A stretch of 58,139 nt of DNA from Bacteroidales bacterium (GTDB lineage: Bacteria; Bacteroidota; Bacteroidia; Bacteroidales; P3), in assembly GCA_017616895.1 (NCBI GenBank), contig JAFZXE010000014.1:1-58139 (forward strand), written 5' to 3'. Numbering within the stretch: position 1 is the first letter of the stretch; each line of letters starts with the position of its first letter. Below the pieces are notes generated by a model. The model did no database searches and had not been told where the DNA came from. It was given only the letters and a program-made list of their open reading frames with translations. The translations under genes and the position numbers were made by a program. Below are positions 1-58,139 of this stretch, piece after piece.

Positions 1-3000
1 GGCGGTGGCGTCGGCGTAGATGGTCTGGTTCGTGTATTCGGGTGCGAGGCTGTCGTTGACCCTCTGCTTCTGGTACAGCACGACGCTGTTGTCGCAGGCG
101 TCCTTGACGGTGTAGGACACGGTCAGGGTGTCGTTGCATCCCGTGCCCACCTTCAGCGCGCGGGTCACGCCCTCAAGTGTCATGGAGCCGCAGTCGGTCA
201 GGCCGAAGGCGGAGGTCACGGCACCGATAGTTGTCATGGCGTGGACGGTGTCTTTGACACACGCTACAGCAGGATCGAATACTGTCTGCTTGGTGTAGTG
301 CGGGGCGACACTGTCGTTGATGCGCTGCATCTGATAAACGTCAGTCGAGTTGCCGCAGGCGTCCTCAATGGTGTAGGTTATGACGAGAGTGTCTATGCAG
401 GCTCCACCGTGCTTCAGTGCGCGTGTCACACCGGAGAGTGTCATGGTGTTGCAGTCAGTGAGGCCGTAGCCGAGAGCGTTGACGTCGTCAAAAGTGGTCT
501 TGGCATGCACGGTGTCGTTCACGCAGGCGGTAGCCGCTGCGAACACGATCTGTTTTGTGAACTGCGGGTTGATGCTGTCCTTGACCTTTTGGATATAGGT
601 TACATCGACATTGTTACCGCAGTTGTCGAAGACGCGATAGACGGTGGTTCTGGTGCCGTTGCAGCCGTCCCCGGTGTAAGAGTTGCTCACAACAGAAATG
701 TCACTCTTAAGGGAGTTGCAGTCGGTGAAGGAGAAACCAAGTCCTTCAAGTGCCGCAAGCGTGGAGAGTGCGGCCGTGGTGTCAGACATGCATGCAACGG
801 TCTGTCTGGTTATGGAAGTCTTGTTGGGTGATGGAGCTGTTTCGTCGCCACCACTGATTGCCTGTTCCTCCTCAATGTAGTTGCCGCAGGCATCGCTTAT
901 TTTGTATTTGCGAGTGATTTTCCAGTCGCAGTTGTTGGTTTTGTTTTCGGTGGTGGAAACAACGGTGACTGTCACATCGCTGCATCCGTCTTGGTATAAC
1001 TCGGCCACTGCATCTGTGGTGATGAGGTGTTTTGCGAGGTTAATACTGTAGCAACTGTCTAAAGTCAGGTCTATTGGCCAGCTCTTGCCAGGTTTCAGTA
1101 CAGGAACTGTTTCGTCTTTTACCGTTACGGTTATGGTGGTGCTGTCTTTGCAACCGTTGCCGTCGGTCACTTTCAATTTAACTGTATAATCTTGGTTGCA
1201 GGTGGGAGGTGTCGGAATTGTTGCAACCGTTGTGTCGTTAGTCTTGTCCCATGTGTGGCCACCGCCTGTGAGCGTCAGTCCGCCTCCGTTCCATGTGTAG
1301 GTGTAGTTAGCATTGGTGACCGTAGTGGCACCGTATATCTTCATCGGATCGGCACCAGGACATATTGGGTTGCTCGCTGCCGTGGCGATACTCGCAACAG
1401 GTTTCGGATATACCGTGATGGGGAATTCTTGGGGAGGGAGGCACGAAAATGGGTATGTTGAACCTGGCGTGAACTTGAGTATTATGTTCCCTCCATCTTC
1501 AGGTGCGGTGAAATATGTACCAGAAATAGAACTCGGATACAATTCACATGACCAGGAGCCCTCAATTTCCAAACCGTCGCTGTTTCTCGTCGGCAGCTGT
1601 ATCGTCTGCCCGCCGCAAACTGGGTTGAGAGCAAAATCTATTATCGGTACCCAGATGGCGTAGAGATAGTCGTCTTTCTGATATGTGTCGGCGGCTACTT
1701 TGGTGACTTCAGTAGTGAATGTTGCCTCTTTATAATATTTATGGTCTTCATTATTATAATATAAAAAGTTCGGGGCGCATTGCTCGACATTAGTGGGCAC
1801 TGTGTTTCCTGGCTCGGTTCTTTGTTTGTACCAACCTAAGAAGTTGTATCCTGAGCGTGACTCAGGCGTGGGGATAACAGGCGTCCTGCCGTTAAACTCT
1901 TCAACTGTCATGTTAAGCGGCAGCGTGTGCGGCGTGGTGGTCTCATAGTCGGTACGCACTATGCCGTGTGTCTCATCGTTTTTGTACCATACTATAAAGG
2001 TCTTCTTCGGTTGTTCGACATCCACATATTCGGCACGGAGCATAAGTGTATAAACGGCTTTGGATATCAGCGTGTGCGTGCCATCTGGAGGAGTGTTGCT
2101 GAAGGGGTCGGATGGTACGGTGGTATTTGAGGGGTTGTTAGGGTCACACCATTGATCTATATGTCTTTTAGCATTGATTTTACGTACAGAGAATGTGTCT
2201 GTTGGATAGATGCGAGAGCCAGGAATGTCCTCAAAAGAGTTGGTCGATGAGTTGTAGCGTTGCATAACCCAATGCGAGAACTCCTTGGTGGTGCTGGGTG
2301 GTGTGCAGGCGCTATTTGCTATTGCCTTAACACCGTCCTGGTACTTGTATTGTGCTGTGTCGCTGGTTGGGGTTCCGCCGTTGCCGTCGTAAACCACCGT
2401 GATGCCGATGGCGCCTGGCAAAGTAGCCTTCCACTTGCCGTAAAGGTCATACTTTCTGGTAATCCAGAAACGGTTGCGGACACTGAACGTTCCTGTGTTT
2501 CTGTTGTAACTGTATGAATCGCTGTTGTATCCAGGACCTGTTGTTCCCTCGGGATAAGGACTTGAATTAACAATTACGCCCCAGATGTCCATTGAATCGG
2601 TAAGGTCTGTAGTTTTGTTGTACAGGGTTGTGTTTACGTCGGTCAGCGTAATGGAGCTTTCGTTGAAGGGATGTGTACACTCCGAGTCGGTAAACCAACC
2701 AACAAATTTCCAGTTGTCATCTTGGTCAACACCTGTGGGGGCACTGATACGACCACCGTAGGTGATACGGAAGTTCATTGCCTGGTTGTCTGAACCCCAA
2801 GTGAGACGAGGAGCTCGCACTGCGGTGATGCCTGGGTGCAGGAATACACGGTACTGGATTTGTCTCCACTTGGCATATACGGTGATGCCGCCTTTAGGCA
2901 TTGTTGTAAAGTTGTATGGCAGTGGTTGCGAACATGTGGCATCTGTGTACCATCCTTCAAACACATATCCAGCAGGAGAAGTGGCAGGGTGGTAGTTGTT

Positions 3001-5142
3001 ATATTCACTAATATCATAACCGTATGCAATATTCGGTGACGTGCCTAAGTCACCCATAGACACTTCGCTAGTAAGACGTTCACCGTTGCCATCGTAGTAC
3101 GCTCCATCCATAAAGTTTATCGTGTACTGCAATGGTATGTAGTACAAATACAAAGTTCCCCCCGCATCCACATAAGCTCTCCCATTTCCACCGAAAGCGG
3201 GGTCTGACCCATATTTACTATAACCCGATATGTCCACGAAATCCTCAGCCAGTGTGAAATAATTATATTTTGCTGTGATGGTGTTTCCGTATTGAACAAA
3301 ACTTCTTCCATTAAATGTACGAGTACCTGTTTGGCCGGGTCGAGCCTCAACATAGAACTTCATGTATTTTGTGGAATTGGAAGATTCGTCTTTATAAAAC
3401 GTCACATTCTCAGCGGGCATCGCATCTATATACACCAACACGTTGCTGAATGTTGAGGATCCCTGAGGTTTCCATCTCCAGTCAGCAGATGCGCCATTTG
3501 TGGTTATTGGGAAATTACTTCCGATGCTTTGTTCATACAAAGCCGTGATTGTTTTGTAAACCGTTCCGTTTTGGTTTTTTCTGAAAGTCAATGTGTATGA
3601 GGTTCTGTTATAATATACATTGACTACAGAATTGCCTTCTGTTTTGATTTGAACACCTGAATCGAAATGATCGAGATGGAAACCTGTATAGGTCTTGTTG
3701 ACTCCATTCACTCGGGCGTAGGCGTTGTTTCCGGTTCCTTGTTGATTAACAGTACCGATAGTTGTTCCCACACCGCCAGTCAATGATATGGCTTCCGCAA
3801 AGTCGTAGCCACTACCACTCACTTTCTGCTTCCAGATGATAACGGTATAGGGGGCATTATCTTGTGGGATCCATTTGGCATATATGTTTGTGTTGGAATC
3901 CAAGGCGTTGCCAAAAGGAAATGCGCCTCCTGTGGGATTTCCGTTTGCATTGAGAGGACCAAAATACCAATTGTCAAAGGTGTAGCCGTTTCGCCGCATA
4001 TCAATGGTGGGTCTCTCCGTGACCTCATTTGACCTCACAAAGTCGGCGGCCTTGTAGGTGGCGCCTTTACCGTTTTCGTGGTAAATCAGCCAGTGTCCCT
4101 TGGTGGTATAGACCTTGAGGGTTATACTGCCTCTTATTGTGATGGAGTCGCCGTTTTCATACACATGCTCATCGTCGGAGTGGCCGTTGATATGAGTCCC
4201 GTCAGCATGTGTGTTGACTTTCCAGCCCTCAAAGTTATGGTCGTTGTCGTCTGGCGTGTATGCCGCGTTCACCTCACGTTTTATGGCAGGCGTGCCCGCA
4301 TCGGCACGGTAGGCAGTGTCGTCGGTATGGATAACGGCTCCTTTCTCGTCGAGGTAGGAAATGGAATAGCTCTTGAATAGCATGGTGTAGAAATGCAGCT
4401 CCGTTCCGTCGGTAACGCCGGCGTTCAGCCTGTTGGTGATGCTGTCGCGAATTTGGGTGAACGTTATGGCGGATGCCATGTCGGACACGCTGTAGGATGC
4501 ATTGGCTGTCCAGCCCTTGCATTCCACGCCGGCTGCCGGCGTGCCCATTCCTGGGTTATACACTACTTCGTTGAAAATCCCGTGTCCTATGTCCGCCTTC
4601 TTCACATAAACGGTCACCTCTGTGGGGGCGCTCGCCCTGTGGAAGGTGACTTTCAGGCGTGCACTGTCGCCGGTTGTGGTGATGATATAAACTGAGAATG
4701 ATGGAGCGGGGAAGGTAATCTTGCCGTTTTCGGGGGCTACAGTTGCAATGTATTCAAGTTCGTTCTTTCCTTCGTGGTATATGTCAAGCAACTGTCCGTC
4801 GATGAAGTTGGGGTCGGTCATGGTGACGATGGCCGGCTCGTTTGGTTCGGGCTGCCATTCGCGGCCGTCCTTGACGATGTTGATGTCGTAGGCGCAATAG
4901 AGGCGCTCACCGTTGGGCGAGGTACGCTCGACGGGAGTGGCGCTCACCGAAGCGTCCTGCACACCCCAGACCTCCAACGTCGTTGGTCGGGCAAGGGTGG
5001 TCATGCCCTTGACGGTGGTCTTCACCTGCCCCCAGGCGGTGGAGCCTGCCACCACAAGCAGCAGGACTGCCGCCAGCCTCATCAAAAGTCCTCTCCTGAT
5101 GGATTCCTTCACTTTCTCAAAAAAATTACAGTTGCGTATCAT
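1..5142 (-). CDS. Giant secreted InlB/Listeria-Bacteroides repeat protein, C-terminus cut by window edge
   Basis: The frame is open from the ATG at 5142 to base 1 (1714 codons), so the C-terminus lies outside the window. The N-terminus has a basic stretch with FFEKVKES, then a hydrophobic signal segment (MRLAAVLLLVVAGSTAWGQ, residues 21-39). About residues 270-1100 carry repeated beta-grasp InlB B-repeat units recognisable as FxGWxTD...P...G..TVYAKW (for example FEGWYTDATCSQPLP and FVGWFTDSECTHPF). From about residue 1200, Ig-like segments are followed by at least four units containing DACGN(S/Y) and CNDTLTVSYTV, a pattern common in giant Bacteroidetes surface proteins. InlB repeats are known from surface adhesins; adhesion is inference. 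A T9SS sorting domain is expected but would be off-window. ATG 5142 was chosen rather than internal Met21 because the FFE motif recurs in the other giant protein (57480). A promoter lies about 165 nt upstream. Confidence 0.9.
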   Translation of the reverse strand, partial: MIRNCNFFEKVKESIRRGLLMRLAAVLLLVVAGSTAWGQVKTTVKGMTTLARPTTLEVWGVQDASVSATPVERTSPNGERLYCAYDINIVKDGREWQPEPNEPAIVTMTDPNFIDGQLLDIYHEGKNELEYIATVAPENGKITFPAPSFSVYIITTTGDSARLKVTFHRASAPTEVTVYVKKADIGHGIFNEVVYNPGMGTPAAGVECKGWTANASYSVSDMASAITFTQIRDSITNRLNAGVTDGTELHFYTMLFKSYSISYLDEKGAVIHTDDTAYRADAGTPAIKREVNAAYTPDDNDHNFEGWKVNTHADGTHINGHSDDEHVYENGDSITIRGSITLKVYTTKGHWLIYHENGKGATYKAADFVRSNEVTERPTIDMRRNGYTFDNWYFGPLNANGNPTGGAFPFGNALDSNTNIYAKWIPQDNAPYTVIIWKQKVSGSGYDFAEAISLTGGVGTTIGTVNQQGTGNNAYARVNGVNKTYTGFHLDHFDSGVQIKTEGNSVVNVYYNRTSYTLTFRKNQNGTVYKTITALYEQSIGSNFPITTNGASADWRWKPQGSSTFSNVLVYIDAMPAENVTFYKDESSNSTKYMKFYVEARPGQTGTRTFNGRSFVQYGNTITAKYNYFTLAEDFVDISGYSKYGSDPAFGGNGRAYVDAGGTLYLYYIPLQYTINFMDGAYYDGNGERLTSEVSMGDLGTSPNIAYGYDISEYNNYHPATSPAGYVFEGWYTDATCSQPLPYNFTTMPKGGITVYAKWRQIQYRVFLHPGITAVRAPRLTWGSDNQAMNFRITYGGRISAPTGVDQDDNWKFVGWFTDSECTHPFNESSITLTDVNTTLYNKTTDLTDSMDIWGVIVNSSPYPEGTTGPGYNSDSYSYNRNTGTFSVRNRFWITRKYDLYGKWKATLPGAIGITVVYDGNGGTPTSDTAQYKYQDGVKAIANSACTPPSTTKEFSHWVMQRYNSSTNSFEDIPGSRIYPTDTFSVRKINAKRHIDQWCDPNNPSNTTVPSDPFSNTPPDGTHTLISKAVYTLMLRAEYVDVEQPKKTFIVWYKNDETHGIVRTDYETTTPHTLPLNMTVEEFNGRTPVIPTPESRSGYNFLGWYKQRTEPGNTVPTNVEQCAPNFLYYNNEDHKYYKEATFTTEVTKVAADTYQKDDYLYAIWVPIIDFALNPVCGGQTIQLPTRNSDGLEIEGSWSCELYPSSISGTYFTAPEDGGNIILKFTPGSTYPFSCLPPQEFPITVYPKPVASIATAASNPICPGADPMKIYGATTVTNANYTYTWNGGGLTLTGGGHTWDKTNDTTVATIPTPPTCNQDYTVKLKVTDGNGCKDSTTITVTVKDETVPVLKPGKSWPIDLTLDSCYSINLAKHLITTDAVAELYQDGCSDVTVTVVSTTENKTNNCDWKITRKYKISDACGNYIEEEQAISGGDETAPSPNKTSITRQTVACMSDTTAALSTLAALEGLGFSFTDCNSLKSDISVVSNSYTGDGCNGTRTTVYRVFDNCGNNVDVTYIQKVKDSINPQFTKQIVFAAATACVNDTVHAKTTFDDVNALGYGLTDCNTMTLSGVTRALKHGGACIDTLVITYTIEDACGNSTDVYQMQRINDSVAPHYTKQTVFDPAVACVKDTVHAMTTIGAVTSAFGLTDCGSMTLEGVTRALKVGTGCNDTLTVSYTVKDACDNSVVLYQKQRVNDSLAPEYTNQTIYADATA

Positions 5143-5305
5143 CGATTTGTTTTTTTCGCAGTTTATGTTGGTTATTTTGCTAATTCTCACCCGTGTTGAC
5201 GGGAAATTGAGCTAATTTTAAGGTCTTTTAAGATTTTGGTTTATCTTGTTGTGTATCAGAATGTTATTATTGGTTTTGGGTGCGCTATATATATTGGTAC
5301 AAAGG

Positions 5306-5336
5306 TGCAAAAATACAAAAAAAAACCAACTGGCAA
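5306..5336 (-). promoter_or_regulatory. Promoter of the giant InlB-repeat gene
   Basis: On the minus strand TATTTTTGCA (5315-5306) matches the Bacteroidetes -7 box TAnnTTTG, with TTG at 5336-5334 spaced 18 nt upstream. Transcription would start near 5301, leaving a leader of about 160 nt, long for this window. Confidence 0.6.
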
Positions 5337-5423
5337 GGTGCGTTTCAACCTGAGAGTGTTAATAAAAACAAAAATGCCCGTAAGGGGATGATTAGTAGGG
5401 AGAAAAAGACGTTGAAAAAAAGG

Positions 5424-5470
5424 TTAAAAAGCCTTTTCCCATCCCCCTCTCCAGAAGGAAAGGGGGTGGG
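5424..5470 (-). terminator. Candidate terminator of the GH3 gene
   Basis: On the minus strand an imperfect stem (5470-5457 with 5452-5438: CCCACCCCCTTTCC / GGAGAGGGGGATGGG) is followed by A/T-rich sequence with T runs. It lies about 150 nt past the GH3 stop. The stem is strong but the T tract is not immediately adjacent. Confidence 0.4.
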
Positions 5471-5538
5471 ATAAACGGGGGGGGTAAATGGATGGGGGGA
5501 GAGGAAAGGTGGTGGTGGGTATCGGGAGGGAGCGAGGT

Positions 5539-5626
5539 GGGAGTTGACTGGGAGCGGATTGGGAGTTGGGTGGGAGTTGGGTGGGTGTGGGTAGGGGTGA
5601 GGACGGGGTGGTGATGGATGGTTAGT
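5539..5626. repeat. Degenerate 11-nt tandem repeat, G-rich
   Basis: Eight consecutive 11-mers in constant phase: GGGAGTTGACT, GGGAGCGGATT, GGGAGTTGGGT twice, GGGTGTGGGTA, GGGGTGAGGAC, GGGGTGGTGAT, GGATGGTTAGT. The last unit overlaps the GH3 stop codon (5622-5624). The plus strand has more than four closely spaced GGG runs (5561-5597), so it could fold into a G-quadruplex. Confidence 0.85.
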
Positions 5627-7880
5627 AGGTCATCTCAATCTCGGTGAGGTCTTTGTCGTCGCTGCTGAAACCTACGAGGAGTTTGAATTTTGTGCCCGGT
5701 GCAGGCAGACGCATCTTGCCTGTGGCTTCGTCGTAGGAGCGGAATACTTCGTAGTTGACGGGTATGCTGAACATCACGTCGTGACGGTAGAAAAGGCCTG
5801 AGAAGGGTACGTCGGAGGCTTTGCTCTGACGCTCTTCGGTGCGCTCAAAACCGACTAGGGTCTTGGTGAAGCTGCCCGGGGTGTTGTCGCCTTTAAGATA
5901 GACCTGCACCACCTCTTCGTGTGGGTGACCCTCGACGCGCAGTATGCCTGTGACGCTGCGAGTCTTGGGGTTGTATTTGAGGGAGCGCAGGGTGTGAGAG
6001 CCGTTGTAGGTCAGGCCATAGCCGAAGGGATAGGCAGGGGTGCCCTCGAAATAGCGGTAGGTGCGACCTTGCATGGAGTAGTTGTCGAACGGCGGAAGCT
6101 GGCGAGTGGAGGCGTAGAAGGTCATGGGGAGACGTCCGAAGAGGGCACCGTCGGAGGCGTCGGCGATGGCTTCAAACAGCGCGGTACCCATAGCCTCGCC
6201 GCCGTAGAAAGCAATCAATATGGCGTCGGCATAGTCTTCGATTTCGCCAAGGGCGAGGGCGCTACCCGTGCAGAGCACCACTATCACGGGTTTGCCTGTG
6301 CGCACCTTCAGCGCCTTGATGGCGTTGGCCTGCACGGCGGGCAGCTCGATGGAGGTGCGGTCGCCTCGGTGGAAGCCTTCCCGGTCGATGTCGAGTTCTT
6401 CGCCTTCGAGCTTCGGCGAAAGGCCTCCGATATACACTATGGCGTCGTAGTCGGACAGGTGGTCGAAGCAGGTGTTCATCTGCTGCTCGGCCTGGTAGTC
6501 GGGCTCTTCAATCAGGTCGTTGAGCGGCTCGGAGAAGAGTTCGAACTGCCCTTTGCCTGTGGTGGCGGCGTAGCGGGTGAAGGCGTCGAGCGGTGTGACG
6601 GGGTTTATCGGGTCGCCGTTGTAGTTGCCCAGCATCATGGCGACGTCGTCGATGTTAGGCCCCACAATTGCGAGGCGGTGGATGTCGTGACGTACCTCCT
6701 GTTTGAAGTGTCGTTGGTCGATGCCAGGCAGGCAAAGAGGCAGCGCGCCGTTGTTTTTGAGCATCACAATGCTTTCGCGAGCCATGTCGAGCGGACGGGG
6801 TGCGGCCTTGGGCAGGCGGACGTACTCGGAGGGGTAGTCAACGCCGACGGTGAGGCGGGTGCGCAGCACGCGGCGTAGGTGGCGGTCGATGGCTTCGCGG
6901 CTTACGAGACCTGTCTCGACGGCTTCTTTCAGAGCGGTCAGGCCGCTGCCACATTCGAGGTCAACCTCGCCGTTGAAAGCGGCTGCAGCAGCGGCTTTGG
7001 CGTCGGCGTAGGTTTCGTGGCGAGGTGTCTTTTTGTCGCGCTCCCAGCAGTCGTTGAGAGCCCAGCAGTCGGTGACGACCATGCCGTCGTAGCGCCACTG
7101 GTGGCGCAGTATGTCCTGCAGCAGACGGTTGTTGGTGCAGCACGGCTCGCCGTTCAGGCGGTTGTAGGCGCACATGACCTGCTGCACGTTGCCGTTCTTC
7201 ACTATGTATTCGAATGCGGGGAGATAGGTGGTGAATAGGTCGTGGGTGGAGACGCGGGAGTTGAACTCGTGTCGGGTGGCCTCAGGTCCGCTGTGGACGG
7301 CCAGATGTTTGAGGCAGGCGGCAGCGAGGATGCGGTTGTGCCCGATGCGTGTCTGTAATCCGTTCACTGCCGACAGCCCCATGCGTGCCGTGAGCCAAGG
7401 GTCTTCGCCGAAGGTCTCCATGCCGCGACCCCAGCGTGGGTCGCGCAAGATGTTGATATTCGGGGTGAAGAAGGTGATGCCTTTGTTGTCGCAATAGTTG
7501 CCTAGTTGGCGCTCTAGCGCGAATTTCGTGCGGGCTTCGACGGCGATTGAGCGAAACGCCGCTTCCACAAGTGCGTAGTCCCATGTCGCAGCCATACCGA
7601 TAGGCATCGGATAGACGGTCGCTTTGCCGTTGCGCGCCACCCCGTGCAATGCTTCGCTCCACCAACTGTAGGGCTTGAGACCTACATGGTCGATGGCGGG
7701 GTTCTGGTGCTGCAGGAGCGATATTTTCTCATCAATTGAGAGGTGTGTGATTAGATCGTTTACGCGCTGCTCTAGCGACAGGGTGGTGTCGCGCCAGCGG
7801 GTTTGCTGAGCCGATACAGTCGATACCGTCACGACCACCATCACAACTACTAGTACTTTCGTGATAATGCTTTGTTTCAT
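5622..7880 (-). CDS. Secreted glycoside hydrolase family 3 (beta-xylosidase/beta-glucosidase type)
   Basis: 752 aa from Met at 7880. Signal peptide MKQSIITKVLVVVMVVVTV...SAQ. The GH3 N-terminal barrel shows WWSEALHG, NINILRDPRWGRGMETFGED, KHLAVHSGPE and the nucleophile motif YDGMVVTDCWAL (Asp at about residue 271). The C-terminal domain (SIVMLKNNGALPLCL, VIYIGGLSPKLEGEELDIDR, then a fibronectin-III-like tail with HEEVVQVYLKG) completes the usual three-domain GH3. WWSEALHG and VTDC resemble xylosidase/arabinosidase-type GH3 enzymes, so release of xylose or glucose from oligosaccharides in the periplasm is likely; exact substrate is inferred. The reading frame continues 13 codons upstream to 7919, but the -7 box lies inside that extension, so 7880 is the start. 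No polysaccharide-utilisation genes (susCD) are adjacent. Confidence 0.92.
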   Translation of the reverse strand: MKQSIITKVLVVVMVVVTVSTVSAQQTRWRDTTLSLEQRVNDLITHLSIDEKISLLQHQNPAIDHVGLKPYSWWSEALHGVARNGKATVYPMPIGMAATWDYALVEAAFRSIAVEARTKFALERQLGNYCDNKGITFFTPNINILRDPRWGRGMETFGEDPWLTARMGLSAVNGLQTRIGHNRILAAACLKHLAVHSGPEATRHEFNSRVSTHDLFTTYLPAFEYIVKNGNVQQVMCAYNRLNGEPCCTNNRLLQDILRHQWRYDGMVVTDCWALNDCWERDKKTPRHETYADAKAAAAAAFNGEVDLECGSGLTALKEAVETGLVSREAIDRHLRRVLRTRLTVGVDYPSEYVRLPKAAPRPLDMARESIVMLKNNGALPLCLPGIDQRHFKQEVRHDIHRLAIVGPNIDDVAMMLGNYNGDPINPVTPLDAFTRYAATTGKGQFELFSEPLNDLIEEPDYQAEQQMNTCFDHLSDYDAIVYIGGLSPKLEGEELDIDREGFHRGDRTSIELPAVQANAIKALKVRTGKPVIVVLCTGSALALGEIEDYADAILIAFYGGEAMGTALFEAIADASDGALFGRLPMTFYASTRQLPPFDNYSMQGRTYRYFEGTPAYPFGYGLTYNGSHTLRSLKYNPKTRSVTGILRVEGHPHEEVVQVYLKGDNTPGSFTKTLVGFERTEERQSKASDVPFSGLFYRHDVMFSIPVNYEVFRSYDEATGKMRLPAPGTKFKLLVGFSSDDKDLTEIEMTY

Positions 7881-7883
7881 AGG

Positions 7884-7893
7884 TGCAAAGATA
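7884..7893 (-). promoter_or_regulatory. -7 box directly at the GH3 start codon
   Basis: Minus-strand TATCTTTGCA ends 3 nt before the ATG at 7880. With a start site 4-6 nt after the TTTG, the mRNA would begin at or within 2 nt of the start codon, i.e. leaderless. No clear -33 TTG is seen at the right distance. Confidence 0.55.
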
Positions 7894-8011
7894 CGATTTT
7901 TTTTGAAATTGGCGGGCATTTGTTTTTTGAGGTGGAGAGAATGTGTTGTAGGGCGGTTGAAAAATGTGAAAAAAAAGTTTTTTTCGGGGTATTTATATGA
8001 AGAAAAGTTTC

Positions 8012-8150
8012 GTATTTTTGTAAAGTCGAGACGATGGATATGTTTTTAGACAAGAACATAAATATCAGCGGTTTGGGCTGTATTTCAGAAATACTGCCGA
8101 ACACGGAGGTTCAATTTTGGCCTCCGCAACGTCTTGACATCCAATATTAA
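8012..8150 (+). other. Possible small transcribed unit with 38-aa ORF
   Basis: Plus-strand GTATTTTTG (8012-8020) is a good -7 box. An ATG follows at 8034 and opens 38 codons ending TAA at 8148-8150; the product would begin MDMFLDKNINISGLGCISEI and contain FWPPQRLDIQY. An inverted repeat CGGAGG/CCTCCG (8104-8109, 8121-8126) lies inside. I do not recognise the peptide; it could equally be a small RNA or chance. Confidence 0.3.
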
Positions 8151-8164
8151 ATATTGCTAATTTC

Positions 8165-8274
8165 CGTATTAACGACGTATCAACACCGTATCAACACCGT
8201 ATCATCTTCGATACCCCTCCTATACCCCTTCTGTATCCCTCCTATACCCCTTCGGTATTTCTCCTACATTGGTA
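8165..8274. repeat. Degenerate 11-nt tandem repeat (ten units)
   Basis: Ten phase-constant 11-mers: CGTATTAACGA, CGTATCAACAC twice, CGTATCATCTT, CGATACCCCTC, CTATACCCCTT, CTGTATCCCTC, CTATACCCCTT, CGGTATTTCTC, CTACATTGGTA. A core C-N-N-TA-Y stays at the same position while the rest drifts. 11 bp is close to one helical turn. Confidence 0.85.
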
Positions 8275-8403
8275 GTACTTGGGTTTTGGTATGTGGTTGG
8301 TTTGAGTTGGGGGTGCGGTTTGGTTTTTTGGGGTGGAGTAGGAGTTGGGTTTGGGTTTGGGTTTGAGTTGGTGGGAGGCGAGTACAGGGTATATGGGGGG
8401 GGA
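8275..8403 (+). other. G/T-rich, G-quadruplex-prone stretch
   Basis: The plus strand carries many GGG runs, including GGGTTTGGGTTTGGGTTTG at 8346-8364 (a telomere-like 6-nt repeat) followed by GGTGGGAGG. The block shares GGAGTTGGGT with the 11-mers at 5561. It lies upstream of the promoter at 8472. Confidence 0.6.
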
Positions 8404-8471
8404 TGGTGCGGCTGACAGGCATTTTTTTGCAGCAAAAAGAAGAAAAATGCTGTTTTTTCAGGAAAGTTGTG

Positions 8472-8480
8472 TATCTTTGC
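8472..8480 (+). promoter_or_regulatory. Promoter -7 box of the beta-barrel gene
   Basis: TATCTTTGC at 8472-8480 matches the Bacteroidetes -7 box. The predicted leader is about 23 nt to ATG 8507. It excludes the upstream in-frame start at 8345. Confidence 0.65.
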
Positions 8481-8506
8481 AAGGTTTTATCGGTCAATAT
8501 GTTCTA

Positions 8507-9175
8507 ATGAAACGTTTGATTATACTCGCAATATTGGCGCTCGAACTTGTGGGCGGAACGGCGTATGCACAGCGTTATATGGGTAACTATGGCGACGACG
8601 ACAAGCGCCATGTGGTGAAGAGCAAATATCCGCCGTCGGAACGTGGAAAGGGCTTCGCGCTGCGTTTCGGCCTCGAGGGCGGCAACGTCCAGATGGGTAC
8701 CTTCAATGTCGAATACGAGATATGTCCCATAGTGTCGCTCGGCATCGGCGCCGGCGGTGGCTACCACTTGGATGCAGGCTTGGGAGTGCCTCTGTATCTC
8801 GAAACCCGTGCCTACGCGCCCAACTCGCTCTACAGCGGCTATGTGAGCCTGCGGCTGGGATATATGTTCGGTCTTGGCGAAGGCAAGCAGGTGCCGACGC
8901 AGCAGACCTTGTACGGACATCCGCTCACCAGACTTGACAAGCTGGGCGGTTATATGGCTTCTATGGGATTGGGTTTCTCGTGGAAACGTCTTGATGTGGG
9001 GATGAACTTCGGTATGGCGTTCGGCAACTTCGAGAAGTTCTTCACCCTTGACGGCGAGACGTTCCATCAGTGGATGATTTCGCGGAAGGCCTATCCGATG
9101 GTGTCGGTGCAGGCTTCGTACAGCTTGCGCCTGTGGAAGAAAGAACCGTACAACAAGGTGGTGAAGAAGAATTGA
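8507..9175 (+). CDS. Predicted outer-membrane beta-barrel protein
   Basis: 222 aa. Signal peptide MKRLIILAILALELVGGTAYA followed by QRY. After a charged linker, the rest is made of short alternating segments rich in Gly and aromatic residues (FALRFGLEGGNVQMGTFNVEY, VSLGIGAGGGYHLDAGLG, YSGYVSLRLGYMFGLGEG, YMASMGLGFSWKRLDVGMNF, PMVSVQASYSLRLW). This is the pattern of an 8-strand outer-membrane barrel of the OmpA-like/porin-like sort. I do not recognise a named family. It is monocistronic with its own -7 box and is followed by a heptamer repeat. Function unknown. Confidence 0.75.
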   Translation: MKRLIILAILALELVGGTAYAQRYMGNYGDDDKRHVVKSKYPPSERGKGFALRFGLEGGNVQMGTFNVEYEICPIVSLGIGAGGGYHLDAGLGVPLYLETRAYAPNSLYSGYVSLRLGYMFGLGEGKQVPTQQTLYGHPLTRLDKLGGYMASMGLGFSWKRLDVGMNFGMAFGNFEKFFTLDGETFHQWMISRKAYPMVSVQASYSLRLWKKEPYNKVVKKN

Positions 9176-9191
9176 GGGGGTGCGGCGCTCC

Positions 9192-9296
9192 TAATTTTGA
9201 AAGTTGAATTTTGAATTTTGAAAATTGCTGACCATCGGCAACTGTTCGCTAAGCCTCACACTTAAAACTTACAGCTCACAGCTTAAAACTAATTCA
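9192..9296. repeat. Degenerate heptamer repeat after the barrel gene
   Basis: Starts 16 nt after the stop at 9175. Clear units are TAATTTT, GAAAGTT, GAATTTT, GAATTTT, GAAAATT (9192-9226), then weaker GCTGACC, ATCGGCA, ACTGTTC, GCTAAGC, CTCACAC, and again clear TTAAAAC, TTACAGC, TCACAGC, TTAAAAC (9262-9289). Phase is 7 nt throughout. Confidence 0.8.
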
Positions 9297-9314
9297 CCAA
9301 TTCAACCAAAACGC

Positions 9315-9345
9315 TTGCATATATAAAATAATATCGTATCTTTGC
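9315..9345 (+). promoter_or_regulatory. Promoter of rpsP
   Basis: TTG at 9315-9317, 19 nt spacer, TATCTTTGC at 9337-9345: a near-perfect Bacteroidetes promoter. The leader of about 47 nt is A/T-rich. Confidence 0.75.
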
Positions 9346-9396
9346 AATCCACTTATAAATAAACAATATTTTTAACAAATTAAAAATTAGAGCATT

Positions 9397-9957
9397 ATGC
9401 CAGCAAGAATGAGATTGCAGCGTCATGGAAAGAAGAATCAGCCCTTCTACCATATCGTTGTAGCGGATGGTCGAGCACCACGCGATGGAAGATTTATCGA
9501 GAAACTGGGTACCTACAACCCCCTGACAAACCCTGCCACCATTGTCCTGAACGAGGAGAAGGCCGTGCAGTGGCTTAAAAACGGAGCACAGCCGAGCGAC
9601 ACCGTTCGCCGCATCCTCTCCTATAAGGGAGTTCTGCTTCGCCGCCACCTCCAGATTGGTGTCGAGAAGGGCGCTATCACCCAGGCTCAGGCCGATGCCA
9701 AATTCAACGAGTGGAAACAGGCTAAGGACGCCAAAGTGGCCGGCGTGAAGAGCAGCGCAGACGCCGCCAAGCGCGACACCGCAAAAGCTCGCATGGAAGC
9801 CGAGCGTAAGCACAACGAGGCCAAAGCCGAGGCAGTGGCCGCCAAGTTGCGCGCAAAAGCTGAGGCCGAAGCAGCCGCAAAGGCTGAAACTGAGGCAGCC
9901 GCCGCAGCCGAAGAGGCTCCCGCAGCAGAGGCAACCGAAGCCCCCGCAGCTGAGTAA
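9397..9957 (+). CDS. rpsP: 30S ribosomal protein S16, long form
   Basis: 186 aa. The first about 80 residues are canonical S16 ([57 protein letters not shown]). The rest, about 100 residues, is a low-complexity Ala/Glu/Lys tail ([20 protein letters not shown], ending EAPAAE), typical of S16 in many Bacteroidetes. S16 assembles into the 30S subunit. Its neighbour rimM (290 nt downstream) encodes an S19-binding 30S maturation factor, the usual partner. The terminator at 10147-10179 separates the two transcriptionally. Confidence 0.97.
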
Positions 9958-10032
9958 GAAACCGTTTTGATTTAATTCAACGTTTTTCTTAAAGTATATG
10001 AACGGCATCTTTTCCACCTTCTCTCAGTTACA

Positions 10033-10122
10033 ATGGACACCCATTGCGCCTTCGATAAGCTGAAAAATCTGCTCGCCCATATCCATAATAAAATCCATCA
10101 ATTAAATCAAAACAGTTTCTAA
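10033..10122 (+). other. Possible 29-aa ORF between rpsP and rimM
   Basis: ATG at 10033 opens 29 codons (MDTHCAFDKLKNLLAHIHNK, then IHQLNQNSF) ending TAA at 10122. The composition looks helical and protein-like, but there is no promoter or homology that I recognise. Apart from this and the terminator the 288-bp gap 9958-10245 shows nothing. Confidence 0.2.
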
Positions 10123-10146
10123 GTTTTACGGATTATCAATGAAGAA

Positions 10147-10179
10147 AAGCGTGTCCCCGACCGGGATGCGCTTTTTTTT
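10147..10179 (+). terminator. Rho-independent terminator after rpsP
   Basis: GCGTGTCCC / GGGATGCGC (10149-10171) forms a 9-bp stem with two G-U pairs and is followed by eight T residues. Confidence 0.85.
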
Positions 10180-10245
10180 GTTGTCGTATATTAAAATGCA
10201 ACGTTTCCACGTTATAAGGACATAACGTAATGATGCAGTTGACTC

Positions 10246-10779
10246 ATGACTAAGGACGAATGTTATTATCTGGGACGCATCACCAAACCTTTCGGGTTCA
10301 AAGGCGAGATGGTGCTTTTCCTCGACGTTGACAACCAGGACGACTACGCAAGCCTCGACTCGGTGTTCGTAGAGATGAAGAACGGCTTGGTGCCCTACTT
10401 CATCAAGTCGCTGCGATTCAGCGGTAACAAGGCTATCGCTACATTCGAGGACTTGACGCCAGATCAGGCGGCATCGCTTGCCGGACACGATATGTACCTG
10501 CCGCTCGACCTGCTGCCGAAGCTTACGGGCAACCAGTTCTACTTTCACGAGGTCAAGGGTTTCCGCGTGGTGGATGACGAGTATGGCGACATAGGCGTGA
10601 TAGAGACGATAATTGAATATCCCGCACAGCCGCTTTTCCAAATCATGAACGGCACCACTGAAATACTCATACCTGTCATCGACGAGGTGATAAAAAAGGT
10701 TGACAGAGAGAATAAGACAATTTATATTTCAGCTCCTAACGGGTTGATAGACTTGTATATGAGCGGCAATATCAACTAG
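10246..10779 (+). CDS. rimM: 16S rRNA maturation factor RimM
   Basis: 177 aa, normal length. The N-terminal RimM domain opens with YYLGRITKPFGFKGEMVLFL; the PRC-barrel follows (FYFHEVKGFRVVDDEYGDIGVIETI, ILIPVIDEVIKKVDRENKTIYI, ending NGLIDLYM). It is a cytosolic factor that binds S19 and assists 30S head maturation. The DksA-like gene follows 76 nt downstream but has its own -7 box. Confidence 0.96.
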   Translation: MTKDECYYLGRITKPFGFKGEMVLFLDVDNQDDYASLDSVFVEMKNGLVPYFIKSLRFSGNKAIATFEDLTPDQAASLAGHDMYLPLDLLPKLTGNQFYFHEVKGFRVVDDEYGDIGVIETIIEYPAQPLFQIMNGTTEILIPVIDEVIKKVDRENKTIYISAPNGLIDLYMSGNIN

Positions 10780-10818
10780 TGTTGATAAGTATTGCCGGCA
10801 GATTGCACAAAAAACCTC

Positions 10819-10827
10819 TATTTTTGC
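10819..10827 (+). promoter_or_regulatory. Promoter -7 box of the DksA-like gene
   Basis: TATTTTTGC at 10819-10827, about 25 nt leader to ATG 10856. The -33 element is not clear (TTG at 10792 or 10803, neither ideally spaced). Confidence 0.55.
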
Positions 10828-10855
10828 AAACTAATAAATCAAAACACCAACGGTT

Positions 10856-11272
10856 ATGGCAAAGAAAGAAACAAAACAGGAGAAAACCTGCTACTCGCCA
10901 GAGGAATTGCAGGAATTCAAGGAGTTGATACTTAAGAAAATCGAGGAGGCAAAACGTAACCTCGACATGCAGCTTCAGGCCATGGCCGGCAACGAGAACG
11001 AGGCCAACGACACGGCTCCGACGTTCAAAACATTGGAGGAGGGCAGCAATGTGCTCTCAAAGGAGGAAAACGCACGTCTGGCAGCCCGTCAGCAGCGTTT
11101 CATCCGCGACCTCGAGGCCGCTCTTATCCGCATCGAGAACGGCACCTACGGCATCTGCCGCATCACGGGCAAACTCATCCCGAAGGAGCGCCTGATGATA
11201 GTGCCGCACGCCACAACCACGGTGGAGGGAAAGGAGATGAGCGGAAAAGGACCAAGAATTCAGAGAAGGTAA
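10856..11272 (+). CDS. DksA/TraR-family protein without the zinc site
   Basis: 138 aa. A Lys/Glu-rich N-terminus, a predicted coiled coil (residues 15-45 and 66-95) and a C-terminal finger-like segment NGTYGICRITGKLIPKERL...VPHAT identify the DksA/TraR family. The four zinc cysteines of classical DksA are reduced to one (Cys101; the pattern is C-x-x-T and later HATTT). Zinc-less members are common in Bacteroidetes. DksA proteins enter the RNA polymerase secondary channel and act with ppGpp on rRNA promoters; that role here is inferred from family. A strong terminator follows. Confidence 0.88.
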   Translation: MAKKETKQEKTCYSPEELQEFKELILKKIEEAKRNLDMQLQAMAGNENEANDTAPTFKTLEEGSNVLSKEENARLAARQQRFIRDLEAALIRIENGTYGICRITGKLIPKERLMIVPHATTTVEGKEMSGKGPRIQRR

Positions 11273-11286
11273 GCACATACTTTTAC

Positions 11287-11329
11287 AAAGAGGGAGGCTC
11301 CGTCAGACGAAGCCTCCCTCTTTGTTTTG
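11287..11329. terminator. Strong terminator, probably bidirectional
   Basis: Perfect 13-bp stem AAAGAGGGAGGCT / AGCCTCCCTCTTT (11287-11299, 11311-11323) with a T-rich tail. It lies between the converging DksA-like and ABC ATPase genes and may serve both. Confidence 0.9.
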
Positions 11330-11339
11330 TGCGGTATGG

Positions 11340-13112
11340 TCAAATTCTAGGTATCGCGTCGATTAGGCGCTTGGTGTATTCCTGTTGCGGGTGGGCGTAG
11401 AGTTCGTCGGCGTCGTTGAGTTCCACCATACGCCCTTTCTCCATAACCATGATGCGGTCGGAGAAGAACTTCACCACCGAGAGATCGTGGGTGATGAAGA
11501 GGTATGTGTAGCCGTATTTACGCTTCAGGTCGTTGAGCAGGTTCAACACTTGTGCCTGTACCGACACGTCGAGTGCCGACACGCTCTCGTCGCAGATGAC
11601 CAGTTCGGGCTTCACAATCAACGCCCTTGCTATGCAGACACGCTGGCGCTGCCCTCCGCTGAACTCGTGGGGATAACGTCCATATACGCTGCGGTCGAGT
11701 CCCACTTCCTCCAGGAGAGTGTTCACTGCCTCGCGTCGCTCGCTGTCTGTGTCGTAGATGTGGTGGCTGCGTAGCGGCTCGAGGATGGCGTCGCCTATGG
11801 TCAGGCGTGGGTTGAGCGACGAATAGGGGTCTTGGAACACTATCTGCATCTTGGTACGCAGATGGCGCAACTCTTTGCTTGAGAGTTTGTCGAGGGGCTT
11901 TCCGTCATACACCACCGTACCCGACGAATGCTCTATCAACTGTAGCAGCGACCTACCCAGTGTGGTTTTGCCGCATCCTGACTCGCCGACCAAGCCCAGC
12001 GTCTCGCCCCGATAGATGTCGAAGGTGATGTTATCGACGGCTTTCAGCTCCTGTGTCACCTTGCCGAAGATGGTCTTTTTTAGCGGGTAGGTGACGTTCC
12101 AGTCGCGAACTTTCAGCAACGGAGTTGCTGTCGAATTTTGAATTTTGAATTTTGAATTATGAATATCCGTCGGCTGATTGCTGACTGCTGGCTGCTCGCT
12201 ACTAGATAGGAAATCTTTTACTGTCGGCAGGCGTTCGGGTCGGCTGTCGAGCGGTGGACGGCAGGCGAGGAGTCCTTTGGTGTATGGGTGTTGCGGGTTG
12301 TGTAGTATCTGTTGAGTGTCGCCCTGCTCCACTATCTCGCCGTGGTACATGACGGCGATGTCGTCGGCAATCTGCGCTATCACCCCTAGGTCGTGAGTGA
12401 TGAAGATGATGGCGAGGTTGTGTTTTTTCTGCAGGTCGCGCAGCAGCTCGAGGATGGTCTTCTGCACCGTTACGTCGAGTGCGGTGGTGGGTTCGTCGGC
12501 TATAAGTATCGATGGATTGCAGACGAGCGCCATCGCTATCATCACGCGCTGTTTCTGACCGCCGCTTATCTCGTGAGGGTAGCTGTCGAATATCTTTTCT
12601 GGACGGGGCAGCAGCACTTCCTTGAAAAGCTCTATCACCCGTTCGCGAGCTTCTTTATGACTCACTTTCTCATGCTGCAGCAGCATCTCCACCACCTGTG
12701 CCCCGCATTTGTGGACAGGGTTGAGGCTGGTCATCGGCTCCTGGAAAATCATAGCGATATGGTCTCCGCGATAGTGGCGAAACTCATCTTCAGAGAGGGA
12801 TAGGAGGTCGATGGGGGAGGTGTGATCTGTGACCTGTGACCTGTGACCAGAATCGGACGGGGTGGACTTGTCGGACGGGTCGGACGGGGTTGAGAACCAG
12901 GCGTGTCCTGAGACTTTGGCGTTTTTAGGCAGCAAGCCCATGAGCGCAAGCGAACTCACCGACTTGCCCGACCCCGACTCGCCCACTATACCCAAGGTCT
13001 TGCCTCGATAGAGGGTGTAGTTCACGCCCTTCAACACCTGGCGGTAGTCGTCTTTCTGCTTGAACGAAACGCAGAGGTCGGTAAGTTCAAGAAGTTTGCT
13101 GTTTCCCATCAT
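11340..13112 (-). CDS. Fused OppD-OppF-type peptide ABC transporter ATPase
   Basis: 590 aa from ATG 13112 (a second ATG follows at 13109; frame is open to 13157 but nothing there resembles the family). Two complete ABC domains: domain 1 has GESGSGKS, signature SGGQKQRVMIAMAL and ILIADEPTTALDV; domain 2 has GESGCGKTT, SGGQRQRVCIARAL and LVICDESVSALDV. Both carry the OppD/OppF-style tails (HPYTKGLLACRPPL; HPQQEYTKRLIDAIPRI). It would power uptake of peptides or nickel-like substrates, but no permease or binding protein is next to it, common in Bacteroidetes. Two low-complexity in-frame inserts are encoded by heptamer-type repeats: one within domain 1 (before IDLLSLSEDEFR) and one in the linker between domains. 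Confidence 0.93.
   Translation of the reverse strand: MMGNSKLLELTDLCVSFKQKDDYRQVLKGVNYTLYRGKTLGIVGESGSGKSVSSLALMGLLPKNAKVSGHAWFSTPSDPSDKSTPSDSGHRSQVTDHTSPIDLLSLSEDEFRHYRGDHIAMIFQEPMTSLNPVHKCGAQVVEMLLQHEKVSHKEARERVIELFKEVLLPRPEKIFDSYPHEISGGQKQRVMIAMALVCNPSILIADEPTTALDVTVQKTILELLRDLQKKHNLAIIFITHDLGVIAQIADDIAVMYHGEIVEQGDTQQILHNPQHPYTKGLLACRPPLDSRPERLPTVKDFLSSSEQPAVSNQPTDIHNSKFKIQNSTATPLLKVRDWNVTYPLKKTIFGKVTQELKAVDNITFDIYRGETLGLVGESGCGKTTLGRSLLQLIEHSSGTVVYDGKPLDKLSSKELRHLRTKMQIVFQDPYSSLNPRLTIGDAILEPLRSHHIYDTDSERREAVNTLLEEVGLDRSVYGRYPHEFSGGQRQRVCIARALIVKPELVICDESVSALDVSVQAQVLNLLNDLKRKYGYTYLFITHDLSVVKFFSDRIMVMEKGRMVELNDADELYAHPQQEYTKRLIDAIPRI
12133..12202. repeat. Heptamer repeat inside the ABC ATPase linker
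   Basis: Ten phase-constant heptamers: GAATTTT three times, GAATTAT, GAATATC, CGTCGGC, TGATTGC, TGACTGC, TGGCTGC, TCGCTAC. They are translated (minus strand) into the Ser/Asn/Gln-rich linker between the two ABC domains (SSEQPAVSNQPTDIHNSKFK). Confidence 0.9.
12821..12889. repeat. Heptamer and 9-mer repeats inside ABC domain 1
   Basis: TGTGATC, TGTGACC, TGTGACC, TGTGACC at 12821-12848, then GTCGGACGG / GTCGGACGG near 12870-12887. They are translated into STPSDPSDKSTPSDSGHRSQ and VTDHTSP, an insert between GHAWF and IDLLSLSEDE of ABC domain 1. Confidence 0.85.
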
Positions 13113-13127
13113 AATAAAATAACTCGT

Positions 13128-13155
13128 TTGAATGAAAAATAATGTGTACATTTGC
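13128..13155 (+). promoter_or_regulatory. Promoter of rocD
   Basis: TTG 13128-13130, 16-nt spacer, TACATTTGC at 13147-13155. Leader about 30 nt to ATG 13189. It lies in the divergent gap with the ABC ATPase gene. Confidence 0.65.
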
Positions 13156-13188
13156 AAAAAATTTCAAAACATTTAAACTTAAAACAAT

Positions 13189-14409
13189 ATGACAAAGTCA
13201 GAAGAATTCATGGAAATGGAAGCCAAATACGGCGCCCATAACTATCATCCGCTGCCAGTGGTTCTCGCAAAGGGCGAAGGTGCCTTTGTGTGGGACTGCG
13301 AGGGAAAGAAATATTTCGATTTTCTGTCGGCTTACAGTGCCGTCAACCAGGGCCACTGCCACCCGAAGATTGTGAAGGCTATGTGCGACCAGGCTCACCT
13401 GCTCACGCTCAGCAGCCGCGCTTTCTATAACAACTGCCTCGGCGAATGGGAAAAATATGTCACCGAGTATTTCGGCTACGAGAAGGTGCTGCCTATGAAC
13501 AGCGGTGCCGAGGCCGACGAAACCGCCCTGAAGCTGGCTCGCCGCTGGGGTGTCGTGAAAAAAGGTATCAAGAACGACGAGGTGAAGATCGTCTGCTGTG
13601 AAGGTAACTTCCACGGCCGCACCATCACCATCATCACCATGAGCAACGACCCCGAGAGCTATGCCAACTACGGTCCTATGACTCCCGGATTCGTCCGCAT
13701 CCCCTACAACGACCCCGCAGCTCTTGAGAAAGTTCTCGCAGCTGAAGGCGACAAGATCGCTGGTTTCCTGCTCGAGCCTATCCAGGGTGAGGCCGGTGTC
13801 TATGTTCCGGACGAGGGCTACCTGAAGAAATGCTACGACATCTGCAAGAAATACAATGTCCTCTTCATGGCTGACGAGGTGCAGTGCGGTATCGCACGTA
13901 CCGGTAAGATGCTTGCTTGCGACCACGAAGGTGTGCGTCCCGACATCCTTATCCTCGGTAAGGCTCTCGGTGGTGGTGTGATGCCTGTCAGCGCCGTTCT
14001 GGCCGACGACGACATCATGCTCAACATCAAACCTGGCGAGCACGGTTCAACTTTCGGTGGCAACCCCATCGCCGCCAAGGTCTCCATCGCCGCCCTGCAG
14101 GTTATCAAGGACGAGCACCTCATGGAGAACGCTGACCGTCTCGGTAAGATTTTCCGCGAGGAGATGAGCAACTTCAAGAGCCCGATGATTGAGAAGGTTC
14201 GCGGTAAAGGTCTGTTGAACGCAATAATCATCAAGCCGCGCAACGGCAAAGAGGCATGGGATGTCTGCTTGAAGATGCGCGACCTCGGTGTTCTGGCAAA
14301 ACCGACCCACCAGCACATCATCCGCTTCGCTCCTCCGCTGGTTATCACCGAAGAGCAGCTGCGCGAAGCTATGGGGCTCATCAAGAAGGCTATCGCCTCG
14401 TTTGAATGA
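13189..14409 (+). CDS. rocD: Ornithine aminotransferase
   Basis: 406 aa, usual length. Class III PLP aminotransferase: [15 protein letters not shown] (phosphate-binding region, 104-118), [30 protein letters not shown] and the Schiff-base lysine in [16 protein letters not shown] (Lys258). The N-terminal [22 protein letters not shown] is the ornithine aminotransferase signature. The enzyme converts ornithine and 2-oxoglutarate to glutamate-5-semialdehyde and glutamate, linking arginine and proline metabolism in the cytosol. It is monocistronic, with its own promoter and a terminator. Confidence 0.96.
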
Positions 14410-14434
14410 TTCCAATTTGTATAGATTGAATAGC

Positions 14435-14474
14435 GAGAGCGCCCATATACTCGGTATGTGGGCGTTCTCTTTGC
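14435..14474 (+). terminator. Terminator after rocD
   Basis: A 16-bp stem (14435-14450 with 14454-14469, two G-U pairs, 3-nt loop TCG) followed by TTTG. The T tract is short, so efficiency is uncertain. Confidence 0.65.
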
Positions 14475-14534
14475 TGGTTTGCTCGATACTAATTTCGCGC
14501 ACTCTGCGTTAATACATAGTCAAAACAGTCATCG

Positions 14535-15470
14535 ATGAGTATTCAGCCCGTAGATTCTATTGTCGCCCATCAGGAAGGGACCGTGTGTACCGTGGGTATG
14601 TTCGACGGGGTGCACCGTGGGCATCAGCTGATACTGCAGCGACTGCAGGAGGTGGCTGCCGAGCGTGGGTTGAAACCTGTTGTGGTGACATTTGATAGGC
14701 ATCCACGTGTGGTGCTTGGACATACCGACAACGGGTTCCGTCTGCTGACGACCAACGAGGAGCGTGCTTGGCTTTTCGCACAGCACGGGATGAGTCATAT
14801 CGGCGACGTGGAGACCGTTACGTTCACCCCAGAGGTGGCGCAGCAGTCGGCATGCGAGTTCTATAAGACGGCGCTCAAAGGTGGTTTGAACGTGAAGGTG
14901 CTGCTTGTGGGTTACGACAACATGTTCGGTAACAAGCAACGCAACGACTTCGACCGTCTGCTGTCGATGCCTGACGTGGAGGTGATACGCACGGAGGCGC
15001 TGGTGTGTGACGGTGTGGAGATAAGCTCGACACAGATACGCAACCGTCTTATGGCTGGCGATATAGAGGGTGCCAACGCGATGCTGGGCTACCGCTATGC
15101 GGTGGAGGGCAATGTTGTTCACGGAAAGGGAATAGGTCGCACTATTGAGTTTCCGACAGCCAATGTGGAGTTGAACGACCCGATGAAAGCGATGCCCAAA
15201 GAGGGTGTCTATGCTGTGAGGGTGCGGGTGGGAGAGACTCCGATTGACCAGTATGGGATTGCCAACTGGGGTGGTCGGCCAACACTCGGCGACGAACGCA
15301 GTGTGCTGGAAGTCCACGTGTTTGGCTGTAAGGAAGACCTTTATGGCAAAACTATAAAGGTCGCGTTTGATTACCGCATCCGCGACATCAGTGAGTTTGG
15401 CTCGCTCGACGAACTTTCGCGGCAGATTGGCGCCGACCGAGAGCGTGCAATGAAATTGTTTGGGATATGA
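14535..15470 (+). CDS. ribF: Bifunctional riboflavin kinase/FAD synthetase
   Basis: 311 aa. The N-terminal nucleotidyltransferase domain has TVGMFDGVHRGHQLIL (HxGH motif) and ISSTQIRNRLMAGD; the C-terminal flavokinase domain has GKGIGRTIEFPTANV and GVYAVRVRVG...NWGGRPTLGD. It makes FMN and FAD from riboflavin and ATP. FAD is the cofactor of FrdA in this window. Its stop overlaps the next start by 4 nt (ATGA), indicating translational coupling with the LRR gene. Confidence 0.96.
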   Translation: MSIQPVDSIVAHQEGTVCTVGMFDGVHRGHQLILQRLQEVAAERGLKPVVVTFDRHPRVVLGHTDNGFRLLTTNEERAWLFAQHGMSHIGDVETVTFTPEVAQQSACEFYKTALKGGLNVKVLLVGYDNMFGNKQRNDFDRLLSMPDVEVIRTEALVCDGVEISSTQIRNRLMAGDIEGANAMLGYRYAVEGNVVHGKGIGRTIEFPTANVELNDPMKAMPKEGVYAVRVRVGETPIDQYGIANWGGRPTLGDERSVLEVHVFGCKEDLYGKTIKVAFDYRIRDISEFGSLDELSRQIGADRERAMKLFGI

Positions 15471-16039
15471 GACGGCTGTTGGTGATAATGTTGCTGGTGT
15501 GCCTGTCGGCTGGTGCGAGTGCGCAAACAGACAAGGTATATAAGTCGCTGAAGGAAGTGAAACGCCCAGAGGACGTGTATATACTGAAGCTGACCTATAA
15601 GCGGCTGAAGGCGATACCGCCGGAGGTATTCACCTTTACCAACCTGCGAGAGCTGAATCTTGGCTGTAACTTCATCGACTCCGTGCCGCCCGAGATAGCG
15701 AACCTGAAACATCTGGAGGTTCTAAACCTTGAGCGCAACTGGTTGCACTATCTGCCCGACGAGATGGGGCAGCTGACGAATCTTGTGAAACTCGACCTCA
15801 ACCGCAACCCGCTGCAGGCACTGCCCGCCTCGATGGCGTCTCTGACGAGTCTTGAACGGCTTGTGCTGTGGTCAACAGGGGTGACGGAACTGCCTGTGAC
15901 CTTTGTGGCACTCGACGCAACACTGAAGCTGATAGATCTGCGCGAGTGCTACCTTACCGAGGAACAGATGGCGGCGATATGTGAGCTTCTGCCCAGCGTG
16001 AAGAAATATTGGAATTTGAGCTGTAATTGTGGAAAGTAG
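15467..16039 (+). CDS. Secreted leucine-rich-repeat protein
   Basis: 190 aa. Signal peptide MRRLLVIMLLVCLSAGASA. About five LRR units of 23 residues between residues 45 and 165 (LRELNLGCNFIDSVPPEIAN, LEVLNLERNWLHYLPDEMGQ, LVKLDLNRNPLQALPASMAS, LERLVLWSTGVTELPVTF). The C-terminus holds NLSCNCGK. LRRs of this disease-resistance-like type bind proteins; the partner is unknown. It lies between ribF (4-nt overlap) and an amidase gene (4 nt downstream), so the three form an operon, although no functional link is evident. Confidence 0.88.
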   Translation: MRRLLVIMLLVCLSAGASAQTDKVYKSLKEVKRPEDVYILKLTYKRLKAIPPEVFTFTNLRELNLGCNFIDSVPPEIANLKHLEVLNLERNWLHYLPDEMGQLTNLVKLDLNRNPLQALPASMASLTSLERLVLWSTGVTELPVTFVALDATLKLIDLRECYLTEEQMAAICELLPSVKKYWNLSCNCGK

Positions 16040-16043
16040 GGGA

Positions 16044-16862
16044 ATGAACATAGCATTATATCAACAAGATATCGTCTGGAACAATCGGCAGGAGAACTTT
16101 GACCGTGTGAGTGGGAAACTTGCTGCGTTGTCGTCGGAGGTGGATATCATAGTGTTGCCAGAGACGTTCTCGTGCGGCTTTGGCGACAATATGGTGGAGA
16201 TGGCTGAGCCGCAGGAGGGTCCGTCGATGGAGTTCGCTTCGCAGATGGCGCGGGAACACGACGCACTGTTTGTCGCCACATGGCCTGTGAGGGTGGGGGA
16301 GAGTGTGTATAACCGGTTGCACTGGGTGTTTCCCGATGGTTCCTTCGGAACCTACGATAAAGGGCACACTTTCCGCGTAAGCGGCGAGGCAAACATCATA
16401 GTACGCGGCACCGAACGCTGTATCTTTGAGTGGCGCGGTTGGCACATCAAGCCCGCCGTATGCTACGACCTACGCTTCCCGAAGTGGTTACGCAACGGAG
16501 TGCAGGAGTCGGAACGTTCAAAGTTGCCTACCGACGGAGTGTCGATGTGCGATGAGGCCATTGCCCTGGATTATGACCTGATGATTGTATGCGCCAACTG
16601 GCCAGGCACTCGCCATGAAGCGTGGAGCACCTTGCTCAAAGCGCGAGCCATAGAGAACCTGTCGTATGTTGTGGGCGTGAACCGTGTGGGAACGGATGGC
16701 GCAGACATTGGATATACAGGTAATTCGGTGGCTATAGATTATAAAGGGCTGCCTATTGTAGAATGTGAAGCCGGCAAAGAACAGTTGCAGATTGCACAAC
16801 TGGATAAGAAATCGCTTGAGAAATTCCGCCAACACTGGCCGTTTTATCTGGATTTTGATTGA
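16044..16862 (+). CDS. Nitrilase-superfamily amidase (omega-amidase type)
   Basis: 272 aa. Start ATG 16044 is 4 nt past the LRR stop and follows AGGGGA; an upstream in-frame start at 16029 would overlap that gene. The catalytic triad is Glu40 (IIVLPETFSCGF), Lys106 (FGTYDKGHTFR) and Cys140 (KPAVCYDLRFPKWLR). The Met-less PETFSCGF and CYDLRFP motifs match the YafV/Nit2 omega-amidase branch, which hydrolyses 2-oxoglutaramate or 2-oxosuccinamate. Cytosolic. Subfamily assignment is by motif only. Confidence 0.88.
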   Translation: MNIALYQQDIVWNNRQENFDRVSGKLAALSSEVDIIVLPETFSCGFGDNMVEMAEPQEGPSMEFASQMAREHDALFVATWPVRVGESVYNRLHWVFPDGSFGTYDKGHTFRVSGEANIIVRGTERCIFEWRGWHIKPAVCYDLRFPKWLRNGVQESERSKLPTDGVSMCDEAIALDYDLMIVCANWPGTRHEAWSTLLKARAIENLSYVVGVNRVGTDGADIGYTGNSVAIDYKGLPIVECEAGKEQLQIAQLDKKSLEKFRQHWPFYLDFD

Positions 16863-16870
16863 TGGTTTTC

Positions 16871-16926
16871 GTGAATAGTGAATAGGCAATAGTAGTTAGA
16901 GAATATCAGTCAGCAGTTAGATAACG
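16871..16926. repeat. Heptamer repeat between amidase gene and mutS2
   Basis: Eight phase-constant heptamers starting 8 nt after the stop: GTGAATA, GTGAATA, GGCAATA, GTAGTTA, GAGAATA, TCAGTCA, GCAGTTA, GATAACG. It ends 12 nt before the mutS2 start. Confidence 0.88.
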
Positions 16927-16938
16927 CTTCAAAAAATA

Positions 16939-19398
16939 GTGGATTCTTTGACAAACATTGAACATAAACTAGGATTTGACCGGATAAAGGAGATGGTGGC
17001 AGCACAATGCAGCAACGCGTTGGCGGCGCAGATGGCTCACGATATGAGTTTTCAAACGCACCACGACAAAATTGTGCGCGATCTGCAGCAAGTTGAGGAG
17101 TTCCGTCAGATAATGCTACTAGACAACAGCTTTCCCTCGCAGGACTTTACCGATATGACTTCCACGCTTGAGCGTCTGCGTATCGGCAACACCGTCATGG
17201 AGCTGCCAGAGATGTTCAACCTCAAGTGTTCACTTCACACAATTGCCGACTGTGTTAAGTTCTTTGCCCGCGACGAGGCGGTAGAAAAATATCCGCAGCT
17301 GCACGAGCTGGCATCGCATATTGCTCACGAGCCGCTGCTGCTGCGTACTCTCGACAAGACCATCGACGACAAGGGTGAAATATATGACAACGCTACGGAG
17401 ACACTGCACGATATCCGCCGACAGATGCTCCGCAAACGAGGAGAGGTCGATGCACAGCTTAGCCGTTCGCTCTCCCGCGCCAAACACGAAGGGTGGGCTC
17501 CTGAGAACGCTGAGATAACCATCCGTAACGGACGGATGGTGATACCGATGCTCGACACCCACCGGCGCAAGATTCGAGGTCTCATACACGATGAGTCGGC
17601 AACCCGTCAGACCGCATACCTAGAACCTTCGGAGGTGGTGGAGCTGAACAACGATTTGCGGGAATTGGAATTTGCAGAAAAACACGAGATTCAGAAGATA
17701 ATTCTTCGTATATGCGACCAGATAAGGCCCCGCATAGACACTATGGTCAACGACTATTGGGTGTTGGCACGCTTTGACTTTATCCGTGCAAAGGCTTCGT
17801 TTGCCCTGCGCTTGGGTGCTGCGGTGCCGCGTGTGACGGGCAAACCTATGATGGATTGGCTTGATGCAAGACATCCGCTGCTTTATCTGCAACGCATGGA
17901 ATCGGGTGGGGGAGATGTCGTGCCGTTCAACCTTAAGCTCGATGCCGACAATCGCATTCTCATCATCTCGGGACCCAATGCCGGAGGTAAATCGGTATGC
18001 CTGAAAGCCATCGGCTTGATACAGTATATGCTACAATGCGGTCTGCCTGTTCCTTGTAAGGATACCAGCGAGTTCGGCGTGTTCGACAACCTTTTTATTG
18101 ACATCGGCGATGAACAGTCGATAGAGTCGGACCTCAGCACATATACATCACATTTGCAGAACCTGCGTTGTCTGCTTGATGTTGCCGATGAACATACACT
18201 TTTTCTGCTCGACGAGCTGGGTGGCGGAACAGAACCACGCTCTGGATGCGCTATCGCAGAGTCTTTGCTTGAAGAACTGTGCAGAAGGGGTTCGTTCGGT
18301 GTGGTGACAACCCATTTCGCCGACCTTAAGTTGCTGGCCGATCGTCACGATGCAATCATTAACGGTGCAATGCTGTTCGACACCGACAATATGCGTCCGC
18401 TATACCGCCTCGCTGTGGGGCATCCAGGCTCGTCGTTTGCATTTGAGATAGCCACCAATATCGGTTTCCCGAAAGAAATACTTGATGCAGCGGGTCAAAA
18501 GGTCGGACACGAGATGCTCAACTTTGAACATCAATTGCAGCAGATAGAACTCGATAAGCAGGAAATAGCCCGCAAGCAGGCAGAACTGGATGCTGCTGAC
18601 AAGTTTCTTAATGAGGTTATAGATAAATATCAGACGCTGAGCGACGACCTGGAGGCTCGCAAGCGCGAGATACTTTCGAAGGCACGGTCAGAGGCGAAAG
18701 AGATAGTGGCTGGAGCAAACCGAGCGGTGGAACAGACTATCAGCGACATCAAAAAAGCACAAGCCGAACGACAAAAGACTATTGAAGCCCGCGAGCGGCT
18801 GAAAAAGAAGGCAGAGGAGTTGGAGGTTAGCAGTCGGCAGTCGGCGGTCAGCAGTCAGCGGTTAGCGGAAAGTAGTCGGAGTAAGAATATTACTCCTATT
18901 AATCAGACTTCTTTGGTGGACAAACAACCAATCGCTGTCGGTGACATCGTCAAACTCGTTGACATGGACTCCTACGCCCAGGTGGTAGAGTTGAAAGGGA
19001 AGAAGGCTGTGGTGGAGAGCAATTCGGTGCGTATGACCATCGCCCTCGACCGTCTTGTGAAGACCGAGAAGAAAAATTTCCCCGTGGAGAAATCGTCGCA
19101 GAAGGGTGGCCGCTTCCAGTCGATATACGACGACATAAACGAGAAACGCAAATATTTCAACCCCACACTTGACCTGCGAGGTCATCGAGCAGAAGAAGCG
19201 TTGTCTGAACTTCAGCATTTCCTGGACGAAGCACAGCTGCTGGGTGAGCATGAGTTGCGAATCCTGCATGGCAAAGGCTACGGGATACTGAAAACTCTCA
19301 TACGAGAGCAACTGCAAGCAAACAAAGAGGTTCAGACGTTCCATTCCGAGCGTCTTGAACTAGGCGGCGACGGAATCACCGTGGTGCATCTGAAATGA
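16939..19398 (+). CDS. mutS2: MutS2 family protein with Smr domain
   Basis: 819 aa with a GTG start at 16939; the N-terminus DSLTNIEHKLGFDRIKEMV fits the family, so GTG is accepted. The ATPase has Walker A GPNAGGKS (residues 345-352), LFLLDELGGGTEPRSG (Walker B and signature) and VVTTHFADLK. A long coiled coil (about 530-630) follows, then KOW-like VGDIVKLVDMDSYAQVVEL and a C-terminal Smr domain with LDLRGHRAEEAL and HGKGYGILKTLI. MutS2 proteins act on branched DNA or collided ribosomes rather than mismatches. A 56-nt heptamer repeat encodes VSSRQSAVSSQRLAESSRS between the coiled coil and the KOW-like region, an insert not expected in the family. Confidence 0.95.
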   Translation: MDSLTNIEHKLGFDRIKEMVAAQCSNALAAQMAHDMSFQTHHDKIVRDLQQVEEFRQIMLLDNSFPSQDFTDMTSTLERLRIGNTVMELPEMFNLKCSLHTIADCVKFFARDEAVEKYPQLHELASHIAHEPLLLRTLDKTIDDKGEIYDNATETLHDIRRQMLRKRGEVDAQLSRSLSRAKHEGWAPENAEITIRNGRMVIPMLDTHRRKIRGLIHDESATRQTAYLEPSEVVELNNDLRELEFAEKHEIQKIILRICDQIRPRIDTMVNDYWVLARFDFIRAKASFALRLGAAVPRVTGKPMMDWLDARHPLLYLQRMESGGGDVVPFNLKLDADNRILIISGPNAGGKSVCLKAIGLIQYMLQCGLPVPCKDTSEFGVFDNLFIDIGDEQSIESDLSTYTSHLQNLRCLLDVADEHTLFLLDELGGGTEPRSGCAIAESLLEELCRRGSFGVVTTHFADLKLLADRHDAIINGAMLFDTDNMRPLYRLAVGHPGSSFAFEIATNIGFPKEILDAAGQKVGHEMLNFEHQLQQIELDKQEIARKQAELDAADKFLNEVIDKYQTLSDDLEARKREILSKARSEAKEIVAGANRAVEQTISDIKKAQAERQKTIEARERLKKKAEELEVSSRQSAVSSQRLAESSRSKNITPINQTSLVDKQPIAVGDIVKLVDMDSYAQVVELKGKKAVVESNSVRMTIALDRLVKTEKKNFPVEKSSQKGGRFQSIYDDINEKRKYFNPTLDLRGHRAEEALSELQHFLDEAQLLGEHELRILHGKGYGILKTLIREQLQANKEVQTFHSERLELGGDGITVVHLK
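18826..18881. repeat. Heptamer repeat inside mutS2
   Basis: Eight phase-constant heptamers: GTTAGCA, GTCGGCA, GTCGGCG, GTCAGCA, GTCAGCG, GTTAGCG, GAAAGTA, GTCGGAG. Translated in frame as a Ser/Gln/Arg linker around residues 630-648. Confidence 0.92.
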
Positions 19399-19427
19399 GA
19401 TATTGAAAAGGCGTACCGTCCACACCC

Positions 19428-19483
19428 TCACAATAACACAATAACGCATTAACACAATAACACATTCACGCACTCATGCACTC
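19428..19483. repeat. Octamer repeat at the converging ends of mutS2 and the GT2 gene
   Basis: Seven phase-constant 8-mers: TCACAATA, ACACAATA, ACGCATTA, ACACAATA, ACACATTC, ACGCACTC, ATGCACTC. It covers the stop codon of the GT2 gene (19466-19468) and its last codons (ECMSA). Confidence 0.85.
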
Positions 19484-20362
19484 AACAAACTCCCCAAGCT
19501 TATAGAGGTTGAACTGTGTGAGTGTGAATCCTTGTCCATTTTTGAATCGTTTTTCAAGACAACGTTTGGTCAGTAGATGCCATAACTTCACTGCCCACAC
19601 CATTTTCAGTTTTTCAACCTTCCGATAAGCTCTCAACAGTCGCACAGAATCGTCGAACTCGGGCTCATTCAGAAAACGCCTTATATTAACTAGATTTTTG
19701 ATTGATTCTTTGGTTTTCCGTAGAAATTGTTCATTGGTGTCGATGTCACCGTTCACTACGGCGTTGTCGATATGAAGTATGTTTATGCCTGCTTGCTTGA
19801 GACGGAATCCGAAAAGGGTGTCCTCATGCCCATAACTGGTGATTCGTTCATCAAAACGTATGCGTTCAAATACATCGCGACGTATCATGAAGTTGTTGGT
19901 CATAAAAGACATGTATGGATTTTGGTTGCGCATGACAACATCTTTTTTTCTTTCGACGCGTTTGCCATACATCCATCGCAAGATGTGCTCTCGGTCCTTG
20001 AAGCTGTCGTCGTACGTGCTGCCACCGACCAATACATCGCTATTCTCGTTTAGATGTTCTGTATATTGTTCAAAAAACTTTTCAGGTATAGCCATGCAGT
20101 CGTCATCAAGGAACAGCAGCCAGTCGCCATTGGTATGATTGAGAAACAGGTTTCGTACCCGGGCACGCCCCACATTCTCGCCCAACACCACATATTTGGA
20201 ATGCTTTTCGATGTCTCGGTTCAACTCAACAAACTTGCTGTCCGAGCCGTCGTCGATACATACAATTTCAACTTCGATATCGGCACTTTCGGCTCGCTTC
20301 CGCAGGATTTCAACCAACGGACGCACGTCGTAGTTGTGTATGGGTATGCAGACGGAAATCAT
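19466..20362 (-). CDS. Family 2 glycosyltransferase
   Basis: 298 aa. GT-A fold motifs: MISVCIPIHNYDVRPLVEIL at the N-terminus, IVCIDDGSDSKF, GENVGRARVRN, and the metal-binding LLFLDDDCMAIP. FDERITSYGHEDTLFGFRL is the usual acceptor-side GHED motif. No membrane segment, so it is cytosolic or peripheral. It probably adds a sugar to a cell-surface glycan or glycoprotein; donor and acceptor are unknown. It lies 6 nt downstream of the YkvA-like gene in the same operon. The extreme C-terminus is encoded by the octamer repeat. Confidence 0.9.
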   Translation of the reverse strand: MISVCIPIHNYDVRPLVEILRKRAESADIEVEIVCIDDGSDSKFVELNRDIEKHSKYVVLGENVGRARVRNLFLNHTNGDWLLFLDDDCMAIPEKFFEQYTEHLNENSDVLVGGSTYDDSFKDREHILRWMYGKRVERKKDVVMRNQNPYMSFMTNNFMIRRDVFERIRFDERITSYGHEDTLFGFRLKQAGINILHIDNAVVNGDIDTNEQFLRKTKESIKNLVNIRRFLNEPEFDDSVRLLRAYRKVEKLKMVWAVKLWHLLTKRCLEKRFKNGQGFTLTQFNLYKLGEFVECMSA

Positions 20363-20368
20363 AGTTGG

Positions 20369-20749
20369 TTATTCGTTTCCCAATTTGTCTATCTCAGTTT
20401 TGCCAAACCAGTCTTGCATCTTCTCTTTTGCCTGTGCTTTTACCTCTGGAGTGATATGCAACGCTACTGAGCCGACAGCGGCCAGAAGCACTCCGAGGTC
20501 GTCGGTGAATCCGGCTACTGGTACCAGGTCTGGCACCAAATCAATGGGAAGAATAAAATACCCTAGAGCCCCTACGATGATACTTTTTGCCCATGTTGGA
20601 GTCTTGTCGCTCTTTAAGGCATAAAAGAGTTTCAGTGCAGTATAGACGACTTTCACACCGGCTTTCTTGGCAAAATTCTTTAGTTTGGTCAGGAAAGACT
20701 CGTCGCTATAGTATTCCTCATATTTTTTGTAGTCAACGTTCTCGTCCAT
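20369..20749 (-). CDS. YkvA-family (DUF1232) membrane-associated protein
   Basis: 126 aa. The DUF1232 core is WAKSIIVGALGYFILPIDLVPD followed by LVPVAGFTDDLGVLLAAVGS, with two hydrophobic helices at about 55-75 and 80-100. An acidic N-terminus (DENVDYKKYEEYYSDESFLTKL) precedes it. The family is widespread and without an established function. First gene of a two-gene unit with the GT2 gene. Confidence 0.9.
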   Translation of the reverse strand: MDENVDYKKYEEYYSDESFLTKLKNFAKKAGVKVVYTALKLFYALKSDKTPTWAKSIIVGALGYFILPIDLVPDLVPVAGFTDDLGVLLAAVGSVALHITPEVKAQAKEKMQDWFGKTEIDKLGNE

Positions 20750-20780
20750 AGTCTTATTTATTTAGGGCTAGAGTGATTTT

Positions 20781-20818
20781 GAAAAACAGGAGGCTATCAG
20801 TCTCTGCTAGCCTCCTGT
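20781..20818 (-). terminator. Terminator of the C1 peptidase operon
   Basis: Perfect 11-bp stem (minus strand ACAGGAGGCTA / TAGCCTCCTGT, 20818-20808 and 20796-20786) followed by TTTTTC, 22 nt past the stop at 20840. Confidence 0.9.
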
Positions 20819-20839
20819 CCATAGTGTTTCAAAGAGGGG

Positions 20840-22123
20840 TTATCTCTTCTTGTTGTTTTTCTTGCTGTCGGCTTTGCGCTTGTTGTCCGAGCTGTTGTCC
20901 ATGATGCCGAGTTTTACGCGTATTGACTCGGGTATGGCATCCTTGTGAACCAGGATGTTGATGGTTTTGTAGCGTACAAAGGCTTTCGAGGCGAAGAACA
21001 CTCCGTGTAAGTCGTCATAGTCGCCCCATGAGTTTTTAACCATGTAGTATTCGTTGCCGATCTGGTCTTTTGCTTTACCGTAAATGAGCATACCATGGTC
21101 GTCGGTGGTCTCCCAGTTGTCGAAGGCCTGCTGGCGTTCTTCCTGGGTTACCCAACGCTGCGGTGTGGGGTGCTTTGCGGCCTCGTCGGCAATTTCACTG
21201 GCCTTCATGCCACTCCATCGTGACTGGTCGCTACCGACACTGACTTTCTTGCCATCGGTCTCTGGCAGTACGCAGAATCCTTTGCGCACACCCATACGGA
21301 ATCCCTGCTCGCTCACGTCACTGCCCCAAGCCACGGTATAGCCATTTTCGACAGCATAGTCAAAAATATCCATCATCTCGTCAATAGGTACATTATAACT
21401 CAATCCCCAGCGCCAGTTGTCTTGGATTTCCAGCACGAACTGCTGGTAGAAAGGATGGTGGGTGAACGAGGTGATGCTTACGTAATCGTCTGGATTTAGG
21501 CCAAGACTTTCGTAAAAGCTTTGAGGTGTGTATTCTTTTCCTTGATATTTGAATTTCTCAGGGACTTTACCCAAGTATATCTCATGTACGGCTCTGATGG
21601 CTTTCTTCCACATGGGTTCACCGTCAAGTCCGCACTGCAGTTTTTTCAGTTTCTCGTTCTTGGCAATGGCATTGACAATAGCGTCGGTGATGGCACTCAG
21701 TTCAGTGTGGTTCGAGAGGGTGTCGCCATACATGGCGCCGGGACGCATCACCTCTTCGGGTACAAGACCATAGGTCTTCATGCCATAGATGACATCGTTG
21801 AAAGCACCACCTTGGCTGAAACTTATATCACCATGTGTGCGTACTGCTGCGGCTGCTCGGTCGTTGTAGGTGTTGGCTACGATATACATCTCGCTGAAGT
21901 CGTATTCGCCTTTTCCCATACGGAGCAGTTCGCTCTCAAGAAATGCCAATCCGCTGTAGCACCAGCAGGTTCCGGCGTTGTTCTGGTTCTTAATGGAGGT
22001 GATGGGCAGCACATTCAGGGTGTCGAATTTGTAGCCTTCATCCTCGTCGTTTTTCTCTTGGTCTTGTGCAAATGCGGGAGCGCAAATCATCGCAACTGCC
22101 AATAATGCAAAAAGTTTTTTCAT
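20840..22123 (-). CDS. Secreted papain-like (C1) cysteine peptidase
   Basis: 427 aa from ATG 22123. Signal peptide MKKLFALLAVAMICAPAFA. The catalytic Cys53 is in IKNQNNAGTCWCYSGLAFLE, His in TTDDHGMLIYGKAKD and Asn in YYMVKNSWGDYDD, so the triad is intact. The architecture is the bleomycin-hydrolase/aminopeptidase C branch with a long insert, but the signal peptide puts it in the periplasm. The Lys/Asn-rich tail (NSSDNKRKADSKKNNKKR) is unusual. Third gene of a lipoprotein-C1-C1 operon, 45 nt after the other C1 gene, followed by a strong terminator. Likely degrades peptides for amino-acid uptake. Confidence 0.92.
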   Translation of the reverse strand: MKKLFALLAVAMICAPAFAQDQEKNDEDEGYKFDTLNVLPITSIKNQNNAGTCWCYSGLAFLESELLRMGKGEYDFSEMYIVANTYNDRAAAAVRTHGDISFSQGGAFNDVIYGMKTYGLVPEEVMRPGAMYGDTLSNHTELSAITDAIVNAIAKNEKLKKLQCGLDGEPMWKKAIRAVHEIYLGKVPEKFKYQGKEYTPQSFYESLGLNPDDYVSITSFTHHPFYQQFVLEIQDNWRWGLSYNVPIDEMMDIFDYAVENGYTVAWGSDVSEQGFRMGVRKGFCVLPETDGKKVSVGSDQSRWSGMKASEIADEAAKHPTPQRWVTQEERQQAFDNWETTDDHGMLIYGKAKDQIGNEYYMVKNSWGDYDDLHGVFFASKAFVRYKTINILVHKDAIPESIRVKLGIMDNSSDNKRKADSKKNNKKR

Positions 22124-22168
22124 TGTGGTATATTGTTTTGTTATTATATTCAAACGTTTTGAGGTACA

Positions 22169-23587
22169 TTATTCCTCGGGTGCAAACATTGGATCCCATG
22201 CGGGCAGCATGATGGGTTTCTGGTTGAGCTCGGCTTTCAGGTTGGCGGGGATATATTTGTCTTCGATAACTACACGGAACATGTATTCGTTGAACCAGTC
22301 GTTGGTCATGATAAGGAAACCGTCGTGACCGTACTTGCTACCCCACGAGTTTTCCACCATCCACTTGAGCGGTTTGCCGTCTTTGTCCAAATCCACGGCA
22401 CAGAGGGTCATGGCGTGGCTGCTTCCGCTGGCGAAGGTGCGTATACGCTGCTCTTTGTTCATGCCGAAAGTGGTGCCCATAAGTGAAGCATAGTCGAAAT
22501 TGTTCTCGTCCATGAAGCCTTTGTCGCGGTCGAGGAACTTGCCGACGTCGCAGCTGAAATACATCATGGTGCTGTCCTTGATTGAGGCGATGCACATTTT
22601 AGCGATATCCTCCATGGGTAGGTTGAGATAGCGCCAGTTTTGACCGTCATAGACATGGCGGTCGTACTCTATCTCATACACCTTGTGGTATTCGCGGGTA
22701 GGGTCGTTCATAATCATGTAGTAGGTTGAGAAATCCTGCTTGGCGAATTTCTCGTAGAACGACATTGGCGTGTATTCTGCGGTTTCTACAATATTACCTT
22801 TCGCATCGCGCTGAGTCCAGGAGAATGTCGCGGGAGGCTCACCAAAAGCCAATGCCAGCATACGGTAGATGGTCGTCAGCATCTCGGTCTTGGCGGCCTG
22901 CAGTTTTTGAGGAGTGCAACCTTTTTGAGCAGCCATCTCGCGCAGTTGCAGTCCGTCTTCGCGCAGCTTCAGCTTGATAAGGCCGCTTATCGATGATGTG
23001 TTGTTGGTGTTGTAGGTTTCCGGCATTACGTCGGCAGGCACAAGGCCGTATTTGTCAATAAGGTTGGCCACGCCCGTAAACTGACCGCCGTCCGACAGCG
23101 GGTTCTTGAACAGCCATTCCACCTCTTTGTCGTCAAAGGGTTTCTTGTAGGTGTCGATAATCGCTTGCAGGAACAGGTTTGACTTCTCCAACTGGTCGTA
23201 GAAGAAGGTGTAGGCCTGCGAAAACTGGAAGTCGGCGGGCAGGTTGTGCTGGCGAATGGCTTTGTTGCGCAGCACGTTCATGCCGGTGAACATCCAGCAA
23301 CGACCCGACGATTTCTGGTCGGTAATGGCTTTACTTTCTACTTTGTGCGAGAAATGAGCGTCGAACTTGGTGCTGTTGTCGTAGTTTACAGCGAGTTTGT
23401 TGGGGCTGTTAGTCACCATGATGTTGCGCAAAGCCTTGTCGGCGGCATTGCCACCGTACGACTTCTTCAACTGCTGCATCATCTCAGTGGTAATGCCGCC
23501 GGTTGAGGGTTGTTGGCTTTTTTTCTGGGCAGAGAGAGGAGCAGAGCAGCACAGGGCCGCAATGGCGAGCACTAGAATCTTTCTCAT
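22169..23587 (-). CDS. Secreted C1 peptidase, bleomycin hydrolase/PepC type
   Basis: 472 aa. Signal peptide MRKILVLAIAALCCSAPLSA. The catalytic Cys97 is in ITDQKSSGRCWMFTGMNVLR, His in ASGSSHAMTLCAVDLD, Asn in KWMVENSWGSKYGHDGF: all as in PepC/bleomycin hydrolases, which are hexameric aminopeptidases. The usual cytosolic enzyme has no signal peptide, so the exported form is the notable point. Its start overlaps the lipoprotein stop by 4 nt (ATGA). Confidence 0.93.
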   Translation of the reverse strand: MRKILVLAIAALCCSAPLSAQKKSQQPSTGGITTEMMQQLKKSYGGNAADKALRNIMVTNSPNKLAVNYDNSTKFDAHFSHKVESKAITDQKSSGRCWMFTGMNVLRNKAIRQHNLPADFQFSQAYTFFYDQLEKSNLFLQAIIDTYKKPFDDKEVEWLFKNPLSDGGQFTGVANLIDKYGLVPADVMPETYNTNNTSSISGLIKLKLREDGLQLREMAAQKGCTPQKLQAAKTEMLTTIYRMLALAFGEPPATFSWTQRDAKGNIVETAEYTPMSFYEKFAKQDFSTYYMIMNDPTREYHKVYEIEYDRHVYDGQNWRYLNLPMEDIAKMCIASIKDSTMMYFSCDVGKFLDRDKGFMDENNFDYASLMGTTFGMNKEQRIRTFASGSSHAMTLCAVDLDKDGKPLKWMVENSWGSKYGHDGFLIMTNDWFNEYMFRVVIEDKYIPANLKAELNQKPIMLPAWDPMFAPEE

Positions 23588-24051
23588 TGCTTCATGTATT
23601 TAAGCATCTGAGTCACACTTTCAAATACGCAGACCTTGAACGACATGTCGTTGTAATTCGCTATGCCTACTGCATTCTGGAGGTCAGAAGCCTCGAACTT
23701 GAACGTAATCATACCGGTGCCGTTCTCATACGATACGTCGTATGTGAATGTTTCCGAATAGAAGTTTCCGTTGTCTTCTTGGAAAATTTCGTACGGCAGA
23801 GGGTTGTCGCGGTTGTCGGCATCAACCAGGAATGCCACCACGCATCCGTTTTCGATGACGTTGGGCGTGATGGAAGAGTTTTCGAAAGAGGCGTACATGT
23901 AAGCTCCGCTAGGTTCGGCTAGCCACATGTTAGGTTTCACGGTGTAGTAACATGTCTCCATGTTGGTTGTTTCAATCATTTTGTCTTTCTTGCAACCAGT
24001 TGTTGCGAACACGAGCATTGCCATGCAAACGGTGAAAAGTATCTTTTTCAT
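23584..24051 (-). CDS. Small lipoprotein preceding the C1 peptidases
   Basis: 155 aa from ATG 24051; an in-frame upstream GTG at 24075 is less likely because it would lengthen the signal peptide. Lipobox FATTGC after MKKILFTVCMAMLV. The mature part is predicted beta-rich with no domain that I recognise. It starts a three-gene operon and overlaps the downstream peptidase gene by 4 nt. A role as chaperone, propeptide-like inhibitor or anchor for the peptidases is conceivable from context only. Confidence 0.75.
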   Translation of the reverse strand: MKKILFTVCMAMLVFATTGCKKDKMIETTNMETCYYTVKPNMWLAEPSGAYMYASFENSSITPNVIENGCVVAFLVDADNRDNPLPYEIFQEDNGNFYSETFTYDVSYENGTGMITFKFEASDLQNAVGIANYNDMSFKVCVFESVTQMLKYMKQ

Positions 24052-24090
24052 AGTAGAGAAGTTTAATTGTTTCACATTGATTTATTTTTA

Positions 24091-24098
24091 CAAAAGTA
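24091..24098 (-). promoter_or_regulatory. Promoter -7 box of the lipoprotein-C1 operon
   Basis: Minus-strand TACTTTTG (24098-24091), about 35 nt leader to ATG 24051. No good -33 element is seen. Confidence 0.5.
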
Positions 24099-24145
24099 CA
24101 ATTTATTTTTTAATTTGTGTTTTGCTTAATCAAACTTGTACATTA

Positions 24146-26215
24146 TCAATGCTTTCGGGACTGTATTCTTGCCACTATGTCATTTAGGCATTTCAGTCTC
24201 ACTTTGATTTTTCCGATGTCCGACGATTCGTCACGAGGAATAAAGTAGGTTGTCATAATCCCACCGGAATCCAAATCAAAGTAGTTCTGCTCAAAATGGC
24301 CGTCAATATGGGGCTCCGTCTGCAACATGATGTCACGCATATATTGATTTGTACTTAAGGTGACGGTTAGAGTGTCGTTTTTGATGCTTTGAATTAGTTT
24401 GTATTCGGGCTTGCTCAGTTTCAAGTCTTTGGGGGATGTTTTGTAATAATTTGTCCAATAATCCAGGTCGGCATTTTCGTCGAAGAGGGCTTGAGCGCGG
24501 TAGTGGAGGGCTTTCCAGTTGCCGTAGTAGTCGATGCTGCTCCACGAAGCGACGGGCCAGCAGTCGTTGAGTTGCCAGTAGAGGGTGCCCATGCAATGGG
24601 GCTGAGCCGACAGATGTTGGAGTATGGCGTAGCCGGTGCCCCAAGCCTGAAGGAGCTGGCTGAGGTAGCAGTAGTCTTCGAGCGAGAGGGAGTGGCTGTC
24701 GATACCGTAGTACTGCATCATGGCTCGGTCTATTATCTCGCGACCACGCGGGTGTTTCTGATGGCTGCGCATCGTAGGCGAGTCGATGTTGCGCTCGTTA
24801 GCGGAACAGAATCGGCACACAGAGCTCCAGTCGGGATAACTCTGGAATCCGTATTCGCTCATGAAACGACCGGTCTTTGCTTTGTAGGTCTCAAAGGGTT
24901 CTAGGCCCCACCAAACGCCCCAGTAGTGGGAGTCGCCGTGGGTAGTGCACTCGGGGTGGCCCCAGCCGAAGAGAGGCGAAGTGGTGATGTAAGGCCTGTG
25001 CAGAGGATCGCAATCGCTGACAGCCTTAGCCAGGATGCTGGACTGGCTGCTGTTGCTGCGGGGGCCTTGGTATCCGAATATGGTGTCCATAGCGTGTTCC
25101 AGCCGTTTACGCTGTGAAGGCGTCCAGTTGTACACGCCTTGCCAACCCCAGTCTTCCCATCCGTTCTTCACCTCGTTGTTGCCGCACCACACCACCACAC
25201 ACGGATGTTTAGCAATCCTTGTCACGTTCTCGTATGCCTCGCGTTTTATACTTTCGAGCATCTTGGGGTTGTCTGGATATAGCATTGTGCTGAAGTTAAA
25301 GTCTTGCCACACCATGATACCAAGCGAGTCGCAAAGGTCGTAGAAGTAGTCGTGCTCGTATATGCCGCCGCCCCAAACCCGTATCATGTTGAAGTGGGCC
25401 TCCTTTGCGGAGCAGAGCAGGTAGCGGTAGCGATCTTTGAACTCGTCGTTCATGGATGGGAAGGAGTGAGCGGGAATCCAGTTGGCGCCTTTCATGAATA
25501 GGGGCTTGCCGTCGCGATAGAAAGTGAACGAACGACCGATGGAATCGTCCACCTGACGCAACTCCACGTTCCACGACTGTTTGTTGTCCGATGATTGCGG
25601 ACAGATGGCAGCGGGGCGATGGTTGCACACATAAACGGGTTTCCATATTCCGCAGGTGGTCAGTTTCGGTCCCCAATCCCAGCCCTGCTGATAGGGAGCG
25701 ATGCGGGTGAAGGCGCGTCGGTCGGGTAGGGGTATGCCGTATTCTTGCTCAAGGACAGAGTCGTAGAGGGGATAGAACTGCACCATGATGTCGTTGCAGA
25801 ACGCCGGAAGAGGGAACACGTAGCTTACGAACATGTTGTCGGCCTCGTGCGACACCACATGTTTGGCGTTACGGATGTCGTCGTAGAACACTAGGTCGGC
25901 TCGCCCTGCCAGCCCCTCGAACACGATCCATAGAGAGTCACCTTTGGGCATGACGGTTCTGTCGAGATGACAGGTGTAAGTCCACTTGCATTGCGACACC
26001 CACTGGACGGAGTCTTCGTTAGTCCCGATAAAGGGGTCTTCAATCAGAGAGTTGGCCATAAGGTCGGTATGGATGAAGCCCGGGACGGAAGCGGGGTATT
26101 CGACACCGCCGTAGTCAAACAGCCATACGGAGAGTTCGACAGATGTGTCGTTTGTGTTGCGAGAACAACCGAAAAGGAGTGAAACAAGGAATGTGAGTAA
26201 TATGTTCCGTTTCAT
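24146..26215 (-). CDS. GH2 beta-mannosidase-like lipoprotein lacking the middle Ig domain
   Basis: 689 aa from ATG 26215, which overlaps the rsmG stop by 4 nt. Lipoprotein signal (MKRNILLTFLVSLLFGC). The sugar-binding domain (about 25-197) has VPGFIHTDLMANSLIEDPF and APYQQGWDWGPKLTTCGIW, typical of beta-mannosidases. The (beta/alpha)8 barrel has MKGANWIPAHSFP, IRVWGGGIYEHDYFYDLCD, acid/base Glu348 in WCGNNEVKNGW, nucleophile Glu454 in RFMSEYGFQSYP, and LYWQLNDCWPVASWSSIDYYG. Between TTCGIWKPVYV and SFTFYRDGKPLF only about 30 residues remain where the family usually has a domain of about 100. Expected reaction: release of terminal beta-mannose from mannan or N-glycan fragments at the outer surface or periplasm. 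Confidence 0.9.
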   Translation of the reverse strand: MKRNILLTFLVSLLFGCSRNTNDTSVELSVWLFDYGGVEYPASVPGFIHTDLMANSLIEDPFIGTNEDSVQWVSQCKWTYTCHLDRTVMPKGDSLWIVFEGLAGRADLVFYDDIRNAKHVVSHEADNMFVSYVFPLPAFCNDIMVQFYPLYDSVLEQEYGIPLPDRRAFTRIAPYQQGWDWGPKLTTCGIWKPVYVCNHRPAAICPQSSDNKQSWNVELRQVDDSIGRSFTFYRDGKPLFMKGANWIPAHSFPSMNDEFKDRYRYLLCSAKEAHFNMIRVWGGGIYEHDYFYDLCDSLGIMVWQDFNFSTMLYPDNPKMLESIKREAYENVTRIAKHPCVVVWCGNNEVKNGWEDWGWQGVYNWTPSQRKRLEHAMDTIFGYQGPRSNSSQSSILAKAVSDCDPLHRPYITTSPLFGWGHPECTTHGDSHYWGVWWGLEPFETYKAKTGRFMSEYGFQSYPDWSSVCRFCSANERNIDSPTMRSHQKHPRGREIIDRAMMQYYGIDSHSLSLEDYCYLSQLLQAWGTGYAILQHLSAQPHCMGTLYWQLNDCWPVASWSSIDYYGNWKALHYRAQALFDENADLDYWTNYYKTSPKDLKLSKPEYKLIQSIKNDTLTVTLSTNQYMRDIMLQTEPHIDGHFEQNYFDLDSGGIMTTYFIPRDESSDIGKIKVRLKCLNDIVARIQSRKH

Positions 26216-26835
26216 TTGAATGGCAGATATATCACTTTTTTCGTCTCGAACCACTCGCCCTCGAACCACTCAGAGATGTCCCATGTCTGCACTTTCTTCC
26301 TGAAGGGTTGCAACTCTTCGGAAAGGTCGCCGCCTTTCAAATACAGGATACCGTTGCGCAGCTTGTGGTACTGGGTAGGCGAGATTTTTCCGCGGACCCA
26401 CCCGGTAAACTCGCTCAGCGTCGTTACGGCACGAGACACGATGAAGTCGTATTCGCCATGTATCTGTTCTGCACGAATCTGCTCGGCACGGCAGTTTTTC
26501 AGGTCGAGTTTTTCTATAACGTCCTGTACGACCTTTATCTTTTTACCGATGGAATCAACCAAATGGAACTGTGCGTCGGGAAACATAATTGCTAGCGGAA
26601 TGCCTGGGAAACCGCCTCCGGTGCCAACATCGAGAATCTCGGCCATGGATTTGAACGGCTGCACCTTTGCTATCGCCAACGAGTGCAGGACATGGTGCTC
26701 GTAGAAGTTCTCCATGTCCTTGCGAGATATGAGGTTTATCTTCGAGTTCCAATCCTCATACAGCGGTCCCATGGCCGCGAACTGCTCACGCTGGTTAGGC
26801 GTCAGCTCAGGAAAATATTTGATGATTAAATCCAA
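26212..26835 (-). CDS. rsmG: 16S rRNA (guanine527-N7)-methyltransferase RsmG
   Basis: 207 aa. It starts with TTG at 26835; MDLIIKYFPELTPNQREQFA is the typical Bacteroidetes N-terminus and no ATG lies nearby in frame. The SAM-binding motif is ILDVGTGGGFPGIPLAIMFP; NLISRKD and LYLKGGDL are family motifs. It methylates G527 of 16S rRNA in the cytosol. Two 15-nt tandem duplications are visible in the protein: AEQIR-AEQIH in the middle and EWFEG-EWFET near the C-terminus. It sits between a small secreted-protein gene (43 nt upstream) and the beta-mannosidase gene (4-nt overlap). Confidence 0.95.
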   Translation of the reverse strand: MDLIIKYFPELTPNQREQFAAMGPLYEDWNSKINLISRKDMENFYEHHVLHSLAIAKVQPFKSMAEILDVGTGGGFPGIPLAIMFPDAQFHLVDSIGKKIKVVQDVIEKLDLKNCRAEQIRAEQIHGEYDFIVSRAVTTLSEFTGWVRGKISPTQYHKLRNGILYLKGGDLSEELQPFRKKVQTWDISEWFEGEWFETKKVIYLPFK

Positions 26836-26878
26836 CTTTTTTGAGGTGTGAAATGGTGAATGACGGCAGGGTAACGGC

Positions 26879-27274
26879 TCACTGTCCGGTCTTTGTGATA
26901 CGATACCTTGTCTGTAGGTCTTGGTAGTTGTAGAGCTTTAGATAGTAAACTCCAGCAGGGAAGGGCTCCATGTCCAGACGGTACTCCACCGTGTTCCAAG
27001 TTCCCCGAGCAATCGGCTTTTCGTCGCGGTTCAGAAGTTCGTAATAAATCACATCGTTGCTTTGCTCGCGGCGCAAGCGTAGGTGGTTCTTCTTGGCATT
27101 GGGGCGTATTACAATATGCTCGCCCAGCGACGGCATGTCTCGCACCATCAACTGCTCGACTGCGTAGTTGTTGGATTTCTTATCGCGCTCAGGATGTCCA
27201 TCGCTTTGAGCGCTGGCGCAACCGGCAGCAATGAGCAATGCCAAGGCGGCTATCAGTAAATTAAACTGTTTCAT
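26879..27274 (-). CDS. Small exported protein with sorting-domain-like C-terminus
   Basis: 131 aa from ATG 27274 (an in-frame TTG lies three codons upstream at 27283). The signal sequence MKQFNLLIAALALLIAAGC could be a lipoprotein (AAGC) or a type I signal peptide (ASA-QS). The C-terminal half is a beta-sandwich-like segment with VIYYELLNRDEKPIARGTW, then FPAGVYYLKLYNYQDLQTRY, resembling the last strands of T9SS type A sorting domains (AGVYYLKL) but ending in ITKTGQ. Function unknown. First gene of the rsmG/GH2 unit. Confidence 0.7.
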   Translation of the reverse strand: MKQFNLLIAALALLIAAGCASAQSDGHPERDKKSNNYAVEQLMVRDMPSLGEHIVIRPNAKKNHLRLRREQSNDVIYYELLNRDEKPIARGTWNTVEYRLDMEPFPAGVYYLKLYNYQDLQTRYRITKTGQ

Positions 27275-27290
27275 GTTTTTCAATTTAATT

Positions 27291-27299
27291 GCAAATATA
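27291..27299 (-). promoter_or_regulatory. Promoter -7 box for the small exported protein - rsmG - GH2 unit
   Basis: Minus-strand TATATTTGC (27299-27291); predicted leader about 13 nt to ATG 27274. Confidence 0.6.
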
Positions 27300-27333
27300 C
27301 TGATTTAGTACAAAAAAGCAATACTATTCTTGC

Positions 27334-27363
27334 AAAAAAAAGGTTGACCACACGGGTCAACCC
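27334..27363 (-). terminator. Terminator of rpoD
   Basis: Minus-strand GGTTGACC / GGTCAACC stem (27362-27355, 27349-27342) followed by a run of seven to eight T residues (27341-27334). It lies just upstream of the next promoter. Confidence 0.9.
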
Positions 27364-27390
27364 ATTCTTGTATGTGATAATGAATGTTGA

Positions 27391-27425
27391 AATTCAAATT
27401 TCAGAATTCACAATTCGGAATTACA
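27391..27425. repeat. Heptamer repeat at the rpoD stop codon
   Basis: Five heptamers: AATTCAA, ATTTCAG, AATTCAC, AATTCGG, AATTACA. The last contains the rpoD stop (27421-27423). Confidence 0.75.
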
Positions 27426-28281
27426 GATATGCTATTAGGTGCTTGCTCTTTGAACTATTCTTCAACCTTTTCAGACCTTTCTCTTTTATTTGTCTCACCC
27501 TTTCTCTCGTCAGGTTGAACTTCATAGCAATCTCGTCAAGACTCAATTGGTGAGGCATGCCGATTCCGAAATACATCTTGATTACTTCACGCTCGTATTC
27601 GGTCAGGGTGGATAGAGAACGCTCTATTTCCAACGAAAGAGACTCTTTCATCAACGCATCGTCTGTCGGAGGGGTGTCTTCGTTCGGCAGCACATCGACG
27701 AAATTAGTGTCTTCATCGGCCACCAGGGGTGCATCGATTGAGATGTGACGGCCCGAAATACCCAGAATGCTCTTGATTTTGTCTTCCGGAAGGTCAACAC
27801 GCTCGGCCAATTCCTCCTCTGACGGCGGACGTTCCAACTCCTGCTCAAGTCTCGACTGCTCTTTCTTTATCTTGTTCAGTGCACCAAGTTGGTTGGCCGG
27901 CAGACGCACTATCCTAGAGTTTTCCGCAATGGCCTGTAATATTGACTGACGAATCCACCACACAGCATAAGAGATGAATTTGAAGCCTCGGGTTTCATCA
28001 AAACGTTTTGCGGCTTTTATCAGACCCACGTTGCCTTCGTTTATCAAGTCGGGCAGGCTCAAACCTTGGTTTTGGTACTGCTTTGCCACAGACACTACGA
28101 ATCTCAAATTGGCACGTGTCAGCTTGTCAAGTGCTGCCTGGTCACCGTTCTTTATGCGCTGAGCCAGCTGCACCTCCTCCTCGGGAGTCAACAACTCTTC
28201 GCTGCAGATGTCTTGCAGGTATTTATCCAACGACTTGATGTCGCGGTTAGTAATCGAATGGGTAATTTTTAATTGTCTCAT
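27421..28281 (-). CDS. rpoD: Primary sigma factor, Bacteroidetes RpoD
   Basis: 286 aa, the short form normal for Bacteroidetes; region 1.1 is absent. [20 protein letters not shown] is the conserved N-terminus. Region 2 has [39 protein letters not shown] and [20 protein letters not shown] (2.3-2.4, -7 box recognition). Region 3 has [16 protein letters not shown], and region 4.2 has [20 protein letters not shown]. It recognises the TAnnTTTG/TTG promoters found throughout this window. Its own promoter is not obvious. A strong terminator follows. Confidence 0.97.
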
Positions 28282-28457
28282 CGTACTATTTTAGTTCTTA
28301 AATTCTCTTAACGGCAAAAACCCAAAAATGTTACATTTTCTAATGTTAAAACTCCAATGGACTTGTAATTGCCTTTTTAAAAGAGGTGTGCTTGATGATT
28401 TGCTGTGTAAAACGGTTGGAGAATTATGGTGTCTGGCCAGATGTTTTTGAGGAAAAG

Positions 28458-28501
28458 GTCTGAGTCAAGTCTGTATCATCTCTGTATGAGGTCTGTGTTT
28501 T
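28458..28501. repeat. Degenerate 11-nt tandem repeat (four units)
   Basis: GTCTGAGTCAA, GTCTGTATCAT, CTCTGTATGAG, GTCTGTGTTTT in constant 11-nt phase. Unlike the heptamers it is upstream of two genes, not at a stop codon. Confidence 0.7.
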
Positions 28502-28560
28502 TTATAATTGGTGTTGTACCTGCAAGTTGAATTTGAGGAGAAGGGAAAAAATAGAAACTC

Positions 28561-28591
28561 TTGCAGTTGTTGAATGTTTTTCGTAATTTTG
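28561..28591 (+). promoter_or_regulatory. Promoter of the C10 protease gene
   Basis: TTG 28561-28563, 20-nt spacer, TAATTTTG 28584-28591. Leader about 67 nt to ATG 28663. Confidence 0.7.
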
Positions 28592-28662
28592 CAAATCTAT
28601 TTGCCAGTAATCTTGATGTTGTGTGGTAAGTGATTGATAGTTTGTAAATTAAACCATAGATT

Positions 28663-31600
28663 ATGATAAAAAAAGTATTTCTTTTCATTGCTGTCATGTT
28701 AACGTGGGTTGGGATTTATGCCAATCCGGTTGATTCGGGACGCGCACTTGAGGTTGCCAAGACTTTTTGGCAGAAGCAGGCCGGTGTGGTTGAAACTCCC
28801 AGGTTCTTGGAATGTGGCGCCGAGCTTGGATTGGACGGTGTTTACATTTTCAACCTTGCCGATGGGGATGGATTCGTGATAGTGAGTGGTGACGACATTG
28901 CCCAACCGATTCTTGGCTTCTCCACCGAGACGGGCTTCTCCGCTTCACAGTTGCCCGACCATATACGTGGCTGGTTGGAACATTATATCGAGGAGATTAA
29001 AGTGGCTAACCGTATGGGTATGGTGCAAAGCTTGAAAGTGCAAAATGCGTGGGCTGAACTGGAAGGGCAAGTGACGCCTGCGCCGAAAGCTCCAGGTGCC
29101 AAAGTGGTTAACCAGCTGATGCATACGCAGTGGAACCAGAGTTCGCCATACAACGACCAGTGCCCGGTGGATACCGGTGGGCGCGCTGTTTCGGGCTGTG
29201 TGGCCACCGCCATGGCTCAGATAATGCGCTATTGGGCTTGGCCTCCCACCGGCACTGGCAGCCACAGCTACACCTGCTCCACCCTATACGAGCCACGCAC
29301 TCTCAGTGTCGATTTCTCGGCGGCCACTTACGATTGGGACAATATGCCTGCCGGCGGAAGGGGGATTTATTTCTGGAGCGACGAGGAGAAAGCTGCCGTG
29401 GCGCAACTGGTCTATCATTGCGGCGTGGCAGTCAACATGGGCTACACTCGCAAAGAGTCGGGCGCAGGAATGGGCTATGTGGCGACGGCGTTGCGCGACT
29501 ATTTTAGCTATACCTCCAACATAAGGATTGTAAGCCGCAGCAGCTACAGCGACGCCGACTGGATAGCGCTGATGAAACATGAGCTCGACTCGATTCGTCC
29601 TGTGAACTACAGCGGCTCTTCGTCCGACGGCAGCGGCGGCCACTCGTTCATAGTCGATGGTTACAACGACGATGACTATTTCCACATCAACTGGGGTTGG
29701 GGCGGCTACTGCGACGGCTGGTATGAACTTTCCAACCTTGTGACTGGCAGTGGCGGCATCGGCGGCGGCTCCTACGATTTCTCATACCGTCAGGGCGCTA
29801 TCATCGGCATCGAATCGCCCTCCCTCGAACCTGCTACCATTGTCGTTGAACCGTTGAGCCTTGCGGTAAACGATACCTTCTCGGTGAGCGACACCGTGGC
29901 ATACGGCGAATACATACGTGGCTTCTGCGCCATACGTAATTTCGGCGACGACGAGTTTGTCGGGCACTACGGGGTCGGCGCCTATCGTAACGACACCCTC
30001 ATCAGCGTGTTGAAAGACGTAGAGTCCTCCTTGCAACCGATGTATTACAACTATTTCTCAATTAACACCCGGGCAACCAACCCCCTGCTTCCCGGCGACT
30101 ATGTGGTCAAAGCTATCAAGAGCGCCGACGGCGTAAACTGGGAGACCATCGACCTCGCCTACGACTGCGAGTCGTCGCTTCCCCTCCATATATATGCCGG
30201 CGAGTACTACGGCGCGACTCTGGTGACCTACGACACCTTCGCCCTCGTGAGCGACACCGTGACCTACGACACCTACATACGCGGCCTCTGCCGCATCCAC
30301 AACTATAGCGACGACGCCTACACTGCCCACTATGGCATCGGCGCCTACCGCAACGACACCCTTATCAGTGTTATGCACGATTACACCGACGCCATAAGTT
30401 CTGGCGGCGACAAGTATCTGTACATAAGCACCAGAGCCACCGCCCCGCTGATACCGGGCGACTATCTCGTCAAGCCTATTATGAGCGCCGACGGCAGCAA
30501 CTGGCAGCCAATCACGCTCACACACGGCAACATCCAATCCTCGCTTCCTCTAAACATTCAGCCGTCCGAATTCTACGGAGAGTCACTGGTCGTCTATGAC
30601 ACTTTTTCGGTGGCCGATACCGTGACCTACGGTGAATACATTACCGGCATTTGCTGTCTCCGTAACGTTGGCGAAGCCGCCTATACGGGATACTATGGCG
30701 TGGCAGCTTTCCGCAACGACACCTTGGTTGGAGTGTTGAAAGAATATTCTGGAACCATTAATGTGGGTTACCGCACATACATTTATATTAATAAGAAAGC
30801 CGTGAACCCTCTGAGCCCTGGCGATTACTCGGTCAAACCCGTGAAGAGCGACGACGGAGAGACGTGGCAGGTTATAACCCGTGCCTACGAGGGGCTTGCC
30901 ACCGCTTTGCCGCTGCACATCGATTCGTCGGAATACGATGGCGTGAGTTCGTTCGCCATGAAGGTTTATTCCACTTTTGAGGTGGCGGAATCAACGGCGT
31001 ACGGCGATGTGATAACGGGTTCTGCATACGTGCTGAACGCTGACGAGAGTCCGTTTGAGGGATTTTTAGGAGTTGGTGCCTATCGCAACGGAGAGCGTGT
31101 GGCATTATTATCGATCAAAAGTACGACCTTGCGGTCACGGGTATATACGCCAATAACAATCAGCGCACTGGCGATTGGTGCCTTAACTCCAGGTGACTAT
31201 ACTGCAAAAATCATATATGGTCAGGACGGAGTGAATTGGCGCGAAGTAACAGTGGCTTACAATGGCGAACCAACCAGTGTCGATTTCACTATCACGGCTT
31301 CGGGCGAGGTGGACACTCCTGTAGTCAGCCTCTGTGTTTACAGCGATTTGACCATAAGCTCTCCGACGGCTAGGGATTCCAACATCTCAGGCCAATGCTG
31401 CATATTGAATCGCAGTATCGACACCTATAACGGCTATCTCGGCATCGGGGCCTACAATGGCGAAGATTTCGTCAAGATGATGTCGTGCGGAACATACTCC
31501 TTTGACCGAAACTACTACCGCTGCACTTATCCGTCGTTGACGGCACAAGACCCGCTGACCCCTGGCATCTACACTGCAAAGGCTATGTACAGCCTCGACG

Positions 31601-34600
31601 GCATCAACTGGACTCCTATCACCACAGGGTGCTACACCTCTTCTGTCGTGGAGGTCGATTTCAATATCACCGAAAACGGCATGTTTGACCAGACACAGCT
31701 GGCTCTCTTCAATTCGTTCACGGTGAGCCCGTCGGTTGAATATGAGTCGAATATCGAAGGCGCTTGCACCATAACCAACATGGGTGGTGCCACATGGCAC
31801 GGCTACACAGGTGTGGCCGCCTATCAGGGCAACACTTTCGTGACCATGCTGGCACAGACGCAAGACAGTGTGCCTAACATGTCGCCGATAACCATAGCGA
31901 TAAGCAAAAGCGCCACGTCACCACTGCTGCCTGGGGTTTATACCGCCAAGGCTGTCTATAGCGCCGACGGCGCAAACTGGACGGTGATTGGCGAAAGTGC
32001 CAACGGCTGTCCGACTGAGGTTGAGTTTACCATAACGAAATACAACCTGCAAACAACTGCTCCGTTCTCCATTGCCTCCGCCACTCCGTATGGCGGCACC
32101 CTGACGGGTAACTGCGCAATAGTGAACAGCGGCAACGGTCGCTTCGCCGGCCACCTTGCAGTGGCTGCCTATCAAGGTTCAACACGGGTGGCCATGCTTG
32201 CGCAGGAAGAGGGAACGCTCGACATCTCTATGTCGCAAAGCCTCTATGTGAACTATCCTACCGTTGCCACCCTCACCCCCGGCAACTATACCACCAAGGC
32301 TCTATATAGCGCCGACGGCACCAACTGGACGGCTATAACCACTTCCGCCGTCGGTGGTGCAACGGAAGTTCCATTCACCATATCAGAGGCACTACCTACT
32401 AACGGCGACACCAGTGCGTCGGCATGCACTTCGTTCACATGGGCACTCAACGATGCAACTTACACCGAGAGTGGCGTCTATTTTGACACCATCCCACACG
32501 GCAACCACCTTGGCGGCGACAGTATCGTTACATTGAATCTGACTATCAATGAGAAGCCTACGGTCACCATCGACGGTCCGACGGATATCTATACTGGACG
32601 TACTGCCGCGCTCACGGCTCAGGGTGCTTTGTCTTACGTGTGGAACACAGGCCTTGAGGGTGCGGTTCTGACCGTTACACCCTCCGTCACCACAACCTAT
32701 AGTGTTGTGGGACGCGACATCAACGGCTGTGAAGACTCGGCGTCCCATACAATCAATGTCACAGGCCCTCCGGCTACACACAGCGATATATTAGATACTG
32801 CATGCGATAGTTTCTTATGGACACTCAACGGTGAGACATACACAGAGTCGGGCAGCTATGACTACACAATCACTGGCGGCAACCACATAGGCGGTGACAG
32901 CATCATCACCCTCCACCTTGTAGTCAACACCAGCCCTGTCATCCTCGTCACAGGCGACACCAATGTCTATTTAGGACACTCCACTACGTTGACCGCCAGC
33001 GGAGCGATGTCTTATGTTTGGTCGTTAGGCGGAAACGAGGTCTCTCATAGCAACCCATATACCATCGACTCTATCACCGACGAGGTGACCTATACTGTTG
33101 TTGGTACTTCAGTCAATCGATGCACCGGCTCGGCCTCGGTGACTGTTCATCCGATGCCGATACCGACAACTTATGGCGATACCACTGCCGTCGCTTGCGA
33201 TAGTTTCACATGGCTCCGCAACAGTGCGACATATACAGAAAACGGCACTCACGAATATACGATTCCTGGCGGCAACTATCTGGGTGGCGACAGCGTCATC
33301 ACGCTCAACCTCACTATCAACCATAGTTCAACCGCTTCGTTGACGGTTGATACCTGTGAGCTCTACGAATGGAACTCCACCGTTTACACCTCCGACACGA
33401 CGGCTGTCTTTGTGACCACCAATGCTGCGGGCTGCGACAGCACCGTTACCCTGCACCTCACCGTCAATCACGCCTCCTTCGGTATAGAGACGGTCGAGGC
33501 TTGCGAGAGTTACGTCTGGCACGGTAACACCTATACGGCGAATAACAATTCCGCCACCTTCGTCACCACCAATGCCGCAGGATGCGACTCCACGGTTACG
33601 CTTCATCTTACCATCTCTTTGCCCGACACCACTTTTGTCACCGACTCAGTCCATTCCGGTCAGCCTTACTCTGGCTACGGCTTCAGTGTGTCGTCCGTCC
33701 AGACCCATGCCGCCCAGCCTGGCGACATCATCACGTTGAGCGAAAGCTATGCCACCTCCGCCGTTTGCGACAGCGTGGTTATACTGAACCTCTATGTCAT
33801 GGAGCCTCTGCCGGTGCCTGTCTATTATTCCGACACAACTGCCTCGGTCTGCGACTCCTTCACATGGTACGGCACGACCTATACCGAATCCGCCGAGCCT
33901 GAGCATCTCCTCACCGCCTCCGACGGCTTCGACAGCATCGTCACCCTCCATCTCACCGTCCGCCACAGCACTTACGCTGTCGATAGTGACACTGCTTGCG
34001 ACAGTTACGTCTGGACGAGGGGCGACGGCATGACCTACACCGCCACTACCAATGAGCCTGTGTTCGTCACCGAGAACGCCGCAGGCTGTGACTCTACCGT
34101 CACACTCAACCTCATAGTCAACTACAGCACACGCAGTATCGCTCGCGTGGACACCTGTGACTCGTATGTGTGGATGGGTGTGACCTATACCTCCGACACA
34201 ACGGCCGTCCGCATGTACACCAACGCCGCTGGATGCGACAGCACGGCCACACTTCAGCTTACCGTCCGTCGCAGCACCGCCGGAAGTCTTGACGTAGAGG
34301 CCTGCGAAAGCTATGTCTGGCACAGAATCACCTACACCTCCGACGCCACGGCTACCTACACCGCCGTCAACGAAGCGGGCTGCGACAGCGTCATCACGCT
34401 CTATCTTACCATCTCTATGCCCGACACAACTTTTGTCACTGACTCGGTCCATTCTGGTCAGCCTTACTCTGGCTATGGCTTCAATGTGCCGGCCAGCCAG
34501 ACCCGTGCCGCCCAGCCTGGCGGCATCATCACGTTGACCGAAAGCTATGCCACCACCGCCGTTTGCGACAGCGTGGTCAACCTGAGCCTCTATGTCATGG

Positions 34601-35835
34601 AGCCTCTGCCGGTACCTGTCTATTATTCCGACACCGTCGCCTCGGTCTGCGACTCCTTCACATGGTACGGCACGACCTATACCGAATCCGCCGAGCCTGA
34701 GCATCTCCTCATCGCCACCGACGGCGGCGATAGCATCGTTACACTTCATCTTACAATTCTCCATAGCACCACCGCCACGGTAACTGCTGAATCCTGTGAA
34801 AGTTATCTGTGGTATGGTACTACCTATACTGAAAGCACTACCGAGACCCATGTGACCACCAACGCATTTGGATGCGACTCCACCATCACGCTCCACCTCA
34901 CCGTAAACTACGCTTCGATGGCTGTTGACACTCAAGAGGTCTGTGACTCATACGTCTGGATAGACGGGCAGACCTACACCTTATCTACCGACGAGCCATC
35001 TGTGGTGCTGACGGGTGCCGATCTACACGGTTGTGACTCTGTTATCACTCTTCACCTGACGGTTAACCACTCCTCAGTATCGCATTTCAACGACCTGGTT
35101 ACCTTGGGTGAGTCATACTCCGGCTATGGATTCAACCTGCCGGCATTCGACTCGGCAGGCGTATATGACTACACTCAGACCGTCTTGTCCGTCGCGGGTT
35201 GCGACAGCACGGTAACGCTCCACCTCACTGTCGTTGACGATAACCCCGCGATTGACAGCTCTGCTTTGCAGTTGGTCTCATTCATCGTGGAGCCCGAAAC
35301 TCCGTATGGGTCGGATATAATTGGTTCGTGCACGATTACCCCGACAGCGTCGGCTCCGATAACTGCCCATGTTGCTGTGGGTGCTTACAGTGATGGTAAC
35401 CTTGTCTGCTTCTTAGCTGAAGAAACGGTTTCCGATGCAGAATTCATCTCGCTCAATATCAACTATCCGGCTACCGAACCTTTGACTGTCGGTACCTATA
35501 CCGCCAAGGTGCTTGTTCAGAGTACCGACGGCGTATGGATGCAGATTGTGAATGCAGCTGAGGGATGTCCCATCGAGACCGAATTCTCAATTATCGACAA
35601 CAACTCCATTACTGACAATCCTTCTGCCGAGTCACGGCTTGTCGTCTTCGCCAAAGGCCTCACCCTGGTTGTCAAAGGCTGCGAGGGCCGTGGACTCGAA
35701 GTCACCGACCTTATGGGACGCAGACACTACAGAGCGCTTCCCTCGTCCGACGTAATCTCTATTCCGCTGCCCGCTGCCGGCGTCTATTTTGTGAAGGCTG
35801 ACGGCTCGAAGGCGGTTAAGGTCGTCGTGAGGTAA
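28663..35835 (+). CDS. Giant secreted C10 (streptopain-like) protease with adhesin-type repeats and T9SS sorting domain
   Basis: 2390 aa. Signal peptide MIKKVFLFIAVMLTWVGIYA; a Spi-like propeptide follows (about 21-140: VAKTFWQKQAG, GFVIVSGDDIAQPILGF). The peptidase C10 domain (about 145-390) has catalytic Cys179 (AVSGCVATAMAQIMRYWAWP) and His327 (GGHSFIVDGYN), then FHINWGWGGYCDGWYEL. Seven repeats of about 110 residues follow (YGxxIxGxCxIxN, GAYRNDTLISVL, LLPGDYxxKAxxSADGxNW), then about a dozen CDSxxW...TYTES...GCDSTVTLHLTV units, an eighth copy of the first repeat and a T9SS type A domain ending AAGVYFVKADGSKAVKVVVR. Family C10 includes streptopain and Porphyromonas PrtT. The protein is likely exported by T9SS and attached at the surface. 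Two near-identical segments suggest recent internal duplication. Confidence 0.95.
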   Translation: MIKKVFLFIAVMLTWVGIYANPVDSGRALEVAKTFWQKQAGVVETPRFLECGAELGLDGVYIFNLADGDGFVIVSGDDIAQPILGFSTETGFSASQLPDHIRGWLEHYIEEIKVANRMGMVQSLKVQNAWAELEGQVTPAPKAPGAKVVNQLMHTQWNQSSPYNDQCPVDTGGRAVSGCVATAMAQIMRYWAWPPTGTGSHSYTCSTLYEPRTLSVDFSAATYDWDNMPAGGRGIYFWSDEEKAAVAQLVYHCGVAVNMGYTRKESGAGMGYVATALRDYFSYTSNIRIVSRSSYSDADWIALMKHELDSIRPVNYSGSSSDGSGGHSFIVDGYNDDDYFHINWGWGGYCDGWYELSNLVTGSGGIGGGSYDFSYRQGAIIGIESPSLEPATIVVEPLSLAVNDTFSVSDTVAYGEYIRGFCAIRNFGDDEFVGHYGVGAYRNDTLISVLKDVESSLQPMYYNYFSINTRATNPLLPGDYVVKAIKSADGVNWETIDLAYDCESSLPLHIYAGEYYGATLVTYDTFALVSDTVTYDTYIRGLCRIHNYSDDAYTAHYGIGAYRNDTLISVMHDYTDAISSGGDKYLYISTRATAPLIPGDYLVKPIMSADGSNWQPITLTHGNIQSSLPLNIQPSEFYGESLVVYDTFSVADTVTYGEYITGICCLRNVGEAAYTGYYGVAAFRNDTLVGVLKEYSGTINVGYRTYIYINKKAVNPLSPGDYSVKPVKSDDGETWQVITRAYEGLATALPLHIDSSEYDGVSSFAMKVYSTFEVAESTAYGDVITGSAYVLNADESPFEGFLGVGAYRNGERVALLSIKSTTLRSRVYTPITISALAIGALTPGDYTAKIIYGQDGVNWREVTVAYNGEPTSVDFTITASGEVDTPVVSLCVYSDLTISSPTARDSNISGQCCILNRSIDTYNGYLGIGAYNGEDFVKMMSCGTYSFDRNYYRCTYPSLTAQDPLTPGIYTAKAMYSLDGINWTPITTGCYTSSVVEVDFNITENGMFDQTQLALFNSFTVSPSVEYESNIEGACTITNMGGATWHGYTGVAAYQGNTFVTMLAQTQDSVPNMSPITIAISKSATSPLLPGVYTAKAVYSADGANWTVIGESANGCPTEVEFTITKYNLQTTAPFSIASATPYGGTLTGNCAIVNSGNGRFAGHLAVAAYQGSTRVAMLAQEEGTLDISMSQSLYVNYPTVATLTPGNYTTKALYSADGTNWTAITTSAVGGATEVPFTISEALPTNGDTSASACTSFTWALNDATYTESGVYFDTIPHGNHLGGDSIVTLNLTINEKPTVTIDGPTDIYTGRTAALTAQGALSYVWNTGLEGAVLTVTPSVTTTYSVVGRDINGCEDSASHTINVTGPPATHSDILDTACDSFLWTLNGETYTESGSYDYTITGGNHIGGDSIITLHLVVNTSPVILVTGDTNVYLGHSTTLTASGAMSYVWSLGGNEVSHSNPYTIDSITDEVTYTVVGTSVNRCTGSASVTVHPMPIPTTYGDTTAVACDSFTWLRNSATYTENGTHEYTIPGGNYLGGDSVITLNLTINHSSTASLTVDTCELYEWNSTVYTSDTTAVFVTTNAAGCDSTVTLHLTVNHASFGIETVEACESYVWHGNTYTANNNSATFVTTNAAGCDSTVTLHLTISLPDTTFVTDSVHSGQPYSGYGFSVSSVQTHAAQPGDIITLSESYATSAVCDSVVILNLYVMEPLPVPVYYSDTTASVCDSFTWYGTTYTESAEPEHLLTASDGFDSIVTLHLTVRHSTYAVDSDTACDSYVWTRGDGMTYTATTNEPVFVTENAAGCDSTVTLNLIVNYSTRSIARVDTCDSYVWMGVTYTSDTTAVRMYTNAAGCDSTATLQLTVRRSTAGSLDVEACESYVWHRITYTSDATATYTAVNEAGCDSVITLYLTISMPDTTFVTDSVHSGQPYSGYGFNVPASQTRAAQPGGIITLTESYATTAVCDSVVNLSLYVMEPLPVPVYYSDTVASVCDSFTWYGTTYTESAEPEHLLIATDGGDSIVTLHLTILHSTTATVTAESCESYLWYGTTYTESTTETHVTTNAFGCDSTITLHLTVNYASMAVDTQEVCDSYVWIDGQTYTLSTDEPSVVLTGADLHGCDSVITLHLTVNHSSVSHFNDLVTLGESYSGYGFNLPAFDSAGVYDYTQTVLSVAGCDSTVTLHLTVVDDNPAIDSSALQLVSFIVEPETPYGSDIIGSCTITPTASAPITAHVAVGAYSDGNLVCFLAEETVSDAEFISLNINYPATEPLTVGTYTAKVLVQSTDGVWMQIVNAAEGCPIETEFSIIDNNSITDNPSAESRLVVFAKGLTLVVKGCEGRGLEVTDLMGRRHYRALPSSDVISIPLPAAGVYFVKADGSKAVKVVVR
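33600..33960 (+). repeat. Intragenic duplication in C10 protease gene, copy 1
   Basis: About 360 nt nearly identical to 34398-34758 (offset 798 nt = 266 codons). Both encode PDTTFVTDSVHSGQPYSGYG, YVMEPLPVPVYYSD and FTWYGTTYTESAEPEHLL. In-frame, within the CDSxxW repeat region. Confidence 0.9.
34398..34758 (+). repeat. Intragenic duplication in C10 protease gene, copy 2
   Basis: Second copy of the segment at 33600-33960, differing by scattered substitutions only. The shared nucleotide tract through the codons for SVCDSFTWYGTTYTESAEPE is identical, which points to recent duplication or gene conversion. Confidence 0.9.
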
Positions 35836-35887
35836 CGCTAGTCCGTACCCTCCGTGAGGTAAGATACATTGCCGAATGGCATGTTGG

Positions 35888-35922
35888 AAAAGCCCTGATT
35901 CTATTCAGGGCTTTTCCCTTTT
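35888..35922 (+). terminator. Terminator of the C10 protease gene
   Basis: Stem AAAAGCCCTGA / TCAGGGCTTTT (35888-35898, 35905-35915), T-rich tail TTCCCTTTT, 50 nt past the stop. Confidence 0.85.
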
Positions 35923-36024
35923 GCGAGAGTTGTTTGTCCCGATAGGTGGATAAATCTTTGCCGAAATCGGGATTCTGGGTTGTGCTGCTTGAATTTATTG
36001 ATACGATATATAAAAAAGTATTCG

Positions 36025-36033
36025 TATTTTTGC
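36025..36033 (+). promoter_or_regulatory. Promoter -7 box of ffh
   Basis: TATTTTTGC at 36025-36033; leader about 55 nt to ATG 36092. No clear -33 TTG. Confidence 0.6.
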
Positions 36034-36091
36034 AGTTTGAAACAGCCTGTTTGGGCATTTATTTTTCATATTTCAATTTTTATTCTGCAAC

Positions 36092-37411
36092 ATGTTCGAA
36101 AGTTTAAGCAGCAAGATTGATAAAGCGTTGCAAACCCTGAGGGGCAAAGGCCGCATCACCGATATTAACATTGCCGAAACCGTCAAAGAGGTTCGTAAGG
36201 CCCTTCTCGACGCCGATGTGAGCTATCCTATTGCCAAGGAATTCACCGACCGCGTCAAAGCCGATGCACTTGGTCGCAATGTTCTTCAGAGCGTTGAACC
36301 CAGTCAGATGATGGTCAAGATAGTCCATGAGGAGTTGACCAAACTTATGGGTGGAGAGACTGTCGATATCAACATCAAGGGGCAGCCGGCCATAATTCTC
36401 ATTGCAGGTCTGCAAGGTTCGGGTAAGACCACGTTTTCGGCCAAGCTTGCGAACTATCTCCATACACGTAAGAACAAAAACGTCATGCTCGTTGGTGGCG
36501 ACGTCTATCGTCCTGCAGCCATAAGCCAGTTGCAGACCCTCGGCGGTCAGATAAACGTGCCGGTGTATGCAGAGTTGGAAAACAAGAACCCCGTCGCCAT
36601 CGCTGAGAATGCCATTAAAGAGGCAAAACTTAAACATGTGGATGTACTTATAGTCGATACCGCTGGACGTCTGGCCGTCGATGAGGAGATGATGGACGAG
36701 ATTGCATCGCTGAAGAAACATCTGCAGCCGCAGGAGACACTATTCGTGGTTGACTCAATGACCGGTCAGGACGCCGTCAACACCGCCAAGGCCTTCAACG
36801 ACCGAATCGATTTTGACGGAGTGGTGCTCACCAAACTTGACGGTGACACCCGTGGCGGTGCCGCGCTGACCATCCGCTACATCGTCCAGAAACCCATCAA
36901 GTTTGTCGGTATAGGCGAGAAGATGGATGCCCTCGATGTATTCCACCCTGACCGCATGGCCAGCCGCATACTCGGCATGGGCGATGTTGTATCGCTCGTT
37001 GAACGCGCCCAGCAGCAGTATGATGAGGAGGAAGCCCGTCGTCTCCAAAAGAAAATCATAAAGAACGAATATAACTTCGAGGATTTTCTCAAACAGATGG
37101 CTCAGATTAAGAAGATGGGCAGCGTGAAAGACCTTATGGGCATGATACCGGGCATGGACAAAGCTATGAAAAACGTTGAGATAGGCGATGACGCTTTCGT
37201 TCCCATAGAAAGTATGATAGCTTCTATGACTCCATACGAACGACGCAACCCGTCGTGCCTCAACGGCAGCCGCAAGCAGCGCATAGCGGCTGGCAGTGGA
37301 CGTTCCATACAGGAGGTCAATCGTTTCCTCAAGCAGTTCGAGGACACCCGCAAGGTGATGAAAATGATGTCTGCCAACAAAGGCAAACTCCCCAAGATGC
37401 ACCGTCACTAA
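36092..37411 (+). CDS. ffh: Signal recognition particle protein Ffh
   Basis: 439 aa, normal length. N-domain [20 protein letters not shown]; GTPase G1 [16 protein letters not shown]3 [12 protein letters not shown]4 [12 protein letters not shown]; Met-rich M-domain from about residue 300 ([20 protein letters not shown]) with MTPYERRNP and [17 protein letters not shown] for SRP RNA and signal-sequence binding. It targets membrane proteins co-translationally to FtsY/SecYEG. No SRP RNA gene was seen nearby. folD follows 67 nt downstream, probably in the same transcript. Confidence 0.97.
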
Positions 37412-37478
37412 ACCGCATGTCAATAAATATTTATGGTGTGTCGGTATTCAAATAAAACCTATCAACGATAAAATAACT

Positions 37479-38363
37479 ATGACTCAAATTCTTGACGGAA
37501 AGACACTCTCGCTGCAAATTAAAGACGAGATAGCCAACGAAGTTCGAAAGATAACCGCTAACGGTGGCCGTCCGCCTCATCTCGCCGCTATACTCGTGGG
37601 CGAGGACGGCGCCAGCCAAACCTACGTAGCCAACAAAGAGAAGTCCAGCCACGAAGTCGGCTTTATGTCATCCGTCTATCGTCTGCCCGAGAACATCAGT
37701 GAGGAGGAGGTTCTTAAGGTTATAGACTTCCTAAACAACGATGAGGAAGTTGACGGTTTTATCGTCCAGCTACCTCTGCCCAAGCACATCGATGAGCAGA
37801 AGGTCATCAACGCTATCTCACCGAACAAGGATGTCGATGGATTCACGCCAATCAACATCGGCAATATGGTGCTTGGTCAGGAAGCCTTCATTCCAGCCAC
37901 CCCCAAGGGGATTTGCACCCTCTTGCAGCGCAACGGCATCGAGACCGAAGGCATGCACTGCGTTGTTGTGGGTCGTAGTAATATCGTTGGCACACCCGCG
38001 GCCAACCTCATGTCGCGTAAAGCCTTTAACTGCACCGTCACTATGTGTCACAGCCGCACCCGCAATCTGGCGGAAATAACCCGTCAGGCAGACATACTGG
38101 TTGTGGCTATCGGCAAACCTGAATTCATCACCGCCGACATGGTCAAGGACGGCGTCGTACTAGTCGATGTGGGCATTCACCGCATACCTGACTCCACAAA
38201 GAAAAGCGGCTACCACCTCTGCGGTGACGTGAAGCACAGCGAAGTTGACTCCAAGTGCAGCTGGGTTACTCCCGTTCCAGGCGGTGTTGGTCCGCTCACC
38301 ATTGTCTCACTACTGCAAAACACGCTCCAAGCATACAAGGCTAATAACACGGTTCGCGGTTAG
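37479..38363 (+). CDS. folD: Methylene-THF dehydrogenase/methenyl-THF cyclohydrolase
   Basis: 294 aa, normal length. FolD signatures: [19 protein letters not shown] (Tyr and catalytic Lys), [36 protein letters not shown], the nucleotide-binding [17 protein letters not shown], and [20 protein letters not shown] near the C-terminus. It interconverts 5,10-methylene-, methenyl- and 10-formyl-THF for purine and one-carbon metabolism. Convergent with rhaD. Confidence 0.97.
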
Positions 38364-38380
38364 TAGTCATTTGGGAGACG

Positions 38381-38404
38381 AAAAATCTTGAGTCTCGGCT
38401 CAAG
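38381..38404 (-). terminator. Terminator of the frd-rhaD operon
   Basis: Minus-strand CTTGAG / CTCAAG stem (38404-38399, 38392-38387) followed by ATTTTT, about 25 nt past the rhaD stop. Confidence 0.7.
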
Positions 38405-38426
38405 TCTTAGAACTTACTTCTTAAAA

Positions 38427-39143
38427 CTAAAAATGAGGTATAGCACACCTTATCTGTGCCGCTTTGTTGAGTATGTCTATTGTGTCGAAGGCATCCATCA
38501 TGTCCGTGCCTACGGCAATTATGCCGTGTTTCTCCCACATCACCGCGTCGTGATCGTGCAGCTGCTCCAATGTGCCGTCTGCCAGTGTTTGGCTACCAGG
38601 CTCTGCGTATGGCAGGAATCCTAACCCCTTGGGGCAGAACAGACGGGTTTCAGGTATCATCGCCCACAACGTCTCGTTCATCCTTTCGGTGCTGCATAGC
38701 TCCTCCACATGGCTCAATGCCACTAACTCGGTGGGGTGGGTGTGGAGCGAGGCTTTCATCTCCGGTCTGTTCGCTGCCAGGTAGTTGTGTATTGCTAGGT
38801 GCGACGGCAATTCTGACGTGGGCTGCAACGGCTTGCAGGCAATAATCTCGTAGGCATCGCCAGTCGGTGCTATTCTGATTATGACGCCGTTGTCCATAGG
38901 CTTACGAGCCAGGTCGCGCATACGGCAACTCGTGGCTTTGCAGTAGAAGTATTGACCAGCGATGGCTTCAAGTGTCGCACCGATGGATACAGGAGCCGCA
39001 AGCGGTGGCAGACGACGTATGTTGTCATCGACATCGGCGGTGATGTTCACCACCAGATTTCCCCCGTTGCGCTCGGCCCATCCACGTTGCCAAAGCATGC
39101 CCGCCACCTCGGCGCATTGGTTTATAGTGTCAGTGAAAAGCAT
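38427..39143 (-). CDS. rhaD: Rhamnulose-1-phosphate aldolase
   Basis: 238 aa class II aldolase. It shows WQRGWAERNGGNLVVNIT near the start, FYCKATSCRMRDLARKPMDN, PTSELPSHLAIHNYL (Glu111), zinc ligands His134 and His136 in ASLHTHPTELVALSH and His206 in MWEKHGIIAVG, and MIPETRLFCPKGLG. These match Bacteroides RhaD closely as I recall it. The usual protein is about 30 residues longer at the N-terminus. It cleaves L-rhamnulose-1-phosphate to dihydroxyacetone phosphate and L-lactaldehyde. No rhaA, rhaB or rhaT is adjacent; it follows frdB by only 4 nt, so it appears to be the last gene of the fumarate reductase operon. L-fuculose-phosphate aldolase is a less likely alternative. Confidence 0.88.
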   Translation of the reverse strand: MLFTDTINQCAEVAGMLWQRGWAERNGGNLVVNITADVDDNIRRLPPLAAPVSIGATLEAIAGQYFYCKATSCRMRDLARKPMDNGVIIRIAPTGDAYEIIACKPLQPTSELPSHLAIHNYLAANRPEMKASLHTHPTELVALSHVEELCSTERMNETLWAMIPETRLFCPKGLGFLPYAEPGSQTLADGTLEQLHDHDAVMWEKHGIIAVGTDMMDAFDTIDILNKAAQIRCAIPHF

Positions 39144-39147
39144 TGTG

Positions 39148-39906
39148 CTAATTTTTTCGGTCTCGTCCGAACAGTTGTCCTATCCATTGACGGTTCAGAC
39201 GGGCTATGTTCTGGCGTTTTATCTGTTTCGGGCACTCGGCTTCGCAGGCGTAGGTGTTTGTGCAGCCGCCAAATCCCAACTCGTCCATCTTCATCACCAT
39301 GTTGCGCACACGGTCGAGGTGTTCTGGCTGACCCTGTGGCAGCAGGCCTAGGTGGCTTACCTTGGCACCCACGAAAAGCATGGCGCTGGCGTTCTTGCAG
39401 GCTGCCACACAGGCTCCGCAGCCTATACATTCGGCAGCGTCCATCGCTTGGTCGGCCGTATGCTTCGGGATGGCTATGGCGTTGGCGTCAGGCACACCTC
39501 CGGTGGTTATGCTCACATAGCCGCCGGCTTGAATTATCTTGTCGAAGGCACTACGATCAACCACCAGGTCTCTCACTACGGGGAAGGCTTTGGCTCTCCA
39601 CGGCTCAACCCATATCTCGTCGCCGTCGCTGAACTTGCGCATGTGCAGCTGGCAGGTGGTCACTCCGTCGTCGTTGCCGTGCGGGCGTCCGTTGATATAA
39701 AGTCCGCACATACCGCAGATGCCCTCGCGACAGTCGTTGTCGAAACACACGGGGTGCGCTATCTTGTCGCTCACCAGCTGCTCGTTGAGCTGGTCAAGCA
39801 TCTCGAGAAACGAACAGTCGGGCGAGATATTGTCAATCTGATAGGTCTCGAAATGACCTTTTGCGCGGGCGTTCTCCTGCCGCCATATATGAAGTGTGAA
39901 ATGCAT
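39148..39906 (-). CDS. frdB: Fumarate reductase/succinate dehydrogenase iron-sulfur subunit
   Basis: 252 aa. [2Fe-2S] ligands in [20 protein letters not shown] and the later Cys in TTCQLHM; [4Fe-4S] in [18 protein letters not shown]; third cluster in [19 protein letters not shown]. It passes electrons between FrdC hemes and the FrdA flavin at the inner membrane. In anaerobic Bacteroidales the complex works as a menaquinol:fumarate reductase. Between frdA and frdB lies a 94-nt heptamer-repeat spacer, so frdB expression may depend on re-initiation or an internal signal. Confidence 0.95.
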
Positions 39907-39913
39907 AATCTTT

Positions 39914-40006
39914 GTGAATAGTGAAGTTGTTTATCTGTGAATAGTGAATTATTCGACAAATGTTATTACTGACCACTGACTGCTAACCACTGATCACTAA
40001 TTACTT
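39914..40006. repeat. Heptamer repeats between frdA and frdB
   Basis: GTGAATA, GTGAAGT (39914-39927), GTGAATA, GTGAATT (39937-39950), then ATTACTG, ACCACTG, ACTGCTA, ACCACTG, ATCACTA, ATTACTT (39965-40006). The last unit overlaps the frdA stop codon (40001-40003). It occupies nearly the whole intercistronic gap. Confidence 0.88.
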
Positions 40007-41938
40007 GTAATTCCTCTTTACGATTTGTATGTGTTCGTATTCAAGTGGTTCCTTGTGCAGGGTTTCGGTGGTGTCGGTGCCTTGATATTCCCATGCGCCC
40101 ACGAACATGAAGTTCTGGTCGTCGCGCTGTGTTTCTCCGTCCTCCGATTGGTGTTCCACGCGGAAGTGCCCTCCGCACGACTCTTCCCTCTGCATGGCGT
40201 CGGCCACGATAAGCTGTGCCAGTTCGAAATAGTCGGTCAATCGGCAGGCTTTCTCCAGCTCCGGGTTCATCTCCTCGGCTTTGCCTGGCACGAACACGTC
40301 GCGGCGGAACTCCTCTTTCAGCTTGGCGATTTCTTCGGCTGCCGTTGTGAGCGACTCTTTGCTGCGTGCCATGCCGCAGTACTCCCACATGATGCGCCCC
40401 AGTGCTTTGTGGAAGTGGTCCACGGTGTGGCTGCCGCCTACCGACAACAAGTCGTCAATACGTTTGCGCACTCGCGCCTCTGCTTCGTCAAACTCTGCTC
40501 CTTCGGGCTTAATCTTGCTCACATATATTTGGTCGGCCAGGTAGTTCTGCAATGTGTAGGGCAGCACGAAATAGCCGTCGGCCAGTCCCTGCATCAGCGC
40601 CGAGGCCCCCAGACGGTTGGCACCGTGGTCGCTGAAGTTAGCCTCGCCTGCGGCGAAAAGTCCGGGTATGGTGGTCTGCAGCTCGTAGTCAACCCACAGT
40701 CCGCCCATGGTGTAGTGCACGGCGGGATATATCATCATCGGCACCTCGTAGGGGTTCTGGTCGGTGATTTTCTGGTACATCTGGAACAGGTTGCCGTAGC
40801 GTTGCTCTATGACATCCCTGCCCAACCGCTCGATGGCGGATGCGAAGTCGAGATAGACGGCCAGGCCCGTAGGTCCTACACCGTAGCCAGCATCGCATCT
40901 CTCCTTGGCGGCTCTCGAAGCTACATCTCTCGGCACCAGGTTGCCGAACGCTGGGTAGCGTCTCTCAAGGTAGTAGTCGCGTTCTTCTTCGGCGATGTCC
41001 AGCGGCCCTTTCTCTCCACGCCGTATTGCCTCGGCGTCCTCTTTCTTTTTGGGTACCCAGATGCGTCCGTCGTTGCGCAGGCTTTCGCTCATAAGGGTGA
41101 GCTTCGATTGGTAGTCGCCGTGTACGGGTATGCAGGTGGGGTGTATCTGAACGTAGCATGGGTTGGCGAAAAAGGCTCCGCGTCTGTGACATGCCCATGC
41201 TGCCGACACGTTCGAGTTCATCGCGTTGGTCGAGAGGTAATAGACGTTGCCGTAGCCGCCTGATGCCACCACCACCGCATGTGCGGCATAGCGTTCGATA
41301 TCTCCTGTCACCAGGTCGCGCGCTATGATGCCGCGTGCCTTGCCATCTACCACAACGAGGTCCATCATCTCATGGCGTGTGTGCAGTTTCACCGAACCTC
41401 TGTTGATCTCACGGCTCAAAGCGCCGTAGGCACCCAGCAGCAACTGCTGGCCGGTTTGTCCGCGGGCATAGAAGGTGCGGCTCACCTGTGCACCTCCGAA
41501 CGAGCGGTTGTCCAATAATCCGCCATAGTCGCGTGCGAATGGCACTCCTTGCGCCACACATTGGTCTATGATGTTGCCGCTTACCTCTGCCAGGCGATAG
41601 ACGTTGGCTTCTCTGGCGCGGTAGTCACCGCCCTTGATGGTGTCTTTGAATAGGCGTTCTACGCTGTCGCCGTCGTTCTGGTAGTTCTTGGCTGCGTTTA
41701 TGCCGCCTTGTGCGGCTATTGAGTGGGCGCGGCGCGGCGAATCTTGCAGACAGAAGATATCTACGTTGAATCCCAGCGCGCCGAGCGATGCAGCTGCCGA
41801 AGCTCCGGCTAGTCCTGTGCCGACAACGATGATGTCGAGTTTGCGTTTATTCGCGGGGTTAACCAACTTCTGCGCCGCCTTGTAGCGTGTCCATTTCTCG
41901 GCCAACGGCCCTTCGGGTATATGTGAGTTTAATGTCAT
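40001..41938 (-). CDS. frdA: Fumarate reductase/succinate dehydrogenase flavoprotein subunit
   Basis: 645 aa. FAD-binding [20 protein letters not shown]; covalent FAD site [20 protein letters not shown]; active-site region [33 protein letters not shown] and [19 protein letters not shown]. The length (about 640) and organisation match the epsilon-proteobacterial/Bacteroidetes type B complex with a single cytochrome b subunit. It is the second gene of frdCAB and reduces fumarate to succinate in anaerobic respiration. Confidence 0.96.
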
Positions 41939-41976
41939 ATCGAGTGAATATAAAAATGTTTAGACATTCTAACCTA

Positions 41977-42915
41977 TCAACCTAAAAACACCACTATCGG
42001 TATCACCGCAAATCCGAGGCAGACAATCCAGGTGTATATCTTGCCGCATATCTCGATGGCGCGGTTGTATTTGTAGTTGTTCAGTCCCAGTGTTTGGAAC
42101 GCCGAGGGGAATGCGTGTGTCAGGTGGAAGAACAATATCACGAAGAACACCAGATACCCCAATGCGATATACCACACCTTGAACTTCTCACGTGCCATAT
42201 AGTAGAAGTCCGGCTCAATCTCGCAGTCGGGTATTGCGTCGAGTATCACCTCTTTGTCCTCTTTCGTGAGTTTGTGTATCCATATCATGTCCTTAGACAC
42301 ATTGCCTTCGGTATATGACCTGTTGATTATTCCCAAAAGCTTGAGCTTGCTTTCTATCTTGCCGAAGTAGTCGGCTGCTTCTGCATCGTTGGGGTCCATT
42401 TCCTGTCTCATCGCTTCGAGCAGTTGGTCGGGCGTCATCTGCATCTGGTTGGCCAGTTGAGCTATGCCGTTCATCTCGTCGTCCTGCAGCTTCTCGGTTT
42501 TCACCATGTATTCGCCTTTCACCACGCCGAGTTTCACCATGTAGAAATCATAGAAGTGCAGGCCGATGCAGGCTATGATGAGTATGCCAGTCCACACCAT
42601 GAATTTCGAGGTGGTGTGGGTGGTCGATTTCTGGGCTTCGTGGTAGCGCACAGGTCGTGCCATACGGTTGGTCACGGCGAGCCACAGTGTCAGCAGAATG
42701 TGCAGCGCTATCACTCCGAGCAGCACCACTTCGCACAGTTTCACCACGATGTTCGAACCCATGAAGTGGCAGAACGCGCCGTAGGCTGCGCCGCCGTCAT
42801 CTTTGAGTATCATAAGGTTCGCACACATGTGGAACAGCAGGAAAATCAGCAGGAAACCGCCCAGCAGTGCCACCGTGAGTTTCTTTGTAATCGAATGTAA
42901 TTTCGGTAAGGTCAT
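41977..42915 (-). CDS. frdC: Fumarate reductase cytochrome b subunit with enlarged loop
   Basis: 312 aa; the family (type B, diheme cytochrome b558) usually has about 200-255. Five hydrophobic helices at about 15-37, 57-80, 104-127, 246-265 and 290-311. Candidate heme ligands are His29 (LLFHMCANL), His72, His120 (GLHFYDFYMVK) and His264/His267 (FFHLTHAFPSAFQTLG). Between helices 3 and 4 a polar, acidic stretch of about 100 residues (130-237: KTEKLQDDEMNGIAQLANQM and further) is much longer than the usual short loop. It anchors FrdAB and oxidises menaquinol. Gap to pyrC is 38 nt. Confidence 0.93.
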   Translation of the reverse strand: MTLPKLHSITKKLTVALLGGFLLIFLLFHMCANLMILKDDGGAAYGAFCHFMGSNIVVKLCEVVLLGVIALHILLTLWLAVTNRMARPVRYHEAQKSTTHTTSKFMVWTGILIIACIGLHFYDFYMVKLGVVKGEYMVKTEKLQDDEMNGIAQLANQMQMTPDQLLEAMRQEMDPNDAEAADYFGKIESKLKLLGIINRSYTEGNVSKDMIWIHKLTKEDKEVILDAIPDCEIEPDFYYMAREKFKVWYIALGYLVFFVILFFHLTHAFPSAFQTLGLNNYKYNRAIEICGKIYTWIVCLGFAVIPIVVFLG

Positions 42916-42953
42916 ATTTGTGTTTTATAATATTTAACCGTAGGATTGTTATG

Positions 42954-44315
42954 TTATTTGAACTTAAGGGGTTGAGCTGTCCTGGCGGTCGTCGGCACGC
43001 CTCCTTCGGCTGCCAGCTCTCCGTTGACGAACACTTTTTCTATTCTTGTGTGCAACGTCTCGCCTTCCAATGGGCTCCAGCCGCACTTGTATAGCAGTTC
43101 GTCCTTTGTTATAGGGTGGGGGAGGGGATCTTCTTTCACCAATACCACGTCGCCCCAGTAGCCTTCGCGGATAAATCCTCTCTCCTTTATTCCGAATAGC
43201 AAAGCGGGGTTGTGGCACATTTTAGCCACAATCAGAGGCATCCAGGTCTGTATCACCTCTGTCTCAACTCTGCTTTCTGGGTTGAAGAAGGGCTCCATCA
43301 TCATCGCCAGCGAATGTTGTATGCTCGGTATTCCACTCGGCGCGTCGAAGTAGGGTTTCTGCTTTGATTCTAGGGGATGCGGTGCATGGTCGGTGCCTAT
43401 GGTGTCAATCAACCCGTCGTAAAGTGCTGCCCAAAGTGCCAGCCTGTCGTCGTTGCTCTTGATGGCAGGGTTGCATTTTATCTTGTTGCCCAGTTTCTCA
43501 TAGTCTCTGTCGTCAAACCACAGGTGGTTTGGCGTTACTTCGGCGGTGATTCGCTTCTCCTCAAGTGGTTTGTTGCTCAGCAAGTTCAGTTCGGTTGCTG
43601 TTGTCAGGTGTGCTACATGGAATCGTGTGCCGAGTCGGCGTGCTCTCTCTATGGCTTTGTATGTCGAGAGATAGCAGGCTTCGGTGTTGCGTATCTGCGG
43701 ATGCAATGCTGCGGTCTCTTTCTCCGTGCCTTGGTACTCCAGCTTGAAGTTCTTTAAGTTGGCCTGTACCACAGCTTCCTCCTCGCAGTGTGCCACTATC
43801 AGTTTCTTCGCCTCTGCGAATAGTTTCTCCAGTTTCGCCTCATCGTTTACCAGCATGTTGCCGGTCGAAGAGCCGAGGAAAAGCTTTATTGCGGCATAGC
43901 GTGAGGGCTCCAGTGTCAGCAGCCAGTCTATGTTCTCGTTGGTGGCCCCCACCATGAAGCCGTAGTTCACTGCCGACTTCTCGGCTGCCATGCGCTCTTT
44001 CTGCTCCAGCGCCTCCTGTGTCGTTGTCTGGGGTACGGTGTTGGGCATATCCACCACCGATGTGGTGCCTCCAGCCACTGCCGCACGCGACTCACTATAA
44101 AAATCACCCGCAGGGTTGCTTCCGTCACCGCCGTCTCTGAAGTGCACATGTGTGTCGATAACGCCGGGCAAAAGATAGCATCCCGTAGCGTCAATCTCTA
44201 TTGCGCCGTCACATCCAGAAAGGTCAAACGTGATACGCCCATCTTTAAGCAGCAACGGGGACTCTGTAATAGAGCCCTCGTTGACTATTTTGGCGTTTCT
44301 GATTATGTAATTCAT
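42954..44315 (-). CDS. pyrC: Dihydroorotase
   Basis: 453 aa. Amidohydrolase fold: metal ligands His56 and His58 in PGVIDTHVHFRDGG (the usual HFREPG reads HFRDGG), carbamylated Lys144 in YAAIKLFLGSSTGNML, His in LIVAHCEEEA and RFHVAHLTTATEL, Asp in IDTIGTDHAPHPLESK. Third step of UMP synthesis, cyclising carbamoyl-aspartate to dihydroorotate in the cytosol. It lies 3 nt after the WG-repeat gene and 38 nt before frdC. Orotate formation downstream in anaerobes can use fumarate or the quinone pool as electron acceptor, which could rationalise the neighbours; that link is inference. Confidence 0.93.
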   Translation of the reverse strand: MNYIIRNAKIVNEGSITESPLLLKDGRITFDLSGCDGAIEIDATGCYLLPGVIDTHVHFRDGGDGSNPAGDFYSESRAAVAGGTTSVVDMPNTVPQTTTQEALEQKERMAAEKSAVNYGFMVGATNENIDWLLTLEPSRYAAIKLFLGSSTGNMLVNDEAKLEKLFAEAKKLIVAHCEEEAVVQANLKNFKLEYQGTEKETAALHPQIRNTEACYLSTYKAIERARRLGTRFHVAHLTTATELNLLSNKPLEEKRITAEVTPNHLWFDDRDYEKLGNKIKCNPAIKSNDDRLALWAALYDGLIDTIGTDHAPHPLESKQKPYFDAPSGIPSIQHSLAMMMEPFFNPESRVETEVIQTWMPLIVAKMCHNPALLFGIKERGFIREGYWGDVVLVKEDPLPHPITKDELLYKCGWSPLEGETLHTRIEKVFVNGELAAEGGVPTTARTAQPLKFK

Positions 44316-44318
44316 TTT

Positions 44319-45704
44319 TTAGTAGGTCTGCTTCACCTTGGTCTCGTTGTATCCGTTGAATTTGGTTTTCGAAGCCCATTCGCGGCATGCTTTATATGCG
44401 TCGGACGAAGTTTCGTAGATATTCTGTATCACGAACTGCCCAGTATGGTCAATGCCTCCCCACTTGCCCTCCTTCTTGGCTGGCGCCACGCGGTTGTTCC
44501 AGGTCTCTATGAACGTGCGGGCATCCTGGAAGTGTGGTATTATCGACCATTCGCCTTTGAAGTTCACGTAGCCCCAGTAGCCAGTCTGCGGGTTCTTTAT
44601 TGGGTACTGCCAGTGTCCCAGCTCTTGGCGGGTGTCCCACTCTTGTCCGGCGCGTGTAGCCTCGCTTGAGAGGGTGAACACATGTTTGGTGATGGTGTTG
44701 CCATCATAGTCCACCACGCCCCAGAAATCGTTATATTTGGCAGCTGCAAAGTCGCCGGTGTCGTTCGGGAAGTGACACACATCCTGGTATTTCGGCTGAA
44801 TTGCCCACTCTCCGGCATAATCCACCCAGCCCCACAAACCTGAAGCAGGCTCGGTCACTGGCAGGCGCCATCCTTTGATGTCGCGTCCCTCGATTTTCTG
44901 CTTCAGAGCGTATGCAGCGTCCTCTTTCGAAAAGAAGATGCAGAAACTCACCTCGTTGCCTTTGCGGTCTATGTTGCCCCAGCGGCCCGAGCGTTTCACC
45001 TGTGCGTAGGGGAACATCCTGTCTTCGCCGAAGTGTCCGCAGTCTTGGAACTGTGCAGGGACCACCCATCGACCTAGGTAATCGACATAGCCCCAGCGTC
45101 CACGTTCGTTTTGAGTCGGGTATGTCCATGTGTCGTAGTGCAAGCCATGAATCCACTGTATGCCGGCTTCCGTGGCGTGCTCTTTCTCCATGAATACGGG
45201 GGCTATCACCATCGTGCCGCGGCGGTCTATGCAGCCCCAGCGGTTGTTCTGCTTCACAGGAGCAAAACTCTTCGGTTCTACGCCCACGAAGGTGCCGGCG
45301 TCCTCAAACTGTGGCTCGAATTTCCAGTCGCCGTAGTAGTTCACGAATCCCCACTTGCGGTCTGTAGGGTTCTTTACCGGGTAGAGCCACATGCCGGGTT
45401 CGTCGCCCGTCTGCCATTGGCGTCCACATTCCAGCGCCTCCTCCTTGGTCAGGAAGATGCAGCGCACTATCAGTTCGCCGCGGTTGTCGATACAGCCGTA
45501 GCGTTGGTCGAGGCGCACCACGGCGAATATCTTGCGGCCCTTCTCGAAGGGGTAGGCATACTGATATTGTGGTGCCACCAGCCACGAACCGTCGGGGTTC
45601 TTGTAGCCGTAGAGTTTAGTGGCTTCGTCCTGGAAGAGTGTCTGTGCCTGGCACATCGAGCCAAAGGCAAGAACAAAGCAGATGGCTGCTAGAAACTTTT
45701 TCAT
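44319..45704 (-). CDS. Secreted WG-repeat protein
   Basis: 461 aa from ATG 45704. Signal peptide MKKFLAAICFVLAFGSMCQA. About nine WG/KWG beta-hairpin repeats, often in alternation: KWGFVNYYGDWKFEPQFEDA, RWGCIDRRGTMVIAPVF, RWGYVDYLGRWVVPAQFQDC, RWGNIDRKGNEVSF, LWGWVDYAGEWAIQPKYQDV, FWGVVDYDGNTITKHVF, YWGYVNFKGEWSIIPHFQDA, KWGGIDHTGQFVIQNIY. Alternate repeats carry an inserted helix with KEEALECGRQW-type sequence. WG repeats are thought to form beta-propeller-like ligand-binding surfaces; target unknown. It is the first gene of the likely six-gene pyrC-frd-rhaD unit, 3 nt before pyrC. No clear -7 box is upstream. Confidence 0.9.
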   Translation of the reverse strand: MKKFLAAICFVLAFGSMCQAQTLFQDEATKLYGYKNPDGSWLVAPQYQYAYPFEKGRKIFAVVRLDQRYGCIDNRGELIVRCIFLTKEEALECGRQWQTGDEPGMWLYPVKNPTDRKWGFVNYYGDWKFEPQFEDAGTFVGVEPKSFAPVKQNNRWGCIDRRGTMVIAPVFMEKEHATEAGIQWIHGLHYDTWTYPTQNERGRWGYVDYLGRWVVPAQFQDCGHFGEDRMFPYAQVKRSGRWGNIDRKGNEVSFCIFFSKEDAAYALKQKIEGRDIKGWRLPVTEPASGLWGWVDYAGEWAIQPKYQDVCHFPNDTGDFAAAKYNDFWGVVDYDGNTITKHVFTLSSEATRAGQEWDTRQELGHWQYPIKNPQTGYWGYVNFKGEWSIIPHFQDARTFIETWNNRVAPAKKEGKWGGIDHTGQFVIQNIYETSSDAYKACREWASKTKFNGYNETKVKQTY

Positions 45705-45760
45705 TGTTATGTTAGTCATATTGGTTATATATCACTTATCTATTAGTTTATTTACGTAAC

Positions 45761-45864
45761 ACCTTCACATCTTCACATCTTCACACCTTCACCCCACTAA
45801 CACACTCCCTATCAACCTATCAACAAAACTAACGCATTAACACATTAACGCAATAACGCAATCA
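45761..45864. repeat. Octamer repeat array after the 3870-aa protein gene
   Basis: Thirteen phase-constant 8-mers: ACCTTCAC, ATCTTCAC, ATCTTCAC, ACCTTCAC, CCCACTAA, CACACTCC, CTATCAAC, CTATCAAC, AAAACTAA, CGCATTAA, CACATTAA, CGCAATAA, CGCAATCA. It ends 3 nt from the stop codon at 45868-45870. The word family changes along the array while the period does not. Confidence 0.92.
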
Positions 45865-45867
45865 AAA

Positions 45868-48800
45868 TCATCTCTTCACCACCCTCCGTGTGGTATCTCC
45901 TGCGCTTGTCTGCAAGTACAGAGTGTAGATGCCTGCAGGCAGGTCGCTGATGTCAATGCGGTTGGTGTCGTCGAAGGTCGCCACCGTGCGTCCCACCTGG
46001 TCGAGCACCGCGATGCGGCGTATCTCGACACCTTCGAGGTTAACGATGCCCTGTGTCGGGTTAGGATAGACTTTGACGTCAATCATGCCGTCCTTGTCGT
46101 CAATGCTCAGGTTGACTATCAGGTGCAGCACCTCGGTCGAGTCGCAGCCGTAGCGGTTGTATCCGCAGAAGCGGCTGTAGTCGCCCGTGGTGGTGTATTC
46201 CTCGTCATACCATATCACCGAGCCCACCACCGAGTCGTAGAACTCGTTGTACGACACCGGATAGACCGTCAGACGCAGGTAGTAGATACTGTCGCAGTAG
46301 TTCTCGATGACGGCGTATGCCACATCCTCGTAGTCGCCGCTGTACAGCTCGTCCGTGTAGTCATGGCCGCGCCATACGAAGGTGCTGCCCTCGCAGAGAG
46401 CCGTGTCGGTGAATGCCAGCACGTCCTCGCACAGCGGAGTCCATGCTGCGATGAACGAGGTCGATTCCTCCAGGAACACCGTGTCGCCCGGCATCACCGT
46501 GTCGTGAACCACCTGGTTCACCCAGCCGTTGAACACGAACCCTTCGTTCTCGTATGCGCACTGCGGAATCGTGAACGACTTCCCGATGCAGCTGCTCATT
46601 TCGTCCATCGTGCCTTCGCCGAAGTCGGAGATGAACTCAACATAGATATGGTCTTCCATCGTCAGGTCGAGCACCGCCACCGAGTCGCAGCCGTACATGC
46701 TGGCGCCCTGGAACAGGTAGGTTATCTCGGCCACGTCGCCTGGGAAGTCGCTGAAGTAGGTGTTGCCGTCAATCCACACCAAGCTGTCGCATGCTGTCTG
46801 TGTGTCCATGCCGTAGGCGGTGTAGTGCATCGTCAGGTGCAGCGTCACCACCGAGTCGCAGCCGTCGGAGGTGTAGCCCACATAGTCGTGGTCGCCGCCC
46901 TCCTCAAGTTCCATGTCGTTCCACACATACAGGTCGCAAGCCGTTGCGCTGTCCTCGCCGTGGTAGCTGTAGTTCACCGTCAGGCTTATGTGAGTGATGA
47001 ACGGGCATCCGTTCTCCGCTATATCGCCTATGGTCGGCAGGTCGGTCGATTCGGTGTAGGTCACGCTGTCGAATACGTAGCTGTCGCACGCCGTCTCGAC
47101 CACATAGTCGTGTATGCTGTAGTTCACCGTCAGGTTGAGGTAAGCAGTCGAGTCGCATCCGTACTGGTTGGCACGAGCCATGAAGTAGCTCTGCGTCGTG
47201 TCGGGCGTCTCGGTGAAGAACATATTGTTCCACCAAATCGAGTCGCAAGCCAGTATCGTGGTGTCGCTCGTGGTCGGGTAGTTGACCGTGAGCAGCAGAT
47301 GATAGACCGAGTCGCACAGCACATCGACCACGCCTGCGATGGTGTCGAAATATTCCGTCTGTGTCGAGGTCACGGTGTAACCACGCCAAGTGATGGTGTC
47401 GCCGTCGCACATCTCAGCATAGCTTACGGTATCGACATTGCTGCACAGTGTGCGCCACACGGTGTTGAAGGTCAGGTTCTCAGTCATCTGTAGCGTGTCG
47501 CCCGGCTGCACGGTGTCTCCCGTGCTTTGGTTGTACCAGCCTGCGAACTCGTGCATGTCATACACATATTCGTTCTCGGGCAGCACCAGCGACGGGTCTA
47601 TGGAGCATACTGCGATGGAATCCATCGGGGTGTTGACACTCTGCAACGAGTCGTTGCCCGTTGTGAAGTACGCGATGTAGTTGTCGGCCATCGTGATACT
47701 TGCCACCACGACTGTTGTGTCGATGGTGGTGGTGTCGTCGATGTAGCAATTAGCGTCGCTTACCTTCACGCTATACACTATCGTGCCGCTTTCGGTGGTC
47801 GAAGGAACTAAGGTTTCTCCCCAATCCCACTCTTCTCCATCTTTATACCATGTGTAGTTGTATTCACCGCTGCCGCCGGTAACGCTGGTGATTCTCAGAG
47901 TGTCGGCATTGGCTCCGTAGCAGTAGGTGCTGTCTTGGTTCGTCACCGTCACCGCCATCGCATCGTGTACCGTACTGGTGGCAATCAGCACAGAGTCGTT
48001 CAAGCAGCCGCCGAATCCGGTTATCTTCACGGTGTAGTTGTAGGTACCGGGTCTGGTGGTGGGCAAGGTGTACTTGTTTGAGTCGGCGCCTGCAATGGCC
48101 GTGCCGTTCTCGTACCATTGGAAGGTGCGGTCGTCGTCGCCAGTAAACTGGCCACCTACGTTGAGGAATATTTCGCTATAGTCGTTCGAGTTAAGACAGA
48201 AGGTACTTTCGCTATAGTCGAACTCTACCGTACCGGTATCGTTGACGATAATTGTCGCTACCGTGACGGTGGTGTCGAAACATCCAGCGATGTCTGCGAT
48301 ATTTACTGAATAAGTACTGCCGGTGTTGATGTCGCTAGTGGACACGTAATCAAAGTAATTATTGGTAAAGGCCTCATCAATAATGCTTCCGTTTTCCAGC
48401 CAATAGTAGCCATAGTTTCCGCTGCCACCGGTGATGCTACCTATGCGCAGCGTGTCGGCTTGCTGTCCGAGACAGTAGTTGGTGTCTTGGTTGGCTACCG
48501 TTACCACCATCCTGTCATACACCGTCAGCACTCCGGCTACCACCGAGTCGCTGGCACAGCCGTAGCCGCTTCTCAGCACGAGGTAGTAGTTATACACACC
48601 CGATGTGTCTTGGCTCGGCATAAATTCGTTCACCATATCGCGATAGACCTCCTCGCCGTTGAGGTACCAACAATAGTCTATCTCGCCGTCGCCTTCGTAG
48701 GTTACGTTGAAGTTTCCGACGCTGGCACCAGAACCTGGGCAGGCAAAGAGGCTGTCGATGCTGCTGGTTATCCTGATAGAATCTGATGTATAGATGGATC

Positions 48801-51800
48801 CAACCGACACGGTGGTGTCGATTCCGCAAGTGAGGTCGGTCACCTTCACGCGGTATTCAACATCGCCAGGCTCGTTGGTAGCCGGTACATACCAGATGTT
48901 GGTGGCGCCGGCCAGTGTGTCGATTATCTCGTTGTTCGAGCCAGTTACCGCATACCACTGGTAGGCGTAGCTGCCGTTGCCGTTTATCTGACCTTCAAGT
49001 GTCAAGGTATCGGCGTCTGAGTTGAGGCAATAGATATTGCTCTGCTCCTCGACGTTCACCTCAAGAGCGTTCCTTACCGTGATGGTTGCCACTTCGGCGG
49101 TGTCAACTCCGCAGCCGCCATCTGCTATCACTATATAGCGTGTCGTGCCTGCCGTGGTGGTCGGCGGTACGTAGGTGTTCGACATGGTTTCGTTGTTCAC
49201 GCTTGTGGTATCCGTGCCATTTATGGCATACCATGAAACCAGAGAGTTGCCCTCTTCGTCGAAGCCGGTTAGGCTTATTGCGATGGTGTCGGCCTGTACT
49301 CCGTAGCAATAATTGGTGTCATGTGCAAACACATTTATTGCGAACGGCTCATACACCTTAATCGTTCCGACTGTCACCGAGTCGCTTCCGCAACCGGCGT
49401 TCGAGGCAATTTTCAAACTGTAGTTGAAGGTGCCGGCGGTGTCCGTCCTCGGGGTGTATTTGTTCGCTGCGTCGTTGGTGTCGTGGTCGGTCACGGCCTC
49501 GCCGTTCATATACCACTGGCCGCTGAATGCGCCACCACCGTTCACGGGCACCTCAATCTGCGTGGCATTGGCACCAAAGCAGTAACTGGAGTTAATCTCG
49601 CTCACAGGTCCCACATAGAACGAGTCGAGCACCGTGATAGTAGGTACAGTCAACTGTTTCGTGCCGCAGGAGTTAGATACCGTAACTCCCATTTGTGAGT
49701 AGGTGGCTGCCGCATTTGTCGGCACGGTGATTGACTCGCCTTGGTAGCTTTGCTGGTTGTAGTCATACCATGTATAGGTGTATCCGCTGTTGGTGTCACC
49801 GCCCGTAACGGTTACGGTAACTGGCACCGCCGTTGCTCCGAAACAGTAGGTCGTGTCGCCGCCGTTGACGGTCACATTGATAGTATCATATACCAAGGTC
49901 GTATAAGAACCGGTTGCTGTACAGCCGTTCTCGTCCGTCACCAAAATGGTGTCGGTGCGAGTGCCAGCTATGCTGGTGTTCACCATCAGCGTGTCGTTGG
50001 TGCGGTTGGTGTCGTTGTTCCATATATAAGTATAGATGCCCGTACCACCGCTCACCTCTGCGTTCAACTGTTTGCCGGCTTCGTAGCACACAGCGCTGTC
50101 GGTGTAGGAGGTGACGTTGACGGTCAGCGCTTCCCAGTTGTTTATAGATACCTCTATGTTGTCGGTCACCCCGCAGGCGTCTTTCACCCAAACCATGTGT
50201 CCTCCAGCTGCTAGGTTCTCGAATTTGTAACCTGTGGTGTCGAGTGCCGCTGTGTAGTTGGAGTCGCCGAGGGCATACTGGTATGGTGCGTTGCCGTCCT
50301 CGACCGCCACGCTTATCCAGCCGTTTTGCTCACCATAGCAGAGCGGGTCTTCCTGTCCAGTTACGTTTATCATCGGCACACTCGGCACATTCACATGCAG
50401 GTAGAAGATGCTGTCGCACTCGCCGGGGATGACGCCAACCTTCGTCATAGTGGTGTCCCATTCGCCGAATTCCAGCTCGGGTCCGTTCCAGGTGAATCCG
50501 TTCCACACCACAGTGTCGTTCGAGCAGATAAGGGTGGTGTCATACCTTTCTTTGTCTTCGCAGTTGCTCTCCCACATACCGTACAAGTATATCTTTCTGC
50601 TGTCGGCGGTTTTCTCCTCGCCTGGCTCGACTGTCCATCCGCAGGCGGGGTTGTCCGTCCAGTGTACGAAGTCGTATCCCTCGCGGGTCACCGTGTCGGG
50701 ACACTCGGGTGCGAAATAATTGTAGCCGTCGCACACATACATCGTCATCGAGTGCAGAGTGTCGAGTTCGGTGGCGCCCTCTCTATAATACCTTATAAAA
50801 TATATGGTGTCTTCCTCGTCGCTTTCGTCGGTAATCATCAGCGAGAGCATGTGCAGCTTGCCGCATCCGTCATTGGCCGACGAATCGACAAATCTGACCG
50901 CCGTGCTCATGTCGAAGGCCCTATAGCCATCGTCGTCGTCGTCAATCCACTCCCAGCCGAAGTCGCTGTCGTAGTGGTTGCCGTCGATCCAGGTCAGGCC
51001 GGTGGCTTCGCAGGCCTCCATCTCGTCCCAGTCAAGTTTGTTCTCCATGCGCAGATTTAGCTTGTAGATGCTGTCGCACACGCCGCCCACGGCGCCCGCC
51101 ACGGTGTCATAGACCTCGATGAAGTCGATCTGGTCGATATTGCCCAGCTGTCCGTGCTGTATGGCGTATTCCATCGTGATGGTCTTCCCGCGCCACTCAT
51201 ATTCGCCGCCCGTCGGGCAGAGCTCTTCATAGCTGGTCGTCACCGCGTCAACGTCGCATTCGAATTTCGGCGTAATATAAAGGGTGTCGCCTTCGATATA
51301 GTCGTATTCGTAGGTGTCGTCGGCATCATACCACTCACCGTCAATCTCCCAACCGACGAAGCGCTTGTATGCCATCGTCATCGTACACGCGGGCAGGGTG
51401 TAGTCGCTGCCTTCGCACTTATACTCTGGCTTCATTCCAGTGCCGGCATCCACGCCGGTGGTGTCGAACACCACGGTGTACCACGGATCAACTGTGAGGT
51501 TCAAGCCGTAGATGGAGTCGCAGCCGTATGTCGCCACGCCGCGTACGGTGTCCATGGCGCGTGGACCGTAGAAGCCATAGGCTGGGCATCCGCCGTCGTC
51601 GTATTGGTACGTACCCATGCTGTAGTCGTAGGTCACGCCGTTGCGCCAGGTGTAGGGTCCGCAACTGGTTTCGTGCGGGTAGGTGTAGTCTTCTATGTCG
51701 TAGTTGTTGTCTTCGTTATAGCGCTTAGTGATTTGCAGCTTGTATATGCTGTCGCAGCCGCTGGCGGTCACCTCCTCCACCTTGTCGGTATAGACATACA

Positions 51801-54800
51801 CGTAGGTGTTGGTGGCTATCTGCACCTTGTGGTCCTCTATGTCGGGGTCGCTGAACGAGATGGTCATCCCGCGCCAGTCGAGCGAGGCGTTTTCGCAGAG
51901 GTTCGTATCGACCACCAGCGTGTCGTTGGTGCAGTTCTTATTCGAGATGAACAGCATCTGAGGACGTGTGTAGAGTGGGTTTTCAGCGAAGGTCTGAGGA
52001 ATATTGGTCAGAACCTCACCCTCCATCGAGAGGGCGTTCCCGGATGTTGTATTGGGGCCGGGTGCGTATGTCTCGAGGTAGAATTTTGCGTAGCCTTCGT
52101 AGCCGTATGTTGCATCGCCTGCCCACGAATTGACGGCTATCATGAGGCTCTTGTCAGGGTCGTGGGTGAAGGTGGAGTCGAACTGTATGGTCCACCATCC
52201 GTCGCCTTTCGGGGAGAAGTAGGCGTTTGTCCATATCTGGTCCGGGGTGAAGGTATAAGGTGTAGCGTCTTCAATTGCGTACGAGCCGCCGTTGTCGGTG
52301 ACGTCTATTGCCGTGATGTCAACATCCTTGACGTAGATTTCCACGTTTTGGAATCCATCGGCCGAGCAGTTCGGTGCCGTGCGGAAGGCTATTCCGTCGA
52401 TGGTCGTTACGTCAACCTCTTCGGGTTTGAAGAGCATTATGTTGCTGCGGCTGTTGCCATAGCTGAGCGGCATGGTGTTGGAGACGTATGCGGTCTCGTT
52501 CAGGTCGGCGGTGGTGTCAACCGTCTGGTGTTCGAACATCGGTGCGAGATATTCGGCTGTCGCGAAGCCTGTCTGCTCCAGCGTGGTGCCGTAGCGGGCG
52601 CTGGGTTTGCGGTGGCTTACGCGTATGGTGTAGCTCACGCCTGGGTTGGTGTTGAAGGTGTAGCTCTTGTCGTAGGTCTCTTCGCCGAGGTCGCCGGTGC
52701 CGTCTGACGAGGTGATTTTGACGTAGAAGTTCTCAAATCCGTCGTCGGGGAGGCTGTCGTCCATATCGTCGCAATCCCACGACACGACGGCTTTGTTGCT
52801 CTCAGAGGGATGTTCGCTGACGCGCAGGTTGGTGGGCTCTTCGATATGCATGTCGTACATCACCATGAGGTCGCTCACCAATAGATCTGGCATCAATCCA
52901 CCGTTGGCCCAATATTTGAAGGCTGGGTAGAGACCGGTGCCGTGATAATCGCGCAGCGGCACTATGTATTGAGCGTCGTCTATATAGCCATAGATGTCAA
53001 GGGTGTCAACAGGGGTGAAGGTGTTGGTGTTGGTTGGGTCGGTCATCACACCGATGATGAAATTATTACAATGGCCAGCGCTGCAATTCCCAGAGCCAAG
53101 TACATCCTTGTTGTTGACAGTGAAAGCGAGCGCCCACTTGTCGATGCTGCCATACGTGGTGTCTATCTTCGGCATGACGGCATAATGGTCTTGTCCTCCT
53201 TGTGCGCAGAAGTCGAGGGCGTAGTAATCCTCGTCGTCCTCGGTGTATTTGACAATGTATGGGTAGGTTTTTCCGTCAACGGTGTATTCTATGCGGTTCC
53301 AGCACGATGGCATGTTGTAGATGCCGTCGCCGGTCGCTACACTCGAGAAGTCAAGCATAGAGGGGGTCTCGTAAAACGCATCCTCCGCCAATCCCGGACG
53401 GATGCCGCATTGGTCGCCGATGCTCATGCCATAAACCTCGCTCGTGTCGCCGGCGCCGCATATCGCCCAGCAGTCGAAGTAGAAGTTGGTGTTGGCGGTC
53501 GATATCCACTCGTGGTTGACGGTGATAAAGGTGTCGGTGACTATGGTGTCAAAATATACTTCGCCATCGGTGCGGCCTATCTCCACATGGTAGCCTTCGA
53601 CCGAGCCTTCGTGCCTCCAGGTGATGGTCTTTTCATAAAGGTCTGTCCACGGCCATTCTTCTTCTGCTTCATATACAGCGAGGCAGGTGTCGTCGAGCGA
53701 CTTCAGCGTCACAGCCAGTTTGAAACCTTGGCCTACTACCGAGTCGCTGATGGCGAACTTCATATACAGGTTGCGCGACACGGAGACGTAGGGCCTGCCG
53801 CTCGGGGTGCCGTTATTATAGAAATAGTCGTAGTGGGACATGCCGCCGTTGTTGTCGAAATAGTCGTAGGTGTAGTAATGTGCGTCGTTTTCGGTGGCGA
53901 AGAGGTTCACCTTGTCGCCGTCGCCCACGTTTATCTCTTTGGCTACCACCTGGAGGGTGTAGCCTTCGGGGGCGCGGAGGACGAGCATACCGTTCTGCTC
54001 GAGCGAGTAGTTGCCCATCATGCCGCTCTCGTCATACACCCACACTGTGTCGCCTTCCACCATCGTGGCGAGGGTGGTGTCGGTGGTGCCTGTGGCCGGG
54101 ATGGGTATGCCGTCGATAAGGGTGAGGTTGAGCGTATAGATGCTGTCGCATCCGTTGGCGGCTGCGCCGCTGTGGGTCGCGGTGGCGGCTTCGTTGTCGT
54201 ATGCTATCGTCACCGGACAGCCGTCAACGGTGTCGCTATAGCCGCCCAGGTTTGTGGTGTAGCTGTTGCCGTCGGCAGGCCAGGTGTAGCTGCTGCCCCA
54301 TGCCACCACATGCTCCTCTATCGTGGCGTTGGGCTTCACGGTTAGGTGCAGCTCGGCTATCGTCGGGCAGGTGCCTGCCGACTCAACGGTGTCGTAATAT
54401 ACATAGTATCCGTCGTCGAGGTGCTCGTCGTCGATGGTCAAGGTCTTCGTGTTCCATGTGTAGGTCGTCGCACTTTCGCACACCGAGGCTTCCTCGGCCT
54501 CTTCGCTCTCCACATAGTCAATCCAGCTCAGGTTGGTGGCGTAGGTGATGGAGCAGCCGCTGTTGTCCGTCACGGTGACCGAGGGCGAGGTGTAGGCCTC
54601 GCTCACGGTGATGGAGGCGTCGGTCGAGCCGTCGCTCCACGAGTAGGCGTAGGGTGCTTCGCCGCCGGTCACGCTGGCGGTGAGGGTGACGCTCGGGTTC
54701 ACCGAGCACACCGTCGTGCTGTCGCCCTCGACGCTCAGCTCGAAGCTGCCCGCCGGAACGGTGAAGGTGGTGTCGTGGTTGGTGCTCTCGTAGGTGCCGT

Positions 54801-57480
54801 TATTCTTTATGTAGCTGTGCAGGGTGTATGAACCCGGGTCGGTGAGGTTGCTGAAGATAACTTCATCGTCCAAGCTGCCGCAGAAGATGGTGTCGGTGGT
54901 GCCGCCTGGTTTTGTCAGACAGTAATAGACGCCTCCGCCCGAGGGATTGGTCACCTGCACGCTGCCGCTGCCGCCGCAGATAGGCGTCACCGCCAGCTGG
55001 TCGGGCGACTTGACCCATATCGTTACTTGCTCCATACGGTGGCCTTTCCAGTAGCCCAAGTAATCATCTATGAATCCGCGCTTGCTGCCGGTGTAGAAGT
55101 GTACTGTCATCAAGCCGCCGCTAATGATGAATTTTGTATCGGTAGTGGGTAGGCTCCATGTTCCTTCTCGGTTGTAGAACTCTGTGATGTCCATGCCTTT
55201 GTAGATGCGAAGTGTGTCTTCGTCGCTCAGGGCTCCGCCGCCGTAAACATATACTATAAGTTTATCACGTTCGCCGCCTGCGGCACGGACGATGGCTGTG
55301 CTTTGGCTGTTGATCGAGTAGTAGCCGCTGCCGCCGCCGTCGTCAGTGAGGGTTATTTCGGACCAGATGGTAGTGTCGAGTGTGCCGCCTCCCGGGATGC
55401 CGATGGTGGGATCGGCAACGAATTGAATCTGCTTGATAGAATCGCAGCCGTCCATGCTCTGCAAGTTCACATCCATCGTTGTGTCGGTTCCGCAGTCGTA
55501 GGTGACGCCGAAGCGGGTGAGCGGGCAGAGGTTCTGCGGCACTTTGAATGGATCAGCCGGCTCGTCGTAGCTGTAGTCGTCGTAGTCGTTTTGCGTCTCC
55601 TGCGTGTAAGCGGGAAGGACTTCCCACTCGATGTATGTCTCAGCTTGGCAGTTGTTGTTGTCCGTCACTATGCAGGTCACATAGTTTGACGGGCCGTTGG
55701 GAATGGCCAGCGTATTCGAGCCGTCACCCAAATCGGGATAGTCGCCGTCGTAGTACCACTGGTAGGTGTAGGGCTGGGTGCCGCCGCTGACGTTGGCACG
55801 CAGAGTGTCTGTAGTGTTCTCGCAGACACGTGCGTTGTCGTTTTCGATAGTGAGCTGGACCCTTGTTCCGATGGTGAAGGTGGTGTCGAGGTATGCGTTG
55901 TAGGTGTTTTCGTCGGTGCCGTCGGTTACGTACACATACATTTTGTATTCGCCCGCAGCGAGGTTTTGGAGATCTATCATTGAACCTGAAACACCGGTTT
56001 GGGTGAATGTAATATCGCTCGGGTCATCTACGGGGAATATACGCACCCCAATGTTGGAGCTGGATTTATTGAACGGGTGTCTGAATATGACTGTTGCATA
56101 GCCGTCATTACCGCTGCAGACGCCGGTGCTGCTCTGCACGGTGAAGTCGGGATAGTGGTGTATGGTGTCGGTGAGGAGCCAGTCGCTTGTGGCATTATTA
56201 TTACAGCAGTGTGTGCGCAGGCGTACCACCCAGTCGCCCTTCGACGTGATGGGGATGTAGATGATGGGTGTATCGCCGTCGGTTTGACTAAAATCGCCGT
56301 AGTCCCAATCCTCATCCCAGCCTCTTGTGCCTGCCAGGCAGTATTGTGCTTCGGCCCAATCAAAGTCACCGGAGATTGTGGGGAATTGGATGATATAGTA
56401 GAACCCGTTGTTTGAACCAGAGTAGTCTTCGGCGTCGAAACCGTTGCAGATGATCTCGGACGAGCCGGTGATAGTTGCTTCGCAGGTTATGCCCTCCGAC
56501 ACATTGATGGTGGTGTCGGCCGTACTGCTGTTGTTCACGTTCACAACGGTGAAAGTGTGCTCGCCTGGGGTGACGTCGTAGTAGGTTCCGTCGTAGTTGT
56601 CTGGGTCGCCGTTCCAATCAGGGTCGTCTAGGTAGTACTCATAGTTGTCGGCTGAGCCGCAGGTGGACGAAACCGTGAGTGTAACGGTTGTCGTTTCATT
56701 ACATACGGGTTCGAAATCGATGTCGTCGATGACCGGTGAGGCGTTCTCGGGGGTACATTCGATGGGGAACGACCAGGTATTGCCGTTGGTGATGAGGGTT
56801 CTGGCTTGTCCGCCGCAGTAGGGACGGAGGCTTATGGTGTAATTTCCTGCGGTGAGGTAACTGAACTGGACGTACCATCTGGATTCGTCCACGTCGTAGG
56901 TGACGTTGGTCGAGTCGGTCCATCCGGTCGTGGTTTTGGTTATGATGAAATGGATGCTGTCGAGCGCCTCGGAGCCGCTGTAGTAGAGCGTGACCATGTC
57001 GTCGTAAGGCATGTCGTCGCTGGCGTCGCTGGCATTCACCGTGAAGTCGGATACGGAGAAGGTACAGGGCTGGATGATTTCGATGGATTCTTGATGGAGG
57101 ATGGCCGAGGTGTCGCTGGTCGTACAGATGGAGCGCACGGTGCAGTTATAGGAACCTTCGGGCACACCGGACTGGGTGAAATACATACTTGTGGTGGTGT
57201 ATTGCAGAGTTTGGCCGGTGTTGGTGTTGGTGAGGTCGATGACGATTTTGTTCTGCCAATATTCGCCGCCACCTGTGTATTCCCATTCAGCCTCGAAGCT
57301 TGCAGAGGTGTGGTTGATGACGATAAACGAGAATGCACTGGGCTCTATGTCGTCGCATTGCGCCTGGACGTTCCCCACGCCGAGGACCGTCAGCAGCATC
57401 GCCGCCAGTGCAACCTTCACGTTTCTTCTCTTTGCATTCACTCTCTCTTTCATCTCAAAAAAGGGTATTCTTTGTTCCAT
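45868..57480 (-). CDS. 3870-aa adhesin-like protein with T9SS sorting domain
   Basis: N-terminus MEQRIPFFEMKERVNAKRR followed by the signal segment VKVALAAMLLTVLGVGNVQA. Domains, approximate residues: Fn3/Ig-like segments to 600; SprB-type PKD/Ig units (VSGGTQPYTYQWYYDG, VTGGEAPYAYSWSDGS); a cleaved-adhesin/MAM-like block near 1370-1600 (MPSCWNRIEYTVDG, HYAVMPKIDTTYGS) and a gingipain-like segment near 1690-1830; InlB-like fragments (KRFVGWEIDGEWYDADDTYE); about nine Ig-like repeats of about 95 residues at 2430-3260 (CYGANADTLRITSVTGGSGE); CDSxxW...GCDSxxxLxLTV repeats at 3300-3790; and a type A sorting domain (VKVYPNPTQGIVNLEG, PAGIYTLYLQT, ending RRVVKR). It is expected to be exported by T9SS and cell-attached. 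Adhesion or matrix function is inferred. Confidence 0.95.
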   Translation of the reverse strand: MEQRIPFFEMKERVNAKRRNVKVALAAMLLTVLGVGNVQAQCDDIEPSAFSFIVINHTSASFEAEWEYTGGGEYWQNKIVIDLTNTNTGQTLQYTTTSMYFTQSGVPEGSYNCTVRSICTTSDTSAILHQESIEIIQPCTFSVSDFTVNASDASDDMPYDDMVTLYYSGSEALDSIHFIITKTTTGWTDSTNVTYDVDESRWYVQFSYLTAGNYTISLRPYCGGQARTLITNGNTWSFPIECTPENASPVIDDIDFEPVCNETTTVTLTVSSTCGSADNYEYYLDDPDWNGDPDNYDGTYYDVTPGEHTFTVVNVNNSSTADTTINVSEGITCEATITGSSEIICNGFDAEDYSGSNNGFYYIIQFPTISGDFDWAEAQYCLAGTRGWDEDWDYGDFSQTDGDTPIIYIPITSKGDWVVRLRTHCCNNNATSDWLLTDTIHHYPDFTVQSSTGVCSGNDGYATVIFRHPFNKSSSNIGVRIFPVDDPSDITFTQTGVSGSMIDLQNLAAGEYKMYVYVTDGTDENTYNAYLDTTFTIGTRVQLTIENDNARVCENTTDTLRANVSGGTQPYTYQWYYDGDYPDLGDGSNTLAIPNGPSNYVTCIVTDNNNCQAETYIEWEVLPAYTQETQNDYDDYSYDEPADPFKVPQNLCPLTRFGVTYDCGTDTTMDVNLQSMDGCDSIKQIQFVADPTIGIPGGGTLDTTIWSEITLTDDGGGSGYYSINSQSTAIVRAAGGERDKLIVYVYGGGALSDEDTLRIYKGMDITEFYNREGTWSLPTTDTKFIISGGLMTVHFYTGSKRGFIDDYLGYWKGHRMEQVTIWVKSPDQLAVTPICGGSGSVQVTNPSGGGVYYCLTKPGGTTDTIFCGSLDDEVIFSNLTDPGSYTLHSYIKNNGTYESTNHDTTFTVPAGSFELSVEGDSTTVCSVNPSVTLTASVTGGEAPYAYSWSDGSTDASITVSEAYTSPSVTVTDNSGCSITYATNLSWIDYVESEEAEEASVCESATTYTWNTKTLTIDDEHLDDGYYVYYDTVESAGTCPTIAELHLTVKPNATIEEHVVAWGSSYTWPADGNSYTTNLGGYSDTVDGCPVTIAYDNEAATATHSGAAANGCDSIYTLNLTLIDGIPIPATGTTDTTLATMVEGDTVWVYDESGMMGNYSLEQNGMLVLRAPEGYTLQVVAKEINVGDGDKVNLFATENDAHYYTYDYFDNNGGMSHYDYFYNNGTPSGRPYVSVSRNLYMKFAISDSVVGQGFKLAVTLKSLDDTCLAVYEAEEEWPWTDLYEKTITWRHEGSVEGYHVEIGRTDGEVYFDTIVTDTFITVNHEWISTANTNFYFDCWAICGAGDTSEVYGMSIGDQCGIRPGLAEDAFYETPSMLDFSSVATGDGIYNMPSCWNRIEYTVDGKTYPYIVKYTEDDEDYYALDFCAQGGQDHYAVMPKIDTTYGSIDKWALAFTVNNKDVLGSGNCSAGHCNNFIIGVMTDPTNTNTFTPVDTLDIYGYIDDAQYIVPLRDYHGTGLYPAFKYWANGGLMPDLLVSDLMVMYDMHIEEPTNLRVSEHPSESNKAVVSWDCDDMDDSLPDDGFENFYVKITSSDGTGDLGEETYDKSYTFNTNPGVSYTIRVSHRKPSARYGTTLEQTGFATAEYLAPMFEHQTVDTTADLNETAYVSNTMPLSYGNSRSNIMLFKPEEVDVTTIDGIAFRTAPNCSADGFQNVEIYVKDVDITAIDVTDNGGSYAIEDATPYTFTPDQIWTNAYFSPKGDGWWTIQFDSTFTHDPDKSLMIAVNSWAGDATYGYEGYAKFYLETYAPGPNTTSGNALSMEGEVLTNIPQTFAENPLYTRPQMLFISNKNCTNDTLVVDTNLCENASLDWRGMTISFSDPDIEDHKVQIATNTYVYVYTDKVEEVTASGCDSIYKLQITKRYNEDNNYDIEDYTYPHETSCGPYTWRNGVTYDYSMGTYQYDDGGCPAYGFYGPRAMDTVRGVATYGCDSIYGLNLTVDPWYTVVFDTTGVDAGTGMKPEYKCEGSDYTLPACTMTMAYKRFVGWEIDGEWYDADDTYEYDYIEGDTLYITPKFECDVDAVTTSYEELCPTGGEYEWRGKTITMEYAIQHGQLGNIDQIDFIEVYDTVAGAVGGVCDSIYKLNLRMENKLDWDEMEACEATGLTWIDGNHYDSDFGWEWIDDDDDGYRAFDMSTAVRFVDSSANDGCGKLHMLSLMITDESDEEDTIYFIRYYREGATELDTLHSMTMYVCDGYNYFAPECPDTVTREGYDFVHWTDNPACGWTVEPGEEKTADSRKIYLYGMWESNCEDKERYDTTLICSNDTVVWNGFTWNGPELEFGEWDTTMTKVGVIPGECDSIFYLHVNVPSVPMINVTGQEDPLCYGEQNGWISVAVEDGNAPYQYALGDSNYTAALDTTGYKFENLAAGGHMVWVKDACGVTDNIEVSINNWEALTVNVTSYTDSAVCYEAGKQLNAEVSGGTGIYTYIWNNDTNRTNDTLMVNTSIAGTRTDTILVTDENGCTATGSYTTLVYDTINVTVNGGDTTYCFGATAVPVTVTVTGGDTNSGYTYTWYDYNQQSYQGESITVPTNAAATYSQMGVTVSNSCGTKQLTVPTITVLDSFYVGPVSEINSSYCFGANATQIEVPVNGGGAFSGQWYMNGEAVTDHDTNDAANKYTPRTDTAGTFNYSLKIASNAGCGSDSVTVGTIKVYEPFAINVFAHDTNYCYGVQADTIAISLTGFDEEGNSLVSWYAINGTDTTSVNNETMSNTYVPPTTTAGTTRYIVIADGGCGVDTAEVATITVRNALEVNVEEQSNIYCLNSDADTLTLEGQINGNGSYAYQWYAVTGSNNEIIDTLAGATNIWYVPATNEPGDVEYRVKVTDLTCGIDTTVSVGSIYTSDSIRITSSIDSLFACPGSGASVGNFNVTYEGDGEIDYCWYLNGEEVYRDMVNEFMPSQDTSGVYNYYLVLRSGYGCASDSVVAGVLTVYDRMVVTVANQDTNYCLGQQADTLRIGSITGGSGNYGYYWLENGSIIDEAFTNNYFDYVSTSDINTGSTYSVNIADIAGCFDTTVTVATIIVNDTGTVEFDYSESTFCLNSNDYSEIFLNVGGQFTGDDDRTFQWYENGTAIAGADSNKYTLPTTRPGTYNYTVKITGFGGCLNDSVLIATSTVHDAMAVTVTNQDSTYCYGANADTLRITSVTGGSGEYNYTWYKDGEEWDWGETLVPSTTESGTIVYSVKVSDANCYIDDTTTIDTTVVVASITMADNYIAYFTTGNDSLQSVNTPMDSIAVCSIDPSLVLPENEYVYDMHEFAGWYNQSTGDTVQPGDTLQMTENLTFNTVWRTLCSNVDTVSYAEMCDGDTITWRGYTVTSTQTEYFDTIAGVVDVLCDSVYHLLLTVNYPTTSDTTILACDSIWWNNMFFTETPDTTQSYFMARANQYGCDSTAYLNLTVNYSIHDYVVETACDSYVFDSVTYTESTDLPTIGDIAENGCPFITHISLTVNYSYHGEDSATACDLYVWNDMELEEGGDHDYVGYTSDGCDSVVTLHLTMHYTAYGMDTQTACDSLVWIDGNTYFSDFPGDVAEITYLFQGASMYGCDSVAVLDLTMEDHIYVEFISDFGEGTMDEMSSCIGKSFTIPQCAYENEGFVFNGWVNQVVHDTVMPGDTVFLEESTSFIAAWTPLCEDVLAFTDTALCEGSTFVWRGHDYTDELYSGDYEDVAYAVIENYCDSIYYLRLTVYPVSYNEFYDSVVGSVIWYDEEYTTTGDYSRFCGYNRYGCDSTEVLHLIVNLSIDDKDGMIDVKVYPNPTQGIVNLEGVEIRRIAVLDQVGRTVATFDDTNRIDISDLPAGIYTLYLQTSAGDTTRRVVKR

Positions 57481-57523
57481 ATATAGGGTGTGTTTTTTAC
57501 TAATATATTATACTATACGACAC

Positions 57524-57542
57524 TACGCTTCCGCAGAGCGTA
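57524..57542 (-). promoter_or_regulatory. Hairpin in the leader of the 3870-aa protein gene
   Basis: Inverted repeat TACGCT / AGCGTA (57524-57529, 57537-57542) in the 5' leader between promoter and start codon. No T tract follows, so it is not a terminator; it could stabilise the mRNA. Confidence 0.4.
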
Positions 57543-57555
57543 TATTATTAAGTAA

Positions 57556-57586
57556 CAAAAGTATGTTAAAAATTTCAAAAAAACAA
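57556..57586 (-). promoter_or_regulatory. Promoter of the 3870-aa protein gene
   Basis: Minus strand: TTG (57586-57584), 20-nt spacer, TACTTTTG (57563-57556). Leader about 70 nt to ATG 57480. Confidence 0.65.
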
Positions 57587-57674
57587 GAAAAGTTGAAAAC
57601 TTTTTTCCAATCCCCCCACATTTCAACCCCTCGAAAAAAAACGAAACCTCCGAAAAAGATTTTAGATAGCAAAT

Positions 57675-58012
57675 GTACCGAGGCACAACATCCTATTAAC
57701 CTCACACTAGTAGTGTGGGGCGTATGCAATCACCCCCACCCAGCACCTGTGCCGAAGGCACAATATCCTATTAATCCCACACTAGCAGTGTGGGGTACTC
57801 ACGCCCCCCAGTAGCCCACCGCGTGCCGAGGGCACAATATCCTATTAACCCCACACTGCGGTGCGGGGCATATGCAAGCATCCCCACCCAGCAGATGTGC
57901 CGAAGGCACAATATCCTATTAACCCCACACTAACAGTGTGGGGTACGCACAATCCCATCCTGCCCACAGCGTGCCGAGGGCACGCTACCATGCAGTCCTC
58001 CATAGAGGTATA
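57675..58012. repeat. 74-bp double-palindrome tandem repeat array
   Basis: Units begin at 57675, 57749, 57823, 57897 and 57971, exactly 74 bp apart. Each has palindrome 1 GTGCCGA(A/G)GGCAC, the constant AATATCCTATTAAYC, palindrome 2 CCCCACACT-N-AGTGTGGGG with a short variable centre, then a C-rich variable part (for example CACCCCCACCCAGC). The fifth unit keeps only palindrome 1. REP-like; no coding sequence. Confidence 0.9.
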
Positions 58013-58139
58013 GATGGCGTGTCTCCGACACGCTCAGGGTATGTGACTAGCCACCCCACACTGCGACTATCGTCTTAGTGTGGGGTTACTAAGATGGCGT
58101 GTCTCCGACACGCTCAGGGTATGTGACTAGCCACCCCAC
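58013..58139. repeat. 80-bp palindromic repeat, second family, runs off the window
   Basis: GATGGCGTGTCTCCGACACG begins at 58013 and again at 58093; the 47 visible bases of the second copy match the first. The unit contains GCGTGTC-TCC-GACACGC and the same CCCCACACT / AGTGTGGGG stem as the neighbouring array, here with a 14-nt loop (about 58055-58086). Confidence 0.88.

Follow-up and report, generated by a model that had tools for sequence, protein, structure and literature searches.

Drifting short tandem repeats scattered through the genome of an uncultured gut bacterium

Results

The window, that is, the whole stretch of DNA analysed here, comprises 58,139 nucleotides from a Bacteroidales bacterium. 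Short tandem repeats lie both between and within its genes, and they are listed below together with their relation, where assigned, to what we call the polarity rule (arrays in a gap's left half richer in G, those in its right half richer in C).

5538..5591, plus strand: period-11 array (GGTGGGAGTTG), intergenic
8165..8251, plus strand: period-11 arrays (CCGTATCAACA, ATACCCCTCCT), intergenic
9192..9222, plus strand: heptamer array, TTTTGAA class, 3' of the gene that stops at 9175; obeys the polarity rule
9259..9300, plus strand: heptamer stretch, ACTTAAAA/CTTACAG words, the C-rich part of the gap holding 9192..9222; 5' of an rpsP promoter region common to three species (rpsP by Pfam)
12133..12164, minus strand: in-frame heptamer array, sense-strand TTCAAAA, peptide IHNSKFKIQN; ABC transporter gene, in the part separating the oligo_HPY from the second ABC_tran stretch
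12173..12203, minus strand: AGCAGTC-class heptamer array in frame, peptide SSEQPAVSNQ; adjoins the 12133..12164 array
12821..12848, minus strand: GGTCACA-class heptamer array in frame, peptide GHRSQVTDH; variable segment of the ABC transporter gene, with alignment gaps here in the species L029 and L084
16871..16926, plus strand: heptamer array with GTGAATA words followed by GTCAGCA/GTTAGAT words, in the gap from a CN_hydrolase gene to mutS2; obeys the polarity rule
18830..18868, plus strand: AGCAGTC-class heptamer array in frame in MutS2, peptide SRQSAVSSQRLA; in the region separating the MutS_V domain from the MSSS domain
19429..19484, plus strand: octamer array, CACAATAA/CGCATTAA words, in the gap where mutS2 and the GT2 gene converge, spanning the GT2 stop; obeys the polarity rule
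27391..27425, plus strand: short heptamer/14-mer array made of AATTCAAA/AATTCAC words, which overlaps a sigma-70-family gene at its stop; obeys the polarity rule
39914..40006, plus strand: composite heptamer stretch, GTGAATA, GACAAAT, CTGACCA and CTAATTA words, between the start (39906) and the stop (40001) of minus-strand genes; narrowly breaks the polarity rule (G-C = +1)
45759..45795, plus strand: octamer array, ACACCTTC/ACATCTTC words, C-rich in the gap's left half; breaks the polarity rule
45808..45824, plus strand: octamer doublet CCTATCAA
45830..45862, plus strand: octamer array of TAACGCAT words, within a few nt of the stop codon of a 3870-aa SprB-repeat/Por_Secre_tail gene; obeys the polarity rule

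Two of 7 window arrays break the polarity rule. The four heptamer arrays within genes were absent from the initial annotation, which had listed six stretches and described them as tandem words that change in sequence while holding a period of 7 or 8. This description was borne out when identity at the array's lag was compared with 5,000 base shuffles of each stretch. At lag 7, identity was 0.54 for 9192-9296 (0.27 shuffled), 0.51 for 16871-16926 (0.28), 0.68 for 27391-27425 (0.30) and 0.49 for 39914-40006 (0.27), and at lag 8 it was 0.79 for 19428-19483 (0.32) and 0.71 for 45761-45864 (0.32), with p = 0.0002 to 0.0006 across all six, values that are conditional because the stretches were chosen by eye for their period. 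At the alternative lag (8 in the heptamers, 7 in the octamers) identity was at or below chance in all six. A scan of the window at score 13 returned five period-7, three period-8 and two period-11 arrays, and ten dinucleotide shuffles of the window returned none at this score for any period from 4 to 30. All six stretches thus kept their period against base shuffles. The unbiased scan was the stricter of the two, and in it three stretches (16871, 27391 and, for its heptamers, 39914) fell below score 13.

A genome-wide repeat scan, also proposed there, covered 855 kb of the 2.61-Mb genome and found arrays spread through it, mainly intergenic. The density of 7/8-nt arrays in gaps was 18.6 per 100 kb in these 855 kb, versus 4.95 in 20 other species of the same genus and 1.15 in 20 genomes from other families; the density in sample 1 is biased upward because its stretches were partly picked near search matches, and sample 2 was picked by spacing, with some matches included. 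Within 455 kb we counted 65 arrays of period 7, 39 of period 8, 29 of period 11 and 6 of period 9, and none of period 10 or 13. Although 82% of bases were called coding (by a purpose-made hexamer-score caller with approximate starts), 49/65 of the period-7 and 37/39 of the period-8 arrays lay for the most part in gaps. Words drift along the arrays while the period stays, and several unrelated word classes and periods occur within one genome. The GTGAATN pattern was present in 22 of 36 same-genus genomes, and three of the other species (G002, G007 and G023) carried an array word in reverse reading.

The distances to stop codons given in the initial annotation for the six arrays matched the ORF list, and the 39914 array lies 8 nt from a start codon as well. 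In the genome sample, 61 of 145 arrays lay within 16 nt of a stop, against 45.1 +/- 4.8 expected from random placement in the same gaps (0/1000 placements reached this count), and 46 of 141 lay near starts against 40.3 expected; the second sample alone gave a raw count of 20 of 53 near stops. The suggested enrichment at stops is thus present genome-wide in the sample, but only 1.35-fold. In tandem gaps, stop-side arrays showed barely any preference for the stop-bearing strand (37:27), and array frequency along these gaps was about flat by relative position, dipping in the final tenth. With an enrichment of 1.35-fold and a strand preference after stops of 37:27, a special role for stop codons as sites is not supported, and with the near-flat profile we rejected a concentration at stop codons. 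The modest enrichment, and the stop codon that GTGAATA, TTTTGAA and like words hold in their cycle, would suit a barrier in which periods not divisible by three place stops in all frames past genes; however, all three frames were stopped in 51/81 arrays in sense and in 41/81 in antisense, and on the 37:27 stop-side count such a barrier was rejected as the main cause. We regard it as highly improbable.

The vocabulary of the arrays recurs across the genome. For the average array among 217, 61% of the 12-mers turned up in another of the genome's own arrays, identical words stood at many unrelated loci, and long matches recurred between gaps; GTGAATNGACAAATG was exact at 41 places in the genome, and its reversed control at 0. 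The gaps before rpsP and mutS2 hold arrays in the window and in L029, the nearest species found, and in this comparison, limited to two gaps, 0/169 of the L029 array 12-mers occurred in the orthologous window gap and 76 of the same 169 were present in own arrays elsewhere. A third L029 array had 44/85 of its 12-mers in own arrays and cannot share in place, because the window's gap there is 5 nt. In eight other species, 13-36% of array 12-mers were common with the own set, versus 0.7-4.7% in unit-shuffled controls. Gap 16039/16044 measured 5, 152, 34 and 29 nt in the window, L029, L030 and L084, and the gap before mutS2 measured 86, 187, 35 and 48 nt. Whole arrays are gained or lost between species at the compared gaps, and close species have different words at one and the same gap, whereas the vocabulary is common to many gaps and genes.

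These comparisons bear on slippage with mutation at each site, which the initial annotation had offered as one explanation and which is not supported as a full account, because gap words are unrelated between close species and the vocabulary recurs elsewhere. If each array had grown and drifted in place from resident sequence, word drift with the period kept would be understandable, and polymerase slippage is what heptamers are tied to in the portion of the literature cited here (PMC4692102), but neither the same words at many unrelated loci nor the 12-mers of the two orthologous gaps agree with a purely local origin, which we consider unlikely. The junction common to 41 places and the recurrent long matches could instead point to a transposon-borne element of MITE or REP-like type that amplifies heptamers internally. 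No constant ends were visible by eye, however, in 23 listed junction copies from the sampled DNA. Searches of the genome (88% complete) for a mobilising enzyme, by RVT_1 and by Y1_Tnp (PF01797) as the one transposase family covered, gave 0 matches, and a transposon-borne element seems to us very unlikely.

Words of the intergenic arrays were also found in frame within genes. In a count by strand and stop class, from which 66 unassigned arrays were excluded and in which the TTTTAAG class has stops on both strands, the coding arrays had the stop-free strand in 25 of 25 assigned cases, partly by definition. Array words in this way supply in-frame peptides to proteins such as MutS2.

In the gaps, arrays followed the polarity rule by 125:28 in the own genome and by 44:17 (p=7e-4) in held-out sequence, counted by gap halves rather than by the exact nearest ORF and with arrays of equal G and C dropped. 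By a second skew measure (G+T) the held-out count was 37:23 (p=0.09, not significant), and period-11 arrays had no polarity (13:15). Other same-genus species gave 108:49 after removal of 10 duplicates, in a set representing 50/58 MutS2 loci (over 12 kb); within it, 29 same-genus genomes alone gave 82:36 (convergent gaps 4:1, divergent 3:3). By gap type, convergent gaps were polar by 13:1 and divergent gaps by 8:2 in the own genome, and by 5:2 and 8:3 in the other species. Of the 37 pairs of neighbouring arrays, 24 had opposite skew, and every one of these ran from G-rich to C-rich (24:0). A hairpin of complementary arms was considered and set aside, such arms being clear in period-11 arrays of five relatives, whereas own opposite-skew neighbours mostly differ in words and periods.

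Orientation was strongest on the start side (2:32). Flipping the array strengthened RNA folding in 42 of 48 arrays near starts and would double the folding energy, and after stops (79 arrays) it left 39 weaker and 38 stronger. The 48 start-side arrays contained 26 possible start codons in native and 360 in flipped orientation. The start-side orientation, a vocabulary common genome-wide and partly genus-wide, and different words in other species, such as the reversed word of the three species named above, are consistent with regulatory arrays, that is, with a DNA- or RNA-binding protein that reads the words, in line with MacGregor's proposal for TAACTGA, and whose changed preference makes species differ. 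Arrays also lie inside coding segments, however, an array at a gap in one species is missing in its neighbours, and one genome holds several unrelated word classes and periods, which together leave a regulatory reading improbable.

Polarity tracked the gene edge and not gene orientation, as the own convergent and divergent gaps indicate. With the uniform order of the 24 opposite-skew pairs, this tracking could reflect transcription insulation, in which C-rich, G-poor RNA from inbound transcription would load Rho and gene edges would be shielded both ways, but the convergent and divergent counts are small and less skewed in other species, several C-rich words are without the pyrimidine-C pairs favoured by Rho, and we judge insulation to be quite unlikely. 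The same order and the same independence of gene orientation would also follow from telomere-like or retro end-extension, with a reverse transcriptase adding GT-type repeats to 3' ends at breaks before joining and so setting a G-rich to C-rich order in every gap. With no RVT_1 match in the genome, and with leader constraints accounting for much of the signal, we give end-extension hardly any credence.

Discussion

Overall, the arrays may best be seen as a dispersed population of short tandem-repeat words of periods 7 and 8, period 11 forming a partly separate set, that would roam by copying between loci, be extended by slippage and be filtered by selection, an explanation that we hold to be about evenly poised between right and wrong. 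New arrays would arise by non-local copying, most likely from array to array through short template switches or templated insertions in replication or break repair; polymerase slippage would then extend them and point mutation would drift their words. Selection would set where and how copies persist: within genes only the stop-free strand is observed, and on the start-codon side of gaps almost exclusively the C/A-rich strand, presumably because leaders carrying the opposite strand would fold and gain spurious ATG, GTG or TTG codons. The constraint is weaker after stop codons, and no function of the arrays' own at stop codons would be required. A biased polymerase that independently re-made the same words would produce a shared vocabulary too, and the leader explanation leaves out convergent gaps, which are polar as well (13:1 here, just 5:2 in other species). 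Phrases that seemed fixed are less regular on inspection: of 23 copies of the GACAAATG junction, six continue with CTGAC/CTAAC words spaced at 7 nt and two reach CTTACAG words. These copies, the empty searches for a mobilising enzyme, the non-significant G+T measure, the period-11 arrays without polarity and the two window arrays that break the rule also count against this explanation. In a fuller and more tentative form, the 7-/8-nt words would be a self-copying population spread by short template switches, with a vocabulary inherited by the genome (patchily by the genus, perhaps with horizontal transfer) and not by the site, and with edge polarity as a general survival filter of leader folding and spurious starts that needs no quadruplex.

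Two things that are usually lumped, a vocabulary that the genome retains and a site that turns over fast, are now separable, and leader folding with spurious starts may offer a simple account of an odd polarity rule. Because the whole genus carries arrays in differing amounts and words, their birth, copying and loss could be tracked gap by gap.

Cyanobacterial STRR are degenerate heptamers at many loci, and by that general description the arrays here are alike. Paludibacter belongs to the Bacteroidales. The view in the initial annotation that the order had no described equivalent is not supported, since TAACTGA heptamers are reported from Beggiatoaceae, Cyanobacteria and five Bacteroidetes, among them Paludibacter with two sets (MacGregor 2015, PMC4679880), the only heptamer report in Bacteroidetes that our literature search gave. 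Both systems are heptamer direct repeats, mainly in gaps and patchy in distribution, and in one Bacteroidetes genome the repeats are described as forward before starts, with one set reversed right after a stop; the TAACTGA system has one dominant word, unlike the arrays here, and TAACTGA doublets numbered 0 in 855 kb of 2.61 Mb. Rickettsia palindromic elements likewise insert in frame into protein genes, but they are ~150-bp elements of defined families, as outlined in a review of MITEs (PMC10969869), whereas ours are tandem words that lack fixed ends. The tandem repeats of Borgs are fast-evolving and lie in gaps and ORFs, as here, but they belong to archaeal extrachromosomal elements and have A-rich units (PMC9879509).

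The likeness to heptamer repeats known elsewhere that the initial annotation had drawn is supported by the Xanthomonas, Nostoc and Beggiatoaceae cases, of whose intergenic heptamer repeats the arrays are a variant. Rehm et al. (2015, PMC4692102) describe the G-rich heptamers GGGAATC and GGGGA(C/T)T, which occur in Xanthomonas and Nostoc, as intergenic and genome-spread, with length and sequence varying among relatives, as commoner between aligned than divergent ORFs and sometimes in inverted pairs, and as nearer the ORF on the repeat's 5' side in whichever direction that ORF runs, the same edge rule as here. Our arrays, too, include head-to-tail heptamers enriched in non-coding DNA, with the G-rich strand pointing away from the nearest ORF (by gap halves). 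They differ in that Xanthomonas and Nostoc have a narrow, quadruplex-capable word set in the cited text, whereas here words are many, period 8 is added, four or more G3 or C3 runs occur in just 4/217 own 7/8 arrays, and presence and words turn over at the few gaps compared. A likeness of own words to GGGAATC/GGGGATT was discounted, since so many words and rotations should yield it by chance (hand estimate). Heptamer arrays, whose role is left open in the portions of PMC4692102 and PMC4679880 cited here, occur in distant phyla.

Genome-wide occurrence of the arrays

The initial annotation had described tandem words in which the period is exact while the sequence drifts, in six stretches of the window:
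9192-9296
16871-16926
19428-19483
27391-27425
39914-40006
45761-45864

The period was kept in all six when compared with base shuffles, and no array reached the scan threshold in 10 whole-window shuffles, confirming that the arrays are real; the stretches at 16871, 27391 and 39914 score under this threshold at their own heptamer period. A lag scan (periods 4-30) of the window plus 20 stretches (455 kb) yielded 65 period-7, 39 period-8, 29 period-11, 6 period-9 and 2 period-12 arrays, and none of period 10 or 13. These lay mostly in gaps between genes (49/65, 37/39 and 29/29 for periods 7, 8 and 11, respectively), yet 82% of the bases were called coding. In the whole genome (2.61 Mb, 88% complete), the triple GTGAATA (≤2 mismatches) gave 89 matches and the reversed control gave 0. 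Gap arrays of the 7/8 type numbered 18.6 per 100 kb here (855 kb), compared to 4.95 in 20 other same-genus species (one stretch each, 384 kb) and 1.15 in other families (24 stretches, 20 genomes, 435 kb). Overall, the arrays are ordinary in kind, as intergenic short tandem repeats, and unusual in behavior: a vocabulary of words at the genome level, sites that turn over, and a filter on orientation whose effect peaks on the side of the start codon.

Shared words and junctions

The (GTGAATA)n arrays frequently end in GTGAATTGACAAATG, with 41 exact copies in this genome, 11, 7, 3 and 1 in the compared genomes G014, G034, G006 and G020, 1 in another family, and 0 for the reversed control. Among 23 sampled copies, 6 continue into CTGAC/CTAAC words at a spacing of exactly 7 nt and 2 reach CTTACAG words; one copy (locus L014) carries the full register-locked run GTGAATA-GACAAAT-GTATTTG-CTGACCG-CTGACCA-CTTAAAA-CTTACAG. 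From the pattern of the arrays, we infer that words may be copied between loci.

Distribution among relatives

Of the 58 MutS2 relatives that the named collection contains, nearly all were uncultured Bacteroidales/Bacteroidetes assemblies, 'bacterium P3' among them, many from rumen or gut. In a separate set, array density varied widely within the genus.

Gap arrays of all periods per 100 kb
This genome 32.9; G034 43.5; G002 29.0; G036 25.0; G012 24.0
G005 21.9; G023 15.0; G014 14.0; G016 8.3; G031 0

GTGAATN-type triples were found in 22/36 same-genus genomes and 1/24 other-family genomes, and G002, G007 and G023 carry the backward-read word instead (31, 61 and 56 matches of the reversed control). 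The octamer triple ACATATCA.. was present in 15/36 same-genus genomes and 0/24 others, with 122 matches here and 89 in G011. Its distribution does not track MutS2 similarity, since G032 (68%) and G028 (67%) had 0 matches while the more distant G034 (63%) had 146; this departure may point to horizontal spread or to repeated loss.

Turnover at orthologous gaps

Gene order around mutS2 is largely conserved in three mutS2 regions of other species (L029, the nearest found, L030 and L084), except that neither L030 nor L084 yielded the GT2 gene. At the rpsP gap, promoter and leader are similar in the window, L029 and L084, and the array words differ in each. Two gaps, those before rpsP and mutS2, carry arrays in both the window and L029. 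The L029 array 12-mers from these gaps matched the window gap in 0/169 cases and this genome's arrays in 76/169; for L084 at the rpsP gap, the values were 0/65 and 11/65. In the window, L029, L030 and L084, the gap at 16039/16044 measures 5, 152, 34 and 29 nt, and the gap before mutS2 86, 187, 35 and 48 nt, respectively. In the few gaps compared, whole arrays are gained or lost at some, and array words appear not to be inherited in place.

At L018, identical GTGAATA-type arrays (8565-8594 and 9482-9528) precede the starts of two similar neighboring genes, while the adjacent coding sequence and the sequence past the array differ, which suggests recent copying or conversion.

Other repeats

Inverted two-arm period-11 arrays, e.g., four GTCGTTGTCCA-type units followed by their reverse complement, occur in relatives and could fold as long hairpins:
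L047:6078-6174; L050:7456-7546; L040:16911-17000
L064:12508-12596; L079:7164-7254 and 15547-15637

Long gaps (0.35-1 kb) share 75-85% mutual identity, several being full of period-11 words such as CCTACTTTTCT:
L015:18442-19301; L016:4732-5758; L027:5650-6607
L162:386-1056; L164:3196-4104; L170:17157-17504

A ~165-bp non-tandem repeat (80-92% identity), perhaps a decayed gene fragment, is common to window 9958-10245 and four other gaps:
L159:479-645; L163:2265-2650; L164:3196-4104; L028:10291-10513

The hairpin-like motif GTGCGTGCCCGCACAGGGC, possibly a terminator-like repeat, lies directly past stop codons (e.g., gaps L011:718-1005, L014:711-864 and L023:6026-6205), and its 12-mer GCGTGCCCGCAC is present in 18/477 gaps. 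At window 57681-57983, a 74/148-bp tandem repeat containing CCCCACAC...GTGTGGGG inverted repeats sits upstream of the 3870-aa gene, ~200 nt from its start.

Orientation of the arrays

Arrays richer in G than in C occupy the left half of a gap, and those richer in C the right half. By G-C, conforming and breaking arrays numbered 81:14 in the exploratory sample and 44:17 in the held-out sample; by G+T, the held-out sample gave 37:23 (p=0.09). Pooled, with the period set used for that count, the ratio was 125:28 (tandem 104:25, convergent 13:1, divergent 8:2). The rule is followed by 5/7 arrays of the window and held in other same-genus species (108:49); period-11 arrays showed no polarity (13:15), and a skew of this kind was almost absent from the non-array sequence of the same gaps. 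Among 37 neighboring array pairs (477 gaps), 13 had equal and 24 opposite skew, and all 24 opposite pairs ran from G-rich to C-rich.

In tandem gaps, the stop-bearing strand, G-rich in most word classes, gave 2:32, close to absent, on the start side and 37:27, about even, on the stop side. Flipping the 48 start-side arrays (≤60 nt from the start) gave a mean folding energy of -19.5 kcal/mol, against -9.1 in the native orientation, with deeper folding in 42/48, and raised the ATG/GTG/TTG count from 26 to 360. Flipping 79 post-stop arrays had no effect on folding (39 weaker, 38 stronger). A stop-codon function is not supported.

Within genes, 25/25 assigned in-frame vocabulary arrays lay on the stop-free strand, partly by definition, because a stop-bearing array would terminate the gene. 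Recurring peptides included QNSKFKIQNS, SSRQSAV and GHRSQVTD. The window's coding arrays fall in variable segments of the ABC transporter gene and MutS2, where relatives are shorter or different.

The same edge rule is described by Rehm et al. (PMC4692102) for heptamers that form quadruplexes. It is present here though four runs of G3 or C3 occur in only 4/217 arrays.
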